DNA of 64,000 nucleotides from Nitrospiria bacterium (GTDB lineage Bacteria > Nitrospirota > UBA9217): assembly GCA_919902495.1 (NCBI GenBank), contig CAKKRC010000012.1, positions 1-64,000 of the forward strand, given 5' to 3'. The first letter of the stretch is position 1, and the number at the start of each line of letters is the position of its first letter. Below, piece by piece: positions 1-64,000 of the stretch. Below the pieces are notes generated by a model. The model was not told the DNA's origin. It searched no databases and saw only the letters and a program-made list of their open reading frames with translations. The position numbers and the translations under genes are program-made.

Positions 1-893
1 GCCTGATGGCGTTCGTGGACGAGGCGCACGGCCCGCACCTCAAGTTCAATCCCAAGCTGCCCAAGTGCGCCCTCGAGGCCGGAGCGGACATGTGCGTCCA
101 GTCCACCCACAAGATCGTGGGCGGCATGACCCAGGCCTCGATGCTCCACGCGAACGCCGGGAGGGTCAACATCGACGACGTGACGAACACCCTGAAGCTC
201 CTCCAGACCACGAGCCCGTCGTACATCCTGATGGCGTCCCTGGACCTGGCGCGCATGCAGATGGCGACGGAAGGCAAGAAGCTCCTGAACCGCACCATCA
301 AGCTGGCCGAGGACGCCCGGACCGAGATCAACAAGATACCGGGCATCACCTGCTTCACCAAGGACCGCGCGAAACAGGCCGGTATGGCCGATATGGACGT
401 GACCAAGATCACCATCACCGTGTCGGACCTCGGGCTGTCGGGCTATCACGTCTCCCAGATCCTGAACAACCGGTTCGGCATCCAGGTGGAGATGGCGGAC
501 CCGTTCCATGTGCTCGTGATCGTGTCCATCGGCGACCGGCAGGACGACCTGAACCGGCTTGTCGCCGCGCTGCAGCAGATATCGGCCGAGCCAGGCCTCC
601 AGGGGGCGCTCCTGCCCCTCGACAAGGTCCATCCGCCGGCACTGACGAACAAGTTCGTCATGACTCCCCGCGACGCCTTCTATTCCGACAGTGAACTGGT
701 CGATGTGAACAATTCCGTCGGCAGGGTCTCGACGGAGATCGTCACCGTCTACCCGCCCGGCATCCCGCTCCTGGTCCCGGGGGAAGAGATCTCCCAGGAA
801 GCCCTCAACTACCTTCAGAACATGGCCGGCCTCGGCGCCATCATCGACGGCCTGAACGAGAACAACTCGCTCGTGCGCGTGGCCAGGATCTAG
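1..893 (+). CDS. Orn/Lys/Arg decarboxylase family protein, 5' truncated by window edge
   Basis: This is the C-terminal part of a PLP-dependent fold-type I decarboxylase of the Orn/Lys/Arg family, which removes the carboxyl group from a basic amino acid to give a diamine or agmatine. The reading frame is open from the first bases (codons begin at base 3), so the true start lies upstream. The visible part begins at the PLP-ring aspartate segment (VDEAHG) and continues to the Schiff-base lysine motif STHKIVGGMTQASMLH. The C-terminal Orn/Lys/Arg domain follows, with the typical ending YPPGIPLLVPGE. About 296 residues are visible, compared with roughly 480 for short family members. Substrate (arginine, lysine or ornithine) cannot be fixed from this fragment. 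The gene ends in TAG and is followed by an inverted-repeat element. Confidence 0.9.
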   Translation, partial: LMAFVDEAHGPHLKFNPKLPKCALEAGADMCVQSTHKIVGGMTQASMLHANAGRVNIDDVTNTLKLLQTTSPSYILMASLDLARMQMATEGKKLLNRTIKLAEDARTEINKIPGITCFTKDRAKQAGMADMDVTKITITVSDLGLSGYHVSQILNNRFGIQVEMADPFHVLVIVSIGDRQDDLNRLVAALQQISAEPGLQGALLPLDKVHPPALTNKFVMTPRDAFYSDSELVDVNNSVGRVSTEIVTVYPPGIPLLVPGEEISQEALNYLQNMAGLGAIIDGLNENNSLVRVARI

Positions 894-918
894 CTAAAAA
901 AATCACGCAGGACAAGAT

Positions 919-991
919 TTTTGACAGGATAACAGGATTTACAGGATTTTATGAAGTCCTTATCCTCCGTTATCCTGTGATCCTGTCAAAA
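919..991. repeat. Imperfect inverted repeat in intergenic gap
   Basis: The 12-base arm TTTTGACAGGAT at 919-930 is mirrored by ATCCTGTCAAAA at 980-991, and the sequence between continues to pair imperfectly around CAGGAT repeats. It is followed directly by a TTTGCG-type repeat. There is no T-run expected of an intrinsic terminator. It looks like a short palindromic interspersed element. Confidence 0.6.
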
Positions 992-1054
992 TTGATCTTT
1001 GGTTCCGGCTTGTCCGGGTCAGTTAGTTATGGTTTCAAAACTAGAGTTTAAGGA

Positions 1055-1087
1055 TTTCTTTGCGCCCTTTGCGGCTTTGCGAGAGAT
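1055..1087. repeat. TTTGCG-family interspersed repeat, copy 1
   Basis: The segment reads TTTCTTTGCGCCC then TTTGCGGCTTTGCGAGAG. Closely similar segments occur near 5640, at 60342-60416 and at 62873-63043, always between genes. It lies upstream of the likely start codon of the AhpD-like gene, and this is why that gene is not started further upstream. Confidence 0.7.
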
Positions 1088-1149
1088 GCATTTGGGTTTT
1101 TAGTTCCAGCTTGTCAGGATCAGGAACTACGTCGTCATGGGGGGGCACA

Positions 1150-1617
1150 ATGAGGGAAGAGCGGAAAAAGCGTCTTATTAAGAAGGCCAGGTCCAAGCCG
1201 GCCTTGATTCGCGAAGCCAAAGCTATGCTGTGCAAGGCCGAATTGACCGACGCGATCACTGATGCGATGGTGAATGACCGTGGCGAGCTGGGCTATGTCC
1301 TGAGCGTGCTGAAGGAGCGGCCCCGCACCTTTAATCCCTATCTCCTCAAAGGCATGACCGTCTACAAGGAGCCGAAGGCCCTGGACAAGAAAACTGCGGA
1401 GCTGGTGGCGGTAGGCGCGGCAGCGGCTCTCCACTGCGAACATTGCCTCGAAGCGCACATGGGCCGGGCTATTGCCGAGGGCGCGACGCTCGACGAGATC
1501 ATGGACACACTGCTCGTTGCCGGCTCGATCGCGGAGTCGTCGCTTTACTCGGTCGCGTTCCGGAAGTACAAGCAGCTGGAAGGGAAGATGAAGAAAGGCG
1601 GCGCGGAAAAAGGGTAG
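1150..1617 (+). CDS. Carboxymuconolactone decarboxylase / AhpD-like protein
   Basis: This 155-residue protein belongs to the AhpD/CMD all-helical superfamily. The diagnostic CxxC-x3-H signature is seen as CEHCLEAH in the second half of the protein; in AhpD-type members the two cysteines and the histidine carry out thiol redox chemistry or reduction of peroxides. The rest (about 70 residues before the motif) is the usual lead-in helices ending with KGMTVYKEP. I chose ATG 1150, preceded by a G-rich tract, because the longer reading frame from 1060 would run through an interspersed repeat. Which electron donor or substrate it uses cannot be told. The gene stands alone. Confidence 0.8.
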   Translation: MREERKKRLIKKARSKPALIREAKAMLCKAELTDAITDAMVNDRGELGYVLSVLKERPRTFNPYLLKGMTVYKEPKALDKKTAELVAVGAAAALHCEHCLEAHMGRAIAEGATLDEIMDTLLVAGSIAESSLYSVAFRKYKQLEGKMKKGGAEKG

Positions 1618-1756
1618 CGCCACTTCATTATAGCTTTATGGACTCATAGTTTCAGAAACTGAATCGTGCAAATAGCAGGCGGGACTCTTGAAAATTCTGG
1701 CAATATGCGACTAAATAAACGTACTGTTATGCAGGGACTAAAATAAAGAGAAAACA

Positions 1757-3322
1757 ATGAACGTTGTATTTACACAGTTATATCAAGATGTCTGCGAAGT
1801 ATGGTTTGGCATCCAAAAAGCCGATGTTCAGATTACGTTAGCAGCACCCGATGCGCAACAATTGTATCAGATTGAAGACCTTGAGTTAGGTTTATGTACG
1901 AAACGGTTCCAACGTAATGGAAGCGATGCCTTACTGCTTGTTTGCACGAGGAAAGGCTCGGATACTCAAAGTGTTGACCTGGCTTTTTGGATACTTCCAG
2001 ATCTTATTGTAGGGGTGACAGGACTAGAGCCGTTAGTGCTTCTTCAACTGCTTGCAACTCGATTTGGACTGTCGCTTCGCGTTGGCAATCAAGTTAATAA
2101 GTTTGTTTTTCGCGAAACGATTACAATAAATGGCCCAATGGAGGCTAATCAGATAGTTCAAATTATCAACCCAGAGAATCACAGTTTTGTGCAATCCATA
2201 TTTATAAAAGTTTCAGAGGATAGTCGTGGGCACCACATTCACTTAGCATTAGCATACTGTATTGATACGGATGAGTACATTAAATGGCTCTTGCAGACGC
2301 AGTCTGTAGGCGAAGTAAGCTTTCAGATAGCTCCTCAACTACGAAGGCTAGTAACCCCATTATCGCTAATAAGTTCTAGTGGTGCGTTGACGTTTTCTAT
2401 GAATTATAATCAGCTGCAAGAAGGTCGTGCGGGCAAATTATTTCGTGTTGAATGTGCGGATTACTATCTGGAGGTTGGCTTTACACCCACGCATTTTTAC
2501 ATCTCGCGTAGCGGTGAGACTCTCGAAAGGGATCTTCGATTGTCTAGTGGGCCAACAGGTGAAGCCTGTTTCTTCGCAATGTGGGATCCCAATCGGCTTC
2601 ACATAGTATTGCTCGACGAAGCTTATAATCAATTACTATTAGGTGGTAAAGAGCCATTACAAGCGGTTAGAGAGTGCACAAGTATAATTAATACTAAAGT
2701 GGTTTTGCCACCGGCTTCTTTAATTAATGCAGTAAGAAGGTTAGTCGTTCTACCAATCATGCAGTATCAATCAATAAGTGATTTATGCCAACAAGTAGCC
2801 GCCGCATTGGACACTATTCCGGATAAGATAATCACCACAAATATGTACAGTGCTTTTTGGGATAACCAATATGAGAGCCGCAAACTCAAGTTAAGAACAC
2901 CAAAGAGGGAACCAGAAATTCATCCTACAATCCATGGATTGCTATTTGATATAGCTATTGCCAAGAATCTAGAAGTTTCGCCTGAATACCAAATCGCCGG
3001 AGGTCGGCTAGATTTCTTGTTTACGGGGAATCTTACAACCGGAGAGACAGTTTCTGTCTGTGTAGAATTCAAACACGCTCATAGCGCCGACCTCATTCAT
3101 GGATTAATTGAGCAGCTTCCTGCCTATATGAGAGCAAAGGGGTGCGATTTTGGGATTTACTGTGTCATGTACTTTAAAGGTCCAGATTTTCAACAACCAG
3201 TTCAATATGATGATCACTCGTTACATTTGAAATTAGTGGCTACACGTAATGCCGCTGGCTTAGATAACATTAAAATATGCATATTTGACATATCGCGCCA
3301 AAAGTCGCCAAGCCGAACATGA
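1757..3322 (+). CDS. Uncharacterised protein with C-terminal PD-(D/E)XK nuclease-like motif
   Basis: This 521-residue protein has no family I can name over its first 400 residues. Near the C-terminus it shows the core of a restriction-endonuclease-like fold: GGRLDFLF (Asp about residue 419), then a strand ending in VEFK (Glu 437, Lys 439), the D...ExK pattern of PD-(D/E)XK enzymes, after a helix-rich HGLLFDIAIAK segment. Such domains cut or bind DNA in restriction, phage defence and mobile elements. ATG 1757 follows the purine-rich AAAGAGAAAAC. Base composition is clearly more AT-rich than the flanking genes, and the broken RuBisCO-like fragment and vapBC lie just downstream, so this is probably acquired DNA. 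No signal peptide or membrane segment is seen. A non-catalytic role remains possible. Confidence 0.6.
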   Translation: MNVVFTQLYQDVCEVWFGIQKADVQITLAAPDAQQLYQIEDLELGLCTKRFQRNGSDALLLVCTRKGSDTQSVDLAFWILPDLIVGVTGLEPLVLLQLLATRFGLSLRVGNQVNKFVFRETITINGPMEANQIVQIINPENHSFVQSIFIKVSEDSRGHHIHLALAYCIDTDEYIKWLLQTQSVGEVSFQIAPQLRRLVTPLSLISSSGALTFSMNYNQLQEGRAGKLFRVECADYYLEVGFTPTHFYISRSGETLERDLRLSSGPTGEACFFAMWDPNRLHIVLLDEAYNQLLLGGKEPLQAVRECTSIINTKVVLPPASLINAVRRLVVLPIMQYQSISDLCQQVAAALDTIPDKIITTNMYSAFWDNQYESRKLKLRTPKREPEIHPTIHGLLFDIAIAKNLEVSPEYQIAGGRLDFLFTGNLTTGETVSVCVEFKHAHSADLIHGLIEQLPAYMRAKGCDFGIYCVMYFKGPDFQQPVQYDDHSLHLKLVATRNAAGLDNIKICIFDISRQKSPSRT

Positions 3323-3401
3323 TTTGAGGATTCATTAGGTTAATTGGTTTTGTCTTTTAGATATTTTCCCGTAGCTAATTGCAATACATTAATTTCAGTT
3401 T

Positions 3402-3493
3402 ATGATCATCCAAAAGACCTGTACCCCTCATCGATGTTCTCGGGCGACCGCTTCCCCGTCACCTACCGCATCTTTGGCAGCGAGAAGGACGCG
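3402..3493 (+). pseudogene. Broken duplicate of the 5' end of the RuBisCO-like gene
   Basis: About 90 bases starting ATGATCATCCAAAAGACCTG match the first 30 codons of the intact RuBisCO-like gene at 4352 with only scattered differences. The remnant has one C fewer in the C-run after codon 8, which shifts the frame, and similarity stops after the codons for GSEKDA. The intact copy uses TTG where the remnant has ATG. The vapBC pair lies between the two copies. I read this as the leftover of a disrupted gene or a partial duplication. Confidence 0.75.
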
Positions 3494-3590
3494 CACTTCA
3501 TAGGGCCAGGTCTACTTTGTTGTCATTGATCCACCGATAACGATGGTCGAAGTAACAGATGTAGTCGTACATTCGGGTTATCGTTTTTTC

Positions 3591-3612
3591 GGGCGGGCCA
3601 TCAGGCCTGCCC
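3591..3612 (+). terminator. Possible intrinsic terminator before vapBC
   Basis: GGGCGGGCC and GGCCTGCCC form a 9-base stem (one G-U pair) with loop ATCA, followed by GGTCCTTTTAA. The T-run is short and offset, so termination may be weak. Confidence 0.4.
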
Positions 3613-3648
3613 GGTCCTTTTAAGCGGTTCGAAGGTGTGAAAAACGAC

Positions 3649-3684
3649 TTGACATATATACAATATATAGTATTTTGTATATAT
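3649..3684 (+). promoter_or_regulatory. vapBC promoter with overlapping operator palindrome
   Basis: TTGACA at 3649-3654 is spaced 16 bases from TATTTT at 3671-3676. Overlapping it is a 10-base inverted repeat, ATATATACAA (3654-3663) and TTGTATATAT (3675-3684), separated by 11 bases. This matches the usual layout of toxin-antitoxin autoregulation, where the antitoxin or complex binds a palindrome over its own promoter. Confidence 0.65.
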
Positions 3685-3708
3685 CGTTATTGTGTGGAGG
3701 GATATATC

Positions 3709-3915
3709 ATGAAAACCATTGTTGACCTGGATGAGGACACGCTGCGTGAGGTCATGGAGGTTTCCAAGTCCAAGACAAAAAAAGGCGCCATTGTGATCGC
3801 TCTGAATGAATACCTGCGGCTAAAAAAACGGCAGGAACTGAAGTCCATGATCGGTAATTACAAGGAATTTGATCTCACCCGCGATGATCTCAGGAAGATG
3901 CGCCATGGGAGATGA
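3709..3915 (+). CDS. vapB: VapB-family antitoxin
   Basis: This 68-residue protein begins MKTIVDLDEDTLREVME and carries a short ribbon-helix-helix-like DNA-binding region followed by a charged tail ending LRKMRHGR, as in VapB antitoxins (type II, VapB/Mnt-like group with the TKKGAIVIALNEYLR helix). It would neutralise the downstream PIN-domain toxin and repress its own promoter. ATG 3709 is preceded by GTGGAGGG; a longer reading frame from 3637 would include the promoter and operator and is unlikely. It overlaps the toxin gene by 11 bases, the usual translational coupling of such pairs. Confidence 0.85.
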   Translation: MKTIVDLDEDTLREVMEVSKSKTKKGAIVIALNEYLRLKKRQELKSMIGNYKEFDLTRDDLRKMRHGR

Positions 3916-4327
3916 TGTTCTGGTCGACACATCGGCCTGGATCGCGAGCTTCCGTGAAAAGGGCAATGACAAGCTCAAGGACTTCCTCCGGTCCGCTCTT
4001 GAGCTTGATCATGTTGTGACGACAAACATCGTTGTCCTGGAACTGCTCCAGGGATGCAAAGCGCGGAAGGAATATAATGCATTAAAGGAGCGGCTTGATA
4101 TTCTGCCGCTCTTTGCGCTTGATGAAAACGCCTGGGCGCTTGCCTACGAGGCCGGATATGGGCTGAGAAGGAAAGGCATCACCGTGCCGACGGTGGACAT
4201 TCTCATCTGTTCTATTGCAAAGGCTCATGCTCTCAAGGTCCTTCATCATGACGATCATATGAGATCTTTGGCGCGGGAACTGGGCATCAAAGCGGTGGAC
4301 TTCCTGAAGACAGGCGAAGATTCATAA
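3905..4327 (+). CDS. vapC: VapC-family PIN-domain toxin ribonuclease
   Basis: This 140-residue PIN-domain protein is the toxin partner of the antitoxin just upstream. VapC toxins are Mg-dependent RNases, often cutting tRNA or rRNA. The acidic active-site set is visible: Asp 8 in VDTSAW, Glu in VLELLQG, Asp in TVDILI and Asp in HHDDH. Length is normal for the family. The start ATG at 3905 lies inside the end of vapB (11-base overlap). The pair sits between two copies of the RuBisCO-like gene 5' end, which suggests it came in with a rearrangement there. Confidence 0.88.
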   Translation: MGDDVLVDTSAWIASFREKGNDKLKDFLRSALELDHVVTTNIVVLELLQGCKARKEYNALKERLDILPLFALDENAWALAYEAGYGLRRKGITVPTVDILICSIAKAHALKVLHHDDHMRSLARELGIKAVDFLKTGEDS

Positions 4328-4351
4328 GAATGAGCAACAGGAGATCTATTC

Positions 4352-5506
4352 TTGATCATCCAAAAGACCTGCACCCCCTCATCGCTATTCTCCGGCGAAC
4401 GTTTCTCCGTCACCTACCGCATCTACGGCATCGAGAAGGACGCTCGCGCCAAAGCTGAGGACATCTGCATCGAGCAGACCGTGGAGTTCCCGGCCGAGTG
4501 CGTGGGGGAGGGGACGATCCGCGACCATGTGTTCGGCAGGATCGAGTCCTTCGAGCTCTACGATAAGGCGAGCTTCCGCGCCATCATCAGCTACGCCGTC
4601 GAGATCGCGGCAGGCGAGCTGACGCAGCTCCTGAACGTCATCTTCGGCAACACGAGCATCAAGCCCGGCATCCGCGTCGAACATCTTGACCTGCCTTCAT
4701 CACTTCTGAACACCTTCAAAGGCCCGCGCTTCGGCAGGGATGGGATCCGCAGACTTCTGAACGTGCCCACCCGCCCGCTCCTTTCAACAGCCATCAAACC
4801 CATGGGCCATTCAAGCGAGGAGTTTGCCGACTTGGCGTACCGCTTCGCGTTGGGCGGCATGGACATGATAAAGGACGACCACGGCCTGACCGACCAGGGT
4901 TGTTCGCCCTTCGAGGAGCGGGTCGAACTCTGCGCCGCAGCGGTCAATAAGGCGAGCAAAGAGACAGGCCAGCCTTCTATATATATAGCGAACATAACTG
5001 CACCGCGCCGCGATGTCATCAAACGGGCCCGTTTCGCGAAGGCCGCGGGCGCAGGCGGCATCATGGTCGCACCGGGCATCATCGGGTTCGATCTCATGCG
5101 CGAGCTTGCCGACGACGACAGCATCGGCCTCCCCATCCTGACGCACCCGGCGCTCCAGGGAAGCTTCGTGACCGGACAGGGCGGCATGTCCCACGGCGTC
5201 ATCTTCGGCCAGCTTGCACGCCTCGCTGGTTCCGACGCGACCATCTTCCCGAACTTCGGCGGAAGGTTCTCCTTCAGCCGCGAGGAATGCGCCGACATCG
5301 TGCACGGAACCGCCGAGCCCATGGGCCATCTCAAGACCATCTTCCCGGCGCCCGGCGGCGGGATGAGCCTGGAGCGCGTGCCCGAAATGCTTGAGACCTA
5401 CGGCAAGGACCTCATTTTCCTGATCGGCGGCGGGCTGTTCAAGCATGGGCCGGACCTGGTGGAGAACTGCCGGCACTTCAGGAAGATGGTGGAGAAGATC
5501 GGGTAG
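4352..5506 (+). CDS. RuBisCO-like protein (form IV), large-subunit family
   Basis: This 384-residue protein has the RuBisCO large-subunit fold: an N-terminal domain to about residue 125, then the TIM barrel. The lysine equivalent to K175 is kept (Lys 149 in STAIKPMG) and so is the carbamylation-site lysine (Lys 174 in MIKDDHG) with the following Asp pair, but the metal-binding glutamate equivalent to E204 is His 177. Loop 6 (GKLEGE in true RuBisCO) reads GGRFSF. It is therefore not a CO2-fixing RuBisCO. Form IV proteins act as isomerases or decarboxylases on sugar-phosphate-like substrates; the substrate here is unknown. The TTG start at 4352 is supported by AGGAG seven to eleven bases upstream. 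A ketopantoate reductase-like gene follows at 5705, possibly functionally linked. Confidence 0.85.
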   Translation: MIIQKTCTPSSLFSGERFSVTYRIYGIEKDARAKAEDICIEQTVEFPAECVGEGTIRDHVFGRIESFELYDKASFRAIISYAVEIAAGELTQLLNVIFGNTSIKPGIRVEHLDLPSSLLNTFKGPRFGRDGIRRLLNVPTRPLLSTAIKPMGHSSEEFADLAYRFALGGMDMIKDDHGLTDQGCSPFEERVELCAAAVNKASKETGQPSIYIANITAPRRDVIKRARFAKAAGAGGIMVAPGIIGFDLMRELADDDSIGLPILTHPALQGSFVTGQGGMSHGVIFGQLARLAGSDATIFPNFGGRFSFSREECADIVHGTAEPMGHLKTIFPAPGGGMSLERVPEMLETYGKDLIFLIGGGLFKHGPDLVENCRHFRKMVEKIG

Positions 5507-5632
5507 GAGCTTGACTGGGGTCTTCAGTCTGGACAAGGAGAGCCAAAACAACATGACCATGGAACCGCGAATGCGCGAGGGTGCGCGAAGGAAAGCTTTG
5601 AAGTCTTTACTTGAATCAAAACGAATGCAGTT

Positions 5633-5669
5633 CTTGACGTCTTTGCGGCCTTTGCGTTTGCGAGAGACG
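5633..5669. repeat. TTTGCG-family interspersed repeat, copy 2
   Basis: CTTTGCGGCC followed by TTTGCGTTTGCGAGAGACG resembles the copy at 1055-1087. A degenerate reverse partner rich in GCGCGAAGG lies about 50 bases upstream (5567-5605), so the element may be a loose palindrome. It separates the RuBisCO-like and reductase genes. Confidence 0.6.
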
Positions 5670-5704
5670 CCTATCTTTTTCAGTTATTCTTGATTAGGCC
5701 ATCT

Positions 5705-6664
5705 ATGCCTTATACCATCCTCATCACGGGCCTCGGCGCGCTCGGCACGGTCTTCGCGACCATGCTCAAGAAGGCAGGCCACACGGTCCACGCCCTCACG
5801 CGGGAAAAGTATATCCCTGTTCTTGCTGACCGGCGGACGCGCGTCACCGGCATCTGGGGCGGGCACGAGGCAACACTCGACGGCCTTCACGTTTCCATCG
5901 ATCCCCTTAAGAATATTCCCCTTGACCTCATCATCCTCACCGTAAAATCCTACGACACTGCAGCGGCCATCGAACAGGTGAAGCCGCTTGTGGGAAAGGA
6001 CACTCTCGTGATCGTCGCCCAGAACGGTTACGGCAACTATGAGACCGTTGCCGCTGCTGTCGGAAAAGAACACACGCTCCTGGCGCGGATCATCTTTGGC
6101 GTCAAGCTGCCTGCGCCTGGCCGCGCCGAGGTCACGGTCATCGCCGACGATGTTCGCATCGGCCAGCCGCATAACGCTGTCGATCCCGACCGGATCAAGG
6201 CCATCGCACGAGCGATCAGCAGTGCCGGCATCCCGACCGCCTACGCAGAGAACGTCGCCGCCATACTCTGGGACAAGATACTGTACAACGCGGCGCTGAA
6301 CCCGCTCGGCGCTGTGCTCGAGTGCACGTATGGCCAGCTCGCGGAGAACGCGGGCACGCGGCAGGTGATGGACCGGATCATCGACGAGATCTTCCTGGTC
6401 GCGGAGGCCCACGGGATGCCGCTTAACTGGAAAACGCCCGAGGAGTACCGCCGGCATTTCTATACCAATCTCGTCCCTCCCACGGCAAAGCATTTCCCTT
6501 CAATGTATTACGACGTCAAGGCGGGCAAGCGGCTCGAGATCGACGCCTTGAACGGCGCTATTGTTAAACTCGCTCACGAGAAAGGGATCAGCGTTCCGGT
6601 GAACGAGACCATAACGTCGCTCATCAAGACGAAAGAGACGATGTCCTCGCGTCAGCCCGGATGA
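5705..6664 (+). CDS. panE: 2-dehydropantoate 2-reductase (ApbA/PanE family)
   Basis: This 319-residue protein is an NADPH-dependent reductase of the ApbA/PanE family, which turns ketopantoate into pantoate for coenzyme A synthesis. The Rossmann motif GLGALGTVFA opens the protein. The second domain has the family signature WDKILYNAALNPLGAV with the catalytic lysine, and ends with a helical segment (RLEIDALNGAIVKLAHEKGI) that contributes substrate contacts. ATG 5705 starts the usual MPYTILITG; a TTG at 5690 would add five residues. Family members with other 2-keto acid substrates exist, and the neighbouring RuBisCO-like gene leaves open a role other than CoA synthesis. Confidence 0.8.
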   Translation: MPYTILITGLGALGTVFATMLKKAGHTVHALTREKYIPVLADRRTRVTGIWGGHEATLDGLHVSIDPLKNIPLDLIILTVKSYDTAAAIEQVKPLVGKDTLVIVAQNGYGNYETVAAAVGKEHTLLARIIFGVKLPAPGRAEVTVIADDVRIGQPHNAVDPDRIKAIARAISSAGIPTAYAENVAAILWDKILYNAALNPLGAVLECTYGQLAENAGTRQVMDRIIDEIFLVAEAHGMPLNWKTPEEYRRHFYTNLVPPTAKHFPSMYYDVKAGKRLEIDALNGAIVKLAHEKGISVPVNETITSLIKTKETMSSRQPG

Positions 6665-6725
6665 TCGTGCGCAAAGCGATGCAACTGCTTCCTCCCTCTT
6701 CAGGGATTCATAGTTTCGAATATCA

Positions 6726-6754
6726 TTGACACTGGCCGTTCCTTTTGCTACTGT
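6726..6754 (+). promoter_or_regulatory. Sigma-70 type promoter for secreted protein gene
   Basis: TTGACA at 6726-6731, a 17-base spacer and TACTGT at 6749-6754 give a good match to the consensus. Transcription would start near 6761, leaving about 70 bases of leader before ATG 6834. Confidence 0.55.
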
Positions 6755-6833
6755 CATACAGGGGCCTGTCACCAGTGAGAGCATCTTCGTTTTCATCCAT
6801 CAGGCCAGAATATAAGGAGCGAAAGGAGATCCC

Positions 6834-7748
6834 ATGAAACTGCGTACGATCATCAGTGTTGCACTGGCCAGTCTCGTTCTCTTCACCGTTGTTTCGATCG
6901 CCCAGGCAGAGGGGCTGAAGCCCTTTGTGCTCGGAGCGGAGCCGCAGCAGGCAGATGTCGATCAAACGGCCGCCGCGGTGCGGACCGCCCTGCTGGGCCA
7001 GGGTTTCGAGGTGGCAGGGAGCTACGCGCCTTATCCGAACGCCGTGGTGATCATCGTGACCAGCGAGGCGCTCAAGGCCAACGCCGCTAAGAGCGACTTC
7101 GGCGGGTACGGCGCCGCCATGCGTGTTGCCGTGACGAAGGTGAAGGACAAGGTCCAGGTGTCCTATACCAATCCTCCGTATCTTGCCGCTGCCTACCGGA
7201 TGAAGGGGAACCTTGAGGACGTGAAGGCAAAGCTGGAGGCCGCGCTGGGAAAACAGAAGGAATACGGTTCCGAGGACGGGATCAAGGAAAAAAGCCTGCG
7301 CAAGTACAATTACATGATGGGCATGGCCAAGTTCGACAGTCTCGGCGACCATGAGCTGGCGGAGTTCAAGACCTTCGCGGAGGCTTTGAGCGCCGTCGAG
7401 GCGGGCCTTGCTGCGGGCAAGTCGGGCGTGACCAAGGTGTACCGCGTCGATGTCCCGGGCAAGGAAGAGGCCGTCTACGGCGTGGCCATCGCCAAGGGAA
7501 AGGGCGGCGACAAGTACGTCATGGACTACATCGACTTCGGCGACGTAAAATCAACGGCGCATCTTCCCTACGAGGTCCTGGTGTCGGGGAACAAGGTGTA
7601 TCACCTCTTCGCCAAGTTCCGTATCGCCATCAGCTTTCCGGACCTCAGCATGATGGGCAGCAACAGCTTCATGTCCATCATGAGCGCGCCGGGGGCCATC
7701 AAGGAATCGCTCACCGAGACGGTAACGCCGGCCAGCGAGAAGAAATAA
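6834..7748 (+). CDS. Secreted protein of unknown function
   Basis: This 304-residue protein starts with a clear Sec signal peptide (hydrophobic core then SIAQAEG, cleavage likely after AQA) and so acts in the periplasm or outside. The mature N-terminal 120 residues alternate strands and helices with a pattern reminiscent of DUF302-like folds (VDQTAAAVRTALLGQGFEV), but I cannot assign the family with confidence. The central part is rich in Gly and Lys and the C-terminal part has hydrophobic stretches around FRIAISFPDLSMMG. A strong ribosome site (AAGGAGCGAAAGGAG) precedes ATG 6834. A consensus promoter lies upstream and a hairpin with T-run follows, so it is a single-gene unit. Confidence 0.65.
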   Translation: MKLRTIISVALASLVLFTVVSIAQAEGLKPFVLGAEPQQADVDQTAAAVRTALLGQGFEVAGSYAPYPNAVVIIVTSEALKANAAKSDFGGYGAAMRVAVTKVKDKVQVSYTNPPYLAAAYRMKGNLEDVKAKLEAALGKQKEYGSEDGIKEKSLRKYNYMMGMAKFDSLGDHELAEFKTFAEALSAVEAGLAAGKSGVTKVYRVDVPGKEEAVYGVAIAKGKGGDKYVMDYIDFGDVKSTAHLPYEVLVSGNKVYHLFAKFRIAISFPDLSMMGSNSFMSIMSAPGAIKESLTETVTPASEKK

Positions 7749-7766
7749 GCGACCGAAGATCTACCG

Positions 7767-7824
7767 GGGTCATATCCCACGTGTGCCAGTGGCATCCATG
7801 GCGGGATATGGCCCTGCCTTTTTT
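7767..7824 (+). terminator. Probable intrinsic terminator after secreted protein gene
   Basis: GGTCATATCCC (7768-7778) pairs with GGGATATGGCC (7803-7813) around a 24-base loop that itself contains smaller pairs, followed by CTGCCTTTTTTG. The long loop makes it imperfect. Confidence 0.5.
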
Positions 7825-7846
7825 GTTCGTAGCATCGCATCCTTCT

Positions 7847-8530
7847 TCACTTCATATCCTTCTTCTTCGCGATATAGACGACGTGCCGCAACCCACCCCG
7901 CCCCGGCCGCAAACGTTCAAAGGTAAATCGTGCGGCAACCAGCCGTTTCTCGAACGCGGCATCGGGGTTCTCCCCCCAGATCGCGAAGATCCCGCCAGGC
8001 GTCAGGGCGCGTGCTGTCGTCTGGAGCGCGTGGCTCCCGTAGTAGGGGTCGAAGTGCTCGTCGGAGTCCGCGCTCGGTCCGACGTAGAGATCGATGACGA
8101 TGGCATCGTAGCGCTTCGCGCCTTTCAGCGTGGCCGCGATGATGACCGCGGCGACATCGTCGGTCTCGACCAACACCCGCGGGTCGCTCACCGCGCATGT
8201 CGTCAGGTCCGCGAGGGGACCGCGGCACCATTCCACAATGACGGGATTAAGCTCTGCGACGACGACCTGCGCGGACGCAGGGAGGGCATTGAGCGCCGCG
8301 CGCAGAGTGAATCCCATGCCCAGGCCGCCGATGAGCACCCGCGGAGCGGGGCGTCCGGCCACCAGCCCGCAGGCGTGTTCGCCCAGCGTGACCTCGGACC
8401 GGTTCGCGCTGCTGTTCATGAGGACGCGCCCGTTGACCAGCAGCAGAAAGTCCCGGTCGCCCCGCTTGCGCAGTTCCAGTACGTTGTCCTCTTTGTCGAT
8501 CTTGTCTATGGTCTGCCAGGGTTTGGCCAA
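7847..8530 (-). CDS. Spermidine synthase-like methyltransferase-fold protein
   Basis: This 227-residue protein has the Rossmann fold of spermidine synthases and class I methyltransferases. The SAM/dcSAM-binding signature is GGLGMGFTLRAAL, followed by an acidic strand end VVVAELNP and the DxY segment IVIDLYVGP. It lacks the N-terminal beta domain of full spermidine synthases (about 280 residues). Such shortened SpeE-like proteins are widespread and mostly uncharacterised, so polyamine transfer is not proven; no decarboxylase partner is adjacent. It is transcribed towards the previous gene, and the two ends are separated by about 100 bases. Confidence 0.75.
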   Translation of the reverse strand: MAKPWQTIDKIDKEDNVLELRKRGDRDFLLLVNGRVLMNSSANRSEVTLGEHACGLVAGRPAPRVLIGGLGMGFTLRAALNALPASAQVVVAELNPVIVEWCRGPLADLTTCAVSDPRVLVETDDVAAVIIAATLKGAKRYDAIVIDLYVGPSADSDEHFDPYYGSHALQTTARALTPGGIFAIWGENPDAAFEKRLVAARFTFERLRPGRGGLRHVVYIAKKKDMK

Positions 8531-8920
8531 CGGGATCCCTCTTCGGTTCGTAAAATATCGGCATCATACACGCACGGTCACGACGGGTCAAGAAGGAAGG
8601 AGAAACGTGTGGAGCGGAAGATCATGGTACAGGGGGGAAGGGGCGAGAGCAATACTAAGAGCATCAGTTCTTTGCGCCACCGCCAAACGTAGGCGCTTCT
8701 AAGCGAGGTTGCCGAGGACACCGAGGAAAGCTAAACACTTCTCCTCATAGCATTTCTCTGGGCACTCTGCGTCCTCTGTGGCAGAAAGATGCTAATCATG
8801 ATGTGCGCTTGAAATAACGGCCATATTTCGTGATGCGATCCCTGATAGGAGGAACAACGATCACGGTGACAAGCTGACGCGTATCAACAAAAGGAAGGAG
8901 GACGGTCCGACGGAGACGCC
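8531..8920. other. Intergenic gap of 390 bases with repeat-like sequence
   Basis: No convincing gene is seen here. Between 8701 and 8785 the sequence (GAGGTTGCCGAGGACACCGAGG, later CTCTGCGTCCTCTGTGGC) resembles the short interspersed elements found in other gaps of this window, with loosely mirrored halves. The gap separates two minus-strand genes. Confidence 0.4.
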
Positions 8921-9307
8921 TTATTTCTTGCTCTTGCAGTACTCCACATTTACCTCGTACGCGATGCTGGCATGGTTATGGCCGAGGTTCTCGGTCTTCC
9001 CCTGACAGGCGATATTCCCCTTGACCGAGGTCTTGCGGTTCTTCACCAGGCTGGTGATCACCGGGGTCAGATCGAACCCGCCGTTGGAGCATTCATCGCG
9101 CATGCAGTCCATGCGGAAGCAGGCGTAATTGGTGGGAGTGAAGCTGACCGTGCGCTTCATCAGGACCGGGTCCACGGTCCTCTGGTAATAGGTCATGCGT
9201 AGTTCGATGTTCGAAACCCCGGGGTATCGATCCGAGATCAGGCCGTTTGCTACCAGGACGACCCTCTTCTGCTCCATCTTGTCCTTATAGCTTTGTTTTT
9301 GTATCAT
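8921..9307 (-). CDS. Uncharacterised small protein with cysteine cluster
   Basis: This 128-residue protein is not recognised. It is strand-rich, with basic N-terminus, a YYQRTVDPVLMKRTVSF stretch and four cysteines spaced through the middle (ACFRMDCMRDEC) plus two later ones, suggesting a metal site or disulfides. No signal peptide or membrane segment is visible. The reading frame is compact and ends with YCKSKK. A run of G's six bases upstream supports ATG 9307; an inner ATG at 9274 (MEQKRVV) preceded by AAGGA is a real alternative. It stands alone, with a perfect hairpin 40 bases upstream of its start. Confidence 0.5.
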   Translation of the reverse strand: MIQKQSYKDKMEQKRVVLVANGLISDRYPGVSNIELRMTYYQRTVDPVLMKRTVSFTPTNYACFRMDCMRDECSNGGFDLTPVITSLVKNRKTSVKGNIACQGKTENLGHNHASIAYEVNVEYCKSKK

Positions 9308-9344
9308 AATTTCCCCCGCTCCGGTCCACCCCGGGAAAAGCTAA

Positions 9345-9372
9345 GGCCACAAAGATCCAGGTCTTTGTGGCC
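9345..9372. terminator. Perfect 11-base hairpin between divergent genes
   Basis: GGCCACAAAGA (9345-9355) and TCTTTGTGGCC (9362-9372) pair perfectly around the loop TCCAGG. No strong T-run follows on either strand. It sits between two divergently transcribed genes, where a terminator would not be expected, so a role in the minus-strand leader is possible. Confidence 0.4.
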
Positions 9373-9536
9373 TGTCTGTGTCACTTCTTTTGTAAGTATA
9401 TCACATAATCGCACTTTTATCACTTAATAGCAACACTTGTTTGGGCGCGTCCGGGATGCACCGGCAGGGGTTTTGGTATACTATCTCTTAAGTAGCCCGG
9501 CCAGCCCGTGGCTCGGGGAACCGGGGAACGTGTGAA

Positions 9537-10535
9537 ATGAACAGGCGTGCATTTTTCATAGCGGCGGCGGGCGGCGTGATCTCTGCCGCGGCGATGGTGC
9601 GGGGAGGGGAACGCGTGGCAAACAGGCCTGCGGACAAGCGGGCGACCGGGACAGCGAAGGTCGCTCTCGTGAGAACTGCCGACCGGGCGGTCGGCATCAG
9701 GCGGTCCATCGAACTTCTGGGGATAAATCCTGTGCAGGGCAAGGAGGTTCTGCTCAAGCCGAACTTCAACACCGCGGACCCGTTCCCCGGCTCCACCCAT
9801 AATGATACCCTGACGCACCTGGTGCTCCAGCTCAGATCCATGGGTGCATCGGGCATCACCATCGGCGAGCGGAGCGGCCCTCCCGACACGGCAGATGTTC
9901 TCAAGGACAAAGGGATCGACGAACTCTGCAGGAAGCTCGGCGTGGGGCTCATCGATTTCGAGACGCTCCCTCCCGGGGACTGGGTGCGGATCAAGCCGGA
10001 GCAGAGCAACTGGAGGAACGGTTTTGAGGTGGCACGGCCGGTGCTCGAGTCGCCCTGTGTAGTAACCACCTGCTGCCTCAAGACCCACGGCTTCGGCGGC
10101 GTCTTCACCATGTCCCTGAAGCTTTCCGTGGGCATTACGGGCAAGCGCAACATGACGGAGCTGCATGCATCGTTCCTGAGCATGCGCAAGATGATCGCCG
10201 AGATCAACCAGGCCTATACACCGTCGCTGATCCTGCTGGACGGGATCGAGGCCTTCGTGGACAAGGGGCCCGGCAAAGGAACAAGGAAAAAGGCCGACAT
10301 CATCCTTGCCGGCACGGACCGTATCGCCATCGACGCCGTCGGGGTAGCCATCCTGAAGGAGCTGGGCAGCAACGCGGCCATCATGGAGAAAAAGATCTTC
10401 GACCAGGAACAGATAGCCAGGGCCGTGGAGCTGGGCCTGGGCGTGTCCCGGCCGCAGGACATCGAGATCGCGGCCGATGACGGGGACGGCAGGCAGTATG
10501 TGGAGCGGTTGCGGTCCATCCTGGACCAAGGGTGA
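9537..10535 (+). CDS. DUF362 family protein with Tat-type signal
   Basis: This 332-residue protein begins MNRRAFFIAAAGGV, a twin-arginine type signal, so it is likely exported folded, perhaps with a metal cofactor. The body matches the DUF362 family: KVALVRTADRAVGIRRSIELLG near the start, LLKPNFNTADPFPGSTHNDTL, the CCLKTHGFGGVFTMSLK segment and LLDGIEAFVDKGP with the GTDRIAIDAVG ending. DUF362 proteins are often fused to ferredoxins but no CxxCxxC cluster is present here. The function is unknown. A DoxX-family membrane protein gene follows 31 bases later, and the two may form an operon. Confidence 0.8.
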   Translation: MNRRAFFIAAAGGVISAAAMVRGGERVANRPADKRATGTAKVALVRTADRAVGIRRSIELLGINPVQGKEVLLKPNFNTADPFPGSTHNDTLTHLVLQLRSMGASGITIGERSGPPDTADVLKDKGIDELCRKLGVGLIDFETLPPGDWVRIKPEQSNWRNGFEVARPVLESPCVVTTCCLKTHGFGGVFTMSLKLSVGITGKRNMTELHASFLSMRKMIAEINQAYTPSLILLDGIEAFVDKGPGKGTRKKADIILAGTDRIAIDAVGVAILKELGSNAAIMEKKIFDQEQIARAVELGLGVSRPQDIEIAADDGDGRQYVERLRSILDQG

Positions 10536-10566
10536 CCATAATCTATCGCAGGACAAGGAGGGGACC

Positions 10567-10956
10567 ATGAACTATCTGGTAGTGCTGGGAAGGGTGCTGT
10601 ACGCGCTGATCTTCGTGATGGCGGGGCCGGGGCATTTCACGGCGAACACCATCGCCTACGCGGCGGGCAAAGGGGTGCCGCTGGCGTCCATCGCCGTGCC
10701 GCTGTCGGGCATCATTGCACTCGCCGGGGGCCTCAGCATCGCGCTGGGTTACCGGGCGAGGTGGGGTGGCTGGCTGATCGTGCTCTTTCTTGTGCCCGTC
10801 ACGGTCATGATGCACAACTTCTGGGCCATGACCGATCCCAACATGGCGCAGATGCAGCAGATCATGTTCATGAAGAACCTGTCAATGCTCGGCGCGGCGC
10901 TGCTCATCGCGCACTTCGGCTCCGGGTCGCTGAGCATTGACGGGCGGAAAGCGTAG
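10567..10956 (+). CDS. DoxX family membrane protein
   Basis: This 129-residue protein has four predicted membrane helices: residues about 3-22, 40-60 (IAVPLSGIIALAGGLSIAL), 66-84 (GGWLIVLFLVPVTVMMHNF) and 100-118. The pattern GRVLYALIFVMAGPGHF and ALGYRARWGGWLIVLFLVPVT are typical of DoxX/DUF417-like proteins, which in other bacteria act in thiol or thiosulfate redox processes at the inner membrane. ATG 10567 has AAGGAGGGGACC upstream. It follows the DUF362 gene closely, suggesting a shared transcript. Confidence 0.8.
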   Translation: MNYLVVLGRVLYALIFVMAGPGHFTANTIAYAAGKGVPLASIAVPLSGIIALAGGLSIALGYRARWGGWLIVLFLVPVTVMMHNFWAMTDPNMAQMQQIMFMKNLSMLGAALLIAHFGSGSLSIDGRKA

Positions 10957-11009
10957 GGAGACAGGCGGCAGGCAAAGGCGAGCACAACGGACGGGTAGTA
11001 TGGCGATCA

Positions 11010-11039
11010 AAGGCGGAGGTTTTCACAGACCCCCGCCTT
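11010..11039. terminator. Possible shared terminator hairpin between convergent genes
   Basis: AAGGCGG (11010-11016) pairs with CCGCCTT (11033-11039) in the short gap between two convergent genes. Flanking T-runs are weak on both strands. Confidence 0.35.
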
Positions 11040-11052
11040 GTTCAATGAAAGG

Positions 11053-11775
11053 TCAGGCGACCAGAGTTGAAGCATGCGGATCCGTCAAGTACTGGCGCAG
11101 TATTTCATGGTCGACGAACTCCGCGAGCGCTGATTCTGCGCCGGAGGCGAACCGCCGGAAGCGGATCCCGTAATGCGTTGTTTCCGATGCTTGATCCGCC
11201 TTGCATGCTCTGGCGATGTCTCCGATCGCGCCCACGCGGAAGCCGTCGGGAAGATAGAACGAACACTCTACGCGGTCTCCCGCGGCAAGGTTTTCCCTGG
11301 TCCTGATGAGCATTCCGTGGGCGCTGACGTTCTCCGAGGTGCACATGACCGGTCGGCTGTTATGAACGCCTTCCACTGCGATGTTAAGCACGACGCGGTA
11401 GGACCGTCGCGGCGGAACATCGAGAAGCTGCTGAACCTTGGAGGAGAAGATCGACGGATCGACCGGCCTGGTCAATACGGCGTTGGCGTTGCACCGTTCC
11501 GCCTGTTGTTTATGGGCAGGGTCGTTTTCGCACACGAGGAGGAGGGAGACCTTTTTCATGGTTTCACCGCGCCGGATGATATGGAAGAGGGTCTCGCACG
11601 CGAGGCCGGGCAGGGCGGGACTCGCCACAATGAGGTTCGCGCTCTTCTCGATATGGAACTTCAGGAGCTCATCATTGGTTGCCGCCGTGTGGACGGCAAT
11701 ATCCGAACGGTGAAGAAAGTTCATGGCGGTCGCCATCAGGGGTTTCAGGTCTTGTGAGATAAGGAGTGTTTTCAT
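11053..11775 (-). CDS. Degenerate receiver domain fused to PilZ domain
   Basis: This 240-residue protein joins a CheY-like receiver fold (residues 1-120) to a PilZ domain (about 125-225). The PilZ domain keeps the c-di-GMP-binding pattern RRSYR followed by NVSAHG. The receiver is degenerate: at the phospho-acceptor position the strand reads LIVASPALPG, with Ser where Asp is expected, and the usual lysine is Arg (LTRPV), so it probably is not phosphorylated in the normal way. It may act as a c-di-GMP-responsive adaptor controlling motility or surface structures. ATG 11775 is preceded by GAGGG; an earlier ATG at 11832 would add 19 unlikely residues. A paralogue lies at 56561. Confidence 0.82.
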   Translation of the reverse strand: MKTLLISQDLKPLMATAMNFLHRSDIAVHTAATNDELLKFHIEKSANLIVASPALPGLACETLFHIIRRGETMKKVSLLLVCENDPAHKQQAERCNANAVLTRPVDPSIFSSKVQQLLDVPPRRSYRVVLNIAVEGVHNSRPVMCTSENVSAHGMLIRTRENLAAGDRVECSFYLPDGFRVGAIGDIARACKADQASETTHYGIRFRRFASGAESALAEFVDHEILRQYLTDPHASTLVA

Positions 11776-11930
11776 GTGAGCCCTCGCTGGTCCTGGAGAT
11801 CGGCAGTGCCTTGCCTGCGCATCGATCTGCAATTTATTGACGAATGCCGTTACTGCTCACTATTCAGTATAGCACAGGGAAGGGGGCGTGATGCCGCCGT
11901 GAGCGCGGAAAGGTAAACAAGAAGGCCGGC

Positions 11931-13859
11931 CTATTTCCTCAGGTCTTCGAAGAACTTCCTGAACTCCTCGCGGTCGTCGGTGATGCGGCACTTGGGGATG
12001 GACTTGAGGAAGGACCTTCCGTAGTTCTTCGTCATGATGCGCGTATCGAGCACCGCGACCGCGCCCTTGTCCGTTTTCGTCCTGATGAGCCTGCCGAAGC
12101 CCTGCCGGAACAATAATGTCGCCTGCGGGACTTGATATTCATAGAACGGGTTCTTCAGCCGCTCCATGCGCGCCTCGATGAGCGGCTCGTCGGGCACGGC
12201 GAAGGGGAGCTTGGCGATGACCACGCACTGGAGCGCGTCGCCGGGGATGTCGATGCCCTGCCAGAACGATGCGGTTCCCAGCAGCACGGCATTCGGTATC
12301 TCCTTGAACTGCTCGATGAGCCGGTAGGCCGGCATATCGCCCTGGCAGAGGATGCCGAGCTCGGGCATCGCGCTCCGGAGCGTTTCCCGGGTCTTCCTGA
12401 GCTGGCCGTAGCTGGTGAACAGGACGAGGGTTCTGCCTTGCGTGATGCCGAGGATCGCCATGAGCTCCTTGTCGAACCGCTCCTGGTAGCCATCCGCCTG
12501 CTGGTCGTCGAGCCCCGGCGAGATGTAGAGCATGGCCTGGTTCTCGAAATCGAAGGGAGAGTCGAGCAGCAGGTCCGTGGGAGCGTCCAATCCGACGCGG
12601 CCTTTAATATAATTGAAGGACCCCGAGGCCGAGAGCGTGGCGGAGGTAAGGACCGCGGTATCCAGCCTGCCGAAAAGGTGTTCGCGCAGGGTCCCGGCGA
12701 TGTCGATGGGCGAGGCCACGAGGCGATAGCGCTTGTTCTCCCGCTCGGCCCAATACACGAAGCCCTCCTGCCCCTGATCGAGGTTCTGCCGGATGGCTGC
12801 GGCAAGACCTCCCGCCCTTCCGGCGAAGGCCTTCACTTCCTGTTCTTCCTCGAGGGTGTCGACCTTGAGCGTCAGCAGCGTATCCTTGAGCATCGTGAGC
12901 GGCCCGCTCAGGATGTCGGGGATGATGCCGGGCTGCCGCACGCGCAGGACCGTTTCCTGCTTCAGCGCGTCGTGGAGGTTCAGGAAGAAGTTCTCGGCCG
13001 TGAGCCGCAGGTCGTCCACCAGGTCCCGAGCGGCGTGGGCCTCCCCGCCCTGGACCTTGAGGCGCGTAAGGAGCCCCTTTCGGGTGCGCTGGCTCAGGAG
13101 GTTGTCGAGGAGATAGCGGACCGAAAAATTGGACACTTCGATGCCGAGATAATCCGTGGCCACGTCCTCGATCTGGTGCGCTTCGTCGAAGACCACCGCC
13201 TTGTGCTGGGGCAGGACGTTGCCGCCGGTTGCCATGTCGGCGAAGAAGAGGTGGTGGTTCGCCACGAGCACCTGGGCCTGCTGCTCCAGCAGTTTCCCCT
13301 TCTGGTAGAAGCAGTCCTTGTAATGGGCGCATTCCCTGCCGAAGCAGAGGTCCGCCTCGCGGCAGGCCTTCCCCCAGAGCCCCCAGGGCGGCTCGAAGGC
13401 GAGCTCGCTCCGGAGCCCGGTGCGTGTGTGCGTGGACCATTCGAAGAGGCGGTTCAGCGGCTCCACTTCGGCCTGCTCGTAGAGGTCGCCCATGCGGAGC
13501 TGGTCGAAGCGCCGCAGGCAGAGATAGTTCTCGCCGCCCACGCACAGGGCAACGCGAAAGTCGCCCAGGACGGTCTTCAGGAACGGGATGTCCTTTTTGA
13601 TGATCTGCTGCTGGAGGGCCTTGGTGTAGGTGGCCACGACGACGCGGCAGTTCTCGTCGCGCGCCCAGAGGATGAGCGGGACGAGGTAGGCCAGGCTCTT
13701 GCCGACGCCGGTGCCCGCTTCGACGACCAGGTGGGTCTTGCTCCGGAGCGCCTTCCGGACGGCCTCGGCCATCTCCATCTGCTGGGGGCGGAACTCGTAG
13801 GCCTGCCCCATGGCGTCGGCGACGAGCCCTGACCTTCCGAGGATGTCCGCGATCTTCAT
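11931..13859 (-). CDS. dinG: DinG-family ATP-dependent DNA helicase
   Basis: This 642-residue superfamily 2 helicase of the XPD/DinG group unwinds damaged or structured DNA with 5'-3' polarity. Walker A is EAGTGVGKS (about residues 47-55), Walker B is the DEAH box FDEAHQIED, and motif VI is QGFGRLIRTKTDKGAV. The four cysteines of the Fe-S cluster domain are visible (YLCLRR, then KACREADLCFGREC with a further DCFY). Length is normal. I prefer ATG 13859 (MKIADILG) over a GTG six codons upstream, although neither has a strong ribosome site. No exonuclease domain is fused to it. Confidence 0.88.
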   Translation of the reverse strand: MKIADILGRSGLVADAMGQAYEFRPQQMEMAEAVRKALRSKTHLVVEAGTGVGKSLAYLVPLILWARDENCRVVVATYTKALQQQIIKKDIPFLKTVLGDFRVALCVGGENYLCLRRFDQLRMGDLYEQAEVEPLNRLFEWSTHTRTGLRSELAFEPPWGLWGKACREADLCFGRECAHYKDCFYQKGKLLEQQAQVLVANHHLFFADMATGGNVLPQHKAVVFDEAHQIEDVATDYLGIEVSNFSVRYLLDNLLSQRTRKGLLTRLKVQGGEAHAARDLVDDLRLTAENFFLNLHDALKQETVLRVRQPGIIPDILSGPLTMLKDTLLTLKVDTLEEEQEVKAFAGRAGGLAAAIRQNLDQGQEGFVYWAERENKRYRLVASPIDIAGTLREHLFGRLDTAVLTSATLSASGSFNYIKGRVGLDAPTDLLLDSPFDFENQAMLYISPGLDDQQADGYQERFDKELMAILGITQGRTLVLFTSYGQLRKTRETLRSAMPELGILCQGDMPAYRLIEQFKEIPNAVLLGTASFWQGIDIPGDALQCVVIAKLPFAVPDEPLIEARMERLKNPFYEYQVPQATLLFRQGFGRLIRTKTDKGAVAVLDTRIMTKNYGRSFLKSIPKCRITDDREEFRKFFEDLRK

Positions 13860-13970
13860 GGGGAGGTACAGTACCACGGGGGAGGGGAGAAGGCAAACGG
13901 TTTCATTGCTTCTCTATCTGTCTGCGCGAAGAGGATCGTCCCACCGCGCTTTTTGGTTTCCTTTTTGGGG

Positions 13971-13999
13971 TTGACAGTCCGGGCATCTTACGGTACGAT
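13971..13999 (+). promoter_or_regulatory. Sigma-70 type promoter of lipoprotein operon
   Basis: TTGACA at 13971-13976 and TACGAT at 13994-13999 with a 17-base spacer. Transcription would begin near 14006, leaving about 95 bases before ATG 14100. Confidence 0.65.
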
Positions 14000-14099
14000 T
14001 GTGACTGCTGATCTGACGTTCAAGGACCGCGCACGGTTTCCCGGGCGCACCCTTCATAATGATGACAGATCTTTCGAGCGACCATTTCAGGAGGCAATA

Positions 14100-15491
14100 A
14101 TGAAGACGCGATCCCGTTGGTTCTTTCTCCTTGTCGTGCTGGCCTCGGTGATCGGCGGCTGCGCGATCCCCCACGCGCCGCTTCCCACCGATCCGAGCAA
14201 TCCGCTGAAGCGGATCGCGGTCCTTCCGATGAAGAACGATACGAACGATGTGGACGGCCCCGACGTGGTCCGTCAGAAGATTGCCGAGGCACTGACGAAA
14301 CGGTCCTATGTGGTCATGGACACCAAGGAATCGGACCAGATCCTGCGGGACCGCATGGGGATCAACCTGGGCGGCCAGCTTGAGCTGACGACGCCGCAAA
14401 AACTGGGCGAGACGCTGGGTGTCGAGGGCGTGCTGTACGGGACCCTCATGGACTTCGACGAGACCACGACCGGCCTGTACAACGCGAAGAAGGTGCGTGG
14501 CACGTTCAAGCTCGTGAACACCGCAACGGGCCAGACGATGTGGCAACGGGGGCTGGGCGTCAAGAAGGAACAGGGCACGTCCGGCCTGGCGAGCGGCCTC
14601 GTGAAGCTCGGCGCGAGGGCGGCTGACGCCCGGGACAAGGATGCGCCGTGGGTCCTGCTGCAGAGCACCACGACGAACCAGAGCGCGAAGGACTCGTTCA
14701 TCATGGGATTAGGGACCAAACTGCTGTCAAAGGCGATCGGGATCCATCTCGAGGCCGAGTCCAAGGAACTGGCCCGCCTGGTCACGGACAATCTGGGTTG
14801 GGGCCCGGGAACGGGAGCGGCGCCCGCCGCCCCGGCGGCGCTCAAGTTCGCAATGCCGGAGATCAAGGCGCCCGCGCCGCCGTCCTTCGGCTACATGGAT
14901 TGGGAAGGCAAGAAGGATTTCTACGCGGTTGTGCATTCAGTCAGCCTCAACAAGAGCGACAACAAGAGCTGGGTCATGGACGCGCCGCTCTGGATCACCG
15001 GCCCGAAGATGAAGATGGAAATGGACATGAGCAAGATGATGCAGGCCTCGGGCGCAAAGGACGCGGAACAGTCCCCCATGAGCAAGATGACCATGCTGAA
15101 CCGCGGGGACAAGAAGACGGGCTACACGCTCTACCCGAACGTCCAGAAATACATCGTCCACACCGACACCGAGGAGCAGGGCGAGAAGCCGAAGGTGGAG
15201 AAGACCAAGGTGGGCAGCGAGACCATCGACGGCCACCCCTGTGACAAGTACAAGGTCGTCATCACCTACAAGAGCGAAAAGCCGCAGGAAGGGTTCATCT
15301 GGAACGCCAGGGACCTGGGCGGCATGACCATCAAGAGCGAGGTGGAGAACAAGGACTTCAAGATGACGACGGAGCTCAAGAACATCGTGCTGAAGTCGTC
15401 ACCCGCTTCGGTCTTCGAGATCCCGCAGGGCTATTTGGAGTCGAAGAATTTCATGGAGATCATGATGCCGGCGCAGCAGAAAGAGAAATAG
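14100..15491 (+). CDS. Lipoprotein with GNA1162/DUF799-like and DUF4412-like domains
   Basis: This 463-residue protein has a lipobox (SVIGGC, Cys about residue 21), so it is lipid-anchored in the periplasm. The N-terminal half (KRIAVLPMKNDTNDVDGPDVVRQKIAE to about residue 225) resembles DUF799/GNA1162 lipoproteins, which share the anticodon-binding-like fold of TolB-N and CsgG. The second half (from about 265) looks like DUF4412: MDAPLWITGPKMKMEM, KKTGYTLYPNVQKYI and IDGHPCDKYKVVI. The fusion of both is unusual. ATG 14100 has AGGAGG at a good distance. The CsgG-like lipoprotein gene follows 43 bases later in the same operon, suggesting an envelope complex. Confidence 0.7.
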   Translation: MKTRSRWFFLLVVLASVIGGCAIPHAPLPTDPSNPLKRIAVLPMKNDTNDVDGPDVVRQKIAEALTKRSYVVMDTKESDQILRDRMGINLGGQLELTTPQKLGETLGVEGVLYGTLMDFDETTTGLYNAKKVRGTFKLVNTATGQTMWQRGLGVKKEQGTSGLASGLVKLGARAADARDKDAPWVLLQSTTTNQSAKDSFIMGLGTKLLSKAIGIHLEAESKELARLVTDNLGWGPGTGAAPAAPAALKFAMPEIKAPAPPSFGYMDWEGKKDFYAVVHSVSLNKSDNKSWVMDAPLWITGPKMKMEMDMSKMMQASGAKDAEQSPMSKMTMLNRGDKKTGYTLYPNVQKYIVHTDTEEQGEKPKVEKTKVGSETIDGHPCDKYKVVITYKSEKPQEGFIWNARDLGGMTIKSEVENKDFKMTTELKNIVLKSSPASVFEIPQGYLESKNFMEIMMPAQQKEK

Positions 15492-15534
15492 AAGAGAGAT
15501 ATTCCCGATATTCGGATCATTTAAGGAGGATACA

Positions 15535-16506
15535 ATGAAAGCAGTACTTCGGTTGATGGTTGTAATGATGGTCGTGACGGGCATACTGTCGACGGCCGGG
15601 TGCGCGCCCAAGATCTCGGGTGCGGTGAAGGACGACACAACGGTCACCGGGACGTCGAAGGAACTGGCTAAAACGACTTCGGATGTAGAACAGTATACAG
15701 GCCCCAAGCTTCGCATTGGCGTAGTGAACTTCCAGAACAAGACCCCTTCGAAGGTGCTGGGCATCGGCGAGGCGGCGGCCGACATCCTGGGCACAATTTT
15801 ACAAAAAACGGGCCGGTTCATCGTGATCCCGCAGCAGGACATCGAGTCCATCATGAAGCAGCAGGCTATGGGCGCCACGGGCGCCATCAATTCTGACACG
15901 GCGGCCAAGATGGGGTCGATCCTCGGGCTGAACGCCATCCTGACCGGCGCGGTGACGGCCTATTCCGAGGCGGAAGAGGGCCAGGACATGCTGGTGTACA
16001 AGACGAAGAAGCAGGTTGCCCGGGTGACGGTGGACTACCGCATCGTCGACACGACAACAGGCGTGCAGATGATGGCGGACTCCGGCGCGGGCATCTACGA
16101 GAAGAGCGTGGGCCGCGTGCTCGGCATGGGCGGCAAGTCGTCCTACGACTCCGACCTGCGTGACGGCGCATTGCGCGACGCGCTTACCAAGGCCATGGTC
16201 AACATGATGAAATCGCTTGAGAGCAGCCCCTGGAAGGGCAAGATCATGAAGATCGCGGGCGATAAGGTCTACATCAACGCCGGCAAGAAGACCGGCCTGA
16301 AGGTCGGCGACAAGCTCGATGTCTACCGGGTAGGCGAGGACCTGATCGATCCGGATACCAAGATGAAGCTCGGTACGACGGAAGACAAGGTCGGCCAGGT
16401 GCTGATCACCCAGAACGACATCGGCGACAAGGGTGATGTGTCGGTCGCGCGCACGTCCTCCGGCACGGGATTCAAGCAGGGAGACATCGTCAAGTTTGTC
16501 AAATAA
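15535..16506 (+). CDS. CsgG-family lipoprotein
   Basis: This 323-residue protein has a signal peptide with a lipobox (STAGC, Cys about 23) and a CsgG domain (LRIGVVNFQNKTPSKVLG ... GRFIVIPQQDIESIMKQQ ... LGLNAILTGAVTAYSE). CsgG proteins form the outer-membrane channel for curli-type secretion, and relatives occur in other envelope systems. The C-terminal portion (IAGDKVYINAGKKTGLKVGDKLDVYR) is the FlgT-like C-terminal fold seen also in two other proteins of this window. AAGGAGG precedes ATG 15535. No curli subunit gene is near, so a general envelope role is as likely as amyloid export. A strong terminator follows. Confidence 0.82.
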   Translation: MKAVLRLMVVMMVVTGILSTAGCAPKISGAVKDDTTVTGTSKELAKTTSDVEQYTGPKLRIGVVNFQNKTPSKVLGIGEAAADILGTILQKTGRFIVIPQQDIESIMKQQAMGATGAINSDTAAKMGSILGLNAILTGAVTAYSEAEEGQDMLVYKTKKQVARVTVDYRIVDTTTGVQMMADSGAGIYEKSVGRVLGMGGKSSYDSDLRDGALRDALTKAMVNMMKSLESSPWKGKIMKIAGDKVYINAGKKTGLKVGDKLDVYRVGEDLIDPDTKMKLGTTEDKVGQVLITQNDIGDKGDVSVARTSSGTGFKQGDIVKFVK

Positions 16507-16527
16507 CTGCCCCCCGCGTGACTTTGA

Positions 16528-16562
16528 AGCCCCTTTGGGTATTGCCCAAAGGGGCTTTTTTA
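16528..16562 (+). terminator. Intrinsic terminator after CsgG-like gene
   Basis: AGCCCCTTTGGG (16528-16539) and CCCAAAGGGGCT (16545-16556) form a perfect 12-base stem with loop TATTG, followed by TTTTTT. It also marks the left edge of the low-GC island. Confidence 0.9.
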
Positions 16563-16670
16563 TTGAGTGAATCCAGAAGCGATTGCATTCCCAGACGCTT
16601 GAAAGGGGGTTAGCGAGCGATTTAGGGTAGTGATAACTTCCTTGAAGTTCGAACAATGTGTTTGAGGCGG

Positions 16671-16799
16671 ATGATTGAGATGTCCGAGAAAGAAAGCTTG
16701 AAAAATAATTGTAAGAAGCATATATTAGATTTCAGTTTACTATTAAAGCAATATTATCAATTGGTTGGGTTTCCGTATGCGGTTTTAGAGGCGTCATGA
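16671..16799 (+). CDS. Possible 42-residue peptide upstream of the aryl polyene operon
   Basis: The ATG at 16671, with GAGG just upstream, opens a 42-codon frame (MIEMSEKESLKNN ... FPYAVLEAS). No family is recognised. It lies between the terminator and apeC in AT-rich DNA and could be a leader peptide, a remnant, or chance. The rest of the 16563-16846 gap shows nothing else clear and no consensus promoter. Confidence 0.2.
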   Translation: MIEMSEKESLKNNCKKHILDFSLLLKQYYQLVGFPYAVLEAS

Positions 16800-16846
16800 T
16801 TCATAAGCGCTGGCCAATTTAAGAACAAAAGTTTTTTGATAAATCT

Positions 16847-17575
16847 ATGCAAAAGGCTTTGACCAAAGAGAAGCAGGTTAAGACGATTGGCTCCTTTAAA
16901 TTGCCTTTAGTAAACTGGTTTTTATTTGTCCCGTCTGTAGCTATTAGCAGTGTTCAGCTATCAAAAATAGATCCCCTTTACCGGCGCCGGCTGAGTAGTT
17001 TATCAAAAATGGCAATTGTGGCGGCATCTTCTTGCTTAAATGAGAAGCTTCCTCGACTACATACAGTTTTTGCGTCTAGGCACGGCGAGATTGGGAGTAC
17101 GGTAAAAATGCTTCATGATTTATCTAGTCAAACACAGCTTTCCCCTGCAGCTTTTAGCCTATCAGTACATAGTACGGCAGCGGGCTTCTTGTCAATTGCG
17201 CGCTCGGACCATTCTTCCTTTACGACTGTATCAGCCGGTACAGAGACGCTATTCGCAGCTTTTCAAGAAGCAGCAGGGCAATTAGCAAAAAATCCGTCTT
17301 TGTCTTTACTCGTGATTTGTGCTGATGAGGTCCTACCGGAGGAACTGAGCAAGTTTGGAGATTCGACGGATAAAGATCATGCCTTAGCCCTTTATTTTAA
17401 TGCGGCTGCAATGCAGAAGGAATTAGTTATTGAAAGTGATGCTTTTATTGGCGAGAGAAGTAGATCGCAACCAGCAATTGCTTTTGCAGATTTTCTGGTC
17501 AGTGGCGAGCGTGTATTTCATTGGAATGGGATGAGGACCTCGTGGAAGATTAAACTAAATGAAAAATCGCATTGA
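16847..17575 (+). CDS. apeC: ApeC-like chain-length-factor/ketosynthase-like protein of aryl polyene synthesis
   Basis: This 242-residue protein belongs to the short beta-ketoacyl-synthase-like group (PF13723 type) found at the head of aryl polyene clusters. It has about half the length of a full ketosynthase. At the place where a catalytic cysteine would stand it reads LSVHSTAAGFLSIA, so it has no active-site Cys, consistent with a chain-length-factor-like partner of the ketosynthase ApeO. Start ATG 16847 lacks a clear ribosome site, so the first residues are uncertain; the conserved part begins at FKLPLVNWFLFVPS. It overlaps apeD by 17 bases and is the first gene of the island operon. Confidence 0.8.
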   Translation: MQKALTKEKQVKTIGSFKLPLVNWFLFVPSVAISSVQLSKIDPLYRRRLSSLSKMAIVAASSCLNEKLPRLHTVFASRHGEIGSTVKMLHDLSSQTQLSPAAFSLSVHSTAAGFLSIARSDHSSFTTVSAGTETLFAAFQEAAGQLAKNPSLSLLVICADEVLPEELSKFGDSTDKDHALALYFNAAAMQKELVIESDAFIGERSRSQPAIAFADFLVSGERVFHWNGMRTSWKIKLNEKSH

Positions 17576-18335
17576 ATATTTATGGCGGCTAGTTGCTACC
17601 GCTGGCTGCTATGCCGTATTTTATGCGTCTGCTTTTGTTTTCATAGTGCTGGTACTGCCTGTTATCCATGTTGTTTTCCAAAACAGCGCGTCGCGAAATA
17701 GAAAGGTCCGCTGGATTATCAACAAGTACTTCATTTTCTTTGTACGCCTAATGGTCGGTTTGGGATGCATTCATATAGGGCTTTATGGAGCAGATCAATT
17801 AAAGAGTCGTAGTCCTAGGATGGTGATTGCGAACCATCCATCGTATTTAGATATCGTTATTCTTCTTTCTCTGATTCCCAATGCATGCTGTATTGTTAAC
17901 AGTAATTTATTGTCAAATCCTTTTATAGGGCTGATTGTAAAGTCTGCCGGTTTTATTTGCAATAAGATGGATTCTGAACAGGTTATTAACGATTGTATCA
18001 GTGCATTAAATAGTGGATGCCCTATAATATTTTTCCCTGAAGGGACGAGATCCGTTCCTGGCCGAGCGTTCAAGTTTCACCGGGGATTCGCTCACGTTGT
18101 TCTGAAAAGCGGGTTTGATATTCAACCTGTAACTATCAACTGTGAACCATCGATTTTAGCCAAGAGTGTTCCGTGGTATAAGATTCCCGATCGTTCAGCA
18201 AAGTTTATTATACACGCAAAGCAAAACATGAAAGCATCCAATATTACTGATGTTCATGAGGCACCTGCGATCGCAGCACGCAAAGTAGTGAGATATTTAG
18301 AGTGTTATTATGACAAAGAGATGGGGATTCGATGA
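17559..18335 (+). CDS. apeD: Lysophospholipid-type acyltransferase (ApeD-like)
   Basis: This 258-residue protein is a PlsC-type acyltransferase with an N-terminal membrane helix (about residues 15-40). The catalytic HxxxxD motif is seen as NHPSYLD, and the second block as FPEGTRSVPGR. In aryl polyene clusters this enzyme is thought to move an acyl or polyene chain onto a lipid carrier at the inner membrane. It overlaps apeC by 17 bases and apeE by 4 (ATGA), so translation is coupled. Its position in apeC-D-E-F-G order is the main argument for the specific name, since PlsC homologues are otherwise generic; a general plsC-type copy is separate at 60477. Confidence 0.85.
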   Translation: MKNRIEYLWRLVATAGCYAVFYASAFVFIVLVLPVIHVVFQNSASRNRKVRWIINKYFIFFVRLMVGLGCIHIGLYGADQLKSRSPRMVIANHPSYLDIVILLSLIPNACCIVNSNLLSNPFIGLIVKSAGFICNKMDSEQVINDCISALNSGCPIIFFPEGTRSVPGRAFKFHRGFAHVVLKSGFDIQPVTINCEPSILAKSVPWYKIPDRSAKFIIHAKQNMKASNITDVHEAPAIAARKVVRYLECYYDKEMGIR

Positions 18336-18592
18336 GCGTAAATTTTGAAGACGAAGTGAAAATCTTTATTATTGAAGCGCTAGGATTAGAAGATGTGAGG
18401 CCGGAGAATATTACTGGCGATACACACTTGTTTGGAGAAGGGCTTGGCCTTGATTCTATTGATGCATTAGAATTGGGTATGGCCATTCACAAGAAATACG
18501 GTATTCGTATTGAGTCGGGAGATAAAAGCATTCGGCAGCATTTTAGAACCGTGACAACATTATCGAAGTTCATAGATGCTAATAAAAAATAG
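18332..18592 (+). CDS. apeE: Acyl carrier protein (ApeE-like)
   Basis: This 86-residue acyl carrier protein carries the phosphopantetheine attachment motif GLDSIDALEL with Ser 42. It would hold the growing aryl polyene or the starter unit. It is acidic with four-helix ACP size and shape. The ATG overlaps the end of apeD by 4 bases, and a second carrier protein gene follows after 12 bases, as in known clusters with paired ACPs. Confidence 0.9.
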   Translation: MSVNFEDEVKIFIIEALGLEDVRPENITGDTHLFGEGLGLDSIDALELGMAIHKKYGIRIESGDKSIRQHFRTVTTLSKFIDANKK

Positions 18593-18604
18593 CAGAGGAA
18601 AGAT

Positions 18605-18856
18605 ATGAGATTATCTGAACAAGAGATATTTGAAAAATTAAAAAAAATACTGATCGATAAGTTTGAAATAAAAGAAGATAAAATAACGCTGGATGCGCAC
18701 TTATATCGCGATCTCGGTCTTGATTCAATTGATGCGGTCGATTTGGCTATTCGAGTGCAGGACCTCACAGGCAAGCGAATTGAGCGAGATGATTTTCATG
18801 ATGTGAGAACCGTGGGGGATATTGTTAAGGCTGCGCATGCCCTGTTTAATGAATGA
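18605..18856 (+). CDS. apeF: Acyl carrier protein (ApeF-like)
   Basis: This second 83-residue carrier protein has the motif GLDSIDAVDL with Ser 41 as the phosphopantetheine site. It differs clearly from ApeE in the second half (VQDLTGKRIERDDFHDVRTVGDI), so the two are probably not interchangeable; work on other aryl polyene systems assigns one to the elongating chain. AGAGGAAAG precedes ATG 18605. Its stop overlaps the next start by 4 bases. No phosphopantetheinyl transferase is encoded in the window, so a genomic one must serve. Confidence 0.9.
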   Translation: MRLSEQEIFEKLKKILIDKFEIKEDKITLDAHLYRDLGLDSIDAVDLAIRVQDLTGKRIERDDFHDVRTVGDIVKAAHALFNE

Positions 18857-19440
18857 ATGCCATGAGCATAATTGCCACGGTATTGACCGCCATTTATCCA
18901 TTGCTGGTATATTTTGGATTGAACAGATTTGAACCGCAGGTGATGGCTGTTCTTCTTGCTTTTGCAGCGCTCCTGCGCTGGCGGGGCGGTCAGAAAGCCC
19001 TGTCTGGTCTCGGCTGGGAGGGTTATGCTGCCCTGGCCGTGCCCATGTCTCTGGCTATTGCGACGGGCATAGGGAACAAGGAAATAACCCTTAAGTTATA
19101 TCCGGTTGCCGTTAATGTAACATTGCTTGTAACCTTCGGCGCAACCTTATTCAGCAAAGAAAGCATGGTAGAACGAATAGCGCGTATGCGCAGTAAAGAT
19201 AGACATCTTAATGACGAAGAGGTGCTGTATACACGAAGAGTGACTGAAATATGGTGCGCTTTCTTTGCGGTGAATGGAGCAATTTCTGCGTGGACGGCCA
19301 TGCGAACGAGCCGTGAAATTTGGGCATTCTATAATGGTTTCCTTGTCTATATTGTCATAGCGACAATTTTCAGCGTTGAATGGTTGTGTCGTCGTCGATT
19401 AATATCCAAAAAGGATCGTGAAAAACTTGAGCCTAAGTAG
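18853..19440 (+). CDS. apeG: Integral membrane protein (ApeG-like, COG4648)
   Basis: This 195-residue inner-membrane protein has about five hydrophobic helices (residues about 4-22, 28-45, 55-75, 85-103 and 142-178) and the motif YTRRVTEIWCAFFAVNG, which is typical of the COG4648 membrane proteins kept in aryl polyene clusters. Its exact role is not established; a place in lipid-linked transfer or scaffolding is inferred from cluster conservation. ATG 18853 overlaps the apeF stop; a second ATG three codons later is possible. Its end overlaps the GTG start of the ligase gene by 23 bases. Confidence 0.75.
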   Translation: MNAMSIIATVLTAIYPLLVYFGLNRFEPQVMAVLLAFAALLRWRGGQKALSGLGWEGYAALAVPMSLAIATGIGNKEITLKLYPVAVNVTLLVTFGATLFSKESMVERIARMRSKDRHLNDEEVLYTRRVTEIWCAFFAVNGAISAWTAMRTSREIWAFYNGFLVYIVIATIFSVEWLCRRRLISKKDREKLEPK

Positions 19441-21082
19441 ACTACTTTTGGATATTCGCCCCGCTGAGCAGCCGATTGCGCTCAAAAATCGGGGCTCAGC
19501 AGTTACGTGGGATGCCTTTATAGGCGGCACGGAAAAACTATATAGTGATATTGTTTCATCAACGTCCGACAGATGGATTCTTGCATGTCCAGATCCTATA
19601 GAGTTTCTTGCAGCGATGTTCGCAGTATGGCATGCCGGTAAAATACCCGTAATTCCCTCCAACTATCAGAAAGAAAGCATATCAGCTGCTCGCAGTAAAT
19701 CTGATGGCATTATCGATAATGTTGACTTGTCTCCATCAAAGCGTCCTCCAGTAAAATTCAATGCTCTCGACCTTCACGCAAGCAAGCTAATTCTTTTTAC
19801 CTCAGGGTCATCTGGTAAACCAAAACTCGTAGAGAAGACACTCTTGCAACTAGATTCCGAAGTGCTTTCCCTGGAATTGCAATGGGGGGCAAGACTTAAT
19901 AAATACCCGGTTGTTGCCACCGTTCCGCATTATCATATCTATGGGCTGCTCTTTCGATTGCTATGGCCGGTGCTGGCCGGCCGGGTGTTTATCGCAGATG
20001 AATTGACCATGCCGGATATCTTATTTTCGCAAATCCGAAAGATCGGTCCTGTTGTCCTCATTTCAAGTCCTGCCCACCTGACTCGAATACCAGCGCTTGT
20101 TGACTTGCAGGATATTAAACCTTACGTAGAATGTATCTTTTCTTCCGGGGCTCCTTTACCACATGATGTGGCATCGCTGTACGGTGAAAAAATGGGTAGT
20201 GCGCCGATAGAAGTATACGGCTCGACCGAAACAGGCGGAATCGGCTGGCGACAGGGTAGTTTATCGTGGACGCCTTTTCCATCGGTCAACATCAGGCTAT
20301 CCGGAGCAGGAACGTTAGAAGCGAAGTCGCAGCATACAGATAATCAGGATTGGTTTCGAACCGAAGATCTTGCAAAGATCGAAGAGGACGGTCGATTCTC
20401 TATTTCTGGCCGTGCAGATCGTATTGTTAAAATCGAAGGCAAGAGGGTTTCGCTTGATGAAATAACGGATCGTTTGAGTAATCATCCCTGGACCGATAGT
20501 TCGGGGGTTGTGTTTCTTGAAAAAGCGCGAAATACGCTTGGTGCCGTGGTCGTTTTATCAACGGAAGGAAGCGAGCAGCACAGTCGGCAGGATAAATCAC
20601 AGATTGTTAAAAGACTAAAAGAACATCTGTCCCAATGGTACGACCCCGTAGTCATTCCGAGACTTTGGCGCTTTGTTAGCCGCATGCCTACATCCGATCG
20701 AGGAAAAACCACGATATCAGGTCTAACATCACTCTTTGCAGATGATCCCGCTGACGGGCCAGTGATTATTTCAATGAGTAAGGCTGACAACGTCCTCGAT
20801 CTTCTGCTGTTCGTACCTTCCACATTGCCACACTTTGAAGGTCACTTTCCCGAATTCCCAGTTTTGCCAGGCGTGCTTCAAATACACTGGGCAGCGCTAT
20901 ATGGGATGCGTGAACTCAATATCAAAGGACATTTTGCGAGAATCAAGAAATTGAAATTTCACCGCGTAATATTGCCGAACACGGAATTGACACTGCAGGT
21001 AGTCGCACATAACAATAAACTCGATTTTTCATATAAAACCGCTGAGGGTATGCATTCTTCGGGACAACTGGAATTTAAGTAA
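19418..21082 (+). CDS. apeH: AMP-dependent acyl ligase fused to ApeI-like dehydratase
   Basis: This 554-residue protein joins two activities that are separate genes in enterobacterial clusters. Residues 1-440 are an adenylating ligase: P-loop TSGSSGKPK (about 128-136), YGSTETGGIGW and the core SGRADRIVKIEGKRVSLDEI. It would activate an aryl acid and load it on the carrier protein. Residues about 455-554 are a hotdog dehydratase (HFEGHFPEFPVLPGVLQIHWA, keeping the family histidine), matching ApeI, which pairs with ApeP in other systems. The GTG start at 19418 lies inside apeG, with AAAAAGG upstream. The glycosyltransferase gene follows after 6 bases. The fusion would hold starter loading and dehydration together. 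Confidence 0.88.
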   Translation: MKNLSLSRLLLDIRPAEQPIALKNRGSAVTWDAFIGGTEKLYSDIVSSTSDRWILACPDPIEFLAAMFAVWHAGKIPVIPSNYQKESISAARSKSDGIIDNVDLSPSKRPPVKFNALDLHASKLILFTSGSSGKPKLVEKTLLQLDSEVLSLELQWGARLNKYPVVATVPHYHIYGLLFRLLWPVLAGRVFIADELTMPDILFSQIRKIGPVVLISSPAHLTRIPALVDLQDIKPYVECIFSSGAPLPHDVASLYGEKMGSAPIEVYGSTETGGIGWRQGSLSWTPFPSVNIRLSGAGTLEAKSQHTDNQDWFRTEDLAKIEEDGRFSISGRADRIVKIEGKRVSLDEITDRLSNHPWTDSSGVVFLEKARNTLGAVVVLSTEGSEQHSRQDKSQIVKRLKEHLSQWYDPVVIPRLWRFVSRMPTSDRGKTTISGLTSLFADDPADGPVIISMSKADNVLDLLLFVPSTLPHFEGHFPEFPVLPGVLQIHWAALYGMRELNIKGHFARIKKLKFHRVILPNTELTLQVVAHNNKLDFSYKTAEGMHSSGQLEFK

Positions 21083-21088
21083 TATCCT

Positions 21089-21844
21089 ATGATTTTTAAA
21101 CCATGCATAGTAATACCAATATACAACCACGGTTATGCTATCGCAGCGACTATAGATAGCTTGAAAATATATGGTCTGCCGATTATCGTAATCGATGATG
21201 GCTCAGAGGAGACGACTAAACGTTCAATAGCAAAGGTCGCTACGACGCATCCGGATCTTCAAGTGCTTGTCCACAAACAAAACAAGGGGAAGGGAGCCGC
21301 ACTAAAGACGGGATTTCGAAAGGCACTTAATGATGGTTTTACTCATGCCTTGCAGGTAGATGCTGATGGTCAACATAATTTAAACGATATTCCTTCATTC
21401 CTCGTGAAAGGAAAAGAATCTCCCAACTGCCTAATCTGCGGTGAGCCTGTATACGATGAGTCAATACCCAAAAGTCGTCTCTATGGCCGGCGCATAACAA
21501 ACTTTTGGATAGTTGTTGAAACGCTGTCGCATAAGATTCCGGATGCTATGTGTGGTTACCGGCTGTATCCACTTCAACAAACGGTTTCGTTGCTAGATAG
21601 ATACTTTGTCGGAGATCGGATGGAATCCGATATCGATCTCCTCGTGCGCTTTGCTTGGCTACCTATGCCGATATATTGGATAAAAACGAAGGTGCAATAT
21701 CCTAAGGGCGGATGGTCAAATTTCCGTCTGTTTCAGGATAACGCACGGATATCCTGGGCTCATACCCGTCTTGTGGCCGGGATGATAACGCATCTTCCTT
21801 CGCTGTTAAGCAATAAAATGAACATGGGGCGAACTAGTGGGTAG
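21089..21844 (+). CDS. Family 2 glycosyltransferase (N-terminal part of ApeJ)
   Basis: This 251-residue enzyme is a GT-A fold, family 2 glycosyltransferase of the dolichyl-phosphate-mannose synthase-like group. Start IVIPIYNHG, the IDDGSEE strand end, NKGKGAALKTGF and the metal-binding DADGQH are all visible, with the acceptor-side VGDRMESDIDLLVR. It likely adds a sugar to the lipid-bound polyene. In enterobacterial clusters the corresponding domain is the first half of ApeJ; here the acyltransferase half is a separate gene overlapping by 8 bases. No strong membrane helices, so it acts on the inner face of the membrane. Confidence 0.85.
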   Translation: MIFKPCIVIPIYNHGYAIAATIDSLKIYGLPIIVIDDGSEETTKRSIAKVATTHPDLQVLVHKQNKGKGAALKTGFRKALNDGFTHALQVDADGQHNLNDIPSFLVKGKESPNCLICGEPVYDESIPKSRLYGRRITNFWIVVETLSHKIPDAMCGYRLYPLQQTVSLLDRYFVGDRMESDIDLLVRFAWLPMPIYWIKTKVQYPKGGWSNFRLFQDNARISWAHTRLVAGMITHLPSLLSNKMNMGRTSG

Positions 21845-22760
21845 ATCTGCTCATTGGGCAAAGCTTGCAGAACGCGGTAGCTATTGGGGGCTTGCTTTAA
21901 CTTTTACAATCTACCGAGTGCTTGGGCGAGCGATTGCACGGTTGCTGCTGTTTCCGATTACTATATGGTTTTTCATTACCGGCACAAAAGCGCGGCGCGC
22001 ATCTCATGATTATTTAAATAGGATCCACCGGGCAGGTGCGCTTGCTGAACCTCCTACGGTTATAGACGCCTTTCGGCATTTCTATTCCTTTGCGGAAACG
22101 GCCTTAGACAAGGTCGAAGCATGGACGGGTCGTATTGCAGCTGAGCGGATCGACTTCCCCAATCAGTACGAACTTGAACAATTAGCCAGGAGCGGGCGAG
22201 GAGCGCTCTTTATTACCGCACATTTGGGAAACATAGAGCTGGCCCGCGCTATAGGTACGAATGCGGGGTGGAAAAAGATAAATGCAATTGTGTACACAGA
22301 GCATGCACAGAAATTCAATTCCCTATTGAATAAGATGCATCCACAATCGGCGCTAAAACTGATTCACATATCGTCATTTGGGGTCGATACGGCCATCTCC
22401 CTTAAAGAAAAAATTGATGCAGGAGAATGGGTTTTCATTGTCGGGGACAGGACGCCGGTTTCCTCAAGCGGACGTGTGGTAATGGCAAATTTTCTGGGAT
22501 CACCGGCGCCATTTGCCATAGGCCCGTACATGCTTGCTCATCTTATGGCATGTAAAGTATATTTAATATTCTGTGTGCGTAAGAAGGAAAGGTTTCATAT
22601 CTACTTGGAGCCTTTTGCTGAGAAAATCGAGCTCCCGTCGAGGACGCGACAAGCCGCTATCGAGAAATGGGCGGCTCTCTATGCCGAGCGGCTGGCTTAT
22701 TACACGATGAAAACGCCTTATCAGTGGTTCAATTTTTATAACTACTGGGGAAGAAATTAA
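21837..22760 (+). CDS. LpxL/HtrB-family acyltransferase (C-terminal part of ApeJ)
   Basis: This 307-residue protein is a lysophospholipid/lipid A-type acyltransferase. The N-terminal opening HWAKLAERGSYWGL and a membrane helix (about 30-50) are typical of the aryl polyene members, and the HxxxxE motif appears as AHLGNIE. DRTPVSSSGRV and a C-terminal YQWFNFYNYW complete the family pattern. It uses GTG 21837, inside the end of the glycosyltransferase gene, so the pair is translationally coupled. It corresponds to the second half of the fused ApeJ of other species and would acylate the glycosylated product. Confidence 0.85.
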   Translation: MGRSAHWAKLAERGSYWGLALTFTIYRVLGRAIARLLLFPITIWFFITGTKARRASHDYLNRIHRAGALAEPPTVIDAFRHFYSFAETALDKVEAWTGRIAAERIDFPNQYELEQLARSGRGALFITAHLGNIELARAIGTNAGWKKINAIVYTEHAQKFNSLLNKMHPQSALKLIHISSFGVDTAISLKEKIDAGEWVFIVGDRTPVSSSGRVVMANFLGSPAPFAIGPYMLAHLMACKVYLIFCVRKKERFHIYLEPFAEKIELPSRTRQAAIEKWAALYAERLAYYTMKTPYQWFNFYNYWGRN

Positions 22761-22781
22761 ATACGATTGTTCGGTGAGACA

Positions 22782-24332
22782 ATGACAGAGAAGAACAAAC
22801 AAGCAGAACAGAGTAAGGCTTTAGTAATAGGAGAAGGCCGCATCACTATTGATGATGTGGTTTCAGTCTCAAGGGGAAGAGCGGTGACCCTCGCTAAAGG
22901 CGAGGCATTCAGATCTCGCATAGTGCGCGGCGCTCGTTATCTTGAGGAACGACTTTCTATTGGCGATACGGTGTATGGCGTGAATACCGGCTACGGCGAA
23001 TCATGCCATACGGACGTGCCCGCTGAGCTTGTCGAAGACTTGCCGATACACCTGTCTCGTTATCACGGTTGCGGACTCGGCAAATTCCTTTCGCCACCTG
23101 CATCCCGGGCCGTCATGGTTTGCAGGCTCACATCGCTTGCGCAGGGTTATTCCGGAGTACGCATAGAGTTGCTTGAAGGAATAGAAGCTCTTCTCAATAA
23201 CAACATATTACCCCGTATTCCAGAAGAGGGCTCCGTTGGCGCATCTGGCGACCTTACGCCGTTATCATATATTGCGGCTGCGCTTATTGGCGAACGTACG
23301 GTATTGTTCAACGGATCAGTCCGGCCTGCAGCAAAAGCGCTTGCGGAGGCAAGAATACGACCATTGAAGCTGGCACCGAAGGAAGCACTGGGCATCATGA
23401 ACGGAACTGCTGTCATGACGGCGTTGGCGTGCCTGGCATTTGATCGATCTGAATATCTAACGCGGCTAACGGCTCGAATAACAGCGCTTGCTTCAATAGC
23501 TTTAAGTGGAAATAAAGGACATTTTGATCCCCGCTTGTTTGCCCTGAAGCCGCATCAAGGTCAAAATGAAGTAGCAGCCTGGATATTTAATGAGCTGCCG
23601 TCAGAACCGGGAGAAACGAGTCGGATCCAGGACCGCTATTCTATACGATGTGCGCCGCACGTGATTGGCGTGCTGCGAGATGCTCTTACGTGGATCAGAC
23701 GCGACATTGAAAATGAGTTAAACAGTGCAAATGATAATCCATTGATAGACCCGGATGAGGGATGGGTGTTGCACGGAGGACACTTCTACGGGGGCCATGT
23801 GGCATTTGCCATGGATGGCCTTAAGGCAGCCGTGGCAGGCCTGGCTGATCTTATGGACCGACAAATGGCCCTATTGGTAGATCATCGCTATAGTAACGGA
23901 CTGCCCCAGAACCTGTCAGGCTCGACCGGTACACGAGCGGCAATAAATCACGGGTTCAAGGCCGTGCAAATTGCGACTTCTGCGTGGGCCGCTGAAGCAT
24001 TGAAATTAACAATGCCTGCGGCCAGCTTTTCTCGCTCTACTGAGTGTCATAATCAGGACAAGGTATCAATGGGGACGATTGCCGCGCGAGACGGGCTTCG
24101 TATCTTAGAACTGACGGAACAAGTGACGGCAGCCCTTATACTGGCGTGTTCGCAAGGCGTTCAATTACGAGAAAAGCTAAGCACAGGCCATTACAAGAAA
24201 CTGCCGGCGGAGATTCGCGCGTTCCATGAAAGTGTTGCATTTAAATATCTGGATGAAGACCGCCCGCTTGATGAAGAGCTTCGAGCGGTAATCGAGGATA
24301 TACACAATAAGCGATGGGAGTTGTACAAATGA
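22782..24332 (+). CDS. Aromatic amino acid ammonia-lyase (HAL/PAL/TAL family)
   Basis: This 516-residue enzyme forms an internal MIO cofactor from Ala-Ser-Gly (ASG, residues 154-156, in SVGASGDLTPLSY) and removes ammonia from an aromatic amino acid. At the selectivity positions it reads Tyr 94-His 95 (RYHGCG), where bacterial histidine lyases have Ser-His and the Rhodobacter tyrosine lyase has His-Leu. So substrate is not fixed, but its place inside an aryl polyene operon points to making cinnamate or coumarate as the starter acid for the ligase. ATG 22782 (GGTGAG upstream) is preferred over TTG 22767. Its stop overlaps the thioesterase start by 4 bases. Aryl polyene clusters of some other bacteria also carry such a gene. 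Confidence 0.88.
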   Translation: MTEKNKQAEQSKALVIGEGRITIDDVVSVSRGRAVTLAKGEAFRSRIVRGARYLEERLSIGDTVYGVNTGYGESCHTDVPAELVEDLPIHLSRYHGCGLGKFLSPPASRAVMVCRLTSLAQGYSGVRIELLEGIEALLNNNILPRIPEEGSVGASGDLTPLSYIAAALIGERTVLFNGSVRPAAKALAEARIRPLKLAPKEALGIMNGTAVMTALACLAFDRSEYLTRLTARITALASIALSGNKGHFDPRLFALKPHQGQNEVAAWIFNELPSEPGETSRIQDRYSIRCAPHVIGVLRDALTWIRRDIENELNSANDNPLIDPDEGWVLHGGHFYGGHVAFAMDGLKAAVAGLADLMDRQMALLVDHRYSNGLPQNLSGSTGTRAAINHGFKAVQIATSAWAAEALKLTMPAASFSRSTECHNQDKVSMGTIAARDGLRILELTEQVTAALILACSQGVQLREKLSTGHYKKLPAEIRAFHESVAFKYLDEDRPLDEELRAVIEDIHNKRWELYK

Positions 24333-24751
24333 AGACGTTGATTTCAGCCTTTGTGGAACTCGAAGTGCCATTTCACGATGTGGATGTTATGGGAGTGGTG
24401 TGGCATGGTCACTATTTAAAATACTTCGAACAAGCGCGCACCGCTCTTCTGCAAAAAATAGGGTTTGATTATCCGCAAATGATCGAGATTGGTTATGTAT
24501 GGCCGGTTGTAGAAAGCTATGTGAAGTACTTGCGGCCGATACGGTATTCACAGCGGATAAAGGTTGACGCTCAGATGGTGGAATATGAAAATCGACTACG
24601 GATGGCGTATGTGATAACGGACAGGGATACCGGAGAGAAATTGACAAAAGGAGAAACGACGCAGGTAGCCATTGAAATTAATACGAAGGAGCTGCAATTT
24701 GTATCTCCACGGCGGTTTATCGAAATAGTTGAGCAGGTGAACAATGGATAA
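24329..24751 (+). CDS. apeK: Hotdog thioesterase (ApeK-like, 4HBT family)
   Basis: This 140-residue hotdog thioesterase has the 4-hydroxybenzoyl-CoA thioesterase signature VPFHDVDVMGVVWHGHYLKY with the catalytic Asp, followed by the long hotdog helix. In aryl polyene clusters the thioesterase probably clears stalled carrier proteins or releases a chain. ATG 24329 overlaps the ammonia-lyase stop by 4 bases, better than an upstream in-frame start at 24314. The end overlaps apeL by 8 bases. Length is typical for the family. Confidence 0.85.
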   Translation: MKTLISAFVELEVPFHDVDVMGVVWHGHYLKYFEQARTALLQKIGFDYPQMIEIGYVWPVVESYVKYLRPIRYSQRIKVDAQMVEYENRLRMAYVITDRDTGEKLTKGETTQVAIEINTKELQFVSPRRFIEIVEQVNNG

Positions 24752-25361
24752 ACGTATGGGAATAGCATTGGCGATCTGCGCAGTAGTAACAGGAGTCAGT
24801 GCATATGCGAATGCAATAACAGTAAAAGAAATCGCGTCCCATGTTGGGGAAAACAGCGTTATTCATGCCGAGTTTACGCAAACTCGAAAGCTGGTGGCAT
24901 TGAAGCGCCCCATCGTATCTAAAGGGAGCGTGGCCGTAGCGGGTGGAAAAGGGATAGTGTGGCAGATAGAACATCCATACCAAGCGACATATATTATAAC
25001 GAAGAATTCTATTGCAGAGGTCGACCAGGATGGTCGAAAAAAATCAGGCCAGGCAGAGCAGGCGCAGCAGTTTAAGCAGGTAACGAAGCTGATCAGCTCT
25101 TTATTAGAATTGAATGAAAAAGATCTTTCCGAAAATTTCTCTATGTTGTCATCGGGAACTCTCGATCAGTGGACCGTAAATCTCGCTGCACGCGACACCC
25201 TTGCTAAATATATAGCCAAAATAACGATGCGAGGCGGTTCTTTTGTCGATGAGGTGACTATTGAGGAAACATCAGGCGACAGTAGCCAGATACAGTTTCA
25301 CTCTGCCCGAAAGGACGAACCGCTTTCATCCCGGGAGTTAATGCTTATACAAGGGCGCTAA
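24744..25361 (+). CDS. apeL: LolA-like outer-membrane lipoprotein carrier (ApeL)
   Basis: This 205-residue periplasmic protein has a Sec signal peptide (to about residue 24, ending AYANA) and the LolA fold pattern: VIHAEFTQTRKLVALKRPIVSKGSV, then GIVWQIEHPY. LolA carries lipidated molecules across the periplasm; the version in aryl polyene clusters likely carries the polyene lipid to the outer membrane. It overlaps apeK by 8 bases and is followed after 3 bases by the exporter gene, so carrier and exporter would be made together. Confidence 0.85.
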   Translation: MDKRMGIALAICAVVTGVSAYANAITVKEIASHVGENSVIHAEFTQTRKLVALKRPIVSKGSVAVAGGKGIVWQIEHPYQATYIITKNSIAEVDQDGRKKSGQAEQAQQFKQVTKLISSLLELNEKDLSENFSMLSSGTLDQWTVNLAARDTLAKYIAKITMRGGSFVDEVTIEETSGDSSQIQFHSARKDEPLSSRELMLIQGR

Positions 25362-25364
25362 ATA

Positions 25365-27656
25365 ATGCGTTATTGGGTCTACTGTATAGCTCTACTATTG
25401 ATTCTGGCGGGATTATTATTTCAATTTATCGGGAAGCAGCCAATTGAAACGGATCTTTTGGCGCTCTTGCCTGACGTTAAGCAGAATCCGGTGGCAGAGC
25501 AAGCTGCGGATCGATTAACCAGTCTGTTAAGCGAAAGGATGATTTTCTTAATCGGGAGTCAGAATAGTGTCGAGGCAAAGAAATCTGCCGAGGCATTTAC
25601 AACGTCTCTGCGCGAAAGCAAAGCGTTCAAGTCCGTGCAGGCTAAGATCAACGCGCCAGACCTGGATTCGCTGATCAATTTGTATGCACGTTACCAAAAT
25701 GGTCTCCTCGTTTCCGATGATTTGCAGGCATTGATTGAAGGAAAGGAAGTTCTGAACAAAAGACTAATCAGTCGTCTTGCCTCTCCTTTTGCGCATGGAA
25801 TGATTTCCGTATCAAAGGACCCTTTTGGATTTTATAGTAACTGGCTTGGACATCTGCCGTATCGCAACCTTCGACTTCAGGTTAGCGACGGATGGTTGAT
25901 GGCGAGTCAAAATGACAATACTTGGATTTTGGCGAGTACGGCATTAGATGGTTCTCCTTTTACGCCATCTATAGAGGAAAAAAGTCTTCATGCAGTGCAT
26001 GAGGCAACAGCGCTTCTAAAAAAAGAATATCCTGACGTAAAAATACTGCGTGCCGGGACCATATTTCACAGCTCGGTCATCCGGAAACGGGCAGAACAGG
26101 AAATCAATCTTATCGGCGGAGTGTCGCTAGCAGGCATAATATTATTGATTCTAAGCGCATATCGCTCGCTGAAAGTCTTGAGCCTAGGCTTATTGTCAGT
26201 CGGGACAGGCATATGTGTTGGATTGCTGACAACGATAACTATATATGGCCGAATCCATTTGATGACGCTGATATTCGGCGCTAGTCTTCTTGGAGAGGCA
26301 ATTGACTATTCCATTCAGTACTTTTCCGTTCGTCTAGGCGCAGGCGAGAGTTGGGAGCCACATAGTGGTTTGAGGAATGTGAGCCCTCGCCTGATGGTAG
26401 CGTTGCTAACGAGTATACTGGGCTATACAGCTCTTACCTTGACGCCATTCCCCGTGTTGTCTCAGATCGGCGTGTTTGCGATCTCGGGGCTTATCGCCTC
26501 TTTTATAACTGTCGTTATGGTATTCCCTTTTGCATTATCTGATATGCAAAAGATACTGCCAAGACGTCTATTGAAGCTGTCAGGTCGATTCATGACATCT
26601 TATAAGGATCGGCTCTCTAAGCTACATGTCATGGTGATAATAACACTCATTCTCCTAATATCAGCGCTCGGTCTGTTCAAACTTACGAGTAATGATGACA
26701 TCAAACTATTAGTGTCGTTATCGCCCGCGCTTGTCCAGGAAGAGCAGCAAGTGCGCGAACTTACGGGTGTGAGTGGCAGCAGTCAGTTTATCCTAGTTGA
26801 GGGATCCACTGATCAAGAAGTCCTGGAAAATGAAGAAAATCTGGGAAAGCTGCTGATAAAGGAAGGGATAGAGATGCAAGGCGTATCGAGCTACGTTCCC
26901 TCGTGTAAAAAACAAACTGAAAATAGAATTATTTATAAAAAGAGGATGGCAGATCTCAAAGCAATAATGTCGGATATCGGATTTACGGATAGCGCCATAC
27001 ATTCGATGGCGTTAACGGCACGTAATAATGACTGCATGACGGTCGATCGATGGCTGGCATCTCCCATTTCAAAACCACTAGAGCATATGTGGATGGGGAA
27101 GACACAACATGGATATGCCTCAATTGTACTTCCGTCGGGATATAAGAGTGTCGGCGATCTGGCCATGGCGGTCAATGGTATCTCTGGGGCGACGGTAGTA
27201 GACAAGCCAGGGACAATATCGAAGTTAATCGGTAAATTTAGGCGGCTGGCGGGCTGGGCGTTGATTGGGGCAATCGCACTCGTTTCCCTCGTTCTGGTTG
27301 TACGATATGGCCTAATAAACGGTGGCGGTGTGCTCCTGCCAACGGTCTTGTCATTGCTTGTGACAGCGTCTCTATTGGGATATATGGCGATTCCTATAAC
27401 ACTTTTCCACGTGCTCGCTTTATTGCTTGTAGTTGGCGTCGGTGTCAATTATTCAATATTTCTCGTTGAGGGCATTGATCAAGAAAACTCAACAACACTT
27501 GGTGTGCTGCTGTCGGTTCTAACAGCCTTCCTTTCCTTTGGCTTGCTATCTTTTTCGTCAATGCCGGCGGCGCATAATTTTGGAGTTACCTTGGCAATTG
27601 GCCTATTTGGTGTGGCATTGCTTTCCCCGATATCAGTGGTGCTGAAAGGGAAATGA
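25365..27656 (+). CDS. apeM: MMPL/RND-family exporter (ApeM)
   Basis: This 763-residue inner-membrane protein has the RND/MMPL layout: one N-terminal helix, a large periplasmic loop (about 30-235), a block of five or six helices (about 240-400), a second periplasmic loop (about 435-620) and a second helix block to the end. The first block contains LIFGASLLGEAIDYSIQYF and the second VLALLLVVGVGVNYSIFLVE, the paired GxxxDY/N-type membrane motifs of MMPL lipid transporters (the second has Asn for Asp). It would flip or extract the aryl polyene lipid for ApeL. Its stop overlaps apeN by 4 bases. Confidence 0.87.
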   Translation: MRYWVYCIALLLILAGLLFQFIGKQPIETDLLALLPDVKQNPVAEQAADRLTSLLSERMIFLIGSQNSVEAKKSAEAFTTSLRESKAFKSVQAKINAPDLDSLINLYARYQNGLLVSDDLQALIEGKEVLNKRLISRLASPFAHGMISVSKDPFGFYSNWLGHLPYRNLRLQVSDGWLMASQNDNTWILASTALDGSPFTPSIEEKSLHAVHEATALLKKEYPDVKILRAGTIFHSSVIRKRAEQEINLIGGVSLAGIILLILSAYRSLKVLSLGLLSVGTGICVGLLTTITIYGRIHLMTLIFGASLLGEAIDYSIQYFSVRLGAGESWEPHSGLRNVSPRLMVALLTSILGYTALTLTPFPVLSQIGVFAISGLIASFITVVMVFPFALSDMQKILPRRLLKLSGRFMTSYKDRLSKLHVMVIITLILLISALGLFKLTSNDDIKLLVSLSPALVQEEQQVRELTGVSGSSQFILVEGSTDQEVLENEENLGKLLIKEGIEMQGVSSYVPSCKKQTENRIIYKKRMADLKAIMSDIGFTDSAIHSMALTARNNDCMTVDRWLASPISKPLEHMWMGKTQHGYASIVLPSGYKSVGDLAMAVNGISGATVVDKPGTISKLIGKFRRLAGWALIGAIALVSLVLVVRYGLINGGGVLLPTVLSLLVTASLLGYMAIPITLFHVLALLLVVGVGVNYSIFLVEGIDQENSTTLGVLLSVLTAFLSFGLLSFSSMPAAHNFGVTLAIGLFGVALLSPISVVLKGK

Positions 27657-28210
27657 TGGCAAGGAGCCTAATCTTATGCATGCTGATTCTTGGCGGCTGC
27701 GCGAAGCTTCCGGATACGTGCACAACAGTATTTCCCCGAACAACATATTGCATCCAAGGTACCGAGGGAATTGACGCTTTTTCAGTCTTGCAGGAAGTGG
27801 AATTCAAAAGTAATGACTCATCAGGCAAATTCCTCATTCGCCTGGAAGTTGATCAGACGGCTTTTCGTATGGCACTCTTAACCATGCTTGGTCAAAGCTT
27901 GGGGAGTCTGAGCTATGAGAAAAATAGCGAAATAAGAGTGATTGCACCAGGCGGCGAGAAACACTTTAATATTTTGATGCCAGTAGCATATGTTCAATTA
28001 GCCCTTTGGCCCAGGGAAATAATTCTGAAAGGATTGCAGGCGCAGTCCATCGATGTGCAGGAGTCGAGCAGGCGGCGAGTGTTCATGAACAAGAAAGGAA
28101 ATACAATCATTGCCATAGAATATGAGGGGACGGCCCCTCCGTATGATCGTCTTGTTATGTCATCTTCCGAAGGCCATAAGGTGATTATTACTACGCTGGA
28201 AAGGGATTGA
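27653..28210 (+). CDS. apeN: DUF3261 lipoprotein (ApeN)
   Basis: This 185-residue lipoprotein has a short signal peptide ending in the lipobox LILGGC (Cys 16). The mature part (FLIRLEVDQTAFRMALLTMLGQSLGSLSYEK) fits the DUF3261 family kept in aryl polyene clusters, whose fold resembles LolB-type lipid acceptors. It is a reasonable candidate for the outer-membrane receiver of the polyene lipid from ApeL, but that is inference. The gene overlaps apeM by 4 bases and touches apeO at its stop codon. Confidence 0.8.
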   Translation: MMARSLILCMLILGGCAKLPDTCTTVFPRTTYCIQGTEGIDAFSVLQEVEFKSNDSSGKFLIRLEVDQTAFRMALLTMLGQSLGSLSYEKNSEIRVIAPGGEKHFNILMPVAYVQLALWPREIILKGLQAQSIDVQESSRRRVFMNKKGNTIIAIEYEGTAPPYDRLVMSSSEGHKVIITTLERD

Positions 28211-29397
28211 TGGGACAGCCTGCTTATTTAAATGCCCTGGGCATCGTTTCGGCCTTAGGGGTAGGAAAGGTCGAAACGACCAGACGCCTGATGGCCGGTG
28301 ATACATTAGGTATGGGCAAAGACGAAAATCTGCTCATTGGTGGAACTGTCTTAGTGGGTTGCGTAACAGCAAAAACAGCTATCGTTCCCCAAGAATATCC
28401 ATATCATAATTCAAGGAACAATGAATTATTGCTCACAGCAATTGACGAGATACGCGATGATATTGATAATATCATCTCAAAGTATGGGGCTCAGAGGGTC
28501 GGTGTGGTCCTCGGAACGAGCACGTCCGGGATCAGGGAGGGCGAAAAGGCAATAGCAACATATGATAGAAATGGCAAGCTGCCGGATTCTTTTGATTATA
28601 GAATGTGGGAAATCGGATCCCCCGCGCTATTCCTGTCTAAGTACCTGGACATTTCGGGCCCTTCATACGTTGTATCAACTGCGTGTTCGTCCAGTGCAAA
28701 GGCCCTGATAGCGGCGCGTAACATGCTGCTGGCAGGTCTTTGTGACGCTGTAATCACCGGTGGAGTTGACAGCCTTTGCCAATTAACCGTGAATGGCTTT
28801 AATGCCCTTGAATCGATATCCTCGGAGCTCATGAATCCCATGAGCATCAATCGTAAAGGTTTAAACATTGGAGAGGGAGCTGCTGTATTTATTATGTCAC
28901 GAGAGCCGGCGCCAATAGCTCTTCTCGGGGCGGGAGAGGCGAGTGACGCATATCATTTTACGGCACCGGATCCGAAGGGTGTCGGCGCCACTATGGCAAT
29001 TAATGATGCATTGACAGACTCTGGCATTGCAAAAGACGACTTGTGCTATCTCAACCTCCACGGGACCGCTACCAAAAAAAATGATGAAATGGAATCGAAT
29101 GTGATTTTCAGGGTGCTCTCGCCCCACATACCCTCGAGTTCAACAAAGCCTTTAACGGGTCATACCCTGGGGGCAGCAGGCGCAATCGAAGCCGCCTTTT
29201 GCTGGCTGACGATTTCGGACTATAATACTGAAGGTGTTCTTCCTCCGCACATATGGGATGGGAAAATCGATATCAACTTGCCGACTATAACGCTTGTTGA
29301 ACATGGCCGCAAACTACAAGGGCCAAAATATACCATGAGCAATTCATTCGCTTTTGGAGGAAGCAATGCGTCCCTGGTTGTCGGAGAAGCGCGATGA
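28210..29397 (+). CDS. apeO: Beta-ketoacyl-ACP synthase (ApeO)
   Basis: This 395-residue ketosynthase has the complete Cys-His-His triad: Cys 159 in STACSSSAK, His 284 in NLHGTATK and His 318 in LTGHTLGAAG. It would add malonyl units to the aryl starter, acting with the CLF-like ApeC in known systems. It begins with the thiolase-fold lead MGQPAYLNALGIVSALG and ends FAFGGSNASLVVG. ATG 28210 shares one base with the apeN stop; a TTG at 28207 is a less likely start. It overlaps apeP by 4 bases. Confidence 0.9.
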   Translation: MGQPAYLNALGIVSALGVGKVETTRRLMAGDTLGMGKDENLLIGGTVLVGCVTAKTAIVPQEYPYHNSRNNELLLTAIDEIRDDIDNIISKYGAQRVGVVLGTSTSGIREGEKAIATYDRNGKLPDSFDYRMWEIGSPALFLSKYLDISGPSYVVSTACSSSAKALIAARNMLLAGLCDAVITGGVDSLCQLTVNGFNALESISSELMNPMSINRKGLNIGEGAAVFIMSREPAPIALLGAGEASDAYHFTAPDPKGVGATMAINDALTDSGIAKDDLCYLNLHGTATKKNDEMESNVIFRVLSPHIPSSSTKPLTGHTLGAAGAIEAAFCWLTISDYNTEGVLPPHIWDGKIDINLPTITLVEHGRKLQGPKYTMSNSFAFGGSNASLVVGEAR

Positions 29398-29864
29398 GTG
29401 TGTATCCTCCTATCGAGATGCTCATACCACATAGACCTCCGATGATGCTTATCAACGGAGTCGTTGGCGAAGTTGAGGAAGGACTTATCGCAACTGCGCT
29501 GCCTGATCCTAAAGCTTGGTATGCTAATGAAGATGGGTCGATGCCGGCATGGATAGGGATCGAATTGATGGCTCAAGCAATCTCTGCATGGGCTGGTCTG
29601 CAGGCATATAAAGCAGGCATGCCCCCAAGAAAAGGTTTTCTGATTGGTACAAGAGAATATATGAGCAAATGCCCGTCCTTTACCGCAGGAAATGCATTGT
29701 TTATAGAAGTACGCAAGGTCTTTTCTGATCCCCAGGGTCTTGCCGCATTTAACTGCCTGATACGGGATGACAGAACTGTGTTTGCAGAAGCTGTGGTGAA
29801 AGTTATAAATGTCGATAACTACGAAGCCGCAATGGCGCCATCAGGAAAATCATATGAACAATAA
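29394..29864 (+). CDS. apeP: Hotdog dehydratase (ApeP)
   Basis: This 156-residue FabA/FabZ-like dehydratase opens with the motif MLIPHRPPMMLINGV carrying the catalytic His, and the second block AWIGIELMAQAISAWAG carries the acidic residue (Glu) on the hotdog helix. In other aryl polyene systems ApeP pairs with ApeI to remove water from the beta-hydroxy intermediate; here the ApeI domain is fused to the ligase. The gene starts in the ATGA overlap with apeO and ends 11 bases into apeQ. Confidence 0.87.
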   Translation: MSVYPPIEMLIPHRPPMMLINGVVGEVEEGLIATALPDPKAWYANEDGSMPAWIGIELMAQAISAWAGLQAYKAGMPPRKGFLIGTREYMSKCPSFTAGNALFIEVRKVFSDPQGLAAFNCLIRDDRTVFAEAVVKVINVDNYEAAMAPSGKSYEQ

Positions 29865-30567
29865 GCGCATATTAATCACTGGTTCTACAAGAGGTATCGG
29901 TCGCGAAATAGCTCGCAAGTTGGTAGGTAGCGGCTACAAGGTAACAGTTCACGGACGATCCAAAGAGGATTCGCGCAGAGTAGCGCAGGAACTCTCTGCT
30001 GACGACGCGCTGGCATTTGATGTAACGGATCGAGCGGGTGCTAAGGATGTGCTGGAAAGAGTTGTTGAGGAAAAAGGCGCTTATTGGGGTGTCGTTTTAA
30101 GTACCGGATTGGCGCGAGATAATACATTTGTAGCCCTGTCAGACGAAGATTGGGATCTTGTTCTTGCAAGCAGTCTCGATGGATTTTATAATGTTCTCCA
30201 TCCACTCATGCTTCCATTGGTGCGATTGCGAAGTGGCGGGCGAGTAGTGGTCATTTCTTCCGTGTCTGGTGTAACTGGGAATAGAGGCCAGGTAAATTAT
30301 TCTGCAGCAAAGGCGGGCCTCATCGGTGCCGCAAAAGCCTTGGCGGTAGAATTAGCTACTCGCAAGATAACAGTTAACTGCGTAGCTCCAGGCCTCATTG
30401 ATACGGAGATGACCCGTGACGTGCCCATTGAAGAAGCGCTGAAGATCGTTCCCATGGGAAGACTGGGGAAACCAGAGGAAGTTGCTGCTCTCGTTGCTTT
30501 CCTAATGTCAGAAGAAGCGTCTTACATTACACGACAGGTGATAGGGGTTAATGGGGGCATCATATGA
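29854..30567 (+). CDS. apeQ: 3-oxoacyl-ACP reductase (ApeQ, FabG-like SDR)
   Basis: This 237-residue short-chain dehydrogenase has the NADPH motif TGSTRGIGRE, the catalytic Ser in ISSVSGVTGN and the YSAAKAG pair (Tyr and Lys), with the C-terminal GVNGGI typical of FabG. It reduces the 3-keto group after each condensation. ATG 29854 lies inside apeP and has AGGA upstream, so the longer in-frame extension from 29809 is rejected. It overlaps apeR by 4 bases. Confidence 0.9.
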   Translation: MNNKRILITGSTRGIGREIARKLVGSGYKVTVHGRSKEDSRRVAQELSADDALAFDVTDRAGAKDVLERVVEEKGAYWGVVLSTGLARDNTFVALSDEDWDLVLASSLDGFYNVLHPLMLPLVRLRSGGRVVVISSVSGVTGNRGQVNYSAAKAGLIGAAKALAVELATRKITVNCVAPGLIDTEMTRDVPIEEALKIVPMGRLGKPEEVAALVAFLMSEEASYITRQVIGVNGGII

Positions 30568-31793
30568 GCCGTCGTGTAGTGATCACGGGGATGGGATGTG
30601 TATCCGCTCTTGGTGATGATTGGGCGACTCTAAAGGCTAATCTTCTTAAGCAGAAGACCGCGACTCGAGTAATGCCCGAATGGGATAAGTTCGTCGATTT
30701 GCAAACCCGGCTGGGTGCTCCTGTGGATCATTTTCAACTACCTTCTCACTATACACGTCGTGCCGCTCGGTCTATGGGACGCGTATCGCTTTTGGCCGTC
30801 AGGGCTTCTGAGCTTGCGATACAAGAATCCGGTTTGATCGATAATCCGGTTCTGACCAATGGCAATACTGGGATTGCTTATGGATCTTCAGCTGGGAGTA
30901 TGGATTCGTTAAGGATCATCGGGTATATTTTGGAAACAGGAAAAATGAAGGGTTTAACCGCGGCAACCTATATTCAGTCAATGAGTCATACTGCGGCGGT
31001 TAATATTGGAATATTCTTTAAGATACGCGGAAGGGTAATTCCGACGTCCAGTGCATGTACCTCAGGCAGTCAGGCAATTGGTTATGCGTATGAGTCGATT
31101 CGTTACGGTAAGCAAAAGGTCATGGTGGCAGGCGGAGCTGAGGAGCTATCAGCCTTTACGGCGATGATCTTTGACGTGTTGTTTGCGACGAGTACTAAGA
31201 ATACAACTCCGCAGTTAACTCCGAGCCCTTTTGACAAAAGTCGAGACGGCTTAGTCGTCGGGGAGGGAGCGGCGACATTAATTCTGGAAGAGTATGAGCA
31301 TGCGAGGACCCGAGGAGCAAAGATATATGCAGAAATTGCTGGTTACGGATGCAACTCGGATGGCATGCATATAACACAGCCAGATGCAGTATCCATGGCA
31401 GCTGTAATGAGATTGTCTTTGCAGGATGCAGGACTCAAAGAAAAAGAGATTGGTTACATTAATTTGCACGGGACCGGTACTAAGCACGGCGACATAGCAG
31501 AGTCGATGGCGACAAATGAAGTTTTTAGCAGCGCAGTGCCAGTGTCGGGTGTCAAAGGACATTTCGGACATACTTTGGGAGCCAGCGGAGCTTTGGAGGC
31601 AATGATCACGATTAACATGATTAACGAGGGCTGGGCTGTACCGAATGCAAACCTGGTTGAAGTTGATCCCGATTGTGCTAAAATAGATTTCATTATTGAA
31701 TCAGCACGAAAGATATCTACGCAGTATTCAATGAGCAATAACTTTGCATTCGGTGGAATAAATACATCTCTTATTTTTAGAAAGACTATTTGA
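30564..31793 (+). CDS. apeR: Beta-ketoacyl-ACP synthase (ApeR)
   Basis: This 409-residue ketosynthase has the full triad: Cys 165 in SSACTSGSQ, His 302 in NLHGTGTKHGD and His 336 in FGHTLGASG. It is only moderately like ApeO, consistent with two distinct ketosynthases, one for elongation and one for an accessory or initiating condensation. It is the last gene of the aryl polyene operon; about 90 bases without an obvious terminator separate it from a lipoprotein gene of similar base composition. Confidence 0.9.
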   Translation: MSRRVVITGMGCVSALGDDWATLKANLLKQKTATRVMPEWDKFVDLQTRLGAPVDHFQLPSHYTRRAARSMGRVSLLAVRASELAIQESGLIDNPVLTNGNTGIAYGSSAGSMDSLRIIGYILETGKMKGLTAATYIQSMSHTAAVNIGIFFKIRGRVIPTSSACTSGSQAIGYAYESIRYGKQKVMVAGGAEELSAFTAMIFDVLFATSTKNTTPQLTPSPFDKSRDGLVVGEGAATLILEEYEHARTRGAKIYAEIAGYGCNSDGMHITQPDAVSMAAVMRLSLQDAGLKEKEIGYINLHGTGTKHGDIAESMATNEVFSSAVPVSGVKGHFGHTLGASGALEAMITINMINEGWAVPNANLVEVDPDCAKIDFIIESARKISTQYSMSNNFAFGGINTSLIFRKTI

Positions 31794-31880
31794 TCAGCGA
31801 TGTGTGCGCATTCGTGGATTGTAGTTTTTGAATCAGCATTCAGCTTATAGGTCGTCTAATAACGTTAAAGGAGAAGGGCA

Positions 31881-32516
31881 ATGAAAAGAAAACTTGTTTT
31901 ACTGATCGCGTATTGCGCGGCAGTCCTTAGCGGCTGTGCCATCGGGAACACGCACCGATATCACGACACACTAGCAGACATCAATTTCTCCGGCTCGATC
32001 ACGATCGCCGTAGCGACCCATGATCAGCGTGAGTACGTTCTTTCCGGCGTGAAGGAGCCGGATTTTGTCGGTTTGTCTCGCGGCGGTTTTGGAAATCCGT
32101 TCAATATAAACACAGAAAGCGGCAAGCAGCTAGCAGAGGACATGACTTTGTCCATCGCCAATTCACTTGGAAAGAAGGGATTTAAAGTTGTTCCGGTCCT
32201 GGTTCCTCATTCAGATCAACGTCAAGCAGTGGTTGGAAAGCTCAAGGGTGCGGGTGGAGAGCGGCTGCTCATCTTTACCCTCTCAGAATGGAAAAGCGAT
32301 ACCTACATGAACACAGCCCTTCTCTATGATATAAAGGCCGAGGTGCTGAACAAGGAAGGAACGACCTTGGCCCAAAAGAGCTTAAATGGAAAGGATGATC
32401 TGGGAGGCAGCTTTATGAACCCACCCCAGCATGCGAAAGAGGCGGTGCCGGTCGCATTTAAGGAAAAGATCGAGAAGCTCCTGAAAAGTCCGGAGATCGA
32501 GGCTGCGCTCCGGTAA
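31881..32516 (+). CDS. Lipoprotein of unknown function
   Basis: This 211-residue protein has a signal peptide with lipobox LSGC (Cys 19). The mature part (ITIAVATHDQREYVLSGVKEPDFVG, LSIANSLGKKGFKVVPVLV, RLLIFTLSEWKSDTYMNTALLYDI) resembles small lipoproteins of the TolB-N/CsgG-like anticodon-binding fold, but I cannot name the family. AAAGGAG precedes ATG 31881. It follows the aryl polyene operon and shares the lower-GC style, so it may be part of the same island, though nothing ties it to polyene export. Confidence 0.65.
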   Translation: MKRKLVLLIAYCAAVLSGCAIGNTHRYHDTLADINFSGSITIAVATHDQREYVLSGVKEPDFVGLSRGGFGNPFNINTESGKQLAEDMTLSIANSLGKKGFKVVPVLVPHSDQRQAVVGKLKGAGGERLLIFTLSEWKSDTYMNTALLYDIKAEVLNKEGTTLAQKSLNGKDDLGGSFMNPPQHAKEAVPVAFKEKIEKLLKSPEIEAALR

Positions 32517-32652
32517 ATTCATTATGTACCGCTGGACGATTGCCTTGATCTCGGAAAATCGAGGGTAAAAATAATGCCGTAATCTTTAATGGACGAACCG
32601 GTAATAAGCCAAAATGGATTTGTATCCTATCTCAATTTGACGGAGGTGCTCC

Positions 32653-33081
32653 ATGATTTCTCATAAATCAATAGTAGTTTGGTCTCTCGTATTTATTTTC
32701 ATAGTATCCTTCTTTGCATGTTCGCGGCGCTCTGTCCCTATTATTAATTATGACGATGTTTCATTTACAAGCCGAAGTGATAAAACATTAAGTCTAGATG
32801 ACGTCAATAAAGCCCTGGCAATCGCGGCAGTCGCTAAACAATGGAAACTATCCGATACTAGACCGGGACATGCAACGGCCACCTATATTGTTCGTGGCAA
32901 ACATACCGTCGTAGTCGATATAACCTATACGGAAAAAACGTTATCCATTAAATACAAAAATAGTACTAACATGCTTTATGATAAGGATAAGGACGGAAAT
33001 GAAACTATACACACAAATTATAATAGGTGGGTGAGCAATTTTATAACAGAAGTAAATAAAGAACTATTGGAGTTGAAGTAG
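32653..33081 (+). CDS. Small lipoprotein of unknown function
   Basis: This 142-residue protein has a long hydrophobic signal followed by the lipobox-like SFFACS (Cys about 23). The mature part is mostly polar with strand pattern ATYIVRGKHTVVVDITYTEKTLSIKYKNS, as seen in small envelope lipoproteins that fold like a beta sheet over a helix. No family is recognised. GGAGG is placed seven bases before ATG 32653. AT-rich like the aryl polyene genes; it appears to be the last gene of the low-GC island. Confidence 0.6.
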   Translation: MISHKSIVVWSLVFIFIVSFFACSRRSVPIINYDDVSFTSRSDKTLSLDDVNKALAIAAVAKQWKLSDTRPGHATATYIVRGKHTVVVDITYTEKTLSIKYKNSTNMLYDKDKDGNETIHTNYNRWVSNFITEVNKELLELK

Positions 33082-33167
33082 TTGTTTATGTGGTGTGCTA
33101 TTAACGGGTCTTTTGCTTTGGATGTCGGGTATCAGATTTCATCCGTCCAGGGGGCATTCGTGCGGCT

Positions 33168-34034
33168 ATGAGAATATTCTATCGATTTATTCTCTTTTGC
33201 CTCCTGCTTGCGACCACGGGCTGCAGCTCGCTCTTTTTTCATCCCTCCCGGAACATGCAGGAAGGGCCCGCAGTGAAGCTGTTCAACCACCGCGATATCG
33301 TGTTCGCCTCGTCTGACGGGGTCCCGATCCACGGCTGGTACTTCCCTGCGGAGAACGCCCTCGGCAGCATCCTCGTCCTGCACGGCAACGCCCAGAACCT
33401 GAGCACGCACGTGAACAGCGTCTTGTGGCTCGTGAAGGAAGGCTACAACCTCTTTATTATTGACTACCGCGGATACGGGTGGTCCGGCGGGGAGCCGACG
33501 CTCGAAGGCGTTCACCGCGACGCCGATGCGGCCCTCGAGAAACTCATGAGCATGCCGGAAACGGACCCTGATCGTGTCGTGGTGCTTGGTCAGAGCCTGG
33601 GCGGCTCGATCGCGACCTACACCGTCGCCCGTTCCCGGCACAAGGACCGCATACGGGCACTGGTCATCGACAGCGCCTTCTCGAGCTTTCGCTGCATCGC
33701 CCGGGAGAAACTGGGCAGTTTCTGGCTCACCTGGCCGTTCCAGTATCCCCTGTCCTGGACGGTCAACGACGACTACAGCGCCGAGAAATGGATAGGGCAG
33801 GTCTCGCCGATGCCGGTCCTCATCCTGCACGGACTCGACGACCCGGTCGTGCCGCTCCATCACGGCAGGATGCTCGGCGAGGCCGCGCGGCAGCCGAAGG
33901 AAATCTGGCTGACGGCGCGGCCCGGACATGTCCAGTCGTTTGGCGACGAATCTCTAAGAAAGAATTTCGTGGACTATCTCTCCCGCGTGCTGCGGTCGAA
34001 GCCAACCGTTGGACCGCCCGCGAAAGGTTCTTGA
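33168..34034 (+). CDS. Lipoprotein alpha/beta hydrolase
   Basis: This 288-residue protein has a lipobox (ATTGC, Cys about 19) and an alpha/beta hydrolase fold. The oxyanion strand ILVLHGNAQN, nucleophile elbow GQSLGG (Ser), acid loop GLDDPVVP and histidine in PGHVQSF are all present, so it should be an active serine hydrolase. It resembles the BEM46/YfhR group of membrane-tied hydrolases, whose natural substrates are unknown. GC content is back to the high level of the chromosome. The promoter of the next gene overlaps its last codons. Confidence 0.8.
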   Translation: MRIFYRFILFCLLLATTGCSSLFFHPSRNMQEGPAVKLFNHRDIVFASSDGVPIHGWYFPAENALGSILVLHGNAQNLSTHVNSVLWLVKEGYNLFIIDYRGYGWSGGEPTLEGVHRDADAALEKLMSMPETDPDRVVVLGQSLGGSIATYTVARSRHKDRIRALVIDSAFSSFRCIAREKLGSFWLTWPFQYPLSWTVNDDYSAEKWIGQVSPMPVLILHGLDDPVVPLHHGRMLGEAARQPKEIWLTARPGHVQSFGDESLRKNFVDYLSRVLRSKPTVGPPAKGS

Positions 34035-34037
34035 CCC

Positions 34038-34066
34038 TTGACAAAGACGGCAAAATACGCTTTAAT
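34038..34066 (+). promoter_or_regulatory. Sigma-70 type promoter of DUF3015 gene
   Basis: TTGACA at 34038-34043 with a 17-base spacer and TTTAAT at 34061-34066. The start point would be near 34073, about 37 bases before ATG 34110, whose AAGGAGG site is strong. Confidence 0.65.
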
Positions 34067-34109
34067 CTATTGCACGGTTTCTATTTTTTAAATTTTCGAA
34101 GGAGGCACT

Positions 34110-34586
34110 ATGAAGAAACTCGCAGTTGTCGCAGCAGTAGTGGCAGTAACGCTCGTGTTGGCCGGATCCGCGTTTGCAGCCGGACAGGCTCACACGAATA
34201 CGGGTTGTGGTCTCGGCACCATGCTGTTCAAGGGCAGCGCCGATAACTCGGTCCTGCTCCAGACGTTCCAGGCGACGACCAACGGCACGTACGGCAACCA
34301 GACCTTCGGCATCACCACCGGCACGTCGGATTGCCAGCAGCCCAAGAACTTCGCAAGCAACGTGCAGATCAACGAGTTCATGGTCGCCAACATGGACAAC
34401 CTGGCCCGCGACATCGCCCAGGGCCGCGGCGAGACGCTCGATGCCTTTGCCGAACTTCTGCAGGTCCCGGCGGAGAAGCGCTCCGAGTTCTACGGGCAGC
34501 TGCAGTCCGGTTTCGCCCGCATCTTCACGTCCCCCGGCGTGCAGATGGCGAGCGTGATGGACAACATCTCGACCGTTTCGAAATAA
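34110..34586 (+). CDS. DUF3015 family secreted protein
   Basis: This 158-residue protein has a Sec signal peptide (to AFAAG, about residue 24) and the DUF3015 pattern: TGCGLGTMLFKG, then FQATTNGTYGNQTFGITTGTSDC, with two cysteines likely forming a disulfide. The C-terminal half is helical (NMDNLARDIAQGRGETLDAFAELL). DUF3015 proteins are periplasmic or outer-membrane associated and uncharacterised. The gene ends TAA, overlapped by the ATG of the DUF4105 gene, but a strong terminator follows within that gene's first codons, so most transcripts probably end here. Confidence 0.85.
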   Translation: MKKLAVVAAVVAVTLVLAGSAFAAGQAHTNTGCGLGTMLFKGSADNSVLLQTFQATTNGTYGNQTFGITTGTSDCQQPKNFASNVQINEFMVANMDNLARDIAQGRGETLDAFAELLQVPAEKRSEFYGQLQSGFARIFTSPGVQMASVMDNISTVSK

Positions 34587-36559
34587 TGCTATTCCGTTCC
34601 CGGGTGTTAATTTCACAGCGTCACACCCAGGCATGCAGAACGCTCCGTTCTGCATGCCTTTTTATTTGCTTCTCCCTCTTCGCCTCCCTCCTGACGGGGG
34701 CCGCCGCTGCCGCGGGGACTCCGTCGGACGGGTACCTCGGAGAGCTGCAGCGGCTGGCCCGGGAAAAAGGGCTTGCGCGTGCGCGGACGTGGGAGGTGCT
34801 GCTCCACTACAAGCCCGCCGGTTCCGGCATCAAGAGCCTGGTGGACGATCCGCGCTTTTTCAATGCGCCGGACGGCAGCCGCGATCCCGGGGCAGAACTG
34901 AACGCGACGCTCACGGCATTCTTCCAGGATGTCGTGAAGGAGGACGAGGAGCATCCGCGCTGCCGCTTCATCGCCCGGTACACCTGGCTTCGCGAGGAAT
35001 TGGCCATCGACGAGCAGAAGCTGCCGAAGGCCGACTGCATCAAGTTCGAGAAGGCGTTGGCCGCGGTGAACCCCCGATCCGTGGTGCTGGTCTTTCCCAA
35101 CACCCTCCTGAACAGCCCTTCGTCCATGTTCGGCCATACCTTGCTCCGGATCAACACGCAGTACGAGAGCGATCTTCTTTCCCACGCGGTCAATTATGCC
35201 GCCATTACCGGTGATACCCTCGGTCTTTTTTATGCGGTCAAGGGCATCTTCGGATTCTATCACGGCCGCTATTCCAACCTGCCGTACTACGAGAAGGTGC
35301 GGGAGTACAGCGACCTGGAGCACCGGGACATCTGGGAGTACCATCTGGACCTGACGCCCGACGAGGCTTACCGCGTGTTCCTGCATATCTGGGAGATGAA
35401 GGAGTTCTATGCGAACTACTACTTCTTCGACCAGAACTGCTCATTCAATCTTCTCTTTCTGATCGAGGCGGGACGACCATCGCTCCGGCTCACCGATGAG
35501 TTCTACGGCAAGCTTCATTTCTGGGTCATCCCGGTGGACACGGTCCGCGCCGTGCAGAAGTTCGGGGTCGTGACCAAGGTGACGTACAGGCCGTCGCAGG
35601 GGACGAAGATCCTGAGGATCGCTTCGGACATGGACGATGGCCTCAAGGGAAAGGCCTTTGCGATCGTGGACCGGAAGCTGACGCCGCAAAGCGTGCTGAC
35701 GGAGGACCTGCCTGTAGAGAAGAAACGGATCGTCCTGGACCTGGCCGCGGAGCTTTCCCAATACCGCGGCGCTCTTCGCATGCTGGAGCGGGACCAGTTC
35801 CAAAGACAGTTCCTGGACGTTCTCTCCGCCCGCAGCATCCTTGGCATACCTCCGACAGACCCGTATCCGATCGCGACACCGACGCAGCCTGACCAGGGGC
35901 ATCTGTCCAGCAGGTTCCGCGGGGGAGGGGGCTACCGGACGGGATCGTGGTTCACGGAGCTTGAGTGGCGGCCGGCGTACCACGACATCACGGACCTTGA
36001 CGAGGGATATGTCCGGGGCGCGCAGATCAACTTCATGGATATGTCATTCCGGTATTACTTTGACGAGGATAAACTGCGGCTGCACCGGTGGCATGTGATC
36101 GACATCGTTTCCCTGTCACCGTGGAACGGCATTTTCAAGCCCATTTCCTGGAAGGTGAACGCCGGCGCGGAAGAGATGCTGCTTCGCGACGGCAAGGAAC
36201 ATCCCGTGCCCCGCTTGAACGCCGGCGGCGGGATGAGCGGGAGCGTCGGGACTACGGGCAGGGCATACCTCCTGGCCGAGGCCGACCTCAATGCGAGCAG
36301 CCGCCTGGAGAAGGACTATGCCCTCGGCTTCGGCGGCACCGCCGGTCTCATGACGAACCTGACGACGGACTGGAAGGTGAACCTCTGGGCGCAGGGGCTG
36401 TTCTACGGCGCGGGGGATGAGCATCGGAGCGTCGCGGCGGGATTGCAGCAGAACCTTCGCTTCACGACGAACACCAGCCTGTCGCTGGACGCGAAGCGGG
36501 AACAGACATTCAACATCTACAAGACCGACATTGTGCTGCGCGGGAACTGGTACTACTGA
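34586..36559 (+). CDS. DUF4105 periplasmic/outer-membrane protein
   Basis: This 657-residue protein has an unusually long N-terminal region followed by a signal-like core (CLFICFSLFASLLTG) and the DUF4105 domain (about 220-400): PNTLLNSPSSMFGHTLLR, GFYHGRYSNLPYYEKVREYS and FFDQNCSFNLL with the conserved Cys/His set, which looks like a papain-like or NlpC-like site. The last third is strand-rich, with alternating residues and terminal YY, as in a beta-barrel or a barrel-like domain. Function is unknown. The start ATG 34586 overlaps the previous stop by one base; an intrinsic terminator lies inside codons 15-26, so either read-through controls this gene or translation starts at a site I could not find. 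Confidence 0.78.
   Translation: MLFRSRVLISQRHTQACRTLRSACLFICFSLFASLLTGAAAAAGTPSDGYLGELQRLAREKGLARARTWEVLLHYKPAGSGIKSLVDDPRFFNAPDGSRDPGAELNATLTAFFQDVVKEDEEHPRCRFIARYTWLREELAIDEQKLPKADCIKFEKALAAVNPRSVVLVFPNTLLNSPSSMFGHTLLRINTQYESDLLSHAVNYAAITGDTLGLFYAVKGIFGFYHGRYSNLPYYEKVREYSDLEHRDIWEYHLDLTPDEAYRVFLHIWEMKEFYANYYFFDQNCSFNLLFLIEAGRPSLRLTDEFYGKLHFWVIPVDTVRAVQKFGVVTKVTYRPSQGTKILRIASDMDDGLKGKAFAIVDRKLTPQSVLTEDLPVEKKRIVLDLAAELSQYRGALRMLERDQFQRQFLDVLSARSILGIPPTDPYPIATPTQPDQGHLSSRFRGGGGYRTGSWFTELEWRPAYHDITDLDEGYVRGAQINFMDMSFRYYFDEDKLRLHRWHVIDIVSLSPWNGIFKPISWKVNAGAEEMLLRDGKEHPVPRLNAGGGMSGSVGTTGRAYLLAEADLNASSRLEKDYALGFGGTAGLMTNLTTDWKVNLWAQGLFYGAGDEHRSVAAGLQQNLRFTTNTSLSLDAKREQTFNIYKTDIVLRGNWYY
34629..34668 (+). 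terminator. Strong intrinsic terminator inside the DUF4105 gene start
   Basis: AGGCATGCAGAACG (34629-34642) and CGTTCTGCATGCCT (34646-34659) form a perfect 14-base stem with loop CTC, followed by TTTTATTT. It sits about 43 bases after the DUF3015 stop and inside the reading frame that encodes the DUF4105 signal peptide. Confidence 0.88.
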
Positions 36560-36597
36560 GCGAACGGGGATCGATAGGATTGCTATCCTCTTCAGCA

Positions 36598-36679
36598 GTC
36601 ATTGCGAGCGTCTAAGAGGAGCTCGGCGATCTCGGTGCGGGGCATGAGATTGCTTCGTCACGCTGTTCCTCGCAATGAC
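36598..36679. repeat. Interspersed palindromic element with CATTGCGAG ends
   Basis: GTCATTGCGAG (36598-36608) is mirrored exactly by CTCGCAATGAC (36669-36679). The interior (GAGATTGCTTCGTCACGC) is of the kind found in short non-coding repeats of many uncultured bacteria. It lies between two genes whose 3' ends face each other. Confidence 0.7.
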
Positions 36680-36702
36680 ACAATGAGGGACAGATTAGCA
36701 AT

Positions 36703-36733
36703 AAAAAAAGGCCGCGCACACAGCGCGGCCTTT
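36703..36733 (-). terminator. Intrinsic terminator of CsgG/FlgT-like gene 1
   Basis: AAAGGCCGCGC and GCGCGGCCTTT form an 11-base stem with loop ACACA. Read on the minus strand it is followed by a run of T, about 35 bases after the stop of the gene ending at 36768. Confidence 0.88.
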
Positions 36734-36767
36734 GCTGCTCCTATTGTTAGGAGCGAATCCGGCTGCC

Positions 36768-37649
36768 TTAGTCGGTCTTGCGCCGCATGAAGCTGGGCAT
36801 GGGGATGAGCCCGCGGCGCTCGCCCGAGTCCTGCTGGACCGACTTGTTCTCCGTCGAATCCATGTCCAGGCTGTCCTTCGTAGAGCTGCGGACCATGCTC
36901 CCGTACGCGACGGCGTTCGGAGTGCTTTCCTGGACGATCATGCCGATCGCGGTCTTATCCTTCACGTCCCTGATCTCGATCAGTCCGGTCTCTATCGTCT
37001 CCACGTCGAGCACTTCGCCCGTCTTCGGATGCTTGATGATCTTTCCTTCCTTGAAGACGATGAACTTCATGCCCGGCCTGACGCCGATCTGCTTGCCCAG
37101 GTCGATCGTAACCTTCTTGTCGACCCGCTGGACGATATAGCCCTCCATGGGGAAGGCAAGGACGATCTTGTCGGTGATCTTGTTGACGAGGTCGCGCAGT
37201 TTTTCCGCGCTTCCGGCCCGCACCTTCTCGGCCGCGATGATCGATGCCGAGTCAACGTTGATGAGCCGGGCATTGATCTCCGTGTAGCCTTCGAGGCTTG
37301 TTACCGTGCCGGAGACGATGATCCTGACGCCGAGGATCTTGCCGAGCTGTGCCGCGCTGTTCGGGTCGATGGCGCCGGTAACGCCGAGTTTCTGCTCTTC
37401 GAGGAGCTTCTCGAGCAGCCGACGCTCGATCACGTCGAAGCGGCCGGTCTCGACGAGGCCGGTGATGAGCCACTCGGCCACGATCTTGCCCATGTCCTTC
37501 GCCGAGGTCTGCTCGCCTTGCATCTGGAAGTCAAGCACGGCGATCTTGGTTTTTTTGAACTGGGCGTGGGCCGGTGACCACATGCCAAGGACCAGGAGCA
37601 GGATTGCGGTCAGTGCGGACAGGAGCAGTGCGAATCGAGCATGTTTCAT
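36768..37649 (-). CDS. CsgG-domain protein with FlgT-like C-terminus, copy 1
   Basis: This 293-residue protein has a Sec signal peptide (to PAHAQ) and a CsgG/TolB-N-like domain: KTKIAVLDFQMQGEQTSAKDMGK, LVETGRFDVIERRLLEKLLEEQ and the DPNSAAQLGKILGVR strand. The C-terminal region (DKKVTIDLGKQIGVRPGMKFIVFKEG) is FlgT-like. There is no lipobox, so unlike the CsgG protein at 15535 it is likely soluble or loosely outer-membrane bound. It is very close in sequence to the gene at 38649, from which it is separated by an outer-membrane protein gene. A role in a secretion or flagellum-like envelope structure is inferred from the domains only. Confidence 0.82.
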   Translation of the reverse strand: MKHARFALLLSALTAILLLVLGMWSPAHAQFKKTKIAVLDFQMQGEQTSAKDMGKIVAEWLITGLVETGRFDVIERRLLEKLLEEQKLGVTGAIDPNSAAQLGKILGVRIIVSGTVTSLEGYTEINARLINVDSASIIAAEKVRAGSAEKLRDLVNKITDKIVLAFPMEGYIVQRVDKKVTIDLGKQIGVRPGMKFIVFKEGKIIKHPKTGEVLDVETIETGLIEIRDVKDKTAIGMIVQESTPNAVAYGSMVRSSTKDSLDMDSTENKSVQQDSGERRGLIPMPSFMRRKTD

Positions 37650-37782
37650 CGATCGTTACCTCGTCGGATAAAGTTAGGTCATTCTAAAGATGTGTGTACG
37701 GTTTGTCAAGATAAAGGATAGCTGAAGGGCTTACGTGCCATTTTGCAAGAAACAAGACGGGTGAAGGAAGGAATTGACGATG

Positions 37783-37819
37783 AAAAAAAACGAAAGACAG
37801 CCATACGGTCTGTCTTTCG
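37783..37819 (-). terminator. Intrinsic terminator of barrel-protein gene
   Basis: CGAAAGACAG (37791-37800) pairs with CTGTCTTTCG (37810-37819), and the minus strand continues into eight T residues. It lies about 30 bases after the stop of the gene ending at 37851. Confidence 0.88.
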
Positions 37820-37850
37820 ATCGAAGATTCGGCAATAGTTGCTGTACTAT

Positions 37851-38567
37851 CTAGAACGTGTAGGTTGCTCCGAATGTAACTCCTGTAAATGTATCCGTAT
37901 AATTGTCCCCGCTGAAGGCCTGGCTTTTATATCCAATGTTTGCCGAGAAGTAATTGCTCAGCGCAAAGGCCAGACCAATCTCAAGTGCGGCACCGGCCAC
38001 ATCATCCGTATCAGATGGTGAGCCATCGGTATAGGATAACTCCCAGTCCATATTCATTATGGCGAGGCTTCCATACAATGCAACTGTTTCGTTAAACGGG
38101 TAGTTGCCCTGGATTCCGATGCCGGGCCCGCTAATTGTTTGGGATCCCAGTTTTTCATTATTGAATCCCAAAGGAGCATAGGTGTAGTTGACATCACCTT
38201 TAATCGACTTATAGCCGACAAAAGCGCCGAAATATGGATTGAACATGTAGCCCGCGACGAAGTCAGCATCGCTTCTGTCAATGGTCATCTTGTCACCAGT
38301 GAAGAAGGCATTGGTGGCTTCGTAATCTGACATGGATTTCATATAGGATAATCCGAGATACATGTTGTTGCTAAATTTTATATTCACTGCCGGGCCTACC
38401 ATGAGCGCTGAGCCCAGATCGAAGGTTTCGCCCGTTATGTCGTCCGTTTCTTCCCAACTGTTTTGCCATGCCTTGATGGCAACTGAAACCTTTGTGTCCT
38501 CCGCAAACGCCATTCCTGACATGAACACAAACATGCTGAGGATAAAAAAAACGAGCAGCTTCTTCAT
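37851..38567 (-). CDS. Outer-membrane beta-barrel protein
   Basis: This 238-residue protein has a Sec signal peptide (to AFAED) and a mature part made of short alternating strands (VSVAIKAWQNSW, NIKFSNNMYLGLSYMKSM, FVAGYMFNPYFGAFVGYKSI) and the closing strand FGATYTF, ending in Phe as porin-like proteins do. It is probably an eight-stranded OmpA/OmpW-like barrel; no substrate can be named. It lies between two CsgG/FlgT-like genes on the same strand and has its own terminator. AT content is somewhat higher than its neighbours. AGGGGAATACC precedes ATG 38567. Confidence 0.82.
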   Translation of the reverse strand: MKKLLVFFILSMFVFMSGMAFAEDTKVSVAIKAWQNSWEETDDITGETFDLGSALMVGPAVNIKFSNNMYLGLSYMKSMSDYEATNAFFTGDKMTIDRSDADFVAGYMFNPYFGAFVGYKSIKGDVNYTYAPLGFNNEKLGSQTISGPGIGIQGNYPFNETVALYGSLAIMNMDWELSYTDGSPSDTDDVAGAALEIGLAFALSNYFSANIGYKSQAFSGDNYTDTFTGVTFGATYTF

Positions 38568-38648
38568 GGTATTCCCCTTTCATGATATAAGGTTCACTGA
38601 ACCTGCGCATTCAGTGTGTGGCTTTTTTTGTAGCTTACCATGGACTGA

Positions 38649-39524
38649 TTAAAATGTTGGCATGGGGATAGCGGGCTTCTTCGGGCCTCCTGGCGCCCTG
38701 TCGGATCGCGAAGGCGTTCTCTGGGACTCCCACTCGTCACTGTTGACCAGCTGTCCTTTGATCGCGCTGCGAACCATGGTGCCATAGGACACGGCCTCTT
38801 GCACGGACTCCTTGCTTACATCGCCCGTAGCCGTCTTCTCTCGCGCCTCGGTGATCTCGATCTCGCCGACCTCGATCGTTTCTACATCGAGAACCTCTCC
38901 TGTCTTTGGGTGTTTGATTACCCGTCCTTCCTTGAAGGCGATAAACCGCATGCCGGGCCTGACGCCCACCTGCCTACCCAGGTCAAGGGTCACACGCTTT
39001 CCAACCCGCTGGACCACGTATCCTTCAAGAGGGAAGGCTAAAACGATCTTTTCCGTGATCTGCGACACGAGGTCATTAAGACGGCCGGCGCTGCCTGCCC
39101 GTACTTTTTCTGCCGCTACGATAGATGCCGTATCCACATTGATCAGCCGGGCATTGATCTCAATAATTCCTTCTAAGCTTGTGAGAGTGCCGGAGACGAT
39201 GGTCTTGACGCCCAGGATCTTGCCGAGTTGGGCCGCGCTGTTCGGGTCGATGGCGCCGGTAACGCCGAGCTTCTGCTCTTCGAGGATTTTCTCAAGAAGC
39301 CGCCGCTCGATCACATCGAACCTGCCGGTCTCGACCAGGCCGGTGATTAGCCACTCCGCCACGATTTTGCCCATGTCTTTCGAGGAAAAGCTCTCACCTT
39401 GCAACTGGAAGTCGAGAACGGCTATCTTGGTCTTTTTGAAGTCGGCCGACGCTATCGACGGCGGCAGGAGCATGGCCGCGCTGACCAGAATGCGGAGAAT
39501 GGTCCTCTGAGTGAAGGTCGGCAT
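38649..39524 (-). CDS. CsgG-domain protein with FlgT-like C-terminus, copy 2
   Basis: This 291-residue protein is the close paralogue of the one at 36768: signal peptide (to SIASAD), then KTKIAVLDFQLQGESFSSKDMGK, VETGRFDVIERRLLEKILEEQ and the same RVTLDLGRQVGVRPGMRFIAFKEG. The C-terminal tail differs (WESQRTPSRSDRAPGG). ATG 39524 with GAGG nine bases upstream is preferred; a TTG at 39557 would add 11 residues. No terminator hairpin was seen after it. The pair points to a local duplication with the barrel gene between. Confidence 0.82.
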   Translation of the reverse strand: MPTFTQRTILRILVSAAMLLPPSIASADFKKTKIAVLDFQLQGESFSSKDMGKIVAEWLITGLVETGRFDVIERRLLEKILEEQKLGVTGAIDPNSAAQLGKILGVKTIVSGTLTSLEGIIEINARLINVDTASIVAAEKVRAGSAGRLNDLVSQITEKIVLAFPLEGYVVQRVGKRVTLDLGRQVGVRPGMRFIAFKEGRVIKHPKTGEVLDVETIEVGEIEITEAREKTATGDVSKESVQEAVSYGTMVRSAIKGQLVNSDEWESQRTPSRSDRAPGGPKKPAIPMPTF

Positions 39525-39688
39525 GCGGGGGGCCTCGTCGGGATGGATTATAAACAACTGCGGTAAGGCGCAGACTCAACTTAAGTAATTCTATAGGACG
39601 CCCTTCTAATTGTCAAGGCGGCAACTAGGAGCGGAAAAACTGCGCTGTATGTTGTCCAGACCGGAAAAAACCGCAGGGAAAACAACGC

Positions 39689-39717
39689 TTGACAATCTAG
39701 CCCGTTCCTTTTAATAT
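39689..39717 (+). promoter_or_regulatory. Sigma-70 type promoter of tRNA-Leu
   Basis: TTGACA at 39689-39694, a 17-base spacer and TAATAT at 39712-39717. The predicted start (about 39724) is just before the tRNA 5' end at 39727. Confidence 0.8.
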
Positions 39718-39726
39718 GAGCCCCGT

Positions 39727-39813
39727 GCCGAAGTGGTGGAACTGGTAGACGCGCTGCGTTCAGGGCGCAGTGGGAGCAATCCCGTGGGGGTTCGAGTCCC
39801 CCCTTCGGCACCA
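39727..39813 (+). tRNA. tRNA-Leu (anticodon CAG)
   Basis: A full cloverleaf with long variable arm is visible. Acceptor stem GCCGAAG/CTTCGGC, D-arm with TGGTAGACGCGC, anticodon loop around GTTCAGGG (CAG, reading CUG), a variable arm of class II length (GTGGGAGCAATCCCGT) and the T-arm GGGGGTTCGAGTCCCCC. The discriminator is A and CCA is encoded. The gene has its own promoter. Confidence 0.95.
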
Positions 39814-39836
39814 TTTCTCAAAACCCAAGAGCTCCT

Positions 39837-39900
39837 GCCGCAGATTTCGCCAATCAACGCAGATCAAACCAGCGTTCTTCCCTGTCTGCGGGACCTGCGG
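39837..39900. repeat. CGCAGAT-type interspersed repeat
   Basis: The stretch reads CCGCAGATTTCGCCAATC, then AACGCAGATC and, 30 bases later, CTGTCTGCGGGACCTGCGG. The halves are mirrored around CGCAGA/TCTGCG. It occupies the short gap between the tRNA and the bamD-like gene. Confidence 0.45.
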
Positions 39901-39918
39901 ATAACGAGATCATCTCCT

Positions 39919-40713
39919 ATGAAAAAGACCATATTTCTATTACTGTTCGCGCTCGTTGCCGGTTGCGGCAAGGAACCGCCCTTCGACCCGGTCGAGAAGT
40001 TCAAGGAAGCCGAGGAGCAGATGCAGAAGTTCAGGTACGAGGACGCCCGCAAGGCGTACCAGGAGATCCAGGAGAAGGCGCCGGACCGGAGCTACGACGC
40101 GGACATCATGCTCAGGATCGCGGACACGTACTACGGCGAGGAGAAGTACAGCGAGGCCCTGGTGGAATACCAGGCCTTTATCAACTTTCACCCCGTGCAC
40201 CGGGATGCCTCCTATGCGCAGTACCAGATCGGAATGTGCAGCTACCAGGAGCTTACGACCATCGATCGCGATCCCGCGGTCACCCGCGCCGCGCTCAAGG
40301 AGTTCCAGAACCTGCTCGTGAAGTATCCGGGGAACCCCTACGAGGAGGAGGCGAAGAAATACATCGCCATCTGCAAGGAACGGCTCGCCGAGTACGAGCT
40401 GTACGTGGGAAAGTTCTACCATAAGAAGGGGTCCTACCCGGCCGCGGTTGGAAGGCTGGAGAGACTTCTGAAGGATTATCCCGGAAGTTCAGTGGAGAAA
40501 GACGCCCTCTATTATACCGGTCTCTCCTATCAGGAATTGTCCGAATCAGAGGTAAGCGACGAGGAGATCAAGGAAAAGGGCAAGGAAAAGATCTCCGCGG
40601 AAAAAAAGAGCCAGAAAGCGCTGGCGCTCAAGAACTTTGAGCTCCTCGCCGCCAGGCACCCGGACATGGCCAAAAAGGTAAGCTCCCACATCGCGAAGCT
40701 CCGAACCCCATGA
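39919..40713 (+). CDS. bamD: BamD-like outer-membrane assembly lipoprotein
   Basis: This 264-residue lipoprotein (lipobox LVAGC, Cys 16) consists of TPR-type helix pairs as in BamD, the essential lipoprotein of the outer-membrane protein assembly complex. The typical opening PFDPVEKFKEAEEQMQKFRYEDARKAYQEI, the YGEEKYSEALVEYQAFI repeat and NPYEEEAKKYIAICKERLAEYE are all present. It would bind BamA and help insert barrel proteins. ATG 39919 is preferred; any upstream extension would run through the tRNA. The next gene starts 4 bases before its end. Confidence 0.85.
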   Translation: MKKTIFLLLFALVAGCGKEPPFDPVEKFKEAEEQMQKFRYEDARKAYQEIQEKAPDRSYDADIMLRIADTYYGEEKYSEALVEYQAFINFHPVHRDASYAQYQIGMCSYQELTTIDRDPAVTRAALKEFQNLLVKYPGNPYEEEAKKYIAICKERLAEYELYVGKFYHKKGSYPAAVGRLERLLKDYPGSSVEKDALYYTGLSYQELSESEVSDEEIKEKGKEKISAEKKSQKALALKNFELLAARHPDMAKKVSSHIAKLRTP

Positions 40714-41348
40714 AGTACTATCCCGCCTTTCTCGATCTGCGCGACCGCCCCTGTCTGGTCGTTGGCGGCGGCCCGGTCGCCGAGCGCAAGGCCATCTCCC
40801 TCTTTGATGCGGGCGCAGACCTCTCCGTGGTGAGCCCCACGCTCACGCCCGCCCTCCACGAGCTTGCCGACAAGGGCAAGATCACTTATCGAAAAAAGAA
40901 CTTCGACCAGCATGATCTCACCGGGATGTTCCTCGCGGTCGCCGCGACCGATGATGGCGCGGTGAACATGGCCGTTGCTCATGCCTGCCGGAAGAACGGT
41001 GTTCTCGTCAATGTGGCGACCGCTCCCGATGAAGGAACGTTCGTCGTTCCTTCGGTGGTGGAGCGGGGCGACCTGCTGATCGCCATCTCGACCTGCGGGG
41101 ACAGCCCGGCGCTGGCCCGGCGGATCCGGGAAGAGCTGGAGCGGACCTACGGGCCGGAATACGGGGTATTTCTCGAGAAGATGGCATTGCTGCGGAGGAA
41201 GCTCCTCCAGGAAGTGCCGAACGAGGAGGACCGGCGGAAGGTATTTCAGGCGCTGGTCGATGCGGACATCGTGTATTTGCTGCGGGCGGGACAGGTCCAC
41301 GAGGCTGACAATCGGATCGCGGAGATCGTGAAGGCCGTTGCCGGATAG
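40710..41348 (+). CDS. Precorrin-2 dehydrogenase / sirohydrochlorin ferrochelatase (CysG N-domain)
   Basis: This 212-residue protein is the stand-alone NAD-dependent precorrin-2 dehydrogenase, as in MET8 or the N-terminal half of CysG, which oxidises precorrin-2 and may insert iron to give siroheme. The Rossmann motif LVVGGGPVAERKAISL, the ATDDGAVNMAVAHACRK stretch and the dimer segment CGDSPALARRIREELE are diagnostic. Length fits a single-domain version, so the uroporphyrinogen methyltransferase must be elsewhere. ATGA overlap with the bamD-like gene suggests one transcript. Downstream, a convergent gene ends 18 bases away. Confidence 0.88.
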   Translation: MKYYPAFLDLRDRPCLVVGGGPVAERKAISLFDAGADLSVVSPTLTPALHELADKGKITYRKKNFDQHDLTGMFLAVAATDDGAVNMAVAHACRKNGVLVNVATAPDEGTFVVPSVVERGDLLIAISTCGDSPALARRIREELERTYGPEYGVFLEKMALLRRKLLQEVPNEEDRRKVFQALVDADIVYLLRAGQVHEADNRIAEIVKAVAG

Positions 41349-41366
41349 GCCCTGCCGTCAATGCGG

Positions 41367-43445
41367 CTACTTCTTGAAAAGCTTTGAGAACATGCCGCTC
41401 TTCTTCTCTTCGGTGGTTGATCCCGCCACGGTGCCGCCTGCCGCTTTGATGGCGTCCGTTAGTTTCGGCGCATCGGGGAAGCGCATCAGGGCGTTGTTGA
41501 GGATGCCGAGCCCTTTCGTCTTGTGTCCGCTCTTGATATAGAAATTCCCGAGCTCGAGATGATGTTCCAGCTTTGCGGCATCCAACTCGAGGGCCTTCCG
41601 CAGGGGTTCTTCCGCATCATCCCGCCGCCGTGCAATATTGAGCAGACAGATGCCGAGATAGTACTGGTACTGCGCCTTCGTAGGATCCAGCTTGGCGGCA
41701 TCGGCGAGCCCGTTCACCGCCGCGCCGAAATTGTTCGCCCGTAATTCCTTCATGCCGCCGTTGAATTTTTCCAGCGCTTGCGCCGCGTTCCCCTTGGTGA
41801 CCTTTGGACGCGCCCCCGATTGCTGCTTGGTCTCGCCTGCGGCTACAGCGGAGAGCTTGCCTTCACCTGCCGCCGCGATGGCTTCATTGATCCGCGGAGA
41901 ATCAGGATGGTGGTTCAGGGCGTTGTTGAGCACGCCGATCGCCTTGGTCTTGAGCCCGCTCTTGATGTACAGGTTGCTCAGCTCGATGTGGTATTCGATC
42001 TTGGTGGGATCGATCTCAATGGCCTTCTGCAGGTTCTCCTCCGATTCGTGCTTCCGGCGCGGAATGTTCATCAAACAGAGCCCCAGGTAGTAGAAATAGG
42101 GGGCCTTGATGGGGTCCAGCCGGGTGGCCCAGGCGAACTTTTCCTCGGCGCCCCAATAGTTCCCGGTCTTGAACTCCTGCATGCCGCTGTTGAACTGTTC
42201 CGCGGCGCGCACGGTGTTCTCCTTGTAGTGCTCCTGGTAGTCCTCGCCGCGCTGCTCGACGAACTCATCCGACGCCGCTGGACGCTTCTGGGACTGCGCG
42301 GCCCTTTTCAAGACCGCCGCGTCATATTCTGCGCGTCTTGCCTGGTCGCTCAGGATCGTATAGGCCTTGTGGATCCGGTCGAACAGGGCCTCGAGCTTGT
42401 TCTTCATGTCCGCCATGGTAGGGTCGAAGTGCCGGTCGGGATGGTACGACTTGGCAAGTCGGAAGTAGGCGTGTTTGAGCTGCTGGGCGGTCGACGTTAC
42501 CGTGACGCCGAGGACCTGGTAGTGGTCCTGGGCCGCCAGGGCGTCGTATGCCTTCTGGATCGTCTCCCGCGTGGCGATGACCTCCGGTTCCGCGGGTCGT
42601 TCGGGCTTCTTTTCCTCTTTCTTTTCCCGGGCGGGGCGTACGGCCTCGCGTACGGCCTCGCGCGCGAATTCCATTTCTGCGTCGGTCTTGATCTTCCCGA
42701 TCTCCGCCATCCGAAGGGAGAGCAGCAGGAACATGGCCTTCATGGCGTTGAAGTCGCCGACGCCGGACAGGCCGCAGATCTCTTCGATGCTCCGTTTGCC
42801 GTCGATGAAGGAGAAGACCGTTCTCTGTTCGTCGGTCAAGTGGGCATCCTGGAAGAGGCACGACGGGTCGGTGGCTGGACGGACGATGGTCGTGGGGGCG
42901 GGGAGGGACTTCCGGATCGCCTGCCACTCAAGGCTGGTGACACCTTCGAGGATCACGTTTCCCGTGCTCATCTGGAGCGGAATGATGTCCGCCATGGGCA
43001 GCGGGCCCTCGTCGAAGCGGTAGGTCCCCATGCGAACGCGGAAGAGGCTCAGGATGATCTGCATCACCTGGAGCTTCACTCCTTCCACGAGCGCCTGGGG
43101 CGTCATGAACCCGAGCTCCACGAGGATGGCGCCCTGCTTCTTTCTGGTCTTGGAAACAAGCTCTTCCGATGCCGCGCACTGTTGTTCGGTGAGCTTGCCG
43201 GCACGGACCAGGGACCTGCCAAGCCAGTCCTCCTGCAGGCTCGACGCCGCGAAGGTGATGTCGCCGTTCTTGAAGTAGATCTTTTTTGCGACCTTTTCCG
43301 CGGTCTGGTCCTGGATGTAGTCAAAGACCGCCGTGCCTGTCATGGACCGGGCGCGGATGCTCTGGAACAACCAGGGGATGGTCATCTGCTTGATGTCCCC
43401 TGACAGGGGGATCGGCGTCTGGTCAGTGCAGGATTCTTCAGCCAT
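41367..43445 (-). CDS. DUF4388 / DnaJ / TPR multi-domain protein
   Basis: This 692-residue cytoplasmic protein joins three parts. The N-terminus (about 10-120) is DUF4388-like (IPLSGDIKQMTIPWLFQSIRAR, KIYFKNGDITFAASS), a domain found in many multi-domain signalling proteins. About 300-375 is a DnaJ J-domain (HYQVLGVTVTSTAQQLKHAY, with HPD in SYHPDRHFD). From about 400 on are TPR-like repeats occurring as two near copies (AEQFNSGMQEFKTGNYWGAEEKFAWATRLDP and ALEKFNGGMKELRANNFGAAVNGLADAAKLDP). It may recruit Hsp70 to a signalling or assembly complex. The start ATG 43445 is the first Met giving a natural N-terminus; an upstream TTG at 43472 is also possible. Confidence 0.8.
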   Translation of the reverse strand: MAEESCTDQTPIPLSGDIKQMTIPWLFQSIRARSMTGTAVFDYIQDQTAEKVAKKIYFKNGDITFAASSLQEDWLGRSLVRAGKLTEQQCAASEELVSKTRKKQGAILVELGFMTPQALVEGVKLQVMQIILSLFRVRMGTYRFDEGPLPMADIIPLQMSTGNVILEGVTSLEWQAIRKSLPAPTTIVRPATDPSCLFQDAHLTDEQRTVFSFIDGKRSIEEICGLSGVGDFNAMKAMFLLLSLRMAEIGKIKTDAEMEFAREAVREAVRPAREKKEEKKPERPAEPEVIATRETIQKAYDALAAQDHYQVLGVTVTSTAQQLKHAYFRLAKSYHPDRHFDPTMADMKNKLEALFDRIHKAYTILSDQARRAEYDAAVLKRAAQSQKRPAASDEFVEQRGEDYQEHYKENTVRAAEQFNSGMQEFKTGNYWGAEEKFAWATRLDPIKAPYFYYLGLCLMNIPRRKHESEENLQKAIEIDPTKIEYHIELSNLYIKSGLKTKAIGVLNNALNHHPDSPRINEAIAAAGEGKLSAVAAGETKQQSGARPKVTKGNAAQALEKFNGGMKELRANNFGAAVNGLADAAKLDPTKAQYQYYLGICLLNIARRRDDAEEPLRKALELDAAKLEHHLELGNFYIKSGHKTKGLGILNNALMRFPDAPKLTDAIKAAGGTVAGSTTEEKKSGMFSKLFKK

Positions 43446-43560
43446 GGCGGGAATTATATCAGGTTTCTGCAATTTTGTGGAGAGGAATATACACCTTTTT
43501 GTCCGGCCGGCCGCGTTTCCCCCCTTTACCTTCGCATCCGGTCTGTGCTAATATGCCCCT

Positions 43561-45054
43561 GTGAGCGATCAGCCCGTCATCATCCCCCGATCAGACCATC
43601 CTATCTCCCGCAAGTGGATCAGCCAGAACGCAATCCGGGTACTGTACCGCCTCAAGGAGTCGGGCCATCTTGCGTACCTGGTCGGCGGCGGGGTTCGCGA
43701 CCTTCTCCTTGGCCGGGAGCCCAAGGACTTCGACATTGCCACCGACGCCAAGCCGAACGAGATCAAGAAGATCTTCCGGAACTGCCGGCTCATCGGCAGG
43801 AGGTTCCGGCTCGCCCATATCCACTTCCATGACGAGATCATCGAGGTGGCCACCTTCCGTTCGAACATCACCGATGAGGAGTCTGCTGTCGAGACGGCGG
43901 TCAACGTTGACGCGGGAGCATCGGCGTCAATGCAGGCCATCGCTCGAACGGAGACCGCTGTGCCGGATACCGTTCTTCCCGGATCCACGAACTCCGCTGA
44001 GGTCCACGGCCCCGTTCCTTCCGAGCGGCCGCGTCCGCCGCGCATGCTCAAGTCCGGCGACGGCATGATACTCAGGGACAATGTTTTCGGCACCCCCGAG
44101 CAGGACGCGATCCGGCGCGACTTCACGGTGAACGCCCTGTTCTACGGCATCGTCGATTATGCCGTCATCGACTACGTGGGCGGGATGGACGACCTCCAGA
44201 AAGGGCTCATTCGCATCATCGGCGACCCCGTGGTCCGGTTCACCGAGGACCCGGTGCGCATGGTCCGCGCCGTGCGGTTCGCCGCGGTGCTGGGTTTTGA
44301 GATCGAGGCAAGGACGTACGAGGCCCTGCTCGATCACAAGGACAAGATCGCCCTGGCCTCGCCCGCCCGCATGTACGAAGAAGTGCAGAAGCTCTTCCTC
44401 CTGGGTGAGGGCGAAAAAACGTTCCAGATGCTCCGTCACACCGGCATGTTCGGCGTCCTGTTCCCGCACATCAACGCGTGGATCGACACGGAGGAGGAAG
44501 GGTTCCCCCATACCTGGGTGGGCAAGGCCCTGGAGTGGGTGGACACCTGTGTACAGGCTGGACGGAAGGTCCAACCCCATATCCTCTTCTGCCTCATGTT
44601 CGGCCCGTATGTCGAAATGAAGGCGGCGGGTCTGCGGTCGGGAGGCATGGCGCCGCTCGATGCGCTGGATGCGGCCGTGGTGGAGTTCCTCGCCGAGATC
44701 GTTCCCCGCGTGCAGGTGCCGCGCAAGGTAGCCCTTGCCATCAGGGAGATCCTCTGGAACCAGGGGCGGTTCGAGAAGACGCAGGGGAAGGCCCCCCTGT
44801 ATTTCCTGCGGCGGCCGGGTTTTGCGGACGCCTTCGAGTACCTGCGGTTCACGAGCGAGCTCACCGGCGAACGGCTTGAGCTTCGCGCATGGTGGAAGGA
44901 ATTCTTCAAGGCCCATCCGCTGCAGCCCGGCGAGGCGGTTCCGGCGCAGGAGCGCAAGGCTGCCCCGTTGCAGGCCAAAGGGCCGGAGGGCCGGAAGCGG
45001 CGGAGGAGAAGGCCGGGCCGAAGCAGGCCGAAGCCGGGAGCGCCGAAAACGTAA
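43561..45054 (+). CDS. pcnB: Poly(A) polymerase / CCA-adding-like nucleotidyltransferase (PcnB)
   Basis: This 497-residue class II nucleotidyltransferase matches bacterial poly(A) polymerase I, which adds A tails to RNA 3' ends and so promotes decay. The catalytic head GGGVRDLLLGREPKDFDIAT carries the two metal-binding Asp residues, and RRFRLAHIHF is typical of PcnB. The NGEDRxxR-like region appears as GTPEQDAIRRDFTVNAL. About 60 residues (Ala/Pro/Ser-rich) are inserted between the catalytic strands, and the C-terminal tail is very Arg-rich (RKRRRRRPGRSRPKPG), likely RNA-binding. The GTG start at 43561 gives the usual length. The rsmE gene follows closely. Confidence 0.87.
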   Translation: MSDQPVIIPRSDHPISRKWISQNAIRVLYRLKESGHLAYLVGGGVRDLLLGREPKDFDIATDAKPNEIKKIFRNCRLIGRRFRLAHIHFHDEIIEVATFRSNITDEESAVETAVNVDAGASASMQAIARTETAVPDTVLPGSTNSAEVHGPVPSERPRPPRMLKSGDGMILRDNVFGTPEQDAIRRDFTVNALFYGIVDYAVIDYVGGMDDLQKGLIRIIGDPVVRFTEDPVRMVRAVRFAAVLGFEIEARTYEALLDHKDKIALASPARMYEEVQKLFLLGEGEKTFQMLRHTGMFGVLFPHINAWIDTEEEGFPHTWVGKALEWVDTCVQAGRKVQPHILFCLMFGPYVEMKAAGLRSGGMAPLDALDAAVVEFLAEIVPRVQVPRKVALAIREILWNQGRFEKTQGKAPLYFLRRPGFADAFEYLRFTSELTGERLELRAWWKEFFKAHPLQPGEAVPAQERKAAPLQAKGPEGRKRRRRRPGRSRPKPGAPKT

Positions 45055-45072
45055 ACTCTGAATGTGACCCTC

Positions 45073-45807
45073 ATGTCCAAACCCCCTCGTTTCTTCATAA
45101 CACCCGACCAGGTCCGCGACCCCTATATTACCGTTGTCGATGATGATGTACGGCACATCGGCGCGGTCCTGCGGAAGCAGCCCGGCGACCTGCTGACGCT
45201 CCTCGACGGGCAGGGGAAGGAGTACACGGTCAGGATAACGGCGATCGAGAAGACCGAGATCGACACCGAGATCGTGGACCGGAGAGAACGCAAGCCGCTC
45301 TCTCCCATGATCATCCTGGGCCAGGGCCTGCCCAAGTCAGACAAGATGGACTGGATCGTGCAGAAGGCCACGGAGCTGGGCGTCTCGTCCCTCGCGCCCA
45401 TTGTCACCGAGCGGACCATCCTGAAGGTCAAGGACGAGGAGAAACGCGTTGCCCGGTGGCAGAAGATCGCCCGGGAGGCGGCCATGCAGTGCGACCGGCC
45501 GGACATCCCGCAGGTAAAAACCATCCGTTCGTTCAGCACATTCATCCGTACCCTTGCCCCCGGCCCCCAGACATTGCTTCTTCTTCCCTGGGAGGAGGGG
45601 ACCGAGCCGGTCAAGAACGTCCTCCGGGGGCAGAAAGATCTGAAGCACGTCGTTGTCCTTATCGGACCCGAAGGCGGGTTCTCGCAGGCCGAAGCCGACG
45701 CTGCCAAAGAGAAGGGCTTCCATCTCGTGAGCCTCGGTCCGAACATCCTGCGCACCGAGACCGCTGCCATCGCGGTACTTTCCATTATCGGGTATGAGTT
45801 GCATTGA
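45073..45807 (+). CDS. rsmE: 16S rRNA m3U1498 methyltransferase (RsmE)
   Basis: This 244-residue SPOUT-fold enzyme methylates N3 of U1498 in 16S rRNA. The N-terminal PUA-like domain (RFFITPDQVRDPYITVVDDDVRHI) and the C-terminal knot (LIGPEGGFSQAEADAAKEKG, then SLGPNILRTETAAIAVLSII) are diagnostic. ATG 45073 is preferred over the in-frame GTG at 45064. It follows pcnB by about 18 bases and could be cotranscribed. Confidence 0.9.
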   Translation: MSKPPRFFITPDQVRDPYITVVDDDVRHIGAVLRKQPGDLLTLLDGQGKEYTVRITAIEKTEIDTEIVDRRERKPLSPMIILGQGLPKSDKMDWIVQKATELGVSSLAPIVTERTILKVKDEEKRVARWQKIAREAAMQCDRPDIPQVKTIRSFSTFIRTLAPGPQTLLLLPWEEGTEPVKNVLRGQKDLKHVVVLIGPEGGFSQAEADAAKEKGFHLVSLGPNILRTETAAIAVLSIIGYELH

Positions 45808-45902
45808 GCCGACATCCGTCCTGTATTTACCAAAACGTGGATGATGTTGACAAATAAATATTTCGCCATTATAGTACTTCCAGCATACGGTAAGGAGTTG
45901 CC

Positions 45903-46172
45903 ATGCCTACCATTTCGATGTTTTATGGCATTATCATTTTCATGTACTTCTATGACAACAAGAAGCACAGGCTTCCTCATATACATGCAGCATATGGTGA
46001 CGAAGAGGCGGTCCTGTCTATAGAAGATGGAGAAGTTCTGGAGGGCAGTATTCCGCGGAATAAGCTGCGTCTGGTTCAGGCCTGGATCGAGATCCATCGC
46101 GACGACCTTATGACTGATTGGAAACTGGCGGTCAATGGGCAAAATCCGATGCCGATCAAACCATTGGAGTAA
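45903..46172 (+). CDS. DUF4160 protein (toxin-antitoxin-like triad)
   Basis: This 89-residue protein matches DUF4160: a short lead PTISMFYGIIIFMYFYDNKKHRLPHIHAAYG, with HRLPHIH the family signature, and a C-terminal helix REDLMTDW-type (IEIHRDDLMTDWKLAVNG). Together with DUF2442 next to it, DUF4160 proteins often occur as pairs suspected to be toxin-antitoxin modules. It is followed four bases later by DUF2442 and then by an XRE-type DNA-binding protein, all on one strand. GGAG precedes the ATG. The biological role is unproven. Confidence 0.82.
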   Translation: MPTISMFYGIIIFMYFYDNKKHRLPHIHAAYGDEEAVLSIEDGEVLEGSIPRNKLRLVQAWIEIHRDDLMTDWKLAVNGQNPMPIKPLE

Positions 46173-46176
46173 GACC

Positions 46177-46422
46177 ATGAAAAAAGTGATAGGCGTTAAG
46201 CCGCTCGAAGAGAAGATGCTGTCAGTGACCTTCTCCGACGGGGCAACCGGCGTATTTGATGTTTCACCGTATATTCGAAGTGACTTCTTTAAACGGCTGG
46301 AAGACGAGGCATACTTCAAGCAAGTGCGTTTGTTTTTCAGCGGGGTAGGATGGCCCGATGGCCAGGACCTGGGACCGGATACGATCGCTGCGGAATTGCG
46401 AACGCCGGTAGAGAGTCGATGA
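46177..46422 (+). CDS. DUF2442 protein
   Basis: This 81-residue protein has the DUF2442 pattern: GVKPLEEKMLSVTFSDGATGVFDVSPYI near the start, and the ending FFSGVGWPDGQDLGPDTIAAEL. It is a small all-beta-plus-helix protein commonly encoded beside DUF4160. ATG 46177 comes 4 bases after the DUF4160 stop, so the two are translated together. The XRE-type gene starts 1 base after its stop. Confidence 0.85.
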   Translation: MKKVIGVKPLEEKMLSVTFSDGATGVFDVSPYIRSDFFKRLEDEAYFKQVRLFFSGVGWPDGQDLGPDTIAAELRTPVESR

Positions 46423-46423
46423 G

Positions 46424-46702
46424 ATGATGAGCGACCTTAAGAAATACATTGCTGCGCGGAAAAAGAACGATAAGAACTTTGCCAAAGGTTACGATGATAG
46501 ATACGAACAGTTCAAGGTCGGTGTTCTCCTCCGGGAGGCGCGCCAAGCCGCGGGCCTGACCCAGGAAGAACTGGCGCGGCGGCTGAAGACGAAAAAGACC
46601 GCAATATCACGGATTGAGAACCATGCCGAAGACATAAAACTGTCAACACTGGAGCGCGTTGCCGGAGCACTTGGCAAACGGCTGCATGTGAGCATTGCAT
46701 AA
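46424..46702 (+). CDS. XRE-family DNA-binding protein (antitoxin-like)
   Basis: This 92-residue protein has a helix-turn-helix of the XRE/HigA type in its second half: GVLLREARQAAGLTQEELARRLKTKKTAISRIE, followed by SERVAGALGKRLHVSIA-like ending (LSTLERVAGALG). The first 30 residues are basic (KKYIAARKKNDKNFAKGYDDRYEQFKVG), as in antitoxins of the RelB/HigA-type partner of RelE toxins. It would repress its own operon. Two start codons, ATG 46424 and 46427, are equivalent. No RelE toxin is adjacent; its partners here are DUF4160 and DUF2442. Confidence 0.83.
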   Translation: MMSDLKKYIAARKKNDKNFAKGYDDRYEQFKVGVLLREARQAAGLTQEELARRLKTKKTAISRIENHAEDIKLSTLERVAGALGKRLHVSIA

Positions 46703-46851
46703 TTATGGACCTGTCTTATCGGTCCAATCGATGCTATCCGCTTAAACGTGCGATAGTCGCTGATCACAATTATACAAGCTGTTTCAGGAGCTCCCAAGTA
46801 TTGTTCGTTAGGCCGTTTGTCCGTAATTCTCGTTACTTTGAGGAGGAGAAC

Positions 46852-47293
46852 ATGAGAAATATTGATAAAGGAATGTCTTTGATCGGCCTGATGGTTTGCG
46901 CAGCTTTCATTGCTGCCTGCGGCGGTGGGGGTGGCAGTACGCCTCCTGCCACGAACACCGGATCGGGTTCAGTTGCTGTTACGATAAATAACAGCGGCGA
47001 TGGAACAGGAAAGTCGGGCGATCTCCGAGTCACGGTAAAGACCTGCGGTGGCGGGGGAGCGACCCTTGGCAGCGCTCCCCGCACAGACGCTGAGCGCGGG
47101 GGTGCCGATATCTATTACGACGATCACGAGCATACCAGCAGGGACAGCGTGCGTTACTGCATATCTTGATGTCAATACGAATACAAAACTCGATACCGGC
47201 GATATCAGCCCTTTGAGCGGCGAGACCTCTGTGGTAATCAGTTCTGGGGGAACAACATCAACTTCGATTGACCTGAATCAGATACAACCGTGA
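46852..47293 (+). pseudogene. Lipoprotein gene with a one-base frameshift
   Basis: A lipoprotein reading frame starts at ATG 46852 (AGGAGG upstream) with lipobox FIAAC and a Gly/Thr-rich stretch, ending at the segment LRVTVKTCGGGG. The natural continuation (PAQTLSAGVPISITTITSIP, AYLDVNTNTKLDTGD, ending TSIDLNQIQP at 47293) lies in the next frame. The switch falls at the G-run around 47047-47056, needing one base removed to rejoin. The second half looks like a calcium-loop or carbohydrate-binding-like beta module (DVNTNTKLDTGD). Either the gene is broken or the G-run is miscounted. Confidence 0.65.
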
Positions 47294-47302
47294 GGTTCAT
47301 AG

Positions 47303-47330
47303 CCCTGCACTCGCTTACAGGAGTGCAGGG
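47303..47330 (+). terminator. Hairpin after the frameshifted lipoprotein gene
   Basis: CCCTGCACTC (47303-47312) and GAGTGCAGGG (47321-47330) form a perfect 10-base stem. No T-run follows, so it is a weak or factor-aided terminator candidate. Confidence 0.5.
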
Positions 47331-47354
47331 ATCCGCTTCCTTCCGGTATTTCCC

Positions 47355-47384
47355 TTGACACCCCAACATCTTGAATGTTAATAT
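47355..47384 (+). promoter_or_regulatory. Sigma-70 type promoter of rpiB
   Basis: TTGACA at 47355-47360 with TTAATA at 47378-47383 after 17 bases (or TAATAT after 18). Transcription would start near 47391, about 33 bases before ATG 47424. Confidence 0.65.
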
Positions 47385-47423
47385 CATCTCCTTCTACATG
47401 CAGGGGAAAGGACGTTTGGCGAC

Positions 47424-47870
47424 ATGAAACTGGCCATTGGCGCGGACCACGGCGGCTATATATTGAAGAAAGAGATCGTTGATTTCCTCAGCAAGATCGG
47501 GAACATCGAGGTCGCTGACTACGGCACGTCCGGTCCCGAATCCGTGGACTACCCGGACTACGGCAGGAAGGTGTCCGAAGCCGTATCGAACGGCACGGTG
47601 GACCGGGGAATCCTCATCTGCGGGACGGGGATCGGCATGTCCATTGTGGCCAACCGGTACCCAAAAGTACGCGCCGCGCTCTGCCATGACAACTTTACGG
47701 CGCGGATGAGCCGCCTGCACAATGACGCCAATGTCCTGGTGATGGGCGAGCGGGTCATCGGCAGGGGTGTTGCCCTGGACATCGTCAAGGTCTGGCTCGA
47801 GACCGAGTTCGAAGGAAGCCGGCACGCGCGTAGGTTGCAGAAGATCGAAGAACTCCGGCCAGGGAAATAG
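47424..47870 (+). CDS. rpiB: Ribose-5-phosphate isomerase B
   Basis: This 148-residue enzyme interconverts ribulose 5-phosphate and ribose 5-phosphate in the pentose phosphate pathway. The RpiB opening MKLAIGADHGGYILKKEIVDFL, the active-site Cys strand LICGTGIGMSIVANR, and HNDANVLVMGERVIG are diagnostic, and length matches. It has its own consensus promoter. glyA follows after a repeat-containing gap; the rpiB-glyA-dCMP deaminase-nrdR order is common in related genomes and links one-carbon and nucleotide supply. Confidence 0.92.
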   Translation: MKLAIGADHGGYILKKEIVDFLSKIGNIEVADYGTSGPESVDYPDYGRKVSEAVSNGTVDRGILICGTGIGMSIVANRYPKVRAALCHDNFTARMSRLHNDANVLVMGERVIGRGVALDIVKVWLETEFEGSRHARRLQKIEELRPGK

Positions 47871-47899
47871 AATATCATAAACCGAAAAAGAGCTGTTGA

Positions 47900-48006
47900 A
47901 ACCACGGGAGCTTCGCTCACACGGGGCTTCGCCACACGGCGAAAATCATTGACGAGAGGTTCTCTCAGTGTGTGCGGCGGCGCCGCACCCGTGTTCATCT
48001 GTGGTT
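47900..48006. repeat. AACCAC...GTGGTT element, copy before glyA
   Basis: A 107-base segment starts AACCACGGG and ends with GTGGTT, mirror images of one another, with GTGTGCGGCGGCGCC and CGCCACACGGCG inside. A similar element of 104 bases occurs at 57316-57419 before the TrpB2 gene. Confidence 0.6.
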
Positions 48007-48037
48007 GCAGGTTTCTTCGGGTGCAAAGGAACAGATC

Positions 48038-49291
48038 ATGTCGGAACTGAGAGATACGGACATCGAAGTTTACAACGCCATCCAGAACGAGGAAAAGCGC
48101 GAGCTTGAGAAGATCCTGCTGATCGCTTCGGAGAACTGCGTGAGCAAGGCGGTCCTGGAGGCGCAGGGTTCGGTGTTCACAAACAAATACGCCGAAGGCT
48201 ACCCCAACCGTCGCTACTACGGCGGCTGCGAGTACGCCGATATCGTGGAGTCGCTGGCCATCGAACGGGCGAAGCAGCTCTTCGGCTGCGAGCATGTGAA
48301 CGTGCAGCCCCACTCCGGCTCCTCGGCGAACATGGCGGTCTATTTCAGCGTGCTCCAGCCAGGGGACACCATCCTCGGCATGGCGCTGCCCCATGGCGGC
48401 CACCTGACGCACGGCGCGTCGGTGAGCTTCTCGGGCCAGCTCTACAAATCCTTCTCCTATCATGTGGACAAGAAGACCGAGCTGCTCGACTACGACGAGC
48501 TGGAACGGCTCGCGGTGGAGCATAAGCCCAAGATGATCGTGGCCGGCTACAGCGCCTATTCGCGGATCCTCGACTTCGCCCGGTTCCGCAAGATCGCCGA
48601 CAAGGTCGGCGCGTATCTCATGGCCGACATCGCCCACATCTCCGGCCTCGTGGCCGCGGGCGAACATCCCAGCCCGGTGCCCTATGCCGACTTCGTCACC
48701 ACGACGACCCATAAGACGCTGCGGGGACCGCGCGGCGGCATGATCATGTGCCGCGAGAAGTTCGCCAAGGCTGTGGACAAGGTCATCTTCCCGGGCATCC
48801 AGGGCGGCCCGCTCGTGCACGTTATCGCCGCAAAGGCGGTCTCCTTCAAGGAAGCGCTCATGCCGGAGTTCAAGGAGTACCAGCGCCAGGTCATCAAGAA
48901 CGCGAAGGCGCTTGCGAAGCGGCTTACCGAGGACGGCTTCCGCATCGTCTCCGGCGGCACGGACAACCACCTGATGCTCGTGGACCTGACGTCCAAGAAC
49001 ATCACGGGGCGTGACGCCGAGACAGCCCTCGACGCAGCCGGCATCACGGTGAACAAGAACAGCATTCCCTGGGACCAGAAGCCGCCGGTGACCACGAGCG
49101 GCATCCGGCTCGGTACGCCGCTGGTAACGACGCGCGGCATGCGTGAGCCCGAAATGAAGGTCATCGGCGACCTGGTCTGCGAGACGCTTGCGAACATCAG
49201 CGATGCCGGGAAGCTCGCGGCCCTCAAGGAGCGCACGAAGCAGTTCTGCGCCAAGTATCCCATGTTCGCCATGGACAAGGCGGCGGTGTAG
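48038..49291 (+). CDS. glyA: Serine hydroxymethyltransferase
   Basis: This 417-residue PLP enzyme converts serine plus tetrahydrofolate to glycine and methylene-tetrahydrofolate, the main source of one-carbon units. The start [35 protein letters not shown], and the Schiff-base lysine block [13 protein letters not shown] are all present, as is the C-terminal [17 protein letters not shown] 48038 is preceded by AAAGGAACAG; an earlier reading frame from 47972 runs into the repeat and is not used. No riboswitch-like structure was seen upstream. Confidence 0.95.
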
Positions 49292-49302
49292 TATCTGAAT
49301 TC

Positions 49303-49405
49303 ATTGTAAAGTGCAAATTGTAAACAGTAAATTGTAAAGGTGTGGAGTTTTACAGGTTATTTAAAATTTACATTTTCCAATCTGCAATTTGATATTTCCA
49401 ATTCT
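49303..49405. repeat. AAATTGCAAATT-type palindromic element, copy 1
   Basis: The gap between glyA and the deaminase gene holds ATTGTAAAGTGCAAATTG and, later, AATTTACATTTTCCAATC and CAATTTGATATTTCCAATT. The two halves are loosely mirrored. A second copy in the same orientation is at 49867-49967. Confidence 0.65.
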
Positions 49406-49411
49406 ATGGTT

Positions 49412-49861
49412 ATGACAAGACCGGCCTGGGACGAGTACTTCATGGAGATCGCGCACCTGGTGAAGAAGCGCGCGACCTGCCTGCGCCGGCAGGTGGGCGC
49501 GGTGCTCGTTAAGGACAAGAACATCCTGGCGACCGGATACAACGGCTCGCCGTCGGGCATCGAGCACTGCCTCACGCGCGGGTGCCTTCGTGAACAAATG
49601 GGCATCCCCTCGGGCGAACGCCACGAGATCTGCCGGGGCCTCCACGCCGAGCAGAACGCCATCATTCAGGCGGCGAAGCACGGCACGAACATCGACGGCG
49701 CGACCCTCTACTGTACGAACCAGCCCTGCGGCATCTGCGCCAAGATGATCATCAACGCGGGCATCAAAAAACTTATCTTCGATGACGGGTATCCCGACCA
49801 GCTGGCGGCGGAGATGATCAAGGAATCGGGACTCGAGGTCGTGCAGTACAAGAAAAGCTGA
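49412..49861 (+). CDS. Deoxycytidylate deaminase
   Basis: This 149-residue zinc enzyme deaminates dCMP to dUMP for thymidylate synthesis. The zinc site is visible in GLHAEQNAI (HAE) and [10 protein letters not shown] (PCxxC). The opening [36 protein letters not shown] and GSPSGIEHC are characteristic of the dCMP deaminase group. The start is likely ATG 49412; an in-frame ATG two codons earlier exists, while the longer frame would read through the repeat. nrdR follows, linking it to nucleotide metabolism. It is flanked on both sides by copies of the same repeat. Confidence 0.92.
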
Positions 49862-49866
49862 AAGAG

Positions 49867-49967
49867 ATTGTAAAATGCAAATTGTAAATTGGAAATTGCA
49901 AAATGGTAAGGACGGAATGTAGCCTTGCTGTTTTGCGATTTACAATTTGATATTTGCAATTTGCAAA
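49867..49967. repeat. AAATTGCAAATT-type palindromic element, copy 2
   Basis: ATTGTAAAATGCAAATTG ... CAATTTGATATTTGCAATTT repeats the pattern of 49303-49405 in the same orientation, with mirrored halves around GGACGGAATG. The two copies bracket the dCMP deaminase gene. Confidence 0.65.
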
Positions 49968-49981
49968 GAGGTCAAGTTCTC

Positions 49982-50479
49982 ATGCGCTGCCCCTACTGCT
50001 CCAGTGTTGACAACAAGGTGGTGGATTCCCGGATGGGGAAGGAAGGCGAGACCATCCGCCGTCGGAGGGAGTGCCTCAAGTGCGAGGGCCGCTTCACCAC
50101 CTACGAACGCGTCGAGGAGATCCTGCCGTCGGTCATCAAGAAGGATGGACGCCGCGAACCCTATGATCGCCTGAAGATCCTGCACGGGCTCACCAAGGCC
50201 TGCGAGAAGCGCCCTATCAGCGTTGAGGTCCTCGAAAAGTCCGTGGACGACATCGAGAAGTCCCTGCAGGAAAAGGGCTACAAGGAGATCCCGAGCAAGG
50301 CCATCGGCGAAGAAGTGATGAACCGCCTTCACAACCTCGACGAGGTCGCCTATGTCCGGTTCGCGTCGGTCTACCGTTCCTTCAAGGACATCAACGAATT
50401 CATGAGCGAGCTCAAGGACATCCTGAATGAGAAGGAAGTGAAGGTCCCTCAGAAGCCGGAAGCCAAGAGTCAGAAGTAA
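49982..50479 (+). CDS. nrdR: Transcriptional repressor NrdR
   Basis: This 165-residue protein is the ATP/dATP-binding repressor of ribonucleotide reductase genes. The N-terminal zinc ribbon [17 protein letters not shown] with a second CLKC pair, and the ATP-cone ([22 protein letters not shown]) are diagnostic. GAGGT precedes ATG 49982. It is located just after the dCMP deaminase gene, as expected for nucleotide-supply control. No NrdR box was looked for successfully in the window, and no ribonucleotide reductase is encoded here. Confidence 0.94.
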
Positions 50480-50484
50480 GACCC

Positions 50485-50530
50485 CAGATGACAGACTACA
50501 GACCACAGATTACAGACAACAGACAACAGA
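50485..50530. repeat. Short CAGACxACA-type tandem repeats
   Basis: The 46 bases between nrdR and priA are built from near-identical 7-10 base units (CAGATGA, CAGACTA, CAGACCA, CAGATTA, CAGACAA, CAGACAA). They are too short and gapless to be a CRISPR array. It looks like a simple repeat of the interspersed kind. Confidence 0.6.
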
Positions 50531-50585
50531 TGGAGGATCTTGACCCAGTCTGCACTCTGACCGTCTGATGTCTGAAAGTCTTCCC

Positions 50586-52760
50586 ATGCCTTCCTTCATC
50601 GTCGACATAGCAGTTCCCGTTTCCGTCCCCAAAACATTCCATTATCTCGCCCCCGAGGAGCTGAAAAGCTCGCTCGCTGTCGGTTCGCGCGTACTCGTCC
50701 CTTTCGGCAGCAGGCGGGTGACCGGAACGGTCGTCGGTTTTCCCTCCAGGTCCGACCAGGAAGGTCTAAAGATCATCATCGAGGTCCTGGGAGACCCGCT
50801 TTCGACGGACCTCATCAAGCTCGCCCGCTGGATGGCGGACTACTACCTTCATCCCCTTGGCCTGTGCATCGAGACCATGGTGCCCGCAGCACTCGGCACC
50901 GCGAAGGTAAAAAAGAAAAAAAGCCTCGCTCTTTTGTCCGGCGATCACGATGTAAAAGCGATCAAGGGGCCGAAGCAGGCGGAGCTGCTCCTGCTCCTGT
51001 GCGGCCGCCAGCTGATTCCCTGGGAAGAGCTGGAAGGTTTTTCTCCCGCGACCATCAAGGCCCTGTGCGACAAAGGCATGGCGGAGATCGTCGAGAAGGC
51101 CGCTGAAGAAGCAGCGGGGTCCGGGGAATTCATCGCCGACCGGCCGCCGACGCTCATGCCCGAGCAGGAAGAGGCCGTGCGCACGATCGGGGCATCGGCC
51201 GCCGCGGGAGCGTTCGATGTTTTTCTGCTCCACGGGGTGACGGGGAGCGGCAAGACCGAGGTATATCTTCATTGCATCGCACGCCTCGCCGGAAGCGGCA
51301 AAGGCGCCATTGTGCTGGTCCCCGAGATCGCGCTCACGCCGCAGCTCCTCGGACGGTTCCGGAAGCGCTTCGGCAACCGTGTGGCCGTTCTGCATAGCGG
51401 CCTGACCGACCGGGAGCGGGCCGACGAGTACCGCCGCATCAGCGCGGGCCTCGTGGACGTGGCGATCGGCGCCCGGTCCGCCGTGTTCGCGCCGTTCCCG
51501 AGCCTGGGGCTCGTGGTCGTGGACGAGGAGCACGAGAATTCCTATAAACAGGACGAAGGCCTGCGCTACCATGCCCGCGACGTCGCGGTGATGCGCGCGA
51601 AGTTCCAGGACGCCGTTTGCGTCCTCGGCTCCGCCACACCGTCCCTGGAAAGTTTCTACAACGCCAGGGCCGGCAAGTACCGGTATCTTCCCATTACGAA
51701 CCGCGTCGACCACCGACCGATGCCGGAGGTGGAGATCATCGATGTCAAGGGTCTGCCCAGAGTGTCGGTCTATTCTCCTGACCTCATTTCCGCCGTGCAG
51801 CAGCGGCTGGACAAGAAGGAACAGACCCTGCTCCTTCTGAACCGCCGGGGATTCTCGTCGGTCCTGATCTGCGGCGACTGCGGCAAGGTCATCCAGTGCC
51901 CGAGCTGCAGCGTGTCCCTCACGTTCCACAAGAGCGAGCGCAGGCTCAAATGCCACTACTGCGATTTCCATATGCCGCCGCCTGCAACGTGCCCGGTGTG
52001 CGGCGGCATCAACCTGAAGCCCCTCGGCACGGGGACGCAGAAGGTCGAAGAAGAGATCTCGGCGCTCTTCCCCGGCGCAGCCGTCGCCCGCATGGACAGC
52101 GACAATACGCGCGGCAGGGACTCCCATGACCGCCTGCTCGGACGGGTGGACCGGGGGGAGATCGACATCCTTCTGGGTACGCAGATGATCGCCAAGGGCC
52201 ATGATTTTCCCGCCGTGACGCTGGTGGGCGCGGTGGATGCCGACGTGGGGCTGAATCTCCCGGACTTCCGGTCCGCCGAGAAGACCTTCCAGCTCATCAC
52301 CCAGGCCGCGGGCAGGGCAGGGCGCGGCGCGATCGCGGGCGAAGTGATCATCCAGACGATGAACCCCGGACATTATGCCCTCAGGCACAGCATGACCCAC
52401 GACTACGAGGGATTCTACCGGGAGGAGATCGTCTACCGGAGCGAGCTCGGGTATCCGCCCGTCCGGAGGATCATCAAGATAGAGGTGAAGAGCAGCCAGG
52501 AGAAGATCGCGGCCGCGGCGGCCGTGACGGCACGGGACCGCATCCGCCACCTCCTCAAAGGAAAAGAGGCGGCGCTGCTCGGACCGGCGCCCTCGCCCAT
52601 AGCAAAAGTGCGGGGCAAACACCGGTTCCAGATGCTCCTGCTGTCGCCGAAACGGGAAACGCTGCGCATGCTGGCCCTGGAGGCCCGCAAGGCGGTGGAG
52701 GAGAAGTACGGGCGGAAGGTCCAGGTGATCGTGGACGTGGATCCCGTGAATCTGATGTAG
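50586..52760 (+). CDS. priA: Primosomal protein N' (PriA helicase)
   Basis: This 724-residue protein is the PriA replication-restart helicase. The 3'-DNA-binding N-terminus (IDIAVPVSVPKTFHYL-like FIVDIAVPVSVPKTFHYLAP), Walker A GVTGSGKTE, VVDEEHE box, the zinc-binding cysteines (CGDCGKVIQC, PSC, CHYCDFH, CPVCGG) and motif V/VI regions (GTQMIAKGHDFPAV, AAGRAGRG) are present in order. ATG 50586 starts the usual MPSFIVDIAVP; ATG 50568 is an alternative. It is needed to reload the replisome at broken forks. A gap of about 160 bases follows to the higBA pair. Confidence 0.93.
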   Translation: MPSFIVDIAVPVSVPKTFHYLAPEELKSSLAVGSRVLVPFGSRRVTGTVVGFPSRSDQEGLKIIIEVLGDPLSTDLIKLARWMADYYLHPLGLCIETMVPAALGTAKVKKKKSLALLSGDHDVKAIKGPKQAELLLLLCGRQLIPWEELEGFSPATIKALCDKGMAEIVEKAAEEAAGSGEFIADRPPTLMPEQEEAVRTIGASAAAGAFDVFLLHGVTGSGKTEVYLHCIARLAGSGKGAIVLVPEIALTPQLLGRFRKRFGNRVAVLHSGLTDRERADEYRRISAGLVDVAIGARSAVFAPFPSLGLVVVDEEHENSYKQDEGLRYHARDVAVMRAKFQDAVCVLGSATPSLESFYNARAGKYRYLPITNRVDHRPMPEVEIIDVKGLPRVSVYSPDLISAVQQRLDKKEQTLLLLNRRGFSSVLICGDCGKVIQCPSCSVSLTFHKSERRLKCHYCDFHMPPPATCPVCGGINLKPLGTGTQKVEEEISALFPGAAVARMDSDNTRGRDSHDRLLGRVDRGEIDILLGTQMIAKGHDFPAVTLVGAVDADVGLNLPDFRSAEKTFQLITQAAGRAGRGAIAGEVIIQTMNPGHYALRHSMTHDYEGFYREEIVYRSELGYPPVRRIIKIEVKSSQEKIAAAAAVTARDRIRHLLKGKEAALLGPAPSPIAKVRGKHRFQMLLLSPKRETLRMLALEARKAVEEKYGRKVQVIVDVDPVNLM

Positions 52761-52883
52761 TAAGACCCCGTTAACTTATTTTCCGACAGCCGTTTCGGCT
52801 TTACATTCCCCGTTGGTATATAGTATCCTCGAATCGCTCCTCAGCACGTCCAAGTACCATAGATAAATAAGCAATAATTCATT

Positions 52884-52898
52884 AACCCCAGGGGTTAT
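52884..52898. promoter_or_regulatory. Palindrome upstream of higBA, possible operator
   Basis: TAACCCC-A-GGGGTTA is a perfect 7-base inverted repeat 25 bases before the toxin start. Its place suits self-repression by the HigA-type protein encoded next. The assignment is inference. Confidence 0.4.
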
Positions 52899-52922
52899 TT
52901 ATATTGACAGCGGTTCGCGGCC

Positions 52923-53261
52923 ATGCTACTATCCTTTCACACCGGAAAATTCGAGAAGGAATGTAATGATCAGAAGGCCCTCACGCGCCGATGGGGGCCG
53001 GAGCAGGCGAAGCTCATCGCCCGCAGGCTCGCGGAACTTGAGGCCGCTGATAACCTCGAGGTCCTGCGATCATTACCCCAGGTCCGGGCCCATGAACTGA
53101 AAGGAAGCCGGGCCGGCCAGATATCGCTCGACGTGAAGCATCCCTACCGCCTGCTGATCGCCCCCGACTACGACGACCCGCCTTGCAAGAAGGATGGGGG
53201 CCTGGACTGGCAAAGAATAACGAAGATCAAGATCCTTGGAGTGACCAATACCCATGAGTAA
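52923..53261 (+). CDS. higB: HigB/RelE-family toxin
   Basis: This 112-residue protein is a HigB-type mRNA interferase of the RelE superfamily, with the plasmid-killer family signature LSFHTGKFEKECND at the start, RWGPEQAKLIARRLAELEAADNLEVLRSLP and HELKGSRAGQISLDVKHPYRLLIAP. It cuts mRNA on ribosomes when free. ATG 52923 gives the family's normal N-terminus, though a recognisable ribosome site is weak. Its 3' end overlaps the HigA-type gene by 8 bases, with toxin first as in all higBA loci. Confidence 0.85.
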   Translation: MLLSFHTGKFEKECNDQKALTRRWGPEQAKLIARRLAELEAADNLEVLRSLPQVRAHELKGSRAGQISLDVKHPYRLLIAPDYDDPPCKKDGGLDWQRITKIKILGVTNTHE

Positions 53262-54351
53262 GAAAGTACAAAGCGCATACAGGCCGAACTACGCCGTGTT
53301 TCCGGGGGACACCCTGCGCGAGACCATCGAGGCGTACGGCATGAGCCAGGCGGAACTGGCGGAACGCACCGGAAGGCCGTACAAGACCATCAGCGAGATC
53401 ATTACAGGCAAGGCGTCCATTACCGCGGAGACAGCGCTCCAGTTCGAGCGGGTCCTCAGTGTTCCCGCGTCGTTTTGGAATAACCTGGAGCGAAACTACC
53501 AGGAGGCGCGCGCCCGGATGAAGGAGGAGGAGCACCTCCAGGCGAAAGTGGCGTGGCTCAAGAACTTCCCGGTCAAACAGCTCGTGAAGCTCGGCTGGGT
53601 CCCCCGGCAGGAAGAACTGCTTAAGCAGATGCAAGCCCTCCTGAATTTCTTCGGTGTTGCCGGGATCGAGGAATGGGACGCCCTGTGGAAGACACCACAG
53701 GCCGCCTACCGGAAATCAGAGGCCTTCAAGAGCAGCCCCTATGCAACCGCTGCGTGGCTGCGAAAAGGTGAGGTCGACGCGGCCGCAATCCAGTGCAAGC
53801 CGCACGACGCGGCGGCATTTGAAGATGCCCTCAGTAAGATCAGAACTCTAACGACCAAGCCGCCCGACTCCTTCGCAACGCAGATGGTAAAGCTCTGCGC
53901 CGAGACTGGGGTCGCGGTAACGTTCGTGCCCGAACTTCCCGGCACGCGCGTATACGGCGTAACACGGTGGCTGAATCCGAACAAGGCACTGATCCAACTC
54001 AGTCTCCGGGGAAAGAGCGACGATCATCTCTGGTTCACCTTCTTCCACGAAGCGGGACATATTCTCTATCACGGGAAGAGAGAGGTGTTCATCGAGGAAA
54101 AGGGCAAGCAGGAGAGCAAGGCGGAGCAGGAAGCGGACCGCTATGCTCAGGACCTTCTCATTCCTTCCAGCGAATACAAAGCCTTTCTGGCCGGCAACAA
54201 ATATGACAACGCATCCATAAGCAGCCTTGCAAAGAAGATCGGCATTGCTCCTGGTATCGTGGTTGGTCGGTTGCAGCATGAAAGGGTCATCCCGTATAGT
54301 AAGGGCAATAGTTTGAAATCTCAATTTCGACTTGCTATTGCCGAAGCATAG
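53254..54351 (+). CDS. HigA-type antitoxin fused to ImmA/IrrE metallopeptidase domain
   Basis: This 365-residue protein has an XRE helix-turn-helix of the HigA type (residues about 18-75: GDTLRETIEAYGMSQAELAERTGRPYKTISEIITGK) followed by a long C-terminal region with an ImmA/IrrE zinc-peptidase site, HExxH in WFTFFHEAGHILYH (about 265-280), and a downstream acidic pair (EQEADRYAQDLLIP). Such XRE-peptidase proteins can cleave repressors. As partner of a HigB toxin the HTH part would neutralise and repress. The overlap with higB of 8 bases supports coupling. Whether the peptidase acts on the antitoxin function itself is unknown. Confidence 0.85.
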   Translation: MSKKVQSAYRPNYAVFPGDTLRETIEAYGMSQAELAERTGRPYKTISEIITGKASITAETALQFERVLSVPASFWNNLERNYQEARARMKEEEHLQAKVAWLKNFPVKQLVKLGWVPRQEELLKQMQALLNFFGVAGIEEWDALWKTPQAAYRKSEAFKSSPYATAAWLRKGEVDAAAIQCKPHDAAAFEDALSKIRTLTTKPPDSFATQMVKLCAETGVAVTFVPELPGTRVYGVTRWLNPNKALIQLSLRGKSDDHLWFTFFHEAGHILYHGKREVFIEEKGKQESKAEQEADRYAQDLLIPSSEYKAFLAGNKYDNASISSLAKKIGIAPGIVVGRLQHERVIPYSKGNSLKSQFRLAIAEA

Positions 54352-54374
54352 AGAATAATAGAGAAAAGGAAAGC

Positions 54375-54635
54375 ATGATGCCCGTAACCGTGTCGGCGGC
54401 AAAAAAGGAATTACACAGGCTTGTCGGTGTTGTGCAGGGCAACGGTAAGACCGTTGTAATAACGAAGCGTGGCACTCCCGCTGCGGTGCTGATGAGTTAT
54501 GCGGCTTACGAAAGTCTCCGAGAGACAGCTCTCGTATCCTCCGACGGGTCGCTTATGCGTGATATTCGACGCGGTCTTCGGGACTTGCGGGCAAAGAAAG
54601 CCCGTCTTTATACGCTTGACGAGCTTTTCTCATAG
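54375..54635 (+). CDS. Phd/YefM-type antitoxin without adjacent toxin
   Basis: This 86-residue protein matches the Phd/YefM antitoxin family: VTVSAAKKELHRLVGVVQGNGKTVVITKRGTPAAVLMSYAAYESL. It would bind a RelE/Txe or Doc-type toxin and its own operator. The gene stands 20 bases after the HigA-type gene and 8 bases before smpB, with no toxin gene in either slot. It may be a solitary antitoxin, a leftover of a lost pair, or may act on a distant toxin. ATG 54375 and 54378 are both possible. Confidence 0.8.
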   Translation: MMPVTVSAAKKELHRLVGVVQGNGKTVVITKRGTPAAVLMSYAAYESLRETALVSSDGSLMRDIRRGLRDLRAKKARLYTLDELFS

Positions 54636-54643
54636 CATACATT

Positions 54644-55111
54644 ATGACCCAGAAAAAAGAAGATACAACGGTAGCTACGAACCGCAAGGCGCGCCACGAC
54701 TACTTCATTGAAGAGACCGTTGAAGCGGGGATAGCGCTCCGGGGCACGGAGGTGAAGTCCCTTCGCCTCGGCCTCGCGAACTTGACGGACAGCTACGTCC
54801 TGATCAGGAACAACGAGGCGTTCCTGTTCAATGCGAACATCAGCCCCTATACCCACGGCAACATTGCGAACCACGAGCCGCTCCGGACACGCAAACTCCT
54901 GCTTCACAAAGCGGAGATCGTCAAGCTTCTCTGGAAAATGTCCCAGAAGGGCTTCACGCTCATCCCGCTCAAGCTCTACTTCGTCCGGGGCAAGGCCAAG
55001 GTGCTCATCGGCCTGGCCAAGGGCAAAAAATCCTTTGACAAGCGCGACACGATCAAGGAAAAGGAATCGAAGCGCGAAGTGGAACGGGTTATGAAGGACC
55101 GGCACCGGTAG
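54644..55111 (+). CDS. smpB: SsrA-binding protein SmpB
   Basis: This 155-residue protein binds tmRNA and brings it to stalled ribosomes. The typical RKARHDYFIEETVEAGIALRGTEVKSLR, then YTHGNIANHEPLRTRKLLLHKAEI, and the C-terminal basic tail GKKSFDKRDTIKEKESKRE are all there. ATG 54644 comes 8 bases after the Phd-like gene, and no separate promoter was seen, so it may share its transcript. No tmRNA gene (ssrA) was found in the window. Confidence 0.95.
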   Translation: MTQKKEDTTVATNRKARHDYFIEETVEAGIALRGTEVKSLRLGLANLTDSYVLIRNNEAFLFNANISPYTHGNIANHEPLRTRKLLLHKAEIVKLLWKMSQKGFTLIPLKLYFVRGKAKVLIGLAKGKKSFDKRDTIKEKESKREVERVMKDRHR

Positions 55112-55248
55112 GCCCCACCCCGCCTTTTTTCTGCTACACTTAGAACAGGTCGTCACGAAGCACCCACCCCGAACGATAAGACACGATACCGTGTGGCATC
55201 GCTAGTTGCGCCGTGGCGACACTATTTTCTGCTTTAAGGGAGGTAGCC

Positions 55249-56055
55249 ATGAAACAGGTACTGACAATATTGATGGTGATAGCTCTGGTCATGGTTGGTG
55301 CCGGCCTCGCAGCAGCGGCCCCCAAGATCGAGGGCAAACCCGTGGAATACACCGCGGGCGGCGTCACCCTGAAGGGATATATCGCCTATGACGCGAATGT
55401 GAAAGGAACGCGGCCGGGCGTCCTGGTGGTCCATGAGTGGTGGGGACAGAATGAATATGTCCGAAAGCGGGCGCGCATGCTGGCCGAGCTGGGTTATACG
55501 GCCCTTGCGCTCGACATGTATGGCGAAGGGAAAATGGCAGAGCATCCCGGAGACGCGGGCAAATTCTCGTCCGAGGTGATGAAGAACTTTCCGGTGGCGA
55601 AGGAACGCTTCTTCGCGGCTATGGACTTTCTGAAGAAGCAGCCGACCGTGGACCCCGCCAGGATCGCGGCCGTCGGGTACTGTTTCGGTGGCGGGGTGGT
55701 GCTGAACATGGCACGCCAGGGCGTGGACCTCAAGGGCGTGGCCAGCTTCCACGGCAGCCTGGCTGTCGTGAAGCCGGACCAGCCGACGCCGATCAGGGCA
55801 GCGGTGCGGGTCTACAACGGCGCCGATGACAAGTTCATCCCGGCCGAGGCCATCGAGGGGCTCAAGATGGAGATGGCCGATGGGAAGGTGAACTTCATGT
55901 TCACGAACTATCCCGGCGCGGTCCACAGCTTCACGAACCCGGACGCCACCGAGCTTGCCAAGAAGTTCAATATGCCCATTGCATACAATGCTGCTGCGGA
56001 TAAGGGATCCTGGGAGGATATGCAGAAGTTCTTCAAGGAGATCTTCAAGAAGTAG
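55249..56055 (+). CDS. Secreted dienelactone hydrolase-family protein
   Basis: This 268-residue protein has a Sec signal peptide (GAGLAAAAP) and the alpha/beta hydrolase fold of the dienelactone hydrolase family: LVVHEWWGQNEYVRKRARMLAELGY, nucleophile elbow GYCFGG with Cys, acid in GADDKFIP and His in PGAVHSFTNP. The family hydrolyses cyclic esters; periplasmic members have diverse or unknown substrates. AAGGGAGGTAG precedes ATG 55249. A strong terminator follows the stop. Confidence 0.87.
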   Translation: MKQVLTILMVIALVMVGAGLAAAAPKIEGKPVEYTAGGVTLKGYIAYDANVKGTRPGVLVVHEWWGQNEYVRKRARMLAELGYTALALDMYGEGKMAEHPGDAGKFSSEVMKNFPVAKERFFAAMDFLKKQPTVDPARIAAVGYCFGGGVVLNMARQGVDLKGVASFHGSLAVVKPDQPTPIRAAVRVYNGADDKFIPAEAIEGLKMEMADGKVNFMFTNYPGAVHSFTNPDATELAKKFNMPIAYNAAADKGSWEDMQKFFKEIFKK

Positions 56056-56076
56056 CGAGGGAAGGCTTTCATCGAG

Positions 56077-56108
56077 AGCGCAGGCTTGCATGCCTGCGCT
56101 TTTTTTTG
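56077..56108 (+). terminator. Intrinsic terminator after hydrolase gene
   Basis: AGCGCAGGC (56077-56085) and GCCTGCGCT (56092-56100) pair perfectly around TTGCAT, followed by a run of T residues. Confidence 0.88.
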
Positions 56109-56131
56109 CCCCGGCAGCGGAACGGTCCTTA

Positions 56132-56160
56132 TTGGCGCGGCGTCTGATGTATGGTACAAT
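56132..56160 (+). promoter_or_regulatory. Promoter of the DUF493 gene
   Basis: TTGGCG at 56132-56137 and TACAAT at 56155-56160 with a 17-base spacer. The start would be near 56167, only 2 bases before the first likely ATG at 56169, so the message may be leaderless. Confidence 0.55.
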
Positions 56161-56168
56161 GCAACATT

Positions 56169-56432
56169 ATGCATGACACGATCACGTGTATGGAATTTCC
56201 CTGTTCCTTTCCGCTCAAGGTGATGGGGCAGAAGAGCGATGCCTTCGAAAAGGCGGTGCGCGGGATCCTGTCGAGGCACCTGCCGGGGATAGCGGTCGAG
56301 TACGAAAGCCGGCCGAGCGGCACCGGCAAATACCTGGCCATTACCGCGACCTTCACTGCAACGAGCCGGGAACAACTGGACGCCCTCTATCGGGAACTGA
56401 ACGCACACGAGCTGGTCGTGATGACGTTGTAA
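56169..56432 (+). CDS. DUF493/YbeD family protein
   Basis: This 87-residue protein matches YbeD (DUF493), a small ferredoxin-like-fold protein often encoded beside lipoate synthesis genes. The signature FPCSFPLKVMGQKSDAFEKAV and the end YRELNAHELVVMTL line up with it. It is thought to have a regulatory role in lipoylation but that is not settled. The start is ATG 56169 or ATG 56190 (MEFPCSF). It stands alone between the terminator and the receiver-PilZ gene. Confidence 0.8.
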   Translation: MHDTITCMEFPCSFPLKVMGQKSDAFEKAVRGILSRHLPGIAVEYESRPSGTGKYLAITATFTATSREQLDALYRELNAHELVVMTL

Positions 56433-56560
56433 CGAGTTGTTGAAAAAGACTTCTTGTAGCAACAACGCACCCTAAAGGGTGCGGCTACCCTGTGAAGAAC
56501 AATACGTTATCGTTGGTAGCCGTCCCGTGCTAGCGGGACGACATAGCGTTTTTCACCTTT

Positions 56561-57262
56561 ATGAAAAAAGTACTGATCGCAAAAGAGCTCCACGCCCTGC
56601 TTGAGCAGGACCGTTCCTTTCTGGACCGGACGGACATGCAGGTGTTCGTCGCCGCAACGAACGACGAGGTGTTGACCATCCATCGCGCCGAGCGGGTGGA
56701 CCTCATCATAGCGAAGCTCGATCTGCCGGGCATGGCCAGCGAGAAACTGTATGGTCTGATCCGGGAGGATGCGGCACTTCGCACGGTCTCGACGATCTTG
56801 TGCTGCGCGAACACTCCCGCGGCGATCAAGCAATGCTCGCACTGCAGGGTGAACGCCGTTCTTCTGGAGCCGCTCCATTCCGTTCTGCTCATGGCAAAGG
56901 CACAGCAGCTCCTCGATATTGCCGCCCGGGAGATGATCCGCGTGCTTCTGGGCGTGGTCATAGATGGCCGCTTCGGGGACGAAGCGTTCTACTGCCGTAC
57001 GAAGAACGTCAGCGCCACCGGCATGATGATCGAGACCAGGAAGCGGCTTGTTGAAGGCGCGCGGCTGACGTGTCAATTCTATCTCCCCGATGCGACAAGG
57101 ATCCAGGCGCCAGGCAAGATCGTCAGGATCATTCAACAGACGTCCGGAGGCGGAGACCAGCAATACGGTCTCATGTTCACCGACATCGCCCCCGAGACCA
57201 AACAGCTGCTTGCCGACTTTGTCGAAAGCACCCGGCGCAAATCGCAGCCGGGCGGTCAATGA
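56561..57262 (+). CDS. Degenerate receiver domain fused to PilZ domain, paralogue
   Basis: This 233-residue protein is the second receiver-PilZ fusion of the window (compare 11053-11775). The receiver (1-120) lacks the phospho-acceptor Asp: the strand reads LIIAKLDLPGM, with Lys in its place, and the C-terminal loop lysine is Glu (LLEPLH). The PilZ domain (about 125-225) keeps REMIR and KNVSATG, the c-di-GMP-binding pattern. Thus the receiver is likely a protein-binding scaffold and the PilZ domain the sensor. An ATG without a strong ribosome site opens it at 56561. The start is uncertain by a few codons. Confidence 0.8.
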   Translation: MKKVLIAKELHALLEQDRSFLDRTDMQVFVAATNDEVLTIHRAERVDLIIAKLDLPGMASEKLYGLIREDAALRTVSTILCCANTPAAIKQCSHCRVNAVLLEPLHSVLLMAKAQQLLDIAAREMIRVLLGVVIDGRFGDEAFYCRTKNVSATGMMIETRKRLVEGARLTCQFYLPDATRIQAPGKIVRIIQQTSGGGDQQYGLMFTDIAPETKQLLADFVESTRRKSQPGGQ

Positions 57263-57569
57263 ACGTGTCATTGCCTCCGGAATGAAGTAATACCGACCCG
57301 GCAGATCCTTTATGTAACCACGGGTCCCGACACTTACGGGACACACAGATAAACACTGTTTTGAATTTTGCTCGTAGAACCAGTATTTTTAACCGTGTGC
57401 GGCGAAGCCGCCAGTGGTTATAAAGCCTTTTATGTCAAATAGGACAGCTCGTGGTGAGGCCCTCCCCCCTGCAACCCATTCAAAATCCCGTTGTGCAAGC
57501 CTAAAAAATAGTATAGAATTATTTCACTTTTCGCGCTCAGTCCCTTATTTTATTTTTCAGGAGGAAGCA
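57263..57569. other. Intergenic gap of 307 bases with palindromic element and TrpB2 leader
   Basis: No gene is seen. It holds the AACCAC...GTGGTT element (57316-57419) and, before the TrpB2 start, a TTGTGC/TAGAAT-like promoter (57491-57496 and 57514-57519, 17-base spacer). AGGAGG lies just before ATG 57570. Confidence 0.45.
57316..57419. repeat. AACCAC...GTGGTT element, copy before the TrpB2 gene
   Basis: A 104-base segment bounded by AACCAC and its mirror GTGGTT, with CGTGTGCGGCGAAGCC near the right end. The same ends and interior style are found at 47900-48006. Confidence 0.6.
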
Positions 57570-58922
57570 ATGAGACAGACCAAGATCGTGCTTTCAGACA
57601 AAGAGATCCCCACCAAGTGGTACAACATCATGGCAGACATGCCGAACAAGCCGAAACCGCCGCTCCATCCCGGCACCCGGCAGCCCGTGGGGCCGCAGGA
57701 CCTCGCGGCGATCTTTCCCATGGACCTGATCCTGCAGGAAGTGAGCACCGAGCGCTGGATCGACATTCCCGAAGAAGTGCTGGACATCTATTCCCTCTGG
57801 CGGCCGTCGCCGCTCTACCGGGCCCATCGGCTCGAAGCGGCCCTGGGCACGCCGGCGAAGATCTACTATAAATATGAAGGCGTGAGCCCCGCCGGCAGCC
57901 ACAAGCCGAACACCTCCATCCCCCAGGCCTTCTATAATAAGAAGGCCGGCATGAAGCGCATCGCCACCGAGACCGGCGCGGGCCAGTGGGGCTCGTCCAT
58001 GGCCCTTGCGGGTAAGCTCTTCGGCCTCGACGTGACCGTATACATGGTGAAGGTGAGCTACGGTCAGAAACCCTATCGCCGCATCATGATGGAGACCTGG
58101 GGTGCCACGGTCCACGCCAGCCCGTCCAAGGTGACGAATTCTGGGCGAAAGGTCCTGGAGTTGGACCCGAACAGCCAGGGCAGCCTCGGCATCGCGATCT
58201 CCGAGGCCGTCGAGGACGCCGCCACGCATAACGATACGAACTACGCGCTCGGCTCGGTGCTGAACCATGTCTGCCTGCACCAGACCGTCATTGGCCTCGA
58301 GGCCAAGAAGCAGATGGAGATCGCCGGCGATTATCCCGACGTCGTGATAGGCTGCTGCGGCGGTGGAAGCAACCTTGCCGGCATCGCTTTTCCCTTCCTT
58401 CACGACAAGATCGGCGGCAAGAAGGTCCGCGTGATGGCCGTGGAGCCGGCGTCGTGCCCCACGCTCACCAAGGGCGAGTTCCGCTATGACTTCGGCGACG
58501 TTGCCGGGCTCACGCCCCTCATGACGATGTATACCCTCGGCCATGACTTCATGCCGCCGGGCATCCACGCGGGCGGGCTCCGGTATCACGGCGATTCGCC
58601 GCTCATCTCCCAGCTCTACCACGACAAGCTTATCGAGGCCCGGGCCTACAACCAGGTGCCGGTGTTCGAAGCCGCGCTGCAGTTCGCGAACACCGAGTCC
58701 ATCATCCCGGCCCCCGAGAGCGCCCATGCGATCCGGGCCGTCATCGACGAGGCGCTCCTGGCGAAAGAGGAAGGGAAGCAGAAGACCATCCTCTTCAACC
58801 TGAGCGGACACGGGTACATGGACCTTCAGGCATATGCCGACTATCACGACGGCAAGCTCAAGGATTTCGAGTATCCCTCCGAAGAGATCAAAAAATCCCT
58901 CGCAAAACTCCCCAAGATATAA
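57570..58922 (+). CDS. trpB: Tryptophan synthase beta chain, TrpB2 type
   Basis: This 450-residue PLP enzyme is of the TrpB2 subfamily, longer at the N-terminus than TrpB1, which makes tryptophan from indole and serine, often without TrpA. The opening [19 protein letters not shown] and [27 protein letters not shown] are typical. The PLP lysine lies in [17 protein letters not shown], and [12 protein letters not shown] is the phosphate-binding turn. AGGAGGAAGC precedes ATG 57570; an in-frame upstream extension has no ribosome site. No trpA gene is near, so it likely salvages indole or works with a distant partner. Confidence 0.9.
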
Positions 58923-58929
58923 ATAGAAC

Positions 58930-58955
58930 GGGGGAGCCGGATAACCGGCTCCCCC
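58930..58955 (+). terminator. GC-rich hairpin after the TrpB2 gene
   Basis: GGGGGAGCCGG (58930-58940) pairs perfectly with CCGGCTCCCCC (58945-58955) around ATAA, 8 bases after the stop codon. The bases after it are not a T-run, so it may act with Rho or as an RNA 3' protector. Confidence 0.65.
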
Positions 58956-59167
58956 GAACTGTTCTCATCCCTTCTTTGCTACATCAAGATCCCTTTCTTT
59001 TTTCTGCACCCCGGTTTCTTAATTACCGTGCAAGCAGACGTGACTCACCCCACCCGGCCTCCCCTTAACAAGAGGAGGCGCGGAGGGGTCTGTTCGGAAA
59101 CAAAATGGATATGAAAAAATAACACCAGTTGAACGTAGCACAGGAAGCCAGAGGAATTTCAGGCGGG

Positions 59168-59851
59168 TTATATCGAGGAGCGGTGTTTGATCTGTTCCAG
59201 GGCGTTCTCGGCGATGAGGAGGTGACCGTCGGATTCCTTGACGATGCCGTTGGTGGCCAGCAGCTTCATGCACTTCGAAACGGCTTCGCGGGACGATCCG
59301 ATCATGCCGGCGAGCTCCTTGTGGGTAAGCTTGCCGCGTTTGAGGAATCCCTTGCCACAGCTGTCATCGTGCTTCGCGCCGTCGAGGAGCGCCCTGATGA
59401 GCCGTTCACTGACCTCCTGGAATGCGAGCGACTCGATCTTATCGTCAGCCTTTCGCAACCGCTCGACGAGGGTGGTCATGAGCGCGATGGAGATCTTGGG
59501 GTCCTTGTTCAGCAGCCCCAGAAAATCGACCTGGCTCAGGACCGACAGTTCCGAATCCGAGTCCGCCACGATCGTTGCCGACCTGCCTTTGCCGTCCAGC
59601 AGGCTCAGTTCGCCGAAGAACGCGCCCTTGTCGAAGTGGGCGAGGACGATCTCGTCCCCTTCGTCGTCCGACAGCAGGGCCTTCAGTCTTCCCGCGTCCA
59701 CGATGTACAGGTCGGTGCTCATATCCTTCATGTGAAAGATGACCGACCCTTTTTTGAACCGGACCTTCTTGCAGTGCGACGCGATCGCCTTGAGCTGGGT
59801 GTCCTTGAGGTGGGCAAAGAGAGGGATCTGTTTGAGGTAATTGATAAGCAT
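59168..59851 (-). CDS. Crp/Fnr-family transcriptional regulator
   Basis: This 227-residue protein has the cyclic-nucleotide-binding beta roll (about 10-115) with FFGELSLLDGKGRSATIVA, where the Arg-Ser pair of the phosphate-binding cassette is kept, so it could bind cAMP or a similar ligand. It has no N-terminal Fe-S cysteines as in FNR. The C-terminal helix-turn-helix (TPKELAGMIGSSREAVSKCMKLL-like KLTHKELAGMIGSSREAVS) is clear. Which genes it controls cannot be told. It is transcribed divergently from the cold-shock gene 180 bases away. Confidence 0.88.
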   Translation of the reverse strand: MLINYLKQIPLFAHLKDTQLKAIASHCKKVRFKKGSVIFHMKDMSTDLYIVDAGRLKALLSDDEGDEIVLAHFDKGAFFGELSLLDGKGRSATIVADSDSELSVLSQVDFLGLLNKDPKISIALMTTLVERLRKADDKIESLAFQEVSERLIRALLDGAKHDDSCGKGFLKRGKLTHKELAGMIGSSREAVSKCMKLLATNGIVKESDGHLLIAENALEQIKHRSSI

Positions 59852-59945
59852 GGCTTCCCCTGAGAGGCGGCTGCGTGTTGCTTGAGCGCAACCCTGGATT
59901 TAATGGCTAACTATACCATAGACCGTCCGAAAAATAAATATCAGC

Positions 59946-59974
59946 TTGACAGAGGGTATGGAAATCGGTACTAT
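59946..59974 (+). promoter_or_regulatory. Strong sigma-70 type promoter of the cold-shock gene
   Basis: TTGACA at 59946-59951 and TACTAT at 59969-59974 with an exact 17-base spacer. The leader to ATG 60032 is about 50 bases and contains the hairpin TCCGCA/TGCGGA (59983-60000), which may act as an RNA thermosensor or 5' stabiliser. Confidence 0.75.
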
Positions 59975-60031
59975 TGTTAGCGTCCGCAGAAAATTGCGGA
60001 TAAATAAACATGAAAGGTTGAGGTAACAGAA

Positions 60032-60232
60032 ATGGCAGAAGGCGTCGTGAAGTGGTTCAATGACAGCAAGGGGTTTGGTTTTTTGAAGCAGGAGAACGGT
60101 GAAGATGTATTCGTACATTTTTCCGCGATCCAGACGGAGGGTTTCAAGTCGCTCAAGGAAGGCGAGCGCGTCTCCTTTGACATTGTGCAGGGGCCCAAGG
60201 GCCTGCAGGCCGCCAATGTCCAGAAGATCTAA
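60032..60232 (+). CDS. csp: Cold-shock protein (CspA family)
   Basis: This 66-residue protein is a single cold-shock domain: [20 protein letters not shown] (RNP-1) and [10 protein letters not shown] (RNP-2). It binds single-stranded RNA or DNA and acts as an RNA chaperone, possibly not only in cold. It has a strong promoter, a structured leader, GAGGT near the ATG, and a strong terminator, so it is a single-gene unit likely expressed highly. Confidence 0.95.
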
Positions 60233-60262
60233 CAACTAAAACTACAGCAATACCAAATCCTG

Positions 60263-60291
60263 AGCCCCGGAGCGATCCGGGGCTTTTTTAT
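60263..60291 (+). terminator. Intrinsic terminator of the cold-shock gene
   Basis: AGCCCCGG (60263-60270) and CCGGGGCT (60277-60284) around AGCGAT, followed by TTTTTT. Confidence 0.9.
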
Positions 60292-60341
60292 TGCCCGCTT
60301 TAAGCTAAATTAGCGAGTGGAAAAACATAGATCAAAGGCAT

Positions 60342-60416
60342 CTCTCGCAAAGCCGCAAAGGTTTCAAGACAAATGGGCATCCTGCCTTTCTTTGCGAGCT
60401 TGGCGCTTTGCGAGAT
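60342..60416. repeat. TTTGCG-family repeat, paired inverted copies
   Basis: CTCTCGCAAAGCCGCAAAG (60342-60360) faces TTTCTTTGCGAGCTTGGC and GCTTTGCGAGA (to 60416) about 30 bases away. The two units are inverted copies of the family, making a palindrome with a short spacer. Confidence 0.65.
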
Positions 60417-60476
60417 AACATGCTTATTGTTTGGTTCGGTTTGTCCCTCAAAAATGAATTCAGCTGGCTGTCAGCG

Positions 60477-61274
60477 TCACATCTTGCCATGAGTTTTTGT
60501 CCGTTCGTGGTACGCCGAGCTGATCACCTGGTGCGCCCTCGTCGCCAGGTCCTTCCGTGACAGATGCTGATGCGCAGCGATGGGCTTCAGGATCGCGCAT
60601 TCCACGTCAATGGACTTGAGCGCCAGGAACCTCGGTAGGTGCTGAAAGAACGTCGTCCCGCCGTAGTAATAAAGAGAATCGCGGTTCGTCAGGTCAACGA
60701 GGCGTCCGTTGGCCGCCAGGTAGCGGATGCAGACCGGGAGGAGGCTGGTGCCGGCCGTGATGGCTGCGGTGATGAGCGAGTTCTTGAAGGGCTGCACCGT
60801 GTCTCCGTTCGAGGTTGTGCCTTCCGGGAACAACGCTACCGAGGTCCCCTGGCCGAGCACCGTTGCGATATCCTCGATCTCCCCCTTCAGGCCCGCGCGG
60901 CTCCGGCGCTCCACGAAGAGGCACCCGCCGAGCCATGCGAACAGACCGAGCGGGAAGGTCTGCTTCAGTTCCACGGACGTGATGAACACCGAGGGCATGA
61001 GGGAGGCAACGACGAGGATGTCCGCGTACGTGAGGTGGTTCGATATGATGAGGTAGTTCGTGCGGCGCTGCCGGAGGCCCTTTCGCTTCAGACGGCGGGA
61101 ATGGACACGGATGCCCAGCAACCTGAGGCCGAGGCGCGCGAAGAACATGACGTTCCCGGTCAGGCGCTCCAGTTTCCGGGCGCGCTTCGCGGGCAGCGCC
61201 ATGATGCAGAGCGCGACCAGCGCGTACAGGATAAGGAGCAGGAAGACGGCCAGAGATTTGAGAAGTATTCTCAT
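60477..61274 (-). CDS. 1-acyl-glycerol-3-phosphate acyltransferase (PlsC-like)
   Basis: This 265-residue membrane enzyme has a long N-terminal helix (about 4-30) and the PlsC motifs: NHLTYAD (HxxxxD) and the second block FPEGTTSNG, the usual glycine-rich PEGT block. It acylates lysophosphatidate in phospholipid synthesis, or a similar acceptor. It differs strongly from the ApeD-like protein at 17559. It is transcribed opposite to the neighbouring genes. Length is normal. Confidence 0.87.
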   Translation of the reverse strand: MRILLKSLAVFLLLILYALVALCIMALPAKRARKLERLTGNVMFFARLGLRLLGIRVHSRRLKRKGLRQRRTNYLIISNHLTYADILVVASLMPSVFITSVELKQTFPLGLFAWLGGCLFVERRSRAGLKGEIEDIATVLGQGTSVALFPEGTTSNGDTVQPFKNSLITAAITAGTSLLPVCIRYLAANGRLVDLTNRDSLYYYGGTTFFQHLPRFLALKSIDVECAILKPIAAHQHLSRKDLATRAHQVISSAYHERTKTHGKM

Positions 61275-61513
61275 AGGAACTACGAGCTTTGTATCGTGGA
61301 GATTGCTGCAAAAATACGATCAACATCCTTGTGTCGAACCGATTATGTAGCAAATACCGACGATTTTCAATGAGAAACTCAGCCTGACAGGTATTTTCCC
61401 TTCCTTTACATCCCTCCGAACGGGAGCTATACTTTAAGTGTAAGGAGACCATTCCCGTTCAATGAGTTGCATTCCGTGCTCATCGGTTCCCCCATAGAAG
61501 GAGGCATCGATCC

Positions 61514-61819
61514 ATGATGATAGAGTTCAGCGTTGTTCCCCTCGGAAAAGGGGTGAGCGTGAGTCCCGTTATCGCCCGGGTCATGCAGATTGTAATTGAC
61601 AGCGGCGTGCGATACAAGGCGAACCCCATGGGGACGGTGATCGAAGGAGAGTGGGGGCGGCTGATGGACCTTATAAAGAAGTGCCACGACGAGGCGATGA
61701 AGGACGCGGACCGTGTTGTAACGTCCATCAAGATCGACGATTACAAAGGCAAGGGAGAGCGGCTCGACACCAAGTTAGAGTCGGTCGAGCAGAAGCTCGG
61801 GAAGAAGCTTAGCCGCTGA
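61514..61819 (+). CDS. MTH1187-family thiamine-binding protein
   Basis: This 101-residue protein matches the MTH1187/YkoF-like family (DUF77): MIEFSVVPLGKGVSVSPVIARVM, YKANPMGTVIEGEWG and ADRVVTSIKIDDYKG. Family members bind thiamine or related vitamins and are found with transport genes. ATG 61514 or 61517 are both possible starts. The next gene begins 26 bases after its stop; the two may be cotranscribed. Confidence 0.85.
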   Translation: MMIEFSVVPLGKGVSVSPVIARVMQIVIDSGVRYKANPMGTVIEGEWGRLMDLIKKCHDEAMKDADRVVTSIKIDDYKGKGERLDTKLESVEQKLGKKLSR

Positions 61820-61845
61820 AGATAAGAGAGGCAAGGAGGCAGGCC

Positions 61846-62361
61846 ATGAAGACACCCGCAGGAAAAGGTAAGAACTACAGCACCAACTACAAGAAAAAGA
61901 TCGTGACCACCGACGCGTATCTCACGAAGAGCGGCCAGGGCGTAGCGGTCTGCGAGGGCTGCCAGGCGGTGTACCGGAACAAACGCTGGTATGTGGGCCC
62001 CGAGATCGTCAAGGCCGGGACGGTGGCGGTGAAGGTGGTCTGCCCGGCATGCCTTAAGATCCGGGACAATTTCCCGGGCGGCATCGTGACCCTGTCGGGC
62101 GACTACGTCCTTCCGCACAAGATGGAGCTGCTGAAGCTCGTCAAGAACGAGGAGGGCCGCGCCCGGGGCTTCAATCCGCTGGAGCGGGTGATGACCGTCA
62201 AGGAGAACGGCCACGGGAGCGTCATTATCACCACGACGAACGAGAAGCTCGCCCAGCGACTTGGACGGGCCATCAAGAAGGCGTTCCATGGCGATGTCAA
62301 GTACCACTGGTCCCACGACAATAAGCTGGTGCGGGTGGATTGGGTGAAGGACGTGGCGTAG
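61846..62361 (+). CDS. Zinc-ribbon protein (BCAM0308/NMD3-like)
   Basis: This 171-residue protein has two CxxC pairs separated by about 40 residues (CEGC near 38 and CPAC near 67), as in a zinc ribbon. The ending (RVMTVKENGHGSVIITTTNEKLAQRLGRAIKKAFHGDVKYHWSHDNKLVRVDW) resembles a conserved bacterial family annotated elsewhere as BCAM0308, distantly like the N-domain of ribosome-export factor NMD3. It may bind RNA, but this is not established. AGGAGGCAGGCC precedes ATG 61846. A terminator follows. Confidence 0.65.
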   Translation: MKTPAGKGKNYSTNYKKKIVTTDAYLTKSGQGVAVCEGCQAVYRNKRWYVGPEIVKAGTVAVKVVCPACLKIRDNFPGGIVTLSGDYVLPHKMELLKLVKNEEGRARGFNPLERVMTVKENGHGSVIITTTNEKLAQRLGRAIKKAFHGDVKYHWSHDNKLVRVDWVKDVA

Positions 62362-62452
62362 ATCTGACAAGGAGAAAGATCAAGAACGACAAGGGGACAA
62401 GGGGAAACTGACACGGTGACGCGGAGACGCGGAGAAATAACCAGAACAGCGA

Positions 62453-62482
62453 AGCGGGGATCTATGATCTCCGCTTTTTTAT
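62453..62482 (+). terminator. Intrinsic terminator after zinc-ribbon gene
   Basis: AGCGGGGATC (62453-62462) pairs with GATCTCCGCT (62466-62475) with one G-U pair and a three-base loop, followed by TTTTTATT. Confidence 0.75.
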
Positions 62483-62486
62483 TGCT

Positions 62487-62786
62487 TCATTCCTCTTTTT
62501 TCAGCGAAGACAGGTACTCTTCCCATTCGGTGGGAAGAGAATATTTTTTCTTTGAGTTGCAGTCCTTGCAGGCGGGGACCACGTTGCCTGCGACGGACTT
62601 CCCTCCGCGCACGACCGGAATGAGGTGGTCCATGGTGAGCTCGTCGGCCTTGAATTTTCCCCCGCAGTAATAACAGATCCCCGTCGACCGCTTGCGCTTC
62701 CACCACTGGGAGTTCCTGAGCTCCCGCGCCCGGGATTTTTCCCGCCTGATGTGTTCTTCGTCCGCTGATATGAAATGATCGGGCAT
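62487..62786 (-). CDS. HNH endonuclease
   Basis: This 99-residue protein is a small HNH nuclease: CYYCGGKF (first zinc Cys pair), MDHLIPVVRGGKSVAGNVVPAC (HNH core with His and Asn) and CKDCNSKKKY (second zinc pair). Such small stand-alone HNH proteins nick or cut DNA and are common near mobile elements and phages, though many are chromosomal and uncharacterised. The gene is convergent with the zinc-ribbon gene, 125 bases away. Confidence 0.87.
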   Translation of the reverse strand: MPDHFISADEEHIRREKSRARELRNSQWWKRKRSTGICYYCGGKFKADELTMDHLIPVVRGGKSVAGNVVPACKDCNSKKKYSLPTEWEEYLSSLKKEE

Positions 62787-62872
62787 GGGATTCGGCTCTT
62801 TCGTATTTTAGTTGAAATTACTTTATTGCCCTGTATCGACAAAGAACAGCGATTCCTCAATAAAAGACTATT

Positions 62873-63043
62873 TTCTCGCAAAGCCGCAAAGGCGCAAAGA
62901 AAGGATATCCCTCATGAAAACAGTAAGTCGTAATAACAGAATGAAAAACAAGAACTTGGTTTAAGGTCTTCGCATCCAAATCAAGCCTTTCTCAGGCTGT
63001 TGTCGTTGTTTTTCTTTGCGTGCTTTGCGGCTTTGCGCGAGAC
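62873..63043. repeat. TTTGCG-family repeat, paired inverted copies flanking a spacer
   Basis: TCTCGCAAAGCCGCAAAGG (from 62874) and the reverse unit TTTCTTTGCGTGC then TTTGCGGCTTTGCGCGAGA (63012-63043) face each other about 110 bases apart. The ends match those of the element at 60342-60416. Confidence 0.7.
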
Positions 63044-63251
63044 AGAAGTCCGTCGTTGCTTTTTCTAAATTTATTACAAATGAACCTTAAATTCAGAAGT
63101 CAGGGGACGGATAACAGAGGACTGATAACAGATCTAATCTATCATCTGGATTCAAATTCTACCTATTTCTTCCGCCCTTGTCACGAACAATAACGGCCGA
63201 TTCCCGGAAAGCCGCCCCACCCCGTAACACCTCAAAATATTAATATTTTTC

Positions 63252-63280
63252 TTGACATAGACCATGTGGATAGATATACT
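63252..63280 (+). promoter_or_regulatory. Strong promoter of mraZ and the division cluster
   Basis: TTGACA at 63252-63257, 17-base spacer, TATACT at 63275-63280. This is the best promoter match in the window and would drive the division and cell-wall cluster that normally begins with mraZ. Confidence 0.85.
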
Positions 63281-63290
63281 TTGCCAAAAG

Positions 63291-63316
63291 GTGGTATGAA
63301 GTGGGGAAGGGTGGAG
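63291..63316 (+). promoter_or_regulatory. MraZ binding boxes
   Basis: GTGGTA at 63291, GTGGGG at 63301 and GTGGAG at 63311 are direct repeats exactly 10 bases apart, just after the start point and before mraZ. This is the arrangement of GTGG/TGGG boxes that MraZ binds to repress its own operon. Confidence 0.8.
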
Positions 63317-63328
63317 AAGGGGTCCTGA

Positions 63329-63763
63329 ATGTTCCGTGGCAGCTTCGAACATAGCGTAGATTCCAAGGGCAGGGTGAGCGTCCCCTCCCGCTTCCGCGAA
63401 CTCCTTGCGGAGCGGTACGAGGGCAAACTTGTGCTGACCATGGACTTCGATAAATGCATCATGGTCTATCCGCTCGAAGAATGGGAGCGGGTCGAAGAAA
63501 AGATAAAGTCCCTTCCCCAATCGCAGAAGGAAGTGAAGGACTATACGCGGTTTGTCTTTTCCAACGCCACGGAATGCGAGCTCGACAAGCAGGGACGTAT
63601 CCTGATCCCGCCTTCGCTCCGTGAGGGCGCGCGGATCAATAAAAGCGTCATGGTCGTTGGCATTCTGAACAAGATGGAGATCTGGGACAAAGGAGCTTGG
63701 GACACGCGAAAATCACAGACCGGGGACAAGATCGGCGAGGTCTTGTCCACCCTGGGACTCTAG
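63329..63763 (+). CDS. mraZ: Transcriptional regulator MraZ
   Basis: This 144-residue protein is the double-AbrB-fold regulator at the head of the division and cell-wall (dcw) cluster. The two repeats SVDSKGRVSVPSRFRELL and LDKQGRILIPPSLREGA with the DxxGR loops are visible. It binds the boxes just upstream. AGAAGGGG precedes ATG 63329. It should be followed by rsmH (mraW), but here a STAS-domain gene starts three bases after its stop. Confidence 0.95.
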   Translation: MFRGSFEHSVDSKGRVSVPSRFRELLAERYEGKLVLTMDFDKCIMVYPLEEWERVEEKIKSLPQSQKEVKDYTRFVFSNATECELDKQGRILIPPSLREGARINKSVMVVGILNKMEIWDKGAWDTRKSQTGDKIGEVLSTLGL

Positions 63764-63765
63764 CG

Positions 63766-64000
63766 ATGGACGGACAGCTAAAAATATATCTGATGAATCT
63801 CGAGGGCGAGATCGACGCCGCCAAGATCGCGGAGATCAACCGCGTCGTGGGCCAGTTGATCAAGGGCGAGATGTACGGCCTGATCCTGAATTTCGAGGCC
63901 GTAGAGCACGTCAACTTCGCCGTCCTGCCGTCGCTGGTGGAAGAGAAGGGCCGGCTGCAGGCATTTGGCGGAGATATCCGGCTTGCCGGTCTTTCCGATT
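63766..64000 (+). CDS. STAS-domain (anti-anti-sigma factor-like) protein, 3' truncated
   Basis: The frame opening MDGQLKIYLMNLEGEIDAAK continues to the last base of the window. It has the STAS-domain pattern: GEIDAAKIAEINRVVGQL, then ILNFEAVEHVNFAVLPSLV and the loop GGDIRLAGLSD. The usual phosphorylated serine position reads Asn-Phe-Ala (VNFAVL), so a phospho-switch may be absent. It starts three bases after mraZ, so it is part of that operon. About 78 residues are visible. Confidence 0.75.
   Translation, partial: MDGQLKIYLMNLEGEIDAAKIAEINRVVGQLIKGEMYGLILNFEAVEHVNFAVLPSLVEEKGRLQAFGGDIRLAGLSD

Follow-up and report, generated by a model that had tools for sequence, protein, structure and literature searches.

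A probable horizontally acquired aryl polyene operon with its own ammonia-lyase gene in a Nitrospirota genome

Aryl polyene (APE) gene clusters are very widespread, and chorismate lyase (UbiC) is the usual source of their 4-hydroxybenzoate starter; to our knowledge, one locus rarely shows such a cluster crossing from one phylum to another. A closely related described system is the apeA–R cluster of Escherichia coli CFT073 (L041; PMC8253772), which has in common with the locus analyzed here the apeC–R set and order, the L-M-N exporters, and an ApeA homologue. In the Bacteroidetes, the flexirubin pathway of Chitinophaga pinensis is started by a tyrosine ammonia-lyase, and its polyene is esterified with a dialkylresorcinol (PMC3992019).

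The window considered here is the whole 64,000-nucleotide stretch of Nitrospirota DNA, the relevant features of which are listed in Table 1. The Nitrospirota placement is plausible from PDB comparisons of chlorite-dismutase-family genes of relatives: two copies from G146 match 3nn1, a protein of 'Candidatus Nitrospira defluvii', best, whereas a copy from G021, with coproheme decarboxylases as its best hits, was uninformative; the host genome (G000) has no gene of this family. Within it, 17 collinear plus-strand ORFs (16847–31793) carry ape-type domains, as recovered from the ORF list and from Pfam and NCBIfam profile searches, and blastp against the E. coli Ape proteins places them in the apeC–R order of CFT073. 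The full order is C-D-E-F-G-HI-J1-J2-ammonia-lyase-K-L-M-N-O-P-Q-R-lp1-A. Relative to CFT073, H and I form a single fused gene, J is split in two, an ammonia-lyase gene is added between J and K, ApeA lies at the 3' end, and ApeB is missing; neither cluster includes a phosphopantetheinyl transferase (PPTase). Identities between the two systems are about 24–57%, with the ApeN comparison not significant. Junctions within the operon consist of gaps of 3–12 bp and overlaps of 4–23 bp; starting ApeQ at the ATG at 29854 reduces the 56-bp overlap between the longest ApeP and ApeQ ORFs to 11 bp. The original prediction of a tightly joined, 17-gene plus-strand operon running from apeC to apeR is thus borne out.

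Table 1. Features of the aryl polyene island and its native neighbours in the window
Feature	Coordinates	Strand	Evidence
Native left neighbour, CsgG-like lipoprotein	15535..16506	+	PF03783; 82% to G001 orthologue
Intrinsic terminator of native CsgG-like gene, island's left edge	16526..16558	+	15-pair stem then T-run; same stem after orthologous gene in G001
Acquired island, ~16.6 kb inserted DNA	16564..33175	.	blastn homology to G001:C15 stops 16563, resumes 33176; GC 0.462 vs 0.577
ApeC, ketosynthase chain-length factor	16847..17575	+	PF13723 161.6 bits; 31% to E. coli ApeC over 129 aa; PDB 7f28_A, 6qsp_B
ApeD, lysophospholipid acyltransferase-like	17559..18335	+	PF01553; 31% to EcD, 6e-41
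ApeE, acyl carrier protein, D-S-I motif	18332..18592	+	PF00550, NF006617 above cut-off; 49% to EcE
ApeF, acyl carrier protein, D-S-I motif	18605..18856	+	NF003757 above cut-off; 44% to EcF
ApeG, membrane protein	18853..19440	+	41% to EcG over 109 aa, 1e-28
ApeH-ApeI fusion, aryl acid:ACP ligase + hotdog dehydratase	19418..21082	+	PF00501, PF22818 ApeI-like; EcH over 2-444, EcI over 460-544
ApeJ part 1, family 2 glycosyltransferase	21089..21844	+	PF00535; 45% to first half of EcJ
ApeJ part 2, LpxL-like acyltransferase	21837..22760	+	PF03279; 39% to second half of EcJ
Aromatic amino acid ammonia-lyase, probable starter enzyme	22767..24332	+	PF00221 518.5 bits; MIO triad ASG at 159-161
ApeK, 4HBT thioesterase	24314..24751	+	PF13279; 54% to EcK
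ApeL, LolA-like carrier	24744..25361	+	PF03548; best NCBIfam model LolA2_flexi, below cut-off; 24% to EcL
ApeM, RND/MMPL-type exporter	25365..27656	+	28% to EcM over 767 columns, 4e-76; Pfam matches only below cut-off
ApeN, DUF3261 lipoprotein (LolB-like role)	27653..28210	+	PF11659 57.7 bits; blastp to EcN not significant
ApeO, elongating ketosynthase, C-H-H triad motifs intact	28207..29397	+	NF006618 above cut-off; PDB 6qsp_A 1.4e-101
ApeP, dehydratase	29394..29864	+	PF22817 ApeP-like; 29% to EcP
ApeQ, ketoreductase	29854..30567	+	NF004200 FabG above cut-off; 50% to EcQ; YSAAK motif; longest ORF from 29809, ATG 29854 preferred
ApeR, second ketosynthase, triad motifs + aryl-stacking residues conserved	30564..31793	+	NF006587 655 bits (cut-off 470); 57% to EcR; PDB 4ewg, 7f27
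lp1, putative lipoprotein inside island	31881..32516	+	LSGC lipobox
ApeA homologue, lipoprotein, 3' end of island	32653..33081	+	34% to E. coli ApeA, 8.6e-15; tblastn 2.6e-13
Native right neighbour, putative alpha/beta-hydrolase-like protein	33168..34034	+	83% to G001 orthologue, next to CsgG-like gene there; fold name read from sequence

The same gene order, with the lyase between J and K, is found in G490, G821, G822, and Zoogloeaceae bacterium G21618-S1 (L152, L185, L186, and L043/L157). Identity between L185 and the window reaches 54% over the seven-protein alignment. L152, L185, and L043/L157 carry an ApeA-like gene downstream of R, whereas L186 ends after R. L152 and L185 differ from the window in having additional DNA that separates K from L and R from A, as well as ApeB after ApeA; L043/L157 has an extra ketosynthase-like gene after R.

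The encoded pathway is of an already known kind, the aryl polyene type. The ketosynthase–chain-length-factor pair ApeO-ApeC is present, as judged from the NCBIfam, Pfam, and PDB (6qsp and 7f28 chains) matches, together with ApeR, a second ketosynthase with aryl-recognition residues. In an alignment with 7f27, the Acinetobacter baumannii ApeR, Tyr136 and Phe203 of the window's ApeR pair with Tyr at position 135 and Phe at position 202; the abstract of PMC8358021 describes Tyr135 and Phe202 as stacking the aryl group, and its body text also writes Phe205. Catalytic motifs are intact in the ape enzymes examined, including ApeO and ApeQ. Two acyl carrier proteins, an aryl:ACP ligase, two dehydratases, and a ketoreductase accompany these, with no separate enoyl reductase among the island proteins. 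ApeQ, the sole reductase, passes 3-oxoacyl-ACP reductase FabG models; it also matches Pfam adh_short_C2, a family described there as enoyl-ACP reductase. Genes for envelope attachment and export (D, J, L, M, N) are present; the assignment of ApeN comes only from Pfam DUF3261 and that of ApeM only from its resemblance to the E. coli protein. The adjacent lp1 product has no Pfam, NCBIfam, PHROGs, or plasmid match.

The original prediction was that ApeA, ApeB, a PPTase, and regulators were all lacking from the window. The first of these proved incorrect: the last ORF of the island matches E. coli ApeA in both blastp and tblastn, and in six of nine sister-clade loci an ApeA-like gene follows apeR on the same strand. 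The ApeB search recovered no recognisable homologue anywhere in the window, and the Pfam matches for the island's proteins include no PPTase or regulator family. One ACPS-family gene elsewhere in the genome is the only PPTase-family gene found. ApeB, the head-group methyltransferase, is not a fixed feature among the compared loci, with no match in 21 of the 24 other loci examined (several of them partial). In E. coli, loss of apeB halts the pathway at immature polyene acids, as described in PMC8253772.

The ammonia-lyase belongs to the aromatic amino acid lyase family and retains the MIO motif. It falls below the cut-off of all eight NCBIfam models matched; the best of these, BagA/FevW (411 against a cut-off of 1000 bits), is a tyrosine ammonia-lyase; the scores for HutH and FlxA are 382 against 539 bits and 302 against 700 bits. 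An ammonia-lyase gene was found in 18 of the 28 loci compared, and we make no claim that its occurrence in APE clusters is unpublished. UbiC was found in none of the four family-f1 genomes searched, while both proteobacterial genomes searched had it and the E. coli control was positive; the host seems unable to make a starter by the usual route. Since UbiC was not found in the host, the lyase probably supplies a p-coumarate starter from tyrosine.

If the operon is expressed, the lyase would convert tyrosine to p-coumarate, which ApeH may load onto the acyl carrier proteins ApeE and ApeF. ApeR would then start, and ApeO-ApeC continue, decarboxylative condensation with malonyl-ACP, with ApeQ reduction and ApeI/ApeP dehydration in each round yielding a conjugated polyene. 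Candidates for releasing the polyene and attaching it to lipid are ApeK, ApeD, and the two ApeJ proteins; ApeM, ApeL, and ApeN may then deliver it to the outer membrane, where it would serve as a yellow antioxidant pigment. Given that the window has no recognisable ApeB, an unmethylated aryl head is predicted. It is unlikely that the operon, though truly acquired, is silent or makes a related lipid (dialkylresorcinol-like or a polyunsaturated fatty acid): the missing ApeB and the chance-level number of promoter-like sites in 15000–34500 (25 against 27.6 expected) would fit such a reading, but the ApeC–R set is complete, the aryl-stacking residues of ApeR are conserved, and the operon itself encodes a lyase and a ligase for an aryl starter.

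The island stands out in composition, as originally proposed. Its GC content is 0.462, compared with 0.577 elsewhere in the window and 0.572–0.603 in 16.6-kb segments outside the island. Codon distance to the flanks is 0.24–0.51 for the 19 island genes and 0.11–0.25 for 21 flank genes, with p = 4.8e-7 for the difference (island genes > 500 bp). In G001, a genome of the same genus, both flanks are kept (78–89% identity) with just 175 bp between them, and in G004 and G010, of another genus in the same family, the two flanking genes are adjacent without an insert. The true island ends fall within 16564–16846 and 33082–33175. A strong terminator does mark the left edge, as had been noted; because the same stem follows the G001 orthologue, it belongs to the native upstream gene. 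Features of an integrative mobile element were not found at the island: there are no direct or inverted repeats of at least 9 bp between 16451–16850 and 33051–33260, the island's proteins gave no Pfam match to an integrase, transposase, or other mobility gene, and the sole tRNA in the window, at 39727, is not at an island end.

In the seven-protein tree, the window nests within Pseudomonadota, grouping with G490, G821, and G822 (100/100) inside a ten-row clade (100/100), and is sister to clusters from an order that holds a Zoogloeaceae genome (100/100). This tree left out L165, L157, L039, L038, and L154 as long, duplicate, distant, or rearranged; L166 had fewer than five of the seven genes, and L049 and L187 were also outside it. 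An earlier tree with L039, L154, L157, and L165 kept gave the same placement (99 SH-aLRT). Single-gene trees are weaker, placing the window in the same group with the sister not resolved (ApeO support 82). Constraining the window ApeR to one clade with the phylum's ketosynthases gave a marginal p-AU of 0.0488, and the seven-protein tree is therefore relied on instead. The trees place the cluster with Pseudomonadota, not with the ketosynthases of the host phylum. Neither outcome named beforehand as refuting the original prediction, composition equal to the flanks or ketosynthases grouping with FabF of the host lineage, was observed, and the proposed acquisition by horizontal transfer is well supported by occupied and empty sites at one locus, foreign composition, and foreign phylogeny. 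These data make it very probable that a nearly complete APE biosynthesis and export operon was transferred from a relative of the Zoogloeaceae-holding order and inserted between the CsgG-like and hydrolase-like genes.

The donor was most likely Betaproteobacteria-like. However, the nearest clusters (L152, L185, L186, and L043/L157) have GC contents of 0.63–0.66, far above the 0.46 of the island, suggesting that the true donor is unsampled or that the DNA has changed since transfer. No closer donor, with ApeM identity above 46%, was found among 399 sampled genomes from the order of G396 (42 with ApeM, E 1e-60) or among 117 from the family of G490 (5 with ApeM, 1e-100). A plasmid search with ApeR gave 80 records, all below 60% identity and none a nearer source. 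The low-GC locus L165 (0.41) is distant from the window in the tree.

The original prediction also regarded the setting as unusual. That is partly right, as an ApeR over the family cut-off was found in 1 of 395 genomes of the phylum; the setting is not unprecedented, since a different ApeO-bearing type was found in 39 other genomes (ApeO in 40 of the 395, both counts being lower bounds in principle with up to four candidates scored per genome) and aryl polyene calls in Nitrospira have been published (PMC9765116). ApeO exceeded its cut-off in 3 of 61 genomes in which every candidate was scored. The 39 genomes indicate that APE-like clusters exist in the phylum and might suggest an ancestral cluster kept here, of odd base composition, and lost in relatives. 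Such retention is highly improbable, as those 39 have no ApeR over the cut-off among the up to four candidates scored per genome, ApeO from eight sampled genomes of the phylum groups apart from that of the window (98), three family genomes have the flanks without an insert, and the island's composition differs.

The assembly is a draft in 110 contigs, its contamination is estimated at 1.28%, and the window begins at the first base of its contig, leaving only about 16.5 kb to the left of the island. While these properties would favor an assembly chimera, in which proteobacterial contaminant DNA was fused to host sequence, we give this very little credence because both ends fall, inside a 203-kb contig, in intergenic DNA between genes that are neighbours in relatives, making two independent false joins unlikely.

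With horizontal acquisition as the preferred reading, this case shows the site both with and without the insert, together with the ends of the island and its sister clusters. We tentatively suggest, as somewhat less than an even prospect, that it is a self-sufficient pigment cassette whose lyase lets it enter a UbiC-less host across phyla, that its unmethylated, p-coumarate-primed product would be the first ApeR-type aryl polyene seen in the phylum, and that starter autonomy predicts which APE clusters can move between phyla. If true, the pairing of a starter enzyme within the cluster with a host in which UbiC is not detectable would amount to a simple rule for transferability. The predicted benefit to the host is an antioxidant outer-membrane pigment, apparently absent from G001 and G002, the two same-genus genomes searched.

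Clusters with ApeO from elsewhere in the phylum (families f9 and f10; L039 and L038) differ from the window in having no ApeR over the family cut-off and no ammonia-lyase match. They share homologues of ApeO, ApeE, ApeM, ApeP, the ligase, the family 2 glycosyltransferase, and the acyltransferase with it, at 24–46% identity, and L039 additionally shares homologues of C, L, and Q.

Horizontal transfer very probably brought the aryl polyene (APE) operon to the site mapped here, as originally predicted; foreign base composition, an insert-free site in relatives, and a phylogeny with Pseudomonadota all support this reading.

Features of the window
Feature	Position	Strand	Annotation
Low-GC ORF	1757-3322		521 aa
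RuBisCO large-chain domain gene	4352-5506		PF00016, 108 bits
CsgG-like gene	15535-16506		left flank
Island	16564-33175		acquired block
APE operon	16847-31793	+	17 genes
lp1	31881-32516		
ApeA homologue	32653-33081		
Alpha/beta-hydrolase-like gene	33168-34034		right flank

GC content is 0.462 within the island and 0.577 outside it, where windows of 16.6 kb range from 0.572 to 0.603; GC3 spans 0.34-0.58 in 19 island genes versus 0.60-0.89 in 21 flank genes. Codon distances almost completely separate the two sets (Mann-Whitney p 4.8e-7, island genes over 500 bp), as the transfer hypothesis anticipated, with lp1 (0.24) the sole island gene within the flank range. A second low-GC stretch (GC 0.42 at 2-3 kb), which looks foreign, holds the 521-aa ORF; this has GC3 0.36, no more than a borderline hit to the Pfam family PD-(D/E)XK_9 (E 0.0025), and a match to phrog_30194 (1.3e-8).

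In G001, a genome of the host's genus, blastn homology runs to position 16563 (88.5%), just past a conserved terminator, and restarts at 33176 (78%), with 175 bp between the two matches. The strong terminator originally noted at the left edge is therefore a property of the native upstream gene. In G004 and G010, both from another genus (g3) of the host family, the CsgG-like and hydrolase-like genes adjoin without an insert and are followed by a small protein gene and a gene that we take to encode a DUF4105 protein; G010 carries about 2 kb of other DNA between the hydrolase and the small protein. The site is therefore insert-free in all three family genomes where both flanks turned up together. 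The stretches examined of G002, G005, G008, G009, G011, and G012 did not show the two flanks side by side; G003, G006, G007, and G013 were covered at the level of sequence searches. The host also has a second CsgG-like gene (G000:C40:1659-2567), 80% identical to the island's left neighbor.

A scan of named genome contigs for ApeR, using patterns built from the window protein that reach close relatives only, returned eight loci at 55-61% identity, all Pseudomonadota by title. Among them was a Zoogloeaceae genome (Betaproteobacteria in NCBI), and sampling of its order, and of the family of G490, yielded closer clusters in G490, G474, and others. A concatenated tree of seven proteins (25 rows, 2504 columns) groups the window with G490, G821, and G822 (100/100) and nests this group in a clade of ten rows (100/100). 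In the ApeR tree, the window joins ten Pseudomonadota rows to form an 11-row clade (99), apart from the host's FabF-like proteins and the phylum's ketosynthases; the ApeO tree recovers the same group with weak support (82). Because the closest clusters found have GC of 0.63-0.66, they do not name the immediate donor. Another host ketosynthase pair (G000:C18, about 159266-163147), with ketoreductase-like and ACP-like matches, has long branches in the ApeR tree and lies apart there from the ketosynthases of the island.

Surveys of 395 host-phylum genomes, scoring at most four candidates per genome, found ApeR over cut-off in the host alone and ApeO in 40, of which 37 belong to family f9, 2 to f10, and one is the host. 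ApeO sequences from eight sampled f9/f10 genomes cluster separately, joined by a single gammaproteobacterial row (98). Aryl polyene calls appear in four Nitrospira species (PMC9765116) and one Nitrospiraceae bin (PMC13055281). The setting is thus unusual as regards ApeR, but APE-like clusters were already known in the phylum, if it is Nitrospirota; the window cluster is of a different, proteobacterial type. Two APE-like clusters of f9/f10 (L039, G029:C108; L038, G022:C10) contain ApeO and no ApeR over cut-off, and no ammonia-lyase match was found in either. A gammaproteobacterial locus (L047) has two ape-like gene sets side by side. ApeR-like scores of 388-457 bits occur in 16 of the 395 genomes. 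The phylum also has a multi-ketosynthase cluster of another kind (L101/L102, G008:C120:40000-72000), possibly an uncharacterized pigment or lipid pathway, in which ApeR-like (41%), ApeO-like, and ACP genes occur alongside radical-SAM, FAD-dependent oxidoreductase, glycosyltransferase, and MMPL genes; L105, L106, L107, and L109 partly resemble it.

The operon itself is a genuine APE operon, of an already known pathway, with the predicted coordinates and tight junctions (largest gap 12 bp). Pfam and NCBIfam searches recover the expected domains: five proteins (ApeE, ApeF, ApeO, ApeQ, and ApeR) score above the thresholds of curated NCBIfam models, and two Pfam models, ApeI-like and ApeP-like, are matched above theirs. 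Each ape gene has a counterpart in E. coli CFT073, in identical order, at 24% (ApeL) to 57% (ApeR) identity; the BLAST match of ApeN is not significant (E 1.2), and its DUF3261 domain is present. Unlike in CFT073, H and I form one ORF, ApeJ corresponds to two, and J is separated from K by an ammonia-lyase gene (PF00221). Motifs that we take to be catalytic are present in ApeO and ApeR (Cys and His), ApeQ (YxxxK), both ACPs (DSI), and the lyase (MIO triad). In an alignment with A. baumannii ApeR (7f27; PMC8358021), Y136 and F203 of the window ApeR line up with Tyr135 and Phe202.

Contrary to the original prediction, ApeA is not absent: an ORF beyond lp1 aligns with E. coli ApeA across 126 columns (34%, E 8.6e-15). 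The ten-row clade has nine other loci: six (L043, L152, L153, L155, L158, L185) carry an ApeA-like gene 3′ of apeR and in its orientation, one (L156) has it 5′ of apeC, and none was seen in L044 and L186; in L152, the best relative, R is followed by small lipoprotein-like ORFs, ApeA, and ApeB. This match and placement together define the island as C to R, lp1, A. An ApeB homologue was indeed not found within the window, and its absence predicts no head-group methylation; 21 of 24 other loci, several of them partial, also gave none. Immature acids accumulate in E. coli apeA, apeB, and apeK mutants (PMC8253772), so attachment in this pathway may differ.

UbiC is the source of 4-hydroxybenzoate in E. 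coli (PMC8253772). The UbiC family was found in none of four host-family genomes and in both proteobacterial genomes tested, E. coli alone being positive among 14 control genomes. We infer that the island's ammonia-lyase would supply the starter in a host without detectable UbiC. The lyase gene occurs in 18 of 28 compared loci (some partial, and two of the 18 from one genome), always directly before ApeK. Flexirubin FlxA is a proven tyrosine ammonia-lyase despite one histidine-type-looking motif (PMC3992019); by this precedent, failure of the curated models is no obstacle to reading the window enzyme as a putative tyrosine ammonia-lyase. The value of the locus lies in its clean insertion and in this link between a built-in starter enzyme and a host lacking detectable UbiC. 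The host genome has one ACPS-family PPTase gene, and the E. coli ape cluster is likewise without its own PPTase (PMC8253772). Elsewhere in the window, the RuBisCO large-chain catalytic domain gene possibly encodes a RuBisCO-like protein.
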